DNA of 22,448 nucleotides. It comes from a virus. Under the pieces are notes generated by a model. The model searched no databases. It was not told where the DNA came from and was given only the letters and a program-made list of their open reading frames with translations. The stretch spans positions 1-22,448 of the IMG/VR virus record IMGVR_UViG_3300036841_000317; one strand, written 5' to 3'. The number at the start of each line of letters is the position of its first letter. The first letter of the stretch is position 1. Made by a program: the position numbers and the translations under genes. Below are positions 1 to 22,448 of the stretch, one piece after another.

Positions 1-127
1 CGGCGGCCGCGGCCGCCGCTGCATCTACTACCTGGGCGAGCGGGCCGCGCAGCGGGTGGTCACCGAAAGCCCGCAATGGCCCGAAATTTCTCGGTTCGGC
101 GGGCTTCGGATGGGCAAGGTGGTGATG
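1..127. repeat. Terminal direct repeat marking a circular molecule (left copy)
   Basis: Bases 1-127 are identical to 22322-22448. The gene that starts at 22110 stays in frame across this junction and continues from base 2, so the repeat is the overlap of a closed circle. A length of 127 is a common de Bruijn graph k-mer value, so an assembly overlap is more likely than a biological terminal repeat. Confidence 0.93.
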
Positions 128-1201
128 GCGCAGCGTCAGAGAAAGGATCTCAAAAATGAGATCCTAAAGCCCTCGGGCTCTTCTAGTACAGAGAGGGGGA
201 CTGCTTCGCAGTCCCCCCCCTCGGAGAACCAGGGCGCCGCAACGTCCGTTGCAGATCGAGACGCGCCCCCCCAAAGCCCCCCCATGGGGGGCCCGATGCA
301 GTCCGCACCGAGCGCGCCCGCTCCCGCGGCGACTCACCCCCCGCAGCAAAGTTGTGTTCCCCCACAGTCGGCCGCAAGCGGCCGACAGCTCCCCAAGGGG
401 GAGCGCAAAACGCTCGGGGGGAAGATGTCCCGGCGGACGAATTCGATCGCAAAAAAGCGACCGGATATGTGGTCCCGGGCGTGGTGGCTCTGGCGTTCCT
501 ACATCGCTCGAGCTCGCGGTGGCGGCCCGAAAGACCACGTGTCGGACGTCGGCGCGATGAAGTCACTTTTGAGCGCCGCCCTGCTCCGCGCGAAGGGCGA
601 CGACGAGCGCGCGCTCGATCACCTGGCGTATTGGTTTCGCTGCTACGTCGCCGACGACGAGCACGCGTTCAAGCCGCTTGGGAAGCTTTCGCGGCTCGAG
701 CCCGGCGCGAGGTACGGCGACACGCCGGAGCGCTTCCAGGCGCCGCACCGGCGCGAAGATGCGACCGTGCGCCCCGACAAGGCGACGGCGGCCGCCGTGC
801 GCAAGCTGGCCGGCGTTGTTGGTGCGGGGGGCCGCGGAAATTCCGCGGAAATTCCGCGGAAGGCGTCGCCGACTCGACGCGCGTTCACGCCAGAGGAAAT
901 CGCGGCGATGTTCGAGCGACCGAACGACTCGATCAACTCGGCGCCGACGCTGGACAGGCGTTCTGTCGCTCCTATTCGCTCGAGTGAATACGAGCCACTG
1001 ACCAAATCGTCGCCGGCTTCGCCGGCGATCGGGAAGCTTCGTCGATACGTCGACTTCCTCGAGGACAACTTGCGGCGCGGCACGTTCCGCAACGAAGACA
1101 AGAGGGCGTGGACCGTCGACGAGCTCAACAAAACGCGCCGTCAGCTCGAGGCGCTCGAACGCGGTGAAGATGAGGGGGGCGGAAAGGAACCGACCCAATG
1201 A
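1..1201 (+). CDS. Winged-helix replication-initiator-like protein, C-terminal part (begins at 22110)
   Basis: This is the remainder of the 470-aa protein; base 56 corresponds to Val90, so GTG56 is not a real start. Residues about 119-209 are a low-complexity Ser/Pro/Gln linker whose DNA (144-415) is packed with perfect inverted repeats. Residues about 225-300 are predicted helical, with a Trp-rich segment (WSRAWWLWRSY) and a D/E/A-rich helix. Residues about 348-358 are encoded by 11-bp tandem repeats. The C-terminus (about 420-465) is a charged helix containing LRRYVDFLEDNLRRG. I recognise no enzymatic motif, and there is no Walker A, so it is not a helicase. If it starts replication it would have to recruit a host helicase. 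The stop overlaps the next start (ATGA at 1198-1201). Confidence 0.75.
   Translation, partial: GGRGRRCIYYLGERAAQRVVTESPQWPEISRFGGLRMGKVVMAQRQRKDLKNEILKPSGSSSTERGTASQSPPSENQGAATSVADRDAPPQSPPMGGPMQSAPSAPAPAATHPPQQSCVPPQSAASGRQLPKGERKTLGGKMSRRTNSIAKKRPDMWSRAWWLWRSYIARARGGGPKDHVSDVGAMKSLLSAALLRAKGDDERALDHLAYWFRCYVADDEHAFKPLGKLSRLEPGARYGDTPERFQAPHRREDATVRPDKATAAAVRKLAGVVGAGGRGNSAEIPRKASPTRRAFTPEEIAAMFERPNDSINSAPTLDRRSVAPIRSSEYEPLTKSSPASPAIGKLRRYVDFLEDNLRRGTFRNEDKRAWTVDELNKTRRQLEALERGEDEGGGKEPTQ
144..415. repeat. Cluster of perfect inverted repeats inside the winged-helix gene
   Basis: Perfect stems seen: 144-152/157-165 (9 bp, AAAA loop); 195-204/208-217 (10 bp, TTC loop); 239-243/248-252 (5 bp, 4-base loop); the 14-bp palindrome 278-291; 367-375/378-386 (9 bp); 388-394/398-404 (7 bp, AAG loop); and 401-405/411-415 (5 bp), which competes with the previous one. 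All lie in the part coding for a low-complexity linker, where the protein constrains the DNA little. This density suggests function at the DNA or RNA level, such as a replication origin, primosome or packaging signal, or control of the mRNA. Confidence 0.8.
832..861. repeat. 11-bp tandem repeats (iteron-like), 2.7 copies
   Basis: The unit CCGCGGAAATT occurs at 832-842 and 843-853, then a partial CCGCGGAA at 854-861. The TTCCGCGGAA core is itself palindromic. The 11-base period is not a multiple of three, so the repeat does not come from a repeated peptide, and it is close to one helical turn. These features are typical of initiator-binding iterons. The site lies within the gene of a DNA-binding protein, as lambda ori lies within gene O. 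Confidence 0.6.
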
Positions 1202-1506
1202 CAGACGTGGAGAACGACGAGGACCCATTTGTTTGGCTGCGCGCGAACGGACACGACCTCGGACCGGTGAGCGGCCAGGATCGCCGGGCGCTCCGCGTCG
1301 TTGCGTACGCGTGGGAGCTCTACGCGATGGGCGACAGCGACGCGACGCGAGCCGCGCTCGATGTGATGCCATTCCTGCTCGGCGCGATGCAGCGAAAGTG
1401 CTGGCCTTTGGCGCGTGAGCTCATCGCCCGGGCAATGGACTGGGACGACCGCGATCGAATTTGGCCGAAGGTCCTGGCCGCCGCGGAACGATTGGGGTTG
1501 CGATGA
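1198..1506 (+). CDS. Small acidic helical protein of unknown function
   Basis: The ATG at 1198 overlaps the stop of the winged-helix gene (ATGA), which implies translational coupling. The product is 102 aa. It has an acidic N-terminus, then mostly predicted helix with Trp and Ala/Leu/Arg heptad-like spacing (ELYAMGDSDATRAALDVM, then LARELIARAMDWDDRDR). There is no signal peptide, membrane segment or Cys cluster. Its stop overlaps the next ATG. Position suggests expression with the replication gene. I do not recognise the family. Confidence 0.8.
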   Translation: MTDVENDEDPFVWLRANGHDLGPVSGQDRRALRVVAYAWELYAMGDSDATRAALDVMPFLLGAMQRKCWPLARELIARAMDWDDRDRIWPKVLAAAERLGLR

Positions 1507-1889
1507 AGTGCGGCCAAGCGAAGTGCGAGAAGGCGGCCGAGTACCGCTATTTTTGGCCAGGCGACGGGAAGGAGCACGACATTTGCCGCGCGTGCGTGCC
1601 GGCGGTTGTGCGCCTCGGTGCTGCGATGGGCGTGCCGGTGAAGCTGACGCGGATCGGTCTCATCGACGCAAAAGACAATGTCCTCAAAGCCGCGGTGGAA
1701 CTCTGGCGCGCGAACCTCCGCGCGACCTCGCCGGCGGCGCTTGATGCGATCGCGCAGGAGTTACATCAATTGATGATCGCACTTTCCGCTCTGCGCGATG
1801 AAGAAACGCTCGCGCTGCAAGCGGCGGCCGAGCTCGTAGCGGACGAAGAACGACGCATGGATCGGCGTGAAGAAGAGGCCCGCGGCTGA
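1503..1889 (+). CDS. Putative zinc-binding protein with CX4C and CX2C pairs
   Basis: The start is ATG at 1503, overlapping the upstream TGA, rather than the in-frame upstream codon at 1461. The product is 128 aa. Cys3/Cys8 and Cys28/Cys31 form two pairs 20 residues apart, a likely zinc ribbon or treble-clef unit. Residues about 60-125 form a long helix ending in a strongly charged ADEERRMDRREEEARG tail. The architecture suggests a small nucleic-acid- or protein-binding factor of the early region. No named family is recognised. The stop and the next ATG share one base (TGATG). Confidence 0.78.
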   Translation: MKCGQAKCEKAAEYRYFWPGDGKEHDICRACVPAVVRLGAAMGVPVKLTRIGLIDAKDNVLKAAVELWRANLRATSPAALDAIAQELHQLMIALSALRDEETLALQAAAELVADEERRMDRREEEARG

Positions 1890-2122
1890 TGGGCGCAATC
1901 GTGCGCTGCGTCGTCTGCGGACTCGCGGACGTGTCGATCGTCTCGATCACGTCGACCGGTGGCCTCTCGTCGACGAGAGGCCTCTGCGCCGGCCATGAGC
2001 TCGAGTGGAGAGCGCAGGCCGACACGCTCTTGACGGAGATGCGAGCGGCACACATGGCGCTCGCGCGTGCGAAGGGTCGAACACCGGCCGTGTGGGTGCC
2101 GCCGCGGGGGCGCCGTGGCTAA
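1889..2122 (+). CDS. Small CX2C/CX2H putative zinc-finger protein
   Basis: The ATG at 1889 uses the last base of the previous stop. The product is 77 aa. Cys7/Cys10 (CVVC) and Cys33/His36 (CAGH) could bind one zinc ion across a beta-hairpin-like stretch. The C-terminal part is a short amphipathic helix ending in a Pro/Arg-rich tail. It sits in a run of small Cys-rich genes typical of phage early regions. Function unknown. Confidence 0.72.
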   Translation: MGAIVRCVVCGLADVSIVSITSTGGLSSTRGLCAGHELEWRAQADTLLTEMRAAHMALARAKGRTPAVWVPPRGRRG

Positions 2123-2360
2123 TCCAATGCTCGGCGAGGACCTCGACGACCCGGAGGACCTCGACGACGACGACGATTGCATTTGCCGTTTCCCGAATCA
2201 CTGCGGAGGCCTCGGCTTTCTCGATTGCATCGGGTGCGGCGGGGACCAGTGCATTTGCACGTGCGGAGGTGAACGCGAGTGCCCGGGATGCGACCTCTGC
2301 GACACCAGCGAAGGTTTCGAGCTCGAGCTCGATGACGACCCCAACGAACAGGAGCATTGA
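2115..2360 (+). CDS. Acidic, extremely Cys-rich small protein (probable multi-zinc protein)
   Basis: I chose GTG 2115, behind a G-rich stretch and overlapping the upstream stop; ATG 2127 is possible. The product is 81 aa with 11 Cys at 22, 24, 30, 38, 41, 46, 48, 50, 56, 59 and 62, many in CXC or CXXC pairs, plus His29. The motif CGGDQCICTCGG followed by CPGCDLC suggests two or more zinc sites, slightly like DnaJ-type zinc modules. Asp/Glu tracts flank the Cys core on both sides. There is no signal sequence, so it is probably cytoplasmic. A similar Cys pattern seems familiar from small phage proteins, but I cannot name a family. Confidence 0.75.
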   Translation: MANPMLGEDLDDPEDLDDDDDCICRFPNHCGGLGFLDCIGCGGDQCICTCGGERECPGCDLCDTSEGFELELDDDPNEQEH

Positions 2361-2362
2361 CG

Positions 2363-2647
2363 ATGGCCACTGAACCCGAAGACCTATACGAGAAAAACGA
2401 AAAGCTGCTGACGGCGCTCGAATTCGATCTAACCGAAATGCGCGAAGTGCTCGGCACAGCGACGAAGATGATCGCGATGGGCGTCAACCAGCAGGAACGA
2501 GAAAGCGGCTTGACAGCGCTCTGTGCGATGGCGCTCGAGCGTCGACTGCAATGCATGCAGATCGCGATCGTCCAGGCGATCGACCGAAGCAACATCACAG
2601 CGGAGATGGACGAGCTATCGGAGTCAATCCGCGAGTCGCGGTCATGA
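2363..2647 (+). CDS. Small helical protein of unknown function
   Basis: ATG 2363 has AGGAG at 2350-2354, 8 bases upstream, so it is preferred over the TTG at 2357. The product is 94 aa and predicted to be almost all helix, with possible coiled-coil character (DLYEKNEKLLTALEFDLTEM and a C-terminal amphipathic helix). Two Cys residues are not arranged like a metal site. The stop overlaps the ATG of the serine recombinase (ATGA), so the two are probably translated together. No family recognised. Confidence 0.78.
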   Translation: MATEPEDLYEKNEKLLTALEFDLTEMREVLGTATKMIAMGVNQQERESGLTALCAMALERRLQCMQIAIVQAIDRSNITAEMDELSESIRESRS

Positions 2648-3372
2648 CCAAACGAAGAAACGAAAAACCGACGTGCGCGCTCTACCACCGCGTTTCGACG
2701 CGCGATCAGAACCCGATGGCGGCGCGCAACGAGCTGAAGCGCCACGCGAAGCGGCTCGGCCTTCGCGTCGTGCTCTACGTCGACGAGACGGTAAGCGGCG
2801 TGCGCGCGAACCGCCCTGGGCTCGAGCGCGTCATGGCCGCGGCGCGAAAGGGGGAGCTCGATTGCGTGATCTGCTGGAAGCTCGATCGCTTTGGCCGCTC
2901 GCTGATCGATCTGCATTCGCGCCTTCGCGAGTTGCAAACGCTCGGCGTGCGCTTCGTCGCGTCGACGCAGGGAATCGACATCAAGGCCGACGTCAACGAC
3001 CCGGTGGCGCGGCTGCATTTCAATCTGCTGGGCGCGTACGCCGAATTTGAACGCGAGCTCATTGTCGAGCGCACCAACCTCGGGCTTGACGTCGCTCGCC
3101 GGCGGGGGGTGCGGCTCGGGCGCCCGTCTAAGGCCGTCGACATGGAAAAGGTTCGAGACATGCGCGGCGCCAAAAAGAGTTGGGATGCCATCGCCAGCGA
3201 GCTCGGCGTGGCGCGGTCGACGGTGCAGGCGGCCGTCGAACGTGACGCCAAGCTCCTGGCGAAGAGCAGCGGCGTTCCCAACACGGCGGCGCTCCGATCG
3301 TTTGTGGAACGCGGTCAAGCCGCGCAGCGCGCCGTCGACGAGCTCGTGGGCCGTGAGGCGGTGCCGTCGTGA
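2644..3372 (+). CDS. Small serine recombinase (resolvase/invertase family)
   Basis: The product is 242 aa from ATG 2644. The catalytic serine is Ser18 in YHRVSTRDQ. The family's active-site arginines are in the KLDRFGRS segment (80-86: Arg82, Arg85), with a further conserved VERT (141-144) at the start of the long helix. A Hin/TnpR-type helix-turn-helix follows at about 172-198, after the GRPSKA linker. About 40 extra C-terminal residues (200-242) have no known role. Family members make staggered cuts through a 5'-phosphoserine link to resolve multimers, invert segments or move elements. With no tyrosine or large serine integrase here, multimer resolution of a circular genome is the simplest role; inversion is possible. 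Part of a coupled operon (ATGA before, GTGA after). Confidence 0.95.
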   Translation: MTKRRNEKPTCALYHRVSTRDQNPMAARNELKRHAKRLGLRVVLYVDETVSGVRANRPGLERVMAAARKGELDCVICWKLDRFGRSLIDLHSRLRELQTLGVRFVASTQGIDIKADVNDPVARLHFNLLGAYAEFERELIVERTNLGLDVARRRGVRLGRPSKAVDMEKVRDMRGAKKSWDAIASELGVARSTVQAAVERDAKLLAKSSGVPNTAALRSFVERGQAAQRAVDELVGREAVPS

Positions 3373-3620
3373 GGCGCAAGGAGGTGATGATCGTCATCAA
3401 CGAGATCGTCGCCGAGAAGCTCGAGCGGATCGAGAAGCTCGCCGACATCGGTCACGTGTCGCGCGATCAAGTCGTGCGTCAGGCAGTGATGACGGGCCTG
3501 GACCAAATGGAGCGCGAATTACGACGGCTGCACCGCCGGAAAACGTCCCCCAAAAAAACGAGCGCTAACCGGTCGAAAAGACGTGCATCGAGGCCACCGC
3601 CGGAAAAGGGTCGTTTTTGA
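3369..3620 (+). CDS. Ribbon-helix-helix-like DNA-binding protein
   Basis: GTG 3369 overlaps the recombinase stop (GTGA). An internal ATG at 3387 follows AAGGAGG by only about two bases, so the start is uncertain; the products would be 83 or 77 aa. Residues about 7-52 read as a short strand (MIVINEIV) and two helices with SRDQVVRQAVMTGLDQME, the pattern of CopG/Arc-type ribbon-helix-helix repressors. The C-terminal 30 residues are Lys/Arg/Pro-rich and probably disordered. A dimeric repressor of this operon, or a partner of the recombinase, would fit its place. Confidence 0.68.
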   Translation: MRRKEVMIVINEIVAEKLERIEKLADIGHVSRDQVVRQAVMTGLDQMERELRRLHRRKTSPKKTSANRSKRRASRPPPEKGRF

Positions 3621-3624
3621 GCGA

Positions 3625-4044
3625 ATGAACCGACGGCAGAGGCGAGCGGCCATGGCAGAGAACCGACACACCGACGGCGAAGCGCGAACTTCGCTCGATG
3701 CTTCCAACAACGAACCCCCCGAGGGCTACGAGCAGACGTGCCAGGAGATGTTGCAACGCGCGAAGCAGTGGCTCGTCGAACACCCCGACCGCCCACCTCA
3801 CTTTGTCGCGCAGCCGAAGGGCATCGCAATTGTGGCGGCGCTCGACCAGGCCGGCGATCGATTCTGCCGCAACGATGCGGCGCGCGAGCTCGTCGCCGAC
3901 TTCATCGCGATCGGGATTCGCATCGGTGGCCCGCGGGGCTCGCCGACGGTTCTCATGATGCAAGTGGTGATGGAGCTCGCCGGCGTTGAGCCTCAACGCG
4001 TCAGCCTGAGCGAGCTCGGGCTATCCGGCGCGGGTGTCTCGTGA
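3625..4044 (+). CDS. Unknown protein, 139 aa, with a basic N-terminus
   Basis: I chose ATG 3625, which gives the N-terminus MNRRQRRAAMA, a start common among phage proteins; GTG 3583 and ATG 3652 are alternatives. After an acidic linker, residues about 45-135 form a compact mixed domain: a helix with YEQTCQEMLQRAKQWLVEHP, a strand IAIVAAL and a hydrophobic stretch FIAIGIRIGG. There is no clear membrane span. It sits in the early block between the ribbon-helix-helix gene and another hypothetical gene. Family not recognised. Confidence 0.75.
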   Translation: MNRRQRRAAMAENRHTDGEARTSLDASNNEPPEGYEQTCQEMLQRAKQWLVEHPDRPPHFVAQPKGIAIVAALDQAGDRFCRNDAARELVADFIAIGIRIGGPRGSPTVLMMQVVMELAGVEPQRVSLSELGLSGAGVS

Positions 4045-4079
4045 GGATTTGACGCGAAAGAAAAAGGAGAACATCGACG

Positions 4080-4547
4080 ATGGAAATCAAAATGCAGGGC
4101 GGCGAAGACGTGCTGAGGGCGCTCGTGGGAGCAATTCTTGGCGGCGACGAACCGAAGAAGCCACCGATCAAGCTCCCCGAGCTAGAGCAGCTCGGACGCG
4201 ACTACGCAGCCGAGTACAAGATCGCGCAGAAGGCGCACGCGATGCTTGTGACGTTGAACCTAGAAATGCGTGCGAAGGGGATCAAAGAAGCATGGGGCCC
4301 CGTCGTCGACGGGTACGCACATCACTTCGTCCCATCGAAGGACGGAGAGCCGTTCGGATGCGGTGCTTCGGACCAGAGCAAGATCGATCACCGGCACGAC
4401 GAGCTCGGGCAGCGCTGCGAGGTCGCCTGGTACGACTACAGCCGGAAAGCCATCGCTTCGAACAAAAAACGCGAGGCGCTCAAGGATGAAGTTTCGCGGT
4501 GGATTCACGAGCTAACGTGCGAGTGCGTCCACGAAGAGACAACGTGA
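4080..4547 (+). CDS. Unknown protein, 155 aa, mostly helical
   Basis: ATG 4080 is preceded by AAAAAGGAGA at the usual distance. Residues about 35-70 form a long helix (LEQLGRDYAAEYKIAQKAHAM). The middle has a His/Cys/Asp-rich patch (YAHHFV, FGCGASD, IDHRHDE) that could bind metal, and the C-terminus has another helix ending in CECVHEE. It overlaps the next gene (GTGA), suggesting coupling. I do not recognise the fold; it could be a regulatory or nuclease-inhibitor protein, but nothing proves that. Confidence 0.8.
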   Translation: MEIKMQGGEDVLRALVGAILGGDEPKKPPIKLPELEQLGRDYAAEYKIAQKAHAMLVTLNLEMRAKGIKEAWGPVVDGYAHHFVPSKDGEPFGCGASDQSKIDHRHDELGQRCEVAWYDYSRKAIASNKKREALKDEVSRWIHELTCECVHEETT

Positions 4548-4828
4548 CCGAAGAGCGCAAGAGCCCGATCGTTTTTCGCGTGCAGGAATTTTGCTGCACG
4601 ATGTGCGGCAAAAAAGCGGTGGCCGAGACGGCGACCACTGCACATCCCGAGTCGCCGATGATGATCCACCTTGCGCCCGAGCTCGAGCAGCTCGGCAAGC
4701 TCGGGCCTCTCGCCCTGCGCGGCGACTGGTGGGCGGGGATGGTTGCGGACAAGGAAGGCGAGGACGTGAAGGGTTGGCTGGTGCTCGTGTGCTCGCATGA
4801 CTGCCTTGCACGCCTTCTTTTCGAATGA
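4544..4828 (+). CDS. Small putative zinc-binding protein, 94 aa
   Basis: GTG 4544 overlaps the upstream TGA. The Cys pairs are FCCTMC (17, 18, 21) near the N-terminus and CSHDC (83, 87) near the C-terminus, so one zinc site could close the domain end to end. In between is a short Trp-rich segment (GDWWAGM) and a helix LAPELEQLGKLGPL. Function unknown; it belongs to the same style of small Cys-containing early proteins as those at 1503-2360. Confidence 0.75.
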   Translation: MTEERKSPIVFRVQEFCCTMCGKKAVAETATTAHPESPMMIHLAPELEQLGKLGPLALRGDWWAGMVADKEGEDVKGWLVLVCSHDCLARLLFE

Positions 4829-4837
4829 GGAAAAAAA

Positions 4838-5569
4838 ATGACCGAAATCAAGGGACCTGACTTTTTGCCGGGCACGCGCTCGGTGGGCATCGGCGACGGC
4901 GTTTTCTATCGACCTATTCGATCGTTGGCCTCGGGCACGCTCGCCGGCGAGGGCCTCACCGAGGATGGCCACGGCGATAGCTCTGGCTGCGTCGAAATCG
5001 TCAACGGTCGACGAATGACCAGCCCACCGCGTTCGGCGATCCATCGCCTCTATTGGTGGGAGGGAGCGCCCGAGCGGTGCGTGTCCTCGATTCTGTCGTA
5101 CCCGTTTGGGCTTGGCCACGTCGATCACTACTTTTGGGAGATCAGCGTCGAGAACTGCGAACGTTTCAGCAACGAAGTGGAGATGGAGGCGCGAGTCAAA
5201 GCGTTTCTGCTCGGGCTGGCTTCGCGCGTTCCGCGGCTCGAAGGTTCATCCGAGACGAACCAGGGCATTCCGCGCGAGACGCTCTTGCGTTTGACTGACG
5301 AAGCCGCGGCGCGAGGAGATCTCTGCTACGTGCGCCCCAACGTCGGCAATCAATACCGAGTCGGTGGCAACTCCAACATGATTGCCATCACGCAGCTTCA
5401 GAACGACGACGGGAGCGTGGTCGTCATGCCCCACGAAGCCGCGGTGTTTCTTGCGGCGTGGCTCGTCGGGACGGTGATTCTGCAAGGCGGCGACGAAAGC
5501 ACGACGGTGACGCGATTCGTCAACACGGTGGACGAAGCCGCGGCGCGCCACGTCTCGTTTTCGAGATGA
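4838..5569 (+). CDS. Unknown protein, 243 aa
   Basis: ATG 4838 follows GAGGAAAAAAA, a plausible ribosome site. The N-terminal half is rich in Gly, Ser and aromatic residues (GIGDGVFYRPIRSL, YPFGLGHVDHYFWEISVENC) and looks beta-rich. Residues about 120-165 are helical, and the C-terminal half has ITQLQNDDGSVVVMPHEAAVF, then a hydrophobic stretch (AAWLVGTVIL) that seems too short for a sure membrane span. No catalytic motif is recognised. The last codons overlap the ATG of the membrane peptide at 5566. Confidence 0.82.
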   Translation: MTEIKGPDFLPGTRSVGIGDGVFYRPIRSLASGTLAGEGLTEDGHGDSSGCVEIVNGRRMTSPPRSAIHRLYWWEGAPERCVSSILSYPFGLGHVDHYFWEISVENCERFSNEVEMEARVKAFLLGLASRVPRLEGSSETNQGIPRETLLRLTDEAAARGDLCYVRPNVGNQYRVGGNSNMIAITQLQNDDGSVVVMPHEAAVFLAAWLVGTVILQGGDESTTVTRFVNTVDEAAARHVSFSR

Positions 5570-5739
5570 GGAGTCGAGGCGACTTCGAAACGATCGTGAT
5601 TGTGCTTCTGCTCGCGATCCTCTTGCGGCCGTGCTTCTGTGAATCGAACACGCCGGCGCCGAGCTCGCCGGCGCCGGCGCCGAGCTTGTCGACGCCGGCG
5701 ACGGTCCAGAGCACGCCGGTACCGGACCGATATAGGTAG
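5566..5739 (+). CDS. 57-aa membrane peptide with a Pro-rich tail
   Basis: ATG 5566 overlaps the upstream TGA (ATGA). Residues about 9-21 (TIVIVLLLAILL) form one hydrophobic segment after a short charged N-terminus, followed by RPCFC. The rest is a Pro/Ala/Ser/Thr-rich extended tail. It could be a signal anchor, a small lipoprotein-like peptide or a superinfection or lysis peptide; the Cys context is a poor lipobox. It is the last plus-strand gene before the convergent minus-strand gene, with only 7 bases between their stop codons and no terminator visible. Confidence 0.65.
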   Translation: MRSRGDFETIVIVLLLAILLRPCFCESNTPAPSSPAPAPSLSTPATVQSTPVPDRYR

Positions 5740-5746
5740 GGTCTAC

Positions 5747-6136
5747 TTAGCCACTAGTTGGAGGCGGGATGCTCGCGTCGGTCGGCTCGGTGTCGTCCGC
5801 CTTCCGCTTCTTCTTCAACTTGATCGAGCGGAGCTCGCCGAGCGGGCCGCGTGTCATGCCAAGCTGCGCGGCGAATTGCTGCATGATGCCCATCACCGGT
5901 TCGAAGTCGTCGAGCGGCGATCGCGGCTTCTTCATCAAATAGGAGTATTCGGGCTCCTCGTTCGCCTTCGCCTCGATCAGGGCTTTGATCTCCTCGTAGT
6001 CCATCCCGGTCGGCACGATGCCGCCGATGCGAAGCGGCGGCGGGAATTCGCGGAAAACCTCGGTGTACCCTTCGGCGGCCGCGTCGTTCAATGCCTTCTC
6101 GAGCTCGGACAGGCGAGCCTTCACCATCTTGTACAT
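5747..6136 (-). CDS. Unknown protein, 129 aa; only convincing minus-strand gene
   Basis: Its ATG at 6136 (minus strand) is preceded by GGGGGGTG. The N-terminus is a helix (KARLSELEKALNDAAAEGYTE), followed by a Pro-rich turn (REFPPPLRIGG), a second helix (DYEEIKALIEAKANEE) and a Lys-rich, Pro-ending tail (KLKKKRKADD). There is no membrane segment. It is transcribed divergently from the structural operon and could be a regulator of the early-to-late switch, but no DNA-binding fold is clear. The neighbouring divergent spacer holds an inverted repeat at 6185-6204. Confidence 0.72.
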   Translation of the reverse strand: MYKMVKARLSELEKALNDAAAEGYTEVFREFPPPLRIGGIVPTGMDYEEIKALIEAKANEEPEYSYLMKKPRSPLDDFEPVMGIMQQFAAQLGMTRGPLGELRSIKLKKKRKADDTEPTDASIPPPTSG

Positions 6137-6242
6137 GCAAACACCCCCCAGCGCCGAAGGTTATCACTGCGCGCCGGCGAGCAACTGGGATCTCTCGCTC
6201 CCAGATCGGGTCATTTGGTAGAGTGAACGCGGGGGGGGCAGC
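6137..6242. promoter_or_regulatory. Divergent intergenic region with an inverted repeat
   Basis: This 106-bp spacer lies between the minus-strand gene and the first late gene, so both promoters should be here or nearby. CTGGGA at 6185-6190 and TCCCAG at 6199-6204 form a dyad separated by 8 bases, a plausible operator. I see no convincing -35/-10 pair. TTATCACTG at 6164-6172 resembles a DnaA box only loosely. Confidence 0.4.
6185..6204. repeat. 6-bp inverted repeat, possible operator
   Basis: CTGGGA and TCCCAG are exact complements 8 bases apart in the divergent promoter region. The size and place fit a dimeric regulator site; the ribbon-helix-helix-like protein at 3369 is one candidate binder. 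A stem this short can arise by chance. Confidence 0.35.
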
Positions 6243-7085
6243 GTGGGAACAGCGAGCGCAGCGCGAAAAACACCGGCGAAACCGGCGAAGAACGGGAAAC
6301 GAACGGCACCGAAGAGCGTTCGAACGCTGAAAAAACGACCCAAGGAACAGCCCGCGGAGCCGGCGCGGTTCGAATCGCAGCATTTTGGGCCGCCGCCGGC
6401 GGGCGCAACGCATGTGCAAATGCGTCGAATCACGGCGAACGGCGACGCAGAGCGGCTCTTTTTGCTGCGAGACGGGCTCGAGGTCGACCGTTTCCCGTTG
6501 AAAGTGCTCTCGGTGGCGTGGCTCCGGCAGACCTTCGGCGCCGGCGAGTATCGCGGCAACTGGTTTCGCCAGGAAAACGGCAGATGGAAGCCGCTCGGGC
6601 AGCTCCGTGGTGTGCGTCTGTCGCCGCTAGCGGGCAACGATGTGCGCGGCGGTGCTCGAACCAAGCCGGTCCGCACGGTGGGCTTTCCCTTCGAGGTGCC
6701 GCCGCTCGCCGCGGCCGCGGCGCCGGCGGCGGCCGTCGACGAGCGCGAAGAGCGTGACCTCGTCTCGGCGCGTGTGCGCGTCGAGCGCGAGCTTTCGCAA
6801 ATGCGGCTCTCGACCATGGAGGAGCTCGCGACGTTGCGGCTCAACGCCGTACGGGAGGAGCACCGCACCGAAATGAGGGCGCTCGAGCGCAGGCTCGACG
6901 AGCTCGCGCGGCGCCGCGACCCGGAGGACGACGATGACGACGAGCCGGAGGAGCCACGCGAGGCGGGGCCGTGGGATTTCCTTCGGCCGTTCTTTCAGGA
7001 AATCACCCCGGTGCTACGCGAGGTCGTGCCCCATCTCCTCGCGAAGTTGGCTGCGCCGGGGCAGCTACCCGAGGCGAAAGGTTGA
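6243..7085 (+). CDS. Basic/coiled-coil protein, 280 aa, probably virion-related
   Basis: GTG 6243 follows a long G-run. The first 35 residues are Lys/Arg/Pro/Ala-rich and probably bind nucleic acid. Residues about 58-125 form a compact mixed domain with YRGNWFRQENGRWKPLGQ. Ala/Pro repeats lead to a long charged helix at about 165-225, very likely coiled coil, then an Asp/Glu tract (229-240) and a C-terminal helix (FLRPFFQEITPVLREVVPHLL). It is first in the late operon. A scaffolding, packaging-associated or genome-binding structural protein is plausible. There is no Walker A motif, so it is not the missing ATPase. Confidence 0.82.
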   Translation: MGTASAARKTPAKPAKNGKRTAPKSVRTLKKRPKEQPAEPARFESQHFGPPPAGATHVQMRRITANGDAERLFLLRDGLEVDRFPLKVLSVAWLRQTFGAGEYRGNWFRQENGRWKPLGQLRGVRLSPLAGNDVRGGARTKPVRTVGFPFEVPPLAAAAAPAAAVDEREERDLVSARVRVERELSQMRLSTMEELATLRLNAVREEHRTEMRALERRLDELARRRDPEDDDDDEPEEPREAGPWDFLRPFFQEITPVLREVVPHLLAKLAAPGQLPEAKG

Positions 7086-7089
7086 AGCG

Positions 7090-7488
7090 ATGCGACCCAA
7101 TGGACAAAGAGCCCCCGCCGGCGGCGCGGTGCAGGGCTGGTGCTCGGGCGAAACGCATTTTCGCGTCGAGCTGAAGACGCCGACCGGCGAGGAGCTCGCG
7201 CCGGCGTTCGAAGCGACGATGATCCTCCAGCTCGTTCCGCTCGGCGCGATGGTGCTGGTGATGGGGTGCGCGTGGACCGACGAGCCACGCGTGCCCGAGC
7301 CAGCTCGCGAGCTGAGCCTAACGTATGCGACTCGGCTACCGCGGCTCACCCTTGGTCTGAATCCCTTCGACGAGCTGGCGCAAAAATCAGTGGCCAATTT
7401 CTGCCAGCTGGCCACCAACCACTTCGCGCACCAGATCGCCGCGGCGACTTCGCCCCCGATTCAACCGCGATCGCTCGGAATCCCTTAG
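7090..7488 (+). CDS. Unknown protein, 132 aa, late operon
   Basis: ATG 7090 lies 5 bases after the previous stop, with AAAGG upstream. It starts with a flexible Gly/Ala/Pro stretch, followed by strands (THFRVELKTPTG, ATMILQLVPLGAMVLVMGC). The hydrophobic segment at about 43-60 could be a beta-core or a weak membrane span. A helix near the end (FDELAQKSVANFCQLATNHFAHQI) completes it. Its place before the wall-degrading enzymes suggests a virion or entry component; family not recognised. Confidence 0.78.
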   Translation: MRPNGQRAPAGGAVQGWCSGETHFRVELKTPTGEELAPAFEATMILQLVPLGAMVLVMGCAWTDEPRVPEPARELSLTYATRLPRLTLGLNPFDELAQKSVANFCQLATNHFAHQIAAATSPPIQPRSLGIP

Positions 7489-7515
7489 CCGCTGTGGCAT
7501 CCTCGCCAATGGGGG

Positions 7516-8625
7516 ATGCACACAGAGGAACAGCTACGCCGCGCGGCGCGGAACGCGGGGGTGCGCGTTCTGTCGATCCGCAACGTCAATAGCCCGGTCG
7601 GCCCCGTCGTCGTCGGCCGCTACGAGTGCAGCAACAACGAGCAGGCCTTTCGGCTTTTGATGGAGTTCGCGGAGGACGACGTCGCCGACGCCGTTGCGCG
7701 GACGGTCGGCCTCGAGGTGCGCCACCGCTTCGGGCCCGACCAGGTGCGCATGGCGAAGGCGATCCAGCAGTGGGTCAAGACGCACATCGATTACCTGCCC
7801 GAGCCGACGGAAACGTTCCAAGCCCCTTGGTACACGATCGCGACCGGGATCGGCGACTGCGACGACCACGCGAACCTGGTGCACGCGATCGCGCGAAACG
7901 CCGGCCTAAAAGCTCGTCTCGCGCCGGTGAGAAACAAGGAGCAGCAGATCCGCCACGCGTGCGCGCAGATCTCCGTCGACGGCGTGTGGTCGTGGGCCGA
8001 GACGACGCTCGATGCAGATTTCGACGAAGCGCCGCGCGCCGCGGCCGCGCGGCTCAAGTCGAACCGCGCCGATATCTCCGGCGCCGAGGGGGATGCGATG
8101 ACGGTGGTGCTGACGGGGGCGAACCTCCCCATGCGAAGGGGTGTCCGGTACCGCGCTCGAGCTCGTGTCGATACGCCAAAGGCGTTGACGCCGGCGAGCA
8201 CAATTCAGGCGTTTTTCGAGGATGCCGGCTTCGACGATGTACGTACGTATACCGACCCGAGCGCGCTGCCGGCGGATTGGCCCGCCGACCAGCGCGAAGC
8301 GCTCTCCGGTGGCGCCCTTGGCGGATGGACGGTGTTCGTAGAGGGAACCTGGGCCCAAGCGGACCAGGGTCTTCCGCGACCCGAGCCGATTTTAGCGGTG
8401 TGGGAAGCCGACCAGGTGACGCCGACGAGCTCGGGGCCTGGCGTCGTGACGTTGCCCGAAGTGGTCATCGTCGGCGACGTACCGGCCAAGCCTATCAACT
8501 GGAAGGTGGGAGCCTTCCTCGTGGCGACGGCCGCGGGCGTGATTTGGGTCGCGATGACGTTTGGCGGCCCGGAAAATCCACCGCGACGCTCGCGGCGGCC
8601 CTTTCTCCCCATGCAGCCGAAATGA
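7516..8625 (+). CDS. Membrane-anchored transglutaminase-like cysteine enzyme
   Basis: The product is 369 aa. Residues about 75-170 match the transglutaminase-like fold: nucleophile Cys115 in GIGDCDDHAN, His148 in RHACAQISVDG, and Asp166 after the WSWAETTLD strand, in the family order Cys-His-Asp. Residues about 226-285 form a second domain with FFEDAGFDDVRTYTD and a Trp-rich strand. A C-terminal membrane segment spans about 331-350, followed by a basic tail. The catalytic domain would sit on one side of a membrane, next to a lytic transglycosylase with the same anchoring. Likely roles are peptide hydrolysis in the cell wall during entry, or protein processing or cross-linking in the particle. 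The ATG at 7516 has only a G-run directly before it, so the exact start is less sure. Confidence 0.88.
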   Translation: MHTEEQLRRAARNAGVRVLSIRNVNSPVGPVVVGRYECSNNEQAFRLLMEFAEDDVADAVARTVGLEVRHRFGPDQVRMAKAIQQWVKTHIDYLPEPTETFQAPWYTIATGIGDCDDHANLVHAIARNAGLKARLAPVRNKEQQIRHACAQISVDGVWSWAETTLDADFDEAPRAAAARLKSNRADISGAEGDAMTVVLTGANLPMRRGVRYRARARVDTPKALTPASTIQAFFEDAGFDDVRTYTDPSALPADWPADQREALSGGALGGWTVFVEGTWAQADQGLPRPEPILAVWEADQVTPTSSGPGVVTLPEVVIVGDVPAKPINWKVGAFLVATAAGVIWVAMTFGGPENPPRRSRRPFLPMQPK

Positions 8626-9272
8626 CAACGCTCCCTGATTTGCCGGGCCTGCGCGACCTCTCCGGCGGAGAGCAACGGGCCCTTGTGGACATGGCCGGCC
8701 GGCTCGGCGCGAACCCCGATGACATTGCCTACGTCATCGGGTTCGAGACCGGACCGCGCACGCCGTTCTCGCCGGCGGCGCGCAACCCGGCCTCGGGCTG
8801 CACAGGACTCATCCAATTTTGCAGAGAAGCGGCCGCCGGATTGGGCACAACGCTCGACGAGCTCGCCGCGATGTCGTTCGCCGAGCAGCTCGGGTACGTG
8901 GAGCGATATTTCAAGCCATTTCAGGGGCGATTGAGCTCGCTCGAAGCGACCTATTTGGCCGTGTTTTGGCCCGCCGCGATGTCGAAAGACGATGACTTCG
9001 TCATCGCCTCGCAGCCGAGCCTTGCTTATGAGCAAAACCCGTCCTTCGATCGCCAGGGACGCGGGTACTTCACCCGCGGCGACGTCGTTGCGGAGATCCG
9101 CGCGTACGCTGCTGTGCCGCGAGGTCGTATCTCCGTGCCCGGGGCATGGTCGCTCGATTTAGGCTCGATCATTTTGCTCGGAGCTGTTGCCGGTGCCGGG
9201 GTGGCTTGGTATTCCCAAAGTGATGCGTGGGGTGCGCGTTCGCGGCGAGATGGCCGAGCTAGGCTGTGGTAA
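8622..9272 (+). CDS. Membrane-anchored lytic transglycosylase (SLT-like)
   Basis: ATG 8622 overlaps the previous stop (ATGA); the longer upstream open frame is only a shadow of the neighbouring gene. The product is 216 aa. Residues about 20-120 look like a goose-type/SLT lysozyme fold: catalytic Glu42 in VIGFETG, then GLIQF at 62-66 and a helix EQLGYVERYFKPF. A C-terminal hydrophobic span lies at about 178-197 (LDLGSIILLGAVAGAGVAW), then a basic tail. The enzyme cleaves peptidoglycan glycan strands to the 1,6-anhydro form. Internal-membrane phages such as PRD1 carry a transglycosylase (P7) associated with the virion membrane, so a role in genome entry is the best inference. Confidence 0.85.
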   Translation: MTTLPDLPGLRDLSGGEQRALVDMAGRLGANPDDIAYVIGFETGPRTPFSPAARNPASGCTGLIQFCREAAAGLGTTLDELAAMSFAEQLGYVERYFKPFQGRLSSLEATYLAVFWPAAMSKDDDFVIASQPSLAYEQNPSFDRQGRGYFTRGDVVAEIRAYAAVPRGRISVPGAWSLDLGSIILLGAVAGAGVAWYSQSDAWGARSRRDGRARLW

Positions 9273-10053
9273 CGGCCTTGGCGGGGTCGACGGCGACACG
9301 CAACTCATCGGCGACGCGTGGGACGACCTCGGCGATTTCGCGGCGGACGCCGTGGCCACCGTCGCGCCGATTGGGCTCGCCGTCGTCGGCAGCGTGATCG
9401 CGCCCGGTATCGGTACCGCGCTCGGCGGACTCGCCGGCTCGGCCATCGGCAAGGCGGTGGGGGGCAGCGCTCCGAGCGGTGTTCTCGGGGCGGCGATCAA
9501 CATCGGAAGCGGCATCGTCACCGGCGATGTGAGCAGCATCGTCAAAGGTGGCGTTTCGCTCGGCGCGCAGGGACTCTCCGCGCTCGGCGGTGGCGGTGGG
9601 CCGGTCTACAACGGCCAGCCCGCGGCGCCGGCGCCGAGGACGACGCCGTACGTCATCGACAAGCCGGGGTGGCGTCTCGACGCCGCCAATGGGCAGTGGT
9701 GCTACGACGCGGCCGACTACTGCACGCCGGCCGTCATTGGCGATCGGAACAGCGTGACCGGCGAGGTGTACACCGGTGCACCCGCGGCGCAGCCTGGGCT
9801 CATCGCAACGCGCAGCCTTTCGTCGCTGCCGCGCACCCTCACCACCGCGAGCATGCTCAGCTCGGCGAACGTTCTTCGCGCGCTGGCGTTGAAACAGCCC
9901 GCGCAGCCTCAAACTTTGGCCGCTCCGGTGCAACCTGCGCCGGCGGCGGCCGCGCCGGCTCCGGCGAAATGGAGCACCGGTAAGAAGGTCGCGGGCGTGG
10001 GAGCCGCCCTCGGCCTTGGTTACGCTGCCTGGCGGATCGCTGCCTTGTTGTGA
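9250..10053 (+). CDS. Gly/Ala-rich membrane protein of the virion region
   Basis: The start is uncertain: TTG 9187, ATG 9223 or ATG 9250. I give 9250, which overlaps the transglycosylase gene by 23 bases; the product is then 267 aa. A Gly/Ala/Val-rich hydrophobic region (about 35-75: APIGLAVVGSVIAPGIGTA and following) resembles membrane-penetrating or glycine-zipper segments. The central domain (about 130-180) has Trp/Tyr/Cys residues (QWCYDAADYC). A Pro/Ala linker leads to a C-terminal hydrophobic helix (VAGVGAALGLGYAAWRIAALL). It is probably embedded in the virus membrane; a pore-forming or DNA-delivery role is possible but unproven. Confidence 0.78.
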   Translation: MAELGCGNGLGGVDGDTQLIGDAWDDLGDFAADAVATVAPIGLAVVGSVIAPGIGTALGGLAGSAIGKAVGGSAPSGVLGAAINIGSGIVTGDVSSIVKGGVSLGAQGLSALGGGGGPVYNGQPAAPAPRTTPYVIDKPGWRLDAANGQWCYDAADYCTPAVIGDRNSVTGEVYTGAPAAQPGLIATRSLSSLPRTLTTASMLSSANVLRALALKQPAQPQTLAAPVQPAPAAAAPAPAKWSTGKKVAGVGAALGLGYAAWRIAALL

Positions 10054-10796
10054 TCGTACGCTCACGCGATCGGAATCCGATTGGCTTCGCGCTGCCGAAG
10101 CCGACGGTAACGACCACGCCGCCAAAGACGACGGTCACGCCGCCTTCGGTGACCACGCGTCTCACGCTCGGCTCGACGCCGGCGACGCCGGCGACGCCGG
10201 CGGTATCGACCATTTTGCGCCTCGGCTCGCCGACGACGACGCCGGCGGCACCCGCGACAAGTACGCCATCGTTTAGCTCGATCTTGCGCGCGATCGCGCC
10301 GACGACGACGACGCCGGCGCCGGCGACGGCAGGATCGCTCATCAAGGCGCTTGGTCCGACGGTGAAGGCGTTGACCACGCCAACGACGCCGGCGACGACC
10401 GGACCGATCGCGGCGTTCAATCGCTCGACGTCCGCGCTTTCACTCGCGCCGACGACGGCGCCCGGGACACCGGTCGCAACGTCGATCCCGACGCCGCCAA
10501 CGACGCAGGTGCAGGTGCAGGCGACGCAGCCACCCGGCACGTACGTGGGTCCCGACGGACGCACGTACATGGATCCGAGCTACTACCCTCCGCAGACCTC
10601 GAGCGGTGGCGGTGGTGGCGGCGGCATCGGTCCGGCCATGACGTCGGGCTACGCAGCTGCACCGCTCGACGCGGCGCCCGCGGCCGCGGCGCCGGCGAGC
10701 TCGGGTTTTGGCGATTTCTTCACGCCGAAGAACATCGCGATCGGAGCGGCGATCTTTGTCGGGGGCATCGTCCTGAAAAAGGTGCTGCATGCCTAA
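10050..10796 (+). CDS. Pro/Thr-rich membrane-anchored protein, 248 aa
   Basis: GTG 10050 overlaps the previous stop (GTGA). Residues about 16-165 are a mucin-like Pro/Thr/Ala/Ser-rich region with TPA repeats (9-base units at 10175-10201). Next come a short motif GTYVGPDGRTYMDPSYYPP, a seven-residue Gly run and a C-terminal membrane helix (about 226-243). The layout is a long extended stalk fixed in a membrane, suiting a spike stalk or a protein spanning the space between membrane and capsid. The stop overlaps the start of the LysM gene. Confidence 0.78.
   Translation: MIVRSRDRNPIGFALPKPTVTTTPPKTTVTPPSVTTRLTLGSTPATPATPAVSTILRLGSPTTTPAAPATSTPSFSSILRAIAPTTTTPAPATAGSLIKALGPTVKALTTPTTPATTGPIAAFNRSTSALSLAPTTAPGTPVATSIPTPPTTQVQVQATQPPGTYVGPDGRTYMDPSYYPPQTSSGGGGGGGIGPAMTSGYAAAPLDAAPAAAAPASSGFGDFFTPKNIAIGAAIFVGGIVLKKVLHA
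10175..10201. repeat. Three 9-bp tandem repeats
   Basis: GACGCCGGC is present three times head to tail and codes for Thr-Pro-Ala repeats in the stalk-like protein. Such in-frame repeats can expand or shrink by slippage, changing stalk length. Confidence 0.8.
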
Positions 10797-11490
10797 AACG
10801 ATCACGTCGATCGGCGACCTCGGTTGCTGCATTCTCGGCGTCAACGACGCCGGCGGCGGCCTCGGTTCGCTCGATGAAATGATGAGCATCTCGGGCGCCG
10901 ACGACGACGCCATCAACATCGACGACCCGGGCCAGCCCGAGCCCGCGGTGTCCGACTTCGATCCGATCTTCATTCCGGCAACCGGGCCGGTCGCGATGGC
11001 GATCCCGGAGCCAGGGCCCGGCGGCAGCCTCACGCCGAAGGCGGCGGGCTGGGCGCGCGGTGATGGATCGTACGTCGTGCAGTCGGGCGACACGCTTTCC
11101 GGGCTCGCCCGCATCTACCTCGGCGACGCTGCGCGCTATCCCGACATCTGGAATCGGCAGAGCGCCGACTACAGGGCCAAGCGCGCCTCACCGAACAACC
11201 TCGTGGTGGGGGACATCCTTGCCATGCCGCCGGAAGCCGTACTCAAGGCCCAGCAGCTCGGCGTATTTACGCCGAAGGTGTCGAGCTCGAGCTCGAGCTC
11301 GTCGCCGGCGCCGGCGGCGCCCGTCGCGACGGCGCCCGTCCCGAAGCCCGCCGCAGCCACCAAGCCAAGCCACAAGGTGGCTCTAGGACTTGGCTCCGCG
11401 CTCGCCGCGGGCCTCGGCCTCCTGGTCTTTCGAAAGCCCCACAGCGCGAAGCCTGCGCGCCGGAAAGCAGCACGGAGGCGCCGGCGATGA
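10789..11490 (+). CDS. LysM-domain membrane protein
   Basis: ATG 10789 overlaps the upstream stop. The product is 233 aa. After an acidic N-terminal region, a LysM domain lies at about 94-148: SYVVQSGDTLSGLARIYLGD, the PDIWN and NNLVVGDILAMP motifs. LysM binds the N-acetylglucosamine part of peptidoglycan. Then come an eight-Ser run, a Pro/Ala linker, a membrane helix at about 196-214 and a very basic tail (RRKAARRRRR). In phages LysM occurs in virion base or lysis proteins. Here it would hold the particle or its membrane at the cell wall beside the transglutaminase-like and transglycosylase enzymes. The Ser run comes from a repeated GAGCTC word. Confidence 0.88.
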   Translation: MPKTITSIGDLGCCILGVNDAGGGLGSLDEMMSISGADDDAINIDDPGQPEPAVSDFDPIFIPATGPVAMAIPEPGPGGSLTPKAAGWARGDGSYVVQSGDTLSGLARIYLGDAARYPDIWNRQSADYRAKRASPNNLVVGDILAMPPEAVLKAQQLGVFTPKVSSSSSSSSPAPAAPVATAPVPKPAAATKPSHKVALGLGSALAAGLGLLVFRKPHSAKPARRKAARRRRR

Positions 11491-11774
11491 AGCGTGACGC
11501 GGCGACGTGGCACCGCGTCTTCGAGCGGTCGCTCGTCGGCGTTACGCCTTACGTGCAAAGCAAGGCGGACGCGGACGAGTACGTACAGCGCGCCAAGATG
11601 CTCGCCGATCGAGCGTCGGTCGTCGCCGGCGAGGTGCCGCGCACAGGCTCGCTCCCGGAGAGCAGCGAAGAGAACGACCCGTTTCCGCTGACGCGTCAGT
11701 TCCTTCGAAGCCGCACGCCTGAACCCGCGCCGATCCCTGGCCCCTTCGATTGGGAGGGCGATCGCTTTGGCTGA
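11487..11774 (+). CDS. Small protein of unknown function, 95 aa
   Basis: ATG 11487 overlaps the LysM gene stop (ATGA). The N-terminal half is helical and charged (WHRVFERSLVGV, DADEYVQRAKMLADRASVV), and the C-terminal half is Pro/Ser/Glu-rich and probably disordered. No membrane span or Cys pair. It overlaps the next TTG start, so it is translated with its neighbours. A minor virion or assembly factor is a guess from position only. Confidence 0.75.
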   Translation: MKRDAATWHRVFERSLVGVTPYVQSKADADEYVQRAKMLADRASVVAGEVPRTGSLPESSEENDPFPLTRQFLRSRTPEPAPIPGPFDWEGDRFG

Positions 11775-12573
11775 TCTGCTGCAAGCGCAGTTTGACCCCG
11801 TCGCCGGCGCCGCGGCGCTCGCCACTTTCAATGGCGCAAGCGGTGTACGTGCGTACCTGTCGGGGCAAAATCTTCGAGCAGGGCTCCTGTCGGCGCTCTA
11901 CTCGGCCGAGATGCTCGCCGCGACGGCGGGCGTGGTGCCGTGGTTCGATCTCGGCGATGGCCAGAAGGGCGTGGCGGTACTCGGGGGGGCCCGCAGTAAG
12001 CTTGCAAGCGCGCCCGAGAGCGTTCGGACGATCTACCTCGCAGCGCATGGAGCCGCGCGCCAGGCCCAGGCGCACGCGCGCGAGGCGTCGTCCGGCGTTC
12101 CTCTTTCGCAGCGCACCGACGGGTCGCTGGCAACGGTGCAGCAAGCGGTGGGAGCGCTTCCGCTCGTCGCCGTCGTCGTGGTGACGGTGATCGGAGTCGC
12201 CGCGGTGTGTGCAAGCGCGTGGTTTGCAAAAGGCGTCGTCGAAAAGATCGTGCAGACGCACGCCGACGATCTTCGCGCGACCTACGCCGTCGACCAGGCG
12301 GCGAAGCTCGCCATGGCCCAGATCGCCGCGGGCCAGCCCGTCGACCCGGGCGTGTACGCCGTTCTCCAAGCGGCGGCGAAGAAAGAGGCGGAAGCGCCGG
12401 CGCTGATCCCGACCTGGGCGATCGCCGGCGCCGCGGGCGTCGTCATCGCGATCGCGTGGCGTCCCGTCGCCGACGCGCTCTCGTGGGGCTCGATGCTCAT
12501 TCCGTCGCGGCCGCGCTCGCCGCTTCGCGGCGGCCGCACGTCGGGCATTTTCACGTCATCGGGGGGCGGGTGA
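11767..12573 (+). CDS. Two-span membrane protein, 268 aa
   Basis: TTG 11767 is supported by GGGAGGG about 8 bases upstream and by overlap with the preceding gene. A strong membrane segment lies at about 131-156 (LPLVAVVVVTVIGVAAV) and a second at about 216-232 (TWAIAGAAGVVIAIAW). The first 130 residues are Ala-rich helix, and a helical domain with EKIVQTHADDLRATY separates the spans. The C-terminus is Arg/Ser/Gly-rich. It fits a virus-membrane structural protein. Its stop overlaps the next GTG (GTGA). Confidence 0.8.
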   Translation: MADLLQAQFDPVAGAAALATFNGASGVRAYLSGQNLRAGLLSALYSAEMLAATAGVVPWFDLGDGQKGVAVLGGARSKLASAPESVRTIYLAAHGAARQAQAHAREASSGVPLSQRTDGSLATVQQAVGALPLVAVVVVTVIGVAAVCASAWFAKGVVEKIVQTHADDLRATYAVDQAAKLAMAQIAAGQPVDPGVYAVLQAAAKKEAEAPALIPTWAIAGAAGVVIAIAWRPVADALSWGSMLIPSRPRSPLRGGRTSGIFTSSGGG

Positions 12574-12848
12574 GTAGTGGGACACGCAAGTACATCATTA
12601 CCCACTGGGGGCACCGCGGCCCGGTGCCATGGTACGACCTCGAGTGTCCGGACCCGCGCGCCGGCGAGCTCGTCGCGCTTGGTCATCTGCCCGAGATCGC
12701 GTACCTCACGACCAAGGGCGGCGACCGTGGCCCGACGCTGTACGAGCACAAGTTCCATCGGCCGTGGCCGATACTTGCGTTCAATGGCACGGGGTTGGTT
12801 ATCTGCGGAGGGGGCTACCGCGTAGGGGTTAGAGGCATCATCGGCTGA
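12570..12848 (+). CDS. Small protein of unknown function, 92 aa
   Basis: GTG 12570 overlaps the upstream stop; the longer open frame from 12207 is a shadow. The protein is rich in His, Trp, Gly and Pro (YIITHWGHRGPVPWYDLECP, HKFHRPWPILAF) and looks beta-rich, with a hydrophobic end (GLVICGGGYRVGVRGIIG). His/Cys residues could bind metal, but no known motif is clear. It lies between two membrane-protein genes of the presumed virion operon. Confidence 0.68.
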   Translation: MSSGTRKYIITHWGHRGPVPWYDLECPDPRAGELVALGHLPEIAYLTTKGGDRGPTLYEHKFHRPWPILAFNGTGLVICGGGYRVGVRGIIG

Positions 12849-12871
12849 ACGCCGAAGCCCGGGGGGGCGCA

Positions 12872-13864
12872 ATGGCACGTGCACGTCGAATCACCGTCCG
12901 GGTTTCGAACCCGACGCACAGGCAACGAGCGAAGAAACGCGCGACCAAGCGTCGCCGGCGCCGCAATCCGGGCGAGCAACTGTCGTTCGCGCAGATCGCA
13001 CAGAAGCACGCTCGAGCGAAGCCGCTGCGTCGCAAGCACCCCAAAAAGGGGCGCTTCATCTCGCAGATCATGAAGAAGAAGGGCAAGCGACGCGCGCCGG
13101 CGCGGAAGCGCGCCCCGAGCTCGGCGGCGCACACGACGCACCGCGCGGCGCCGCGCTTCGAGCAGCTCACGCTCGACGAAGCGCTCGCGTCAGTGCCGCG
13201 CGTCAATCGACGCATGATCGGCGCTCGTCCGATCGTCGTCGTCGCCGGCGGCGCAACGCGCTCGAGCTCGAGCTCGAGCGGGACGAAGAAGAAGCGAAAA
13301 AAGGCGGTTCGAAAGGCCGCGCGAAAGGGGGGACACATGGCCAAACGAAGAAGTGGTGGGAAGAAACGTCGAAAGAGCTCGCGCGGCCGCAGGGGGCACC
13401 GTCGCATTCGGTGCACGGCGTACCAGCGCAAGGGCAAGTGGATTGCTCGTCGCGTCAATCCGAGCCTTCCGGCTCCGATCGCGGCGGGCCTCGGTGCCGT
13501 GGTCGGCGCCGCGGCGGGCGTCGGCATCTCGTACGGTGCCGACAAGCTCGGGATCGGAAGCCCGAGCGTGCGAAACTGGGGACTCTTCGGGATCGGTCTC
13601 TTGACCGCTGCCGTGGGTCACAAGTTCGCGCCGGGTGCGTCGCTCGCCGTCGGTGCTGGCGTTGCCGGCATCGGCCTTTTGCGCAGCGCACAGACGATGC
13701 TCTACGCCGTGCCGCAAGCAACGGCGCCGGTGTCGGGCCTCGGCATGGGCGAGGGCGGCGAGGGATCGATCTCGGGCCCGTTCGGACAACTCGGCTCCGG
13801 CGGTTCGGTCTTCGACCGGATCGGCGCGGTCGTCGAGGGAGACGTAGGCGCGCTCTACGAGTGA
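12872..13864 (+). CDS. Basic DNA-binding-like domain fused to a multi-span membrane domain
   Basis: The product is 330 aa from ATG 12872, behind a G-run. Residues 1-85 and 137-195 are extremely Lys/Arg-rich, like nucleic-acid-condensing proteins, separated by a short neutral domain and a six-Ser run. Residues about 200-272 hold three Gly/Ala-rich hydrophobic segments, followed by a Gly/Ser-rich acidic tail. The design suggests a protein in the virus membrane that contacts the packed genome, or draws it to the membrane during assembly. An in-frame internal ATG at 13337 has a strong ribosome site, so a shorter second product is likely. Internal-membrane phages do have DNA-contacting membrane proteins; homology here is not claimed. 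Confidence 0.82.
   Translation: MARARRITVRVSNPTHRQRAKKRATKRRRRRNPGEQLSFAQIAQKHARAKPLRRKHPKKGRFISQIMKKKGKRRAPARKRAPSSAAHTTHRAAPRFEQLTLDEALASVPRVNRRMIGARPIVVVAGGATRSSSSSSGTKKKRKKAVRKAARKGGHMAKRRSGGKKRRKSSRGRRGHRRIRCTAYQRKGKWIARRVNPSLPAPIAAGLGAVVGAAAGVGISYGADKLGIGSPSVRNWGLFGIGLLTAAVGHKFAPGASLAVGAGVAGIGLLRSAQTMLYAVPQATAPVSGLGMGEGGEGSISGPFGQLGSGGSVFDRIGAVVEGDVGALYE
13326..13339 (+). promoter_or_regulatory. Internal ribosome binding site and ATG within the basic membrane-protein gene
   Basis: AGGGGGGA lies four to eleven bases before the in-frame ATG at 13337 (Met156). Starting here gives a 175-aa product with the second basic region plus the whole membrane domain. This is stronger than the site at the main start, so the gene may make two nested proteins, or may be an old fusion of two genes. 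Confidence 0.5.
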
Positions 13865-13980
13865 TGCCGCTTCGGGGATTGCCGCGAGCGAAGGGAGCCG
13901 TGGGGCAATCGGTGCGGTGACGGCTGGCGTCGTCGTCGCACCCACCACCCAACACACAAAAAAAAACCCGGGGGGGTCTC
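13865..13980 (+). promoter_or_regulatory. Leader region before the major capsid candidate
   Basis: This is the longest gap inside the late operon. It has a 7-bp inverted repeat (13877-13883/13904-13910), a run of nine A at about 13959-13967, and a G-run serving as ribosome site before ATG 13981. An extra promoter or mRNA processing signal to raise capsid expression is plausible; I cannot point to a sure -35/-10 pair. An 18-codon frame (13864-13920) is too short to call. Confidence 0.4.
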
Positions 13981-14790
13981 ATGAACGATCAGCAATTTGC
14001 CGCGCTAATGCGCGCGCTCTCGCGCCGCGGAGGCGGTGGCGAGCACGTCGAACAGTCGTATCCGTATTACTCGCACGTGCGGTTTCAGTTCACGGCATCG
14101 GCCGCCGGCGGCCCGCCGGCAACCAACACGTACACGTATACCGCAGGCACGCAGGTGCAGGCCTTCAACTACTCGCAGAACCAGAGCCTTGTCGGCGCTG
14201 GCTTCCTCGCGGGCAACGCGACGGCCTTGGACACCAACCTCAACAAGCAAAGCGAGACCATCGGCGGCGAGACCGTGAAGATCTACGGCATCTCGTTCCT
14301 TCTCGACTCCGACGCGGACGCCGAGCTGACGCGCCTCGCCTTTGCGAACATCTCCGTGCGCATCGGCCTCAACGGCGATCAGAACGTCTACAACTTCGGG
14401 CCTCTCTCCATGATGCCCGGCGGTGGTGGACTCAACGGCATCGGTCGATCGGACACCGTCGAACCGGGGTTGCTCGATCGCTTCGCCATGGTGGGCGTTC
14501 TCTCCAACGGTCTGCCGGGCACGGCGAACTACTTCCGCTTGCCCACGCCGATCCTCTGGAAGCCGCCGGGCGGCCCGGATGCCTCGCTCACGATCACGTG
14601 TCGCTGCGAGCGTACGGTCTCGTTCACGTCGCTGAACCGCGTGGCTCAAGCGCCGGGCGCCAACACGTCGGGCGCGCAGGCCTTCACCGGCCCCGTCGCC
14701 TCGGGCACCACCAGCGTGCTCGGCACGTACACGGGCGGTTGGTTCCGTCTGCACTCCGTCACGCAGAGCAAGCGCAGCTCGAACTCGTAA
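13981..14790 (+). CDS. Major capsid protein candidate (beta-rich, 269 aa)
   Basis: ATG 13981 is preceded by a strong G-rich site and its own leader, and followed by a terminator-like hairpin, as expected for a highly expressed gene. After a short helix (DQQFAALMRALSRR) the rest is beta-rich and rich in Thr, Asn, Gly and aromatics, with no membrane span. Notable segments are YSHVRFQFTAS, ETVKIYGISFLLD, ANISVRIGLNGD, YFRLPTPILWKPPGG and ASLTITCRCERTVSF. Size and composition suit a jelly-roll capsid protein of a tailless virus, but I cannot tell single from double jelly roll by eye. The main alternative is another abundant shell protein, with the 151-aa or 378-aa product as the main unit. Confidence 0.62.
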   Translation: MNDQQFAALMRALSRRGGGGEHVEQSYPYYSHVRFQFTASAAGGPPATNTYTYTAGTQVQAFNYSQNQSLVGAGFLAGNATALDTNLNKQSETIGGETVKIYGISFLLDSDADAELTRLAFANISVRIGLNGDQNVYNFGPLSMMPGGGGLNGIGRSDTVEPGLLDRFAMVGVLSNGLPGTANYFRLPTPILWKPPGGPDASLTITCRCERTVSFTSLNRVAQAPGANTSGAQAFTGPVASGTTSVLGTYTGGWFRLHSVTQSKRSSNS

Positions 14791-14806
14791 CGAGCCTCGC
14801 ACCGGT

Positions 14807-14836
14807 GGGGGGCGCGTCGACGAGTGCGCGCCCCCC
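14807..14836 (+). terminator. Terminator-like hairpin after the capsid candidate
   Basis: GGGGGGCGCG at 14807-14816 pairs perfectly with 14827-14836 (10 bp, 10-base loop), followed by GTCGTTTCCCC. The T-tract is weak, so it may be a partial terminator or an mRNA-stabilising 3' end that sets a high capsid level while allowing read-through to the next gene. Confidence 0.55.
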
Positions 14837-14876
14837 GTCGTTTCCCCGATTGAGCTCGTTGGAGGGGCTATTCCCC

Positions 14877-15332
14877 ATGAATCCGACTCCCAATCAGATC
14901 GCGCAAAATCGTGGCGGCCGCACCGTCGAAGCGCTGCGCGTGACGCGCGTGGTGCACGTGCAAAATCTCGTCTCGATTCCGGCCAACACCACCAGCCCGA
15001 CCACGGGCTTTCCCGTGTATTGGCCATCCACCGGGACGGTGCTGTGGATCGTCGCCAGCGTCGCCGCGGCGTCGTCGGCCGATCAGTACTACGGCGGCAT
15101 CTCGTCGCTCGGCCTGCGGATCAACATCCTCGGCATGAGCGAATTTATCACTTCGGGGCAGGCGGCCGACTACGTGCAGTTTTCTTCGCTGATGCCATCG
15201 AGCGGCTTCCGCTTCCCCATCAACGTCAACGTCGTGCAAAACGACACGTGGACCATCTACGTCCGCAATCTCAACGGAGCGAACGCTTACACGCCAGACG
15301 TCGCCTTCGGGCTCTCCGAAGTCAACAGCTGA
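14877..15332 (+). CDS. Beta-rich structural protein, 151 aa (second capsid or vertex candidate)
   Basis: ATG 14877 has GGAGGGG at 14861-14867 with good spacing; the in-frame stretch upstream belongs to the antisense and shadow of the capsid gene. The protein is soluble, with alternating hydrophobic strands (VTRVVHVQNLVSIPA, GTVLWIVASVAAASS, LRINILGMSEFI, WTIYVRNLNG) typical of a single jelly-roll shell protein. Two neighbouring beta-rich proteins of different size recall viruses such as P23-77 with a small and a large capsid protein. It could also be a penton or decoration protein. Confidence 0.68.
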   Translation: MNPTPNQIAQNRGGRTVEALRVTRVVHVQNLVSIPANTTSPTTGFPVYWPSTGTVLWIVASVAAASSADQYYGGISSLGLRINILGMSEFITSGQAADYVQFSSLMPSSGFRFPINVNVVQNDTWTIYVRNLNGANAYTPDVAFGLSEVNS

Positions 15333-15343
15333 AGGGGGCGCCC

Positions 15344-16480
15344 ATGTCGCAACCGTACGATCCGGTCTTTCCGACGGGTCGCCCGCCGGGCGGCCCGCGG
15401 CCCGCGGACACCGCGGCACAGGAGCAGAAAAAGCGGCTTTTCTGGTCGCAGTCGCGAAGCTTCACCATCGCGCCAGGCGGCCCCGAAACTGCGATCATGA
15501 CGTTGCCCGCGTCGACGGCGATCGACGTGATGATTCAGTACCGGCAACCCGGCCAGAACCCCACGATCGTCAGCCCCGACGGCCGCGAGGTGTATAACCT
15601 CTATGCCCAGGAGCAGCTTTTTTCGCGCATTCTGGCGTCGTTCACGCCAGGCGGGCACGTGCCGGGCTTCGGAGGGGACAGCCTTCCGCCAGTCGGCCGC
15701 GTCTTTGCGGTGCGCGATTTCCCGGCCGACGGGTGGGACCTCAAGATCGACACCACCAACATGGTGGCCGACCCGGACGCGCCGCCGACGCTCATCATCG
15801 ACGTCACCTGTCAGGGGTGGGCACGCGAGCCGACGGGCATCGGCCCGCTCGAGCTCGAGACGCTCGCCGCGGCCGTCGAAAAAACCGATCGGCTGCTCAC
15901 GTTCGTGCCGACGGGAGGCCTGACCGACGTCGACGTTGGTACGCCGACCTTCGGGATCGTGCAGGTCTACAACCTCGTCGACCCGTGGACGCCTTCCAAT
16001 TCGGATCTTGCCGGCGCCGCCAACGTCATCATGTGCGGCGTCGACCCGGATACGTTCGACATCACCCCCATTTTCACGACGCCGAGCGGGGGGATCGCGA
16101 GCGACCCGACGCCCGAGACCACCAATTTCACGACGGCGCTCGCCGGCAGTCTGGTGGTCCGAGATCGCGGATGCATCATCATGGCCGCTTCGGGGCGCAT
16201 CGACTCGACGGCGACGACCGGCACCTACTACGTGCAGCTATGGAATCTCGACGCGGTGCCCGCCAACGGGACGGCGGTCACCACGGGCAACGGCGCGATC
16301 GCGGCGCCCATCAAGATCCAACACTCGAGCGGCGCAGACGACTATTTCGACTTCGAGCTGCCCGACGGCTACGACGCGGACACCGGTTTCACGATCACGC
16401 TCTCCAGCACGGAGTTCACGAAGAGCGCGAGCCCGGGAAACTTCATGTCCGCAACGGGCGCCTACAAAGACTTTGCTTGA
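15344..16480 (+). CDS. Large beta-rich structural protein, 378 aa
   Basis: ATG 15344 follows AAGGGGGCG; upstream in-frame codons are shadow. The Pro/Gly-rich N-terminus (1-25) leads to a first beta domain (about 33-175: SFTIAPGGPETAIMTLP, DLKIDTTNMVADPDAPPTL) and a second (about 195-378: TFGIVQVYNLVDPWTP, TYYVQLWNLDAVP, FTITLSSTEFTKS). A helical connector (LELETLAAAVEKTDRLL) joins them. The two-domain beta design suits a capsid, vertex or receptor-binding protein. It has no membrane span. Its position directly before the four paralogs suggests they assemble together. Confidence 0.72.
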   Translation: MSQPYDPVFPTGRPPGGPRPADTAAQEQKKRLFWSQSRSFTIAPGGPETAIMTLPASTAIDVMIQYRQPGQNPTIVSPDGREVYNLYAQEQLFSRILASFTPGGHVPGFGGDSLPPVGRVFAVRDFPADGWDLKIDTTNMVADPDAPPTLIIDVTCQGWAREPTGIGPLELETLAAAVEKTDRLLTFVPTGGLTDVDVGTPTFGIVQVYNLVDPWTPSNSDLAGAANVIMCGVDPDTFDITPIFTTPSGGIASDPTPETTNFTTALAGSLVVRDRGCIIMAASGRIDSTATTGTYYVQLWNLDAVPANGTAVTTGNGAIAAPIKIQHSSGADDYFDFELPDGYDADTGFTITLSSTEFTKSASPGNFMSATGAYKDFA

Positions 16481-16490
16481 GGGCCGCGCC

Positions 16491-16925
16491 GTGTTGAGCG
16501 TGCGCAAGAGCTACCGAACGACGCGCAGCGGCCAAAGCGGCGTGACGTTCACGGCTCCGATCGTGGTCGGGTCGGTGGGAGGAAGCGCGCTCCCCACCGA
16601 CCCGAATCCAAACACGACGCCGCCGGCGGGTGGTCGCATTCTTCGGTTCAATCGACAGCCGTGGACGCTGACAACGAGTGGGCTCGGCGTCGTCTACATC
16701 ACCATCGTTCCGGTCGCGCTCGCATCGATCACCATTCAGCCGTGGTTCTTCGACGCGACGCAAAATGTGTGGATTCAATTCGCGACGGCGACGACGTCGA
16801 CGCCGACCGCGGCGGGGGTCAACAACCTTCAATCGATCAACATCTTCGATTGGGGCGGGGCGCTCTTCTTTCCGCAGATCACGGCATGCACCGCCGTTGC
16901 CTGCATTCTCTATGGGTGGTTTTGA
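16491..16925 (+). CDS. Tandem paralog 1: small beta-rich structural protein
   Basis: GTG 16491 has GAGGG upstream. At 144 aa this is the first of four adjacent homologous genes. Family blocks seen here: VGSVGGSALPTDPNPNTTPP with AGGRIL, then IQPWFFDATQNVWIQ, then GGALFFPQITA. It is the most divergent at its ends, finishing in CILYGWF rather than the QA-x-x-YD ending of the others. Predicted all-beta and soluble. Probably a subunit of a spike, vertex or shell. Confidence 0.75.
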   Translation: MLSVRKSYRTTRSGQSGVTFTAPIVVGSVGGSALPTDPNPNTTPPAGGRILRFNRQPWTLTTSGLGVVYITIVPVALASITIQPWFFDATQNVWIQFATATTSTPTAAGVNNLQSINIFDWGGALFFPQITACTAVACILYGWF

Positions 16926-16926
16926 A

Positions 16927-17361
16927 ATGCTCGCCGTCACGCAAAGGACGACCTCGCTCTCGTCGCCGAAGCAGGCGACGACGTTCGGCTTTGCGATTTG
17001 GGTGGGGACAATCGGGGGCGCCGCTTTGTCTCCGGACCCCGACCCGAACACGACGCCGCCGGCTGGCGGTCGCATTCTCATCAACGGAGCGAAGCACGGT
17101 GGGTGCCTGACCGTCGGTCAAGGCTCGCTCCGCATCTACGGCGCGCCCGTCGCCGGCGGCACGTTCTCTTCGATCATTTGGACCTACGAGGACACGATCG
17201 CCCGGTGGGTTCCGTTTGTGCAAACGGTGACGGTCGTCGCAAACGGCGTCGCGCAAAACTTCAATTTCGGCACGGCTCTCGCTACGCGGATGAATCAGCA
17301 GACGTTCATGCAGCTAACTGCCGTGACCAACGTGCAGGCGATCGCGTACGATTTCTGTTGA
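16927..17361 (+). CDS. Tandem paralog 2: small beta-rich structural protein
   Basis: I chose ATG 16927, which gives an MLAV start like its siblings; ATG 16912 is possible. The product is 144 aa. The N-terminal block (WVGTIGGAALSPDPDPNTTP) is well kept, but the middle WFFD block is replaced by IIWTYEDTIARWVPF, and the end is LTAVTNVQAIAYDFC. The conserved N-terminus with a changed middle suggests a shared scaffold or contact surface and a divergent exposed part. Confidence 0.75.
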   Translation: MLAVTQRTTSLSSPKQATTFGFAIWVGTIGGAALSPDPDPNTTPPAGGRILINGAKHGGCLTVGQGSLRIYGAPVAGGTFSSIIWTYEDTIARWVPFVQTVTVVANGVAQNFNFGTALATRMNQQTFMQLTAVTNVQAIAYDFC

Positions 17362-17371
17362 AGGGGGGAGC

Positions 17372-17800
17372 ATGCTTCGCGTCCAGCAATCGGTCATTCA
17401 GTCGCCGGCGCACGACAACGACACTTTCGCGCTCGCCGTGTGGGTTGGGACGATCGGAGGCGCGGTGCTCCCGACCGACCCCAATCCGAATACGACGCCG
17501 CCGGCGGGCGGTCGCATCCTCACCATGCAGCCGCGCACGGGGACGCTCATCATCAGCGGGAGCGCACAGCTTCGCGTCGTCGCCGGCGTCGTCGCGGCGA
17601 GCTCGTTCACGTTTCAGCCGTGGTTCTTCGACCCAACCCCGAATCTGTGGGTTCAGTACGGCGCGCCAACGACGCTCACGCCGACCGGCGCCGCGTCGAA
17701 CGCGATCGGCTTCAACACCGGCAACATGGCGGGGGCGCTCTTCTTCATCCAGCTCACCGCGGTCGTTCTCGTTCAGGCTGTTGGATACGACTACCAATGA
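17372..17800 (+). CDS. Tandem paralog 3: small beta-rich structural protein
   Basis: ATG 17372 follows AAGGGGGGA. The product is 142 aa with all three family blocks: WVGTIGGAVLPTDPNPNTTP, FQPWFFDPTPNLWVQY and GALFFIQLTAVVLVQAVGYD. It is the cleanest representative of the family. Its stop overlaps the start of paralog 4 (ATGA), so the two are translationally coupled. Confidence 0.78.
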   Translation: MLRVQQSVIQSPAHDNDTFALAVWVGTIGGAVLPTDPNPNTTPPAGGRILTMQPRTGTLIISGSAQLRVVAGVVAASSFTFQPWFFDPTPNLWVQYGAPTTLTPTGAASNAIGFNTGNMAGALFFIQLTAVVLVQAVGYDYQ

Positions 17801-18255
17801 GCCTTCGTGTCTGGTCGTCCGTCGTCAACCAGGTACGCGCTCCCGCGTCGCCGGCGTTCGGCCTCGCCATTTGGGTCGGGTCGATCGGCGGCGCAGCATT
17901 GCCCACCGACCCCGATCCCAACGTGACGCCGCCCTCTGCGGGCCGCATCGTGCGCGTGCAGGCGAAGCGGGGCGGCGCGTTTGTTCTCGGCCGCACGAAT
18001 CAAACGGCGCTGGTCAACGTGACGATCGTTTTTGGTGTCGTCGCGGCGAGCTCGATCACCGTTCAGCTTTGGTTCTTCGACGCGACCCAGGCGAAGTGGG
18101 TGCCCATGGGCATCCCTGCGACGCGCACGCCGACTGGCGCAGCCACCAACCTGTTCGGGGCAGTGACTGAAACGTGGTTCCCGGTGGGCGCGCAATTTTT
18201 CCCGCAAATCACGGCTAACGTGAACACGCAGGCTATGGCCTACGATGCGACGTGA
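17797..18255 (+). CDS. Tandem paralog 4: small beta-rich structural protein
   Basis: ATG 17797 overlaps the previous stop; upstream in-frame codons are shadow. The product is 152 aa: WVGSIGGAALPTDPDPNVTP, VQLWFFDATQAKWVPMG and GAQFFPQITANVNTQAMAYD. A short insertion (about residues 60-75, FVLGRTNQTALVNVT) makes it longest. Four different copies in a row imply different positions in one particle, or a pool for receptor or antigen variation. Confidence 0.78.
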   Translation: MSLRVWSSVVNQVRAPASPAFGLAIWVGSIGGAALPTDPDPNVTPPSAGRIVRVQAKRGGAFVLGRTNQTALVNVTIVFGVVAASSITVQLWFFDATQAKWVPMGIPATRTPTGAATNLFGAVTETWFPVGAQFFPQITANVNTQAMAYDAT

Positions 18256-18269
18256 GAGGAGAGACCGCG

Positions 18270-18608
18270 ATGGGAGAGAACGAAGAGACCAAGCCCGCAG
18301 CGCCGGCCGCGGCCGCCGAGCTCGAGCCAGCCGAGCCACCGAAGCCCGAGCCTCTGAAGGCGCCGGCGCCGGTGATGACGACCCCGTTCGATACGACCGA
18401 CGCCGATGGCAAGCCGCGCACGGTTCAATACGTCGAGCTTCGCTCGGCGGATGGGCTCGGGCGCGTTCACAACGTGCTCGTCGAAGACTGGAAGCGGTGG
18501 GGCGAGCCGCAATCGATCGAGGAGCTCAACGCCGGCGCCAAGGAGCGCGCGGCCGCCGTCGCGGTACCGCCGTTCATTCCGCCGCCGGTTGAGCCCGAGG
18601 ACGGCTAG
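18270..18608 (+). CDS. Pro/Ala/Glu-rich small protein, 112 aa
   Basis: ATG 18270 is placed by AGAGGAGA at 18255-18262, 8 bases upstream; GTG 18252 is less likely. Residues 1-45 are a low-complexity Glu/Pro/Ala/Lys stretch. Residues about 45-85 form a small domain with TVQYVELRSADGLGRVHNV, then VEDWKRWGEPQSIEEL. The C-terminus is Pro-rich (FIPPPVEPEDG). The form recalls small phage head-completion or adaptor proteins, but I do not recognise a family. Confidence 0.72.
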   Translation: MGENEETKPAAPAAAAELEPAEPPKPEPLKAPAPVMTTPFDTTDADGKPRTVQYVELRSADGLGRVHNVLVEDWKRWGEPQSIEELNAGAKERAAAVAVPPFIPPPVEPEDG

Positions 18609-18611
18609 GCC

Positions 18612-19034
18612 GTGCCGAGGGGGGGAAGGGCGCGGAGGACGTCGTCGATCGGGATCGCCCCGTCGCGCACGTTGCCGAGCAGCCGCAGCCGCGGCGGGGT
18701 GTATGGCTTTTTTGCCGCGGTGGTCTCGGCGGTGGTGGTGTTCTGCGGGGCGGTCTCGTTCGGCATCGCGGTGGGCGCCATCCTACCAGGTTGCCCGATT
18801 CCGCCCGCCCAAAGCCCGCAGGAGACCATTTGTCGGGCGAAGGGGCGCGCGATCATCTTCGAGGCGCCGACGTGCCACGAGGCGGTTACCGCGCTGGAGT
18901 GGCTGGTTTTGACCGACCCCGATTGCAAGGCGGCCGGTCTCGAGGGCGGTGTGGTCACGTTTGACGACTGCCCCGACGGGGGGGGTGGAGATGGACACGC
19001 GTTCGATTTTGAAGGGGCTGGACCTGATCGTTGA
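18612..19034 (+). CDS. Membrane-anchored or lipoprotein-like Cys-rich protein
   Basis: GTG 18612 has GAGGA upstream, but the first 29 residues are Arg/Ser/Pro-rich. GTG 18699 would give a tighter 111-aa protein with MYGFFAAVVSAVVVFCG at its N-terminus. A hydrophobic span is followed by a lipobox-like LPGC, then a Cys-containing domain (ETICRAKGRAII, PTCHEAVTALEWL, TDPDC). A small lipoprotein next to the lysozyme could be an outer-membrane spanin or entry factor. The antisense strand also has an open frame with equal third-base GC (see findings), so the assignment is not fully safe. Confidence 0.5.
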   Translation: MPRGGRARRTSSIGIAPSRTLPSSRSRGGVYGFFAAVVSAVVVFCGAVSFGIAVGAILPGCPIPPAQSPQETICRAKGRAIIFEAPTCHEAVTALEWLVLTDPDCKAAGLEGGVVTFDDCPDGGGGDGHAFDFEGAGPDR

Positions 19035-19212
19035 CGTCCTGGCGATCGTCAACCCGGAGGTCGGCGAGCTCGCGAGAGAGGGCGTGCTTTTTGCGAAGGA
19101 GCTCGTGGAGCAGGGCGCCGAAGATCCCGTAACTCAAATGCGAAACCTGCGCGCCCGTGTGCGCGACGACTGGAGACAAGCGCTCGCGGAGCGATTCAAC
19201 CCGGGGGGGTGA
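18991..19212 (+). CDS. Small helical protein next to the lysozyme, 73 aa
   Basis: ATG 18991 lies right after a G-rich stretch and overlaps the end of the preceding gene by 44 bases. Helices are RSILKGLDLIVDVLAIV, a VGELAREGVLFAKELVEQ stretch and a basic C-terminal helix. The first helix is amphipathic to hydrophobic (DLIVDVLAIV), too short for a sure membrane span. It overlaps the lysozyme start (GTGA). It could be a lysis regulator or antiholin-like protein by position only. Confidence 0.7.
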   Translation: MDTRSILKGLDLIVDVLAIVNPEVGELAREGVLFAKELVEQGAEDPVTQMRNLRARVRDDWRQALAERFNPGG

Positions 19213-19724
19213 CCGTGGAAGAGACAGAATGGGAAGCAAAGACGCGCGCGCTCATCACCGTCAACGAGCAGCGCCGGCGACGGCGCTATTTCGATTCGCT
19301 CGGCAACCCGTCGGTGGGGATTGGGTTCAACCTCGAGCGTTCCGACGCGATCGCCATGCTGACCAAGGTCGGCGCCGATTGGAAGAGCGTCCTGGACGGG
19401 ACAGGCGAGCTCACCGATCCGCAAGTCGATCGGCTCTTCGATTTGTGTTTCGAGGAAACGATCCCCTTTGCGAAGAAGGTTTTTCCCAACTGGGAAATGC
19501 TGCTTCTCGAGGTGTGGTCGGTGCTCGTCGATATGTGCTTTCAGATGCGCGCTCGGGTGTACGGCTTCAAGCACATGCGCGAGGCGATCGCGCGGCTCGA
19601 CTACCAGGCCGCAATGACCGAAATGCGCAACTCACTCTACGCGAAGCAGTGCCCGGGGCGCGTCGCGCGAAACTGCGCCTTCATCGAAGCAGCCTTGCCG
19701 GTGTCGCGCGAAGGGAGTGTGTGA
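19209..19724 (+). CDS. T4-type lysozyme (endolysin, GH24-like muramidase)
   Basis: The product is 171 aa from GTG 19209 (GTGA overlap). The N-terminal motif fits T4 lysozyme: Glu20, Asp29 and Ser35 in ITVNEQRRRRRYFDSLG and NPSVGIGFNLERSDA have the same spacing (9 and 6) as Glu11, Asp20 and Thr26 of T4, with the Thr replaced by Ser. The helical second lobe follows (LFDLCFEETIPFAKKVFP, LLLEVWSVLVDMCFQM). It should hydrolyse the MurNAc-GlcNAc bond for host lysis. There is no signal peptide, so it needs a holin; the membrane protein just downstream is the obvious partner. Confidence 0.9.
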   Translation: MTVEETEWEAKTRALITVNEQRRRRRYFDSLGNPSVGIGFNLERSDAIAMLTKVGADWKSVLDGTGELTDPQVDRLFDLCFEETIPFAKKVFPNWEMLLLEVWSVLVDMCFQMRARVYGFKHMREAIARLDYQAAMTEMRNSLYAKQCPGRVARNCAFIEAALPVSREGSV

Positions 19725-19725
19725 A

Positions 19726-20115
19726 ATGGATCTCGTCTTTAAGCCGATCGATCTGACGCAGGTCATGCTCGCAGCCGTGACCGTGCTCGGCGGGGGCTTC
19801 TTCGCTTGGCTCAACGGCAAAAAGGTGGCGAGCGTCGACGCGGCGGAGAAGCGCATCAGCGAACACGCCGAGCTCGCGCAGACGTCGGCCGCCGTCGCCG
19901 CGAAGCATGCCGACGTCGCCGGGCAAGTCGTGCAGAGCCTTCGCGCGCCGGCGATGCCGCCGGGGATGCAAGCCGTTCTCGAGAGCTACCAGGGCAAGAA
20001 CGTGCAGAGCTTGCCGCCCGAGGTACTCGAGAGCGAGCCGCCGGCGAGCTCGGGCCCGACGAGCATGCGCATTCCCGCCAATCGACCCACGCCGAAGGAC
20101 CGCGGCACGCGCTGA
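19726..20115 (+). CDS. Holin- or spanin-like single-span protein
   Basis: ATG 19726 has AAGGGAG about 8 bases upstream and starts 2 bases after the lysozyme stop. The product is 129 aa. One hydrophobic span lies at about 12-30 (QVMLAAVTVLGGGFFAWLN), followed by a long Ala-rich helix (SVDAAEKRISEHAELAQTSA) and a Pro/Ser-rich tail. A single N-terminal span plus a periplasmic helix fits an inner-membrane spanin; a one-span holin also fits. It is the last gene of the late operon before an inverted-repeat-rich gap. Confidence 0.68.
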   Translation: MDLVFKPIDLTQVMLAAVTVLGGGFFAWLNGKKVASVDAAEKRISEHAELAQTSAAVAAKHADVAGQVVQSLRAPAMPPGMQAVLESYQGKNVQSLPPEVLESEPPASSGPTSMRIPANRPTPKDRGTR

Positions 20116-20121
20116 CAAAGT

Positions 20122-20213
20122 GCGCCGCGGCCGCGCTGCCGACGACCTCGCGTAACCGCCGGGGGACGCCTGGACGCGACCAATCGCCCCGCAGTTCAAC
20201 GCGGCCGCGGCGC
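20122..20213. repeat. 14-bp inverted repeat with a 64-base spacer
   Basis: GCGCCGCGGCCGCG at 20122-20135 is exactly complementary to 20200-20213. It begins 7 bases after the holin/spanin-like gene. It could close a large stem-loop in the 3' end of the late mRNA or be a protein-binding site pair. Confidence 0.65.
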
Positions 20214-20240
20214 GGTTGGAGTATGCCGCGCATCAGAGCA

Positions 20241-20289
20241 GGGCGGCGGCCGGCTCGAAGGCTGGCGCTCCCCGAACCGGCCGCCGCCC
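20241..20289 (+). terminator. 13-bp GC-rich hairpin, probable end of the late operon
   Basis: GGGCGGCGGCCGG pairs perfectly with 20277-20289 around a 23-base loop. It is very stable but lacks a T-tract afterwards, so Rho-independent termination is not certain. A stability or processing element is the alternative. Confidence 0.5.
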
Positions 20290-20423
20290 CTTGCCACGTA
20301 CTTGGGAGCGCGTGGGTTCCGCTCTTTAGCGTCGGGGCCTGGTACACGATTGTCTACGTAGGGGGTTGTGGGGTGGACTCTCCGCGCGGTTTCAGGCTTC
20401 ATTGCAGCCTGGGGAGCGTGGGG

Positions 20424-20813
20424 ATGGCGGAGCCGATCGAGCTCGAGCCGTGCAGATGTGGGGGGGATCGCATTCACCAGCGAAAGGTGGGCGCCGAGCT
20501 CTCGCTTTGCGGCCGCGCCACCGCGCCGGCGCCCGCCTCCAATCCGAGCCAGGGCCTCGCGTGCTTCGACTGCGCGAAGAAGCGCCGCGCGCTGCTCGCC
20601 ACCGCGGCCGCGGCGCCGGGGCCGGCGCCGACCTACGCCGCATGCATGGCGCGCGGCGCCGGCAAAGACGTGCACCTGGTGCAGGAAATGAACTCGCCGA
20701 CCTGGGTGGCCGAGAAGACGGTGTGCGGCCGCACCGTCGACGCGCTCATCGCCGGCGCCAAGAAAGCGGACGTCACGTGTCGGCGCTGCGCGTCGGTGTT
20801 CGAGGGAACGTGA
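20424..20813 (+). CDS. Putative multi-zinc protein, 129 aa
   Basis: ATG 20424 has GGGGAG about 7 bases upstream; the long upstream open frame is shadow. Cys occur as Cys10/Cys12, Cys29, Cys47/Cys50 (CFDC), Cys101 and Cys119/Cys122 (CRRC), so two zinc sites are likely. The C-terminal KTVCGR and VTCRRC pattern is like small zinc-ribbon proteins of phages. The middle is Ala/Pro-rich. Probably a cytoplasmic regulatory or nucleic-acid-binding protein; the partner is unknown. It overlaps the next gene (GTGA). Confidence 0.75.
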   Translation: MAEPIELEPCRCGGDRIHQRKVGAELSLCGRATAPAPASNPSQGLACFDCAKKRRALLATAAAAPGPAPTYAACMARGAGKDVHLVQEMNSPTWVAEKTVCGRTVDALIAGAKKADVTCRRCASVFEGT

Positions 20814-21061
20814 CCGGACACGCGCACACGTGGAACGAGGTCGGGCCGCGCATTCAAGTCGATCTCACGCGCAGCCAATGCGCATGCGGTGCGCATCGCC
20901 TCGAGGTCGTCGACCCGACGACGGGCCGTCGGTTCGGCGTGGCACTCCCGATCGGTCTCGCAAAGGCGGCGATCCTCGGGCGCGAGGCGATCTCCAAGGG
21001 CAGCGAAGCGGCCGCGATGGGCCTGCGTTTACTCGAATTCCTCGAGAAATTGCGAAGGTGA
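20810..21061 (+). CDS. Small His/Cys protein, 83 aa
   Basis: GTG 20810 overlaps the previous stop. His4/His6 and Cys24/Cys26/His29 could bind one metal ion. Residues about 45-82 form two helices (LPIGLAKAAILGREAIS, EAAAMGLRLLEFLEKLRR). It is the last gene before the structured gap at 21062-21507, and so could act in replication control. Function unknown. Confidence 0.7.
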   Translation: MTGHAHTWNEVGPRIQVDLTRSQCACGAHRLEVVDPTTGRRFGVALPIGLAKAAILGREAISKGSEAAAMGLRLLEFLEKLRR

Positions 21062-21159
21062 GTGTGGCCCACTTCACATTTGCAACGCCGGCGATGAACG
21101 AATCGCGAAAGCGTTCACGTGATCCGCTCGGCCGCGCGAGTCGTCAACCGAAAGCAGAG

Positions 21160-21212
21160 CGGGCAACAAAAAATCAACGTCCTACATGGAGGACGTTCTC
21201 TTTTGTTGCCCG
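21160..21212. repeat. Long two-part hairpin (12 bp + 8 bp)
   Basis: 21160-21171 pairs perfectly with 21201-21212, and inside it 21176-21183 pairs with 21190-21197 around a 6-base loop. The inner stem is followed by CTCTTTTG on the plus strand and GATTTTTTG on the minus strand, so it could end transcription in either direction. The outer stem would compete with termination, as in an attenuator. A DNA cruciform for initiation is the other reading. Confidence 0.8.
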
Positions 21213-21251
21213 AAGGCGCCGACACGGGCTTAGAGTCGTCGCCTCGGGAAG

Positions 21252-21292
21252 CTCCGCAGTCCTCGGGTTTAGAACTCCCAAGAACTGCGGGG
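21252..21292. repeat. Imperfect hairpin in the replication leader
   Basis: CCGCAGT at 21254-21260 pairs with ACTGCGG at 21284-21290, extended by a G-T and a C-G pair, with further imperfect pairing of CTCGGGTT and AACTCCCAAG inside. The T-loop-like look of GGGTTTAGAACTCCC is not enough for a tRNA. Confidence 0.55.
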
Positions 21293-21304
21293 CCCCCAAG
21301 GTTT

Positions 21305-21331
21305 CCCCGACGCGATTGGCGTCGCTCGGGG
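21305..21331. repeat. Bulged hairpin in the replication leader
   Basis: CCCC at 21305-21308 pairs with 21328-21331 and GACGC at 21309-21313 with GCGTC at 21319-21323, leaving a 4-base bulge. Its neighbours make a three-hairpin series. Confidence 0.5.
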
Positions 21332-21507
21332 CGGCCATCTGCTGTTTCACCCTTGACCGGGAAAACCTGATCGATGGCTCAAAGAGCCTACCCCGAAGCA
21401 CCCACCGCGTCCACGTTTGTACGAGTCCGCGCGGTCAAACTTCGTCCGACCGACGAACGATTTCCGCGGTGCCGTAACGCGCCAACCCGACACGACCGGG
21501 GGGCGCG

Positions 21508-22113
21508 TTGAAAACCGCCGCCGAAATCATCGCGACACTCAACGAGCGCGGGCTTTTGCCCATCGCCGTGGCGATCGCGGAACGTCACTCGCTCGAGCTC
21601 GGCAAGATCCTCGATCTCAAATCGCACGACCCCGAGATCGTCGACGCGCGTTACCAGGTCTACCGCGACCTTCGCGCCGTGCTCCCGAGCAACAACGCCG
21701 TCGCGCGAGCGATGGGCGTGGATCATTCGACCATCGACCTAGCGTTGATGTTGACGCGAGCCGTCGTCGACGTGGTGCTCGATCGCTGGCTGATTCGGGA
21801 CGCCGCCGGCCACACGACGGGCGAAGGCTACGTCTTTCGCTGGCGCCGTCAGCTCGAGCCGATCGGATCGCTGCAAATGCCGTTCGGCGTGACGACGTTG
21901 CTCGGTACTGTCGGCGCCGAAGGCGCGCCGCGCGGATCGTGGGAACGGTCCACCAAGTGGTTCGCCGAGTACCTCGAAGCGCGAGCGCACTTCTACGAGC
22001 TCGCGCGCCAGGCCGGAGCGCCATCGTTTTCGGGTCGCTCGCTCGATATGGTCTGCTTCACCGAATCGAGTGAAGAGGCCTTTGCCGAGCTCGCGGCGGA
22101 GGTGGCGCCTTGA
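21508..22113 (+). CDS. DnaA domain IV-like DNA-binding protein
   Basis: The product is 201 aa from TTG 21508, behind GGGGGG. Residues about 45-85 look like the DNA-binding domain IV of DnaA: a helix with ARYQVYRDLRAVLP, a helix-turn-helix SNNAVARAMG, and the signature VDHSTIDLAL (72-81), compared with RDHTTVLHA in DnaA. The AAA+ ATPase part is absent. The C-terminal 100 residues are a mixed domain with Trp-rich strands (GEGYVFRWRRQLEPIG) and a helix (WFAEYLEARAHFYELAR). It may bind DnaA boxes or viral repeats to start or control replication together with the overlapping winged-helix gene (TTGA). Confidence 0.72.
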   Translation: MKTAAEIIATLNERGLLPIAVAIAERHSLELGKILDLKSHDPEIVDARYQVYRDLRAVLPSNNAVARAMGVDHSTIDLALMLTRAVVDVVLDRWLIRDAAGHTTGEGYVFRWRRQLEPIGSLQMPFGVTTLLGTVGAEGAPRGSWERSTKWFAEYLEARAHFYELARQAGAPSFSGRSLDMVCFTESSEEAFAELAAEVAP

Positions 22114-22448
22114 GCGCCGCGGCCGCCGTCGCTCTGCCGCGCCCGAAGCTCCGCGCGTTCGAGCGGGTGCTGTACGAGGACCTCTGGCACTTGCGGCGCG
22201 CCCACCGAAAGGTGGTGCCGTCGACGGCCAAGCTCGCCGAGCGCCACGGCAAGAGCCGATCGACCATCAAGCGGACGCTCTCGGCCCTGCGCGCCGCTGG
22301 GCTTTTGGTGTCGGTCTACAACGGCGGCCGCGGCCGCCGCTGCATCTACTACCTGGGCGAGCGGGCCGCGCAGCGGGTGGTCACCGAAAGCCCGCAATGG
22401 CCCGAAATTTCTCGGTTCGGCGGGCTTCGGATGGGCAAGGTGGTGATG
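22110..22448 (+). CDS. Winged-helix replication-initiator-like protein, N-terminal part (continues at base 1)
   Basis: The start is TTG at 22110, overlapping the TGA of the upstream gene (TTGA). A good Shine-Dalgarno GGAGG at 22098-22102 lies 7 bases upstream, which decides this start. Residues about 38-83 form a clear winged helix-turn-helix: a TAKLAERHGKSRSTIKRTL recognition unit, then a short basic wing GGRGRRCIYYL. The whole protein is 470 aa once the circle is closed. The preceding gene has a DnaA domain IV-like motif, so the pair looks like a replication-initiation module. A DNA-binding N-terminus, a disordered linker and a C-terminal domain recall lambda O and plasmid initiators. A transcriptional regulator is the main alternative. 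The DNA-binding fold is seen; the initiator role is inferred. Confidence 0.75.
   Translation, partial: MSAAAAVALPRPKLRAFERVLYEDLWHLRRAHRKVVPSTAKLAERHGKSRSTIKRTLSALRAAGLLVSVYNGGRGRRCIYYLGERAAQRVVTESPQWPEISRFGGLRMGKVVM
22322..22448. repeat. Terminal direct repeat marking a circular molecule (right copy)
   Basis: This is the second copy of bases 1-127. Removing it leaves a 22,321-bp circle. It lies inside the winged-helix gene and codes for the end of the winged helix plus the residues after it, so it is ordinary coding DNA seen twice. Confidence 0.93.

Follow-up and report, generated by a model that had tools for sequence, protein, structure and literature searches.

A 22-kb circular virus genome suggestive of a tailless inner-membrane phage with no recognizable packaging motor

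The window, meaning the whole stretch of DNA that was analyzed, is the IMG/VR virus record IMGVR_UViG_3300036841_000317 (22,448 nt). Bases 1–127 are repeated exactly at 22322–22448, which closes a circle of 22,321 bp and upholds the claim of an earlier, sequence-only reading that the genome is complete. Genes lie on the plus strand except where stated. A replication-initiation gene (g01, 470 aa in total) runs across the junction; its first part (22110–22448, continuing to 1201) encodes a winged-HTH, O-like protein (PHROG 270, E = 1e-6), and its second part (128–1201) is without family match. The O-like initiator points to replication as dsDNA, and the genome type, as judged from the genes, is probably dsDNA. 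The serine resolvase/invertase-type recombinase encoded by g07 (2644–3372; Pfam Resolvase, E = 2.4e-37) resembles ORF3 of SSIP-1 (33% identity). Defence genes were looked for among the early proteins and not found. ORF reading places the sole clear minus-strand gene, g13 (5747–6136, minus strand; no family matched in Pfam or PHROG), between the early and late blocks. The exact 127-nt end overlap could also equal an assembly k-mer, and the genome is known in one copy only, as might be seen if a segment carrying motor and capsid genes had been lost from the circle. Such an artefact is very improbable given that the genes are densely packed, overlapping through almost all of the late block, and that the composition is smooth.

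The late block opens with g14 (6243–7085), which encodes a 280-aa protein with a basic N-terminus and no transmembrane (TM) segment; relatives were not found in PHROG, Pfam, phage tblastn or IMG/VR searches. The one IMG/VR match to a g14 fragment (L005) aligns by chance over 11 residues, in a frame other than the coding one of an unrelated gene. Downstream, a topology scan identifies a 132-aa protein with one TM-like segment (g15, 7090–7488), a Gly-rich hydrophobic membrane protein (g18, 9193–10053), a Pro/Thr-rich protein with a TM segment at its extreme C-terminus (g19, 10050–10796), and a membrane protein with two TM segments (g22, 11767–12573). TM-like segments were called with a Kyte-Doolittle scan, and the same scan was applied to the control genomes. 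By this measure 15 of the 39 window proteins (44% of residues) carry a TM-like segment, several of these calls (g04, g12, g28, g30 and g31) probably being false positives. The corresponding share of proteins is 50% in P23-77, 47% in PRD1, 38% in FLiP, 29% in PM2 and 19% in SSIP-1 among the tailless controls, and 17% in P2, 12% in T7 and 7% in phi29 among the tailed ones. Between g14 and g24 (6243–13864), 8 of 11 proteins have a predicted membrane segment. The dense block is confined to 7090–13864, and consequently the assertion that about half the circle encodes membrane proteins is correct as to membrane richness and overstated as to extent (approximately 30% is fair). Proteins whose sole TM segment is C-terminal (threshold 1.4) number 4/39 in the window, 4/15 in FLiP, 3/15 in PM2, 11/55 in SSIP-1, 2/30 in P23-77 and 0/21 in PRD1, compared to 0/21 in phi29, 0/39 in T7 and 2/39 in P2. 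As PRD1 is a true tailless membrane phage, this trait is not universal.

Three proteins of the membrane block have recognizable domains that act on or bind the cell wall, or that are shared with virion proteins. The product of g17 (8622–9272) is a virion-type lytic transglycosylase with a C-terminal TM segment. Its lytic-transglycosylase/lysozyme domain is matched by PHROG (E = 2.7e-32), in agreement with the prediction of a wall-degrading, membrane-anchored protein, and the protein is related to CDS14, the virion lytic enzyme of FLiP (35.5% identity over 138 aa, E = 1.2e-19; z = 32.7 against shuffles). Both enzymes have the same domain order, lysozyme followed by a C-terminal TM segment. A membrane-protein block that includes a membrane-anchored lytic enzyme, as in tailless inner-membrane phages, is thus present in the window. 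Matches of g17 to "baseplate hub" proteins were rejected as a sign of a tail, as only the lysozyme domain is covered; in the tailed-phage families this domain sits toward the C-terminus of long baseplate proteins (profile positions 383–525 of 536 and 629–775 of 834). Lysozyme domains move between phages, and a single shared enzyme is consequently weak evidence of descent. The preceding gene, g16 (7516–8625), encodes a transglutaminase-like domain (Pfam Transglut_core, E = 1.8e-13) followed by a C-terminal TM segment and a K/R-rich tail. This protein is related to SSIP-1 gp34 (phmmer E = 1.6e-7; z = 11.2 with the TM region removed), a protein with a structural annotation that likewise ends in a TM segment. 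Finally, g20 (10789–11490) combines a LysM domain with a C-terminal TM segment and an RRKAARRRRR tail. The Pfam LysM match falls just under the cut-off (E = 5e-4; 20.4 bits versus 20.9) and is accompanied by a PHROG endolysin match (E = 9e-7), which bears out the expected wall-binding protein. From the virion membrane, the products of g16, g17 and g20 would act on the cell wall at entry.

The last gene of the membrane block, g24 (12872–13864), encodes a basic N-terminal part followed by TM segments, as indicated by charge counts and topology. The N-terminal 195 aa have a net charge of +65 (35% K+R), and the net charge of the whole protein (+63) is the largest in the window. Similarly, FLiP CDS7 is a structural TM protein whose net charge (+27) is the largest in FLiP, and its gene directly precedes the FLiP capsid gene, just as g24 directly precedes g25. 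It is proposed that g24 may be a DNA-condensing membrane anchor.

Soluble, beta-rich proteins follow the membrane block (13981–18255), in the order that the earlier reading described; these would form the shell and spikes. The first, g25 (13981–14790; 269 aa), is a capsid candidate by position and length. Relatives of g25 were not found in phages, IMG/VR, PDB sequences, Pfam, PHROGs or NCBIfam, its AlphaFold model is unusable (pLDDT 34.5), and its alignment to the putative capsid proteins of SSIP-1 (gp45/gp46) is at chance level, with a resemblance limited to an RLPxP motif. Additionally, sequence-level comparison by phmmer and blastp detected no similarity in the window to CDS8, the double jelly-roll capsid protein of FLiP. 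The naming of g25 as the capsid gene is consequently an unproven guess. The next gene, g26 (14877–15332; 151 aa, soluble), is a second capsid or penton candidate by position; its inclusion as a fifth paralogue of g28–g31 could not be demonstrated. The product of g27 (15344–16480; 378 aa) is a putative receptor-binding spike with a C-terminal module (residues ~256–378) that is shared with a podophage ORF (tblastn, 37.5% identity over residues 265–361, E = 2e-9; E = 5.4e-15 within that record). It is followed by four tandem paralogues, g28–g31 (16491–18255; 142–152 aa, 35–50% identical), which are predicted to be single beta-sandwich heads (pLDDT 70.9, pTM 0.65). In the PDB, the paralogue model matches C1q/TNF/BclA-like heads, carbohydrate-binding heads and one nanovirus capsid equally well, at Z scores of 7–8 (≤8.1), values that are also expected when no true relative is present. 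Against a viral structure library the best match has E = 7.5e-4 with poor TM-scores, and PDB sequence searches with g25, g27 and the paralogues gave nothing convincing. Both g27 and the paralogues may be receptor-binding or decoration proteins.

The lysis region includes a T4-type lysozyme, which is the likely endolysin (g35, 19209–19724; PHROG E = 1.3e-8), and a holin candidate with an N-terminal TM segment (g36, 19726–20115; PHROG holin, E = 0.15), and together these would lyse the cell. Of the lysozyme/holin-like cassette noted earlier, the lysozyme is confirmed and the holin is a guess from topology. Upstream, g33 (18612–19034) has a TM segment followed by a Cys and, by topology, is possibly lipoprotein- or spanin-like. 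The presence of an endolysin gene favours lysis over budding, which bears on whether the virus is a capsid-less membrane vesicle, similar to pleolipoviruses or plasmaviruses, that buds with spikes and requires no motor. The dense membrane-protein block, the lack of a recognizable capsid and the lack of an ATPase fit such a virus. However, the proteins of 13981–18255 have no N-terminal hydrophobic segment of the signal-peptide kind, so that they could be displayed on the outside of a vesicle only via a different export pathway. Furthermore, pleolipoviruses are archaeal. The hosts of plasmaviruses are wall-less cells (PMC6356626). A budded vesicle is therefore improbable, and the virion most likely has an inner membrane enclosed by a protein shell.

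The absence of a packaging motor was probed with patterns and profiles. The Walker A pattern [GA]xxxxGK[ST] detects the packaging ATPase in P23-77, SSIP-1, PM2, PRD1, phi29 and T7, and in the six frames of the window it occurs in no coding frame; the sole match, on the minus strand at 15387, lies in a 70-aa open stretch and was dismissed as noise. No profile match reached E ≤ 10 in the window for FtsK, DUF87/HerA, Zot, terminase (phrog_2) or portal (PF04860). Run on control genomes, the FtsK profile recovers the motors of PM2, P23-77 and SSIP-1, with no match in PRD1 or FLiP. Since the motor of PRD1 is real, the silence of a profile does not by itself prove absence, and more weight falls on the Walker A pattern; the ATPase controls are silent in FLiP. 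PHROG scans of most proteins for tail genes gave only the lysozyme-domain matches to baseplate proteins. Consequently, the earlier statement that the window lacks a Walker A motif and a tail gene stands, with the controls working. The same type of virion could still be filled by a host motor (a translocase such as FtsK) or by a viral protein that is too diverged or has no classical P-loop, as most circular dsDNA relatives encode a motor (PM2, P23-77, SSIP-1) and the 22-kb genome exceeds the published sizes of ATPase-free tailless groups (7–11 kb for Odin and up to 17 kb for the FLiP group; PMC5894146). This explanation is rather unlikely, although it carries more weight than a vesicle, given the Walker A result in the face of six positive control phages and the silence of the FtsK, DUF87, Zot and terminase profiles. 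The lack of a motor and of a proven capsid, along with plasmid-type replication and resolvase genes, would also suit a satellite or phage-plasmid that borrows the capsid and packaging motor of a helper phage. The window, however, encodes entry enzymes, spike-like proteins and a lysis cassette of its own, has no PHROG match to helper-hijacking or terminase-redirecting proteins, and shows similarity to tailed phages that is limited to lysozyme domains and one adhesin-like module, which makes a dependent element slightly less probable even than a budded vesicle.

The closest known systems are tailless membrane phages. FLiP (Finnlakeviridae, MF361639) is also circular and without a packaging ATPase, and it shares with the window the lytic enzyme homologous to g17 with its C-terminal anchor, several other C-terminally anchored proteins and, immediately ahead of the capsid position, a highly basic TM protein. 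In contrast to the window (22.3 kb, O-like initiator), FLiP has a 9.2-kb ssDNA genome with an M13-type Rep (PMC5894146, PMC7654751), and the capsid genes are not alignable. Searches for a rolling-circle Rep gave no Pfam or PHROG match among the proteins scanned and no similarity to FLiP CDS15, and no homologue of the window transglutaminase or LysM protein was found in FLiP. While the window shares the lack of a packaging ATPase with the FLiP group, the M13-type Rep and ssDNA genome of that group thus appear to be absent. SSIP-1 is a circular dsDNA phage that is tailless and has an inner membrane, traits that the window probably shares. The two share the transglutaminase-like protein, the serine recombinase and many C-terminally anchored proteins. 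SSIP-1 differs in its size (43.8 kb), in its ATPase (gp40, with a Walker A motif and an FtsK-profile trace), which has no counterpart in the window, and in capsid proteins that are not alignable. The Odin group, compared by its description, comprises dsDNA genomes of tailless viruses that lack a packaging ATPase and have, in its place directly before the capsid gene, the gene for a small protein; these genomes are 7–11 kb with a detectable DJR capsid, and the pre-capsid protein is small rather than a 330-aa basic TM protein (PMC5894146). P23-77 and PM2 are likewise tailless, circular dsDNA phages that have an inner membrane and are rich in membrane proteins, and one virion protein of P23-77, VP11, is strongly basic. 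Each of the two encodes a packaging ATPase, and sequence similarity to the window was not found. Metagenome relatives were sought in IMG/VR with selected queries (g27 and its C-terminal module, g25, g16 and its catalytic fragment, paralogue and transglutaminase alignments, and a g14 fragment), which returned only SSIP-1 itself. Scans of genome contigs gave nothing useful, the one match being an archaeal transglutaminase, and phage and plasmid tblastn with the other structural proteins gave only lysozymes, the podophage module noted above and a weak match to a transglutaminase from a plasmid.

Taken together, the gene content suggests, with a probability of roughly 0.5, that the window is a tailless inner-membrane phage whose genome is condensed on the membrane and wrapped instead of being pumped in; its lifestyle would be lytic or plasmid-like. 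The earlier tailless membrane-virus reading gains support from the FLiP lytic-enzyme and SSIP-1 gp34 homologies and the shared C-terminal anchors, with the capsid unproven. Without a recognizable motor, the loading of particles with DNA may follow another route, one that is unpowered. In the proposed route, g24 would condense the circle onto the cytoplasmic membrane, and the binding of shell proteins to the membrane proteins would wrap membrane and DNA together, so that no ATPase would pump DNA into a preformed shell. Encapsidation without an ATPase has been inferred for the FLiP and Odin groups (PMC5894146, PMC7654751), and the question of how closed circular DNA comes to lie within a membrane has been raised for PM2 and for the ATPase-free FLiP and Odin groups (PMC6260650, PMC5894146). 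A motor-less 22-kb genome with a highly charged anchored protein, in whose place FLiP has a small one, is a testable candidate for alternative packaging. It had been suggested that the window may be a new virus group. The missing ATPase holds under controls, but such an absence is already known in the FLiP and Odin groups (PMC5894146) and is not by itself a new principle; the window would be a larger ATPase-free tailless phage than those of these known groups. It is possible, although this is put forward tentatively, that the window represents a new family-level dsDNA tailless membrane-phage lineage in which a 22-kb circle is enclosed by g24-mediated condensation and wrapping, and which links FLiP-type and SSIP-1-type gene sets. 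The sequence links to FLiP and SSIP-1, both isolated representatives of rare tailless membrane phages, are new in the present analysis, and the homologous entry-type proteins connect two genomes described as nearly without relatives.

Two further features lie toward the end of the circle. The stretch 21508–22113 was considered from its sequence as DnaA-like, and no profile supports this assignment. The gap between g38 and g39 contains a strong two-part hairpin (21160–21212; −30.2 kcal/mol, z = −5.1; other strand z = −5.9), which is a candidate terminator or origin element.

The search for a packaging motor was carried out at two levels. A Walker A pattern applied in six frames matched the window only once, in a minus-strand stretch of 70 aa within another gene, while the same pattern finds the packaging ATPase in the tailless membrane phages P23-77, SSIP-1, PM2 and PRD1 and in the tailed phages phi29 and T7. 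Profiles for FtsK, DUF87/HerA, Zot, terminase and portal gave nothing against the window at E ≤ 10; in the controls, the FtsK profile matched PM2, P23-77 and SSIP-1, with none in PRD1 or the tailless ssDNA phage FLiP. On these results, the case against a classical motor is as strong as the sequence of a single genome can make it, in agreement with the sequence-only reading, which had reported no packaging ATPase, terminase or portal and no Walker A motif in any coding-like frame. Packaging by a host-supplied motor is possible.

The IMG/VR virus record closes into a circle of 22,321 bp, as bases 1–127 are identical to the last 127. The gene set used comprises 39 plausible genes, all but one (5747–6136) on the plus strand; scans for tRNA and Rfam families returned none. 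Two early genes have clear family matches, to an O-like replication initiator whose gene spans the circle junction (PHROG, E 1e-6) and to a serine recombinase (Pfam, 2.4e-37); the early part also encodes a ribbon-helix-helix protein and small family-less proteins. The late part begins at 6243, and most adjacent genes in the late block either overlap or are no more than about 30 bases apart.

A simple hydropathy scan identifies a TM-like segment in 15 of the 39 proteins (44% of residues) and in 8 of the 11 encoded by 6243–13864. The membrane-rich layout suggested earlier is upheld, but the accompanying estimate that membrane-anchored proteins occupy about half the circle was overstated. By the same scoring, 19–50% of proteins in tailless phages and 7–17% in tailed phages contain a TM. 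The sharper trait is a lone TM placed right at the C-terminal end, in many cases with a K/R-rich tail behind it; it is found in 4/39 window proteins (7516, 8622, 10050 and 10789), FLiP (4/15), PM2 (3/15) and SSIP-1 (11/55), compared to phi29 (0/21), T7 (0/39) and P2 (2/39); PRD1 has none by this count.

Two homologies among these proteins anchor interpretation of the window. The 8622–9272 product is 35.5% identical to the FLiP virion lytic enzyme CDS14 across 138 aa (E 1.2e-19 in a small comparison set; z ~30 over shuffled sequence), and both proteins place a lysozyme domain, a single C-terminal TM and a short tail in the same order. The "tail" labels on its matches were rejected as reflecting a common wall-cutting domain, because this domain also lies toward the end of long baseplate proteins in tailed phages. 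The 7516–8625 product matches SSIP-1 gp34 (phmmer 1.6e-7; z 11.2 after removal of TM regions), each being transglutaminase-like with a C-terminal TM. In the window protein the expected cysteine still sits within a GDCDDHA motif, a putative catalytic site. SSIP-1 gp34 (21296–22210 of its record) is annotated only as a structural protein; similarity to 7516–8625 suggests that it is transglutaminase-like.

No protein in the window carries a larger net charge than that of 12872–13864, whose N-terminal 195 residues include 69 K/R and 4 D/E (+65) and are followed by two TM-like segments. FLiP CDS7, a structural protein with a TM, likewise exceeds all other FLiP proteins in net charge (+27 in 84 aa), and both genes sit immediately upstream of the capsid position (a candidate in the window). 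These features lead us to propose that basic membrane proteins of this type may bind and condense DNA at the membrane, and that shell assembly would then enclose membrane and genome jointly. Full neutralisation of the 44,642 phosphates would take about 690 copies, and partial neutralisation fewer; this figure is arithmetic and not evidence for condensation.

The shell candidates are 13981 (269 aa, equal in length to the PM2 capsid protein) and 14877, both unproven and chosen by placement where capsid genes lie. No relatives of either were found, and a single-sequence structure model of 13981 reached pLDDT 34.5. An RLPxP motif region resembling SSIP-1 gp45/gp46 aligns at chance level and is a lead only. 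A receptor-binding role is suggested for 15344, because its C-terminal module (16109–16480) recurs in podophage ctQWt234, in an ORF that lacks annotation (MW202801; 10906–11310; E 2e-9); the module is adhesin-like and was probably exchanged between tailless and tailed phages. Four tandem paralogues follow at 16491–18255 (~145 codons each, 35–50% identical), consistent with a gene for a putative surface head having been amplified within the genome, which would offer scope for diversifying host range. Their beta-sandwich model (moderate confidence) comes closest to heads of the C1q/TNF/BclA type and to carbohydrate-binding modules, with no match clearly over background, and displayed heads or decoration would be the simplest reading.

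Tailless, ATPase-free phages have been published, namely the FLiP group (ssDNA, genomes up to 17 kb) and the Odin group (dsDNA, 7–11 kb), in which a small protein gene replaces the ATPase ahead of the capsid gene (PMC5894146, PMC7654751). The window exceeds both in size. It seems to fit none of these systems, since it is without the ssDNA-type Rep of FLiP and the ATPase that SSIP-1, like P23-77 and PM2, has kept, and its capsid is a candidate that is not assignable. What is new is that a larger genome combines putative entry proteins of the FLiP and SSIP-1 types. IMG/VR and genome scans, using short exact or degenerate words that detect near relatives only, returned SSIP-1 as the sole relative.

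Several smaller features were also observed. An acidic protein at 2127–2360 (77 aa, 11 cysteines) is a possible metal-binding candidate, and a small unlisted ORF ending the early block (5566–5739, ~57 codons), with a hydrophobic, Cys-containing N-terminus and a Pro/Ser-rich tail (RPCFCESNTPAPSSP...), may encode a secreted or lipoprotein-like peptide. Downstream of the lysis cassette, 20424–20813 encodes 129 aa with 9 cysteines at zinc-ribbon-like spacing. A GC-rich hairpin directly past the late operon (20241–20289; 17-bp arms, 94% complementary) is possibly a terminator without a U-tract. Finally, an intergenic two-part hairpin upstream of the 21508 gene (21160–21212) has a perfect outer stem of 12 bp and an inner one of 8 bp, with z −5 to −6 on either strand; it may be a terminator acting in both directions, a resolution site or part of an origin.
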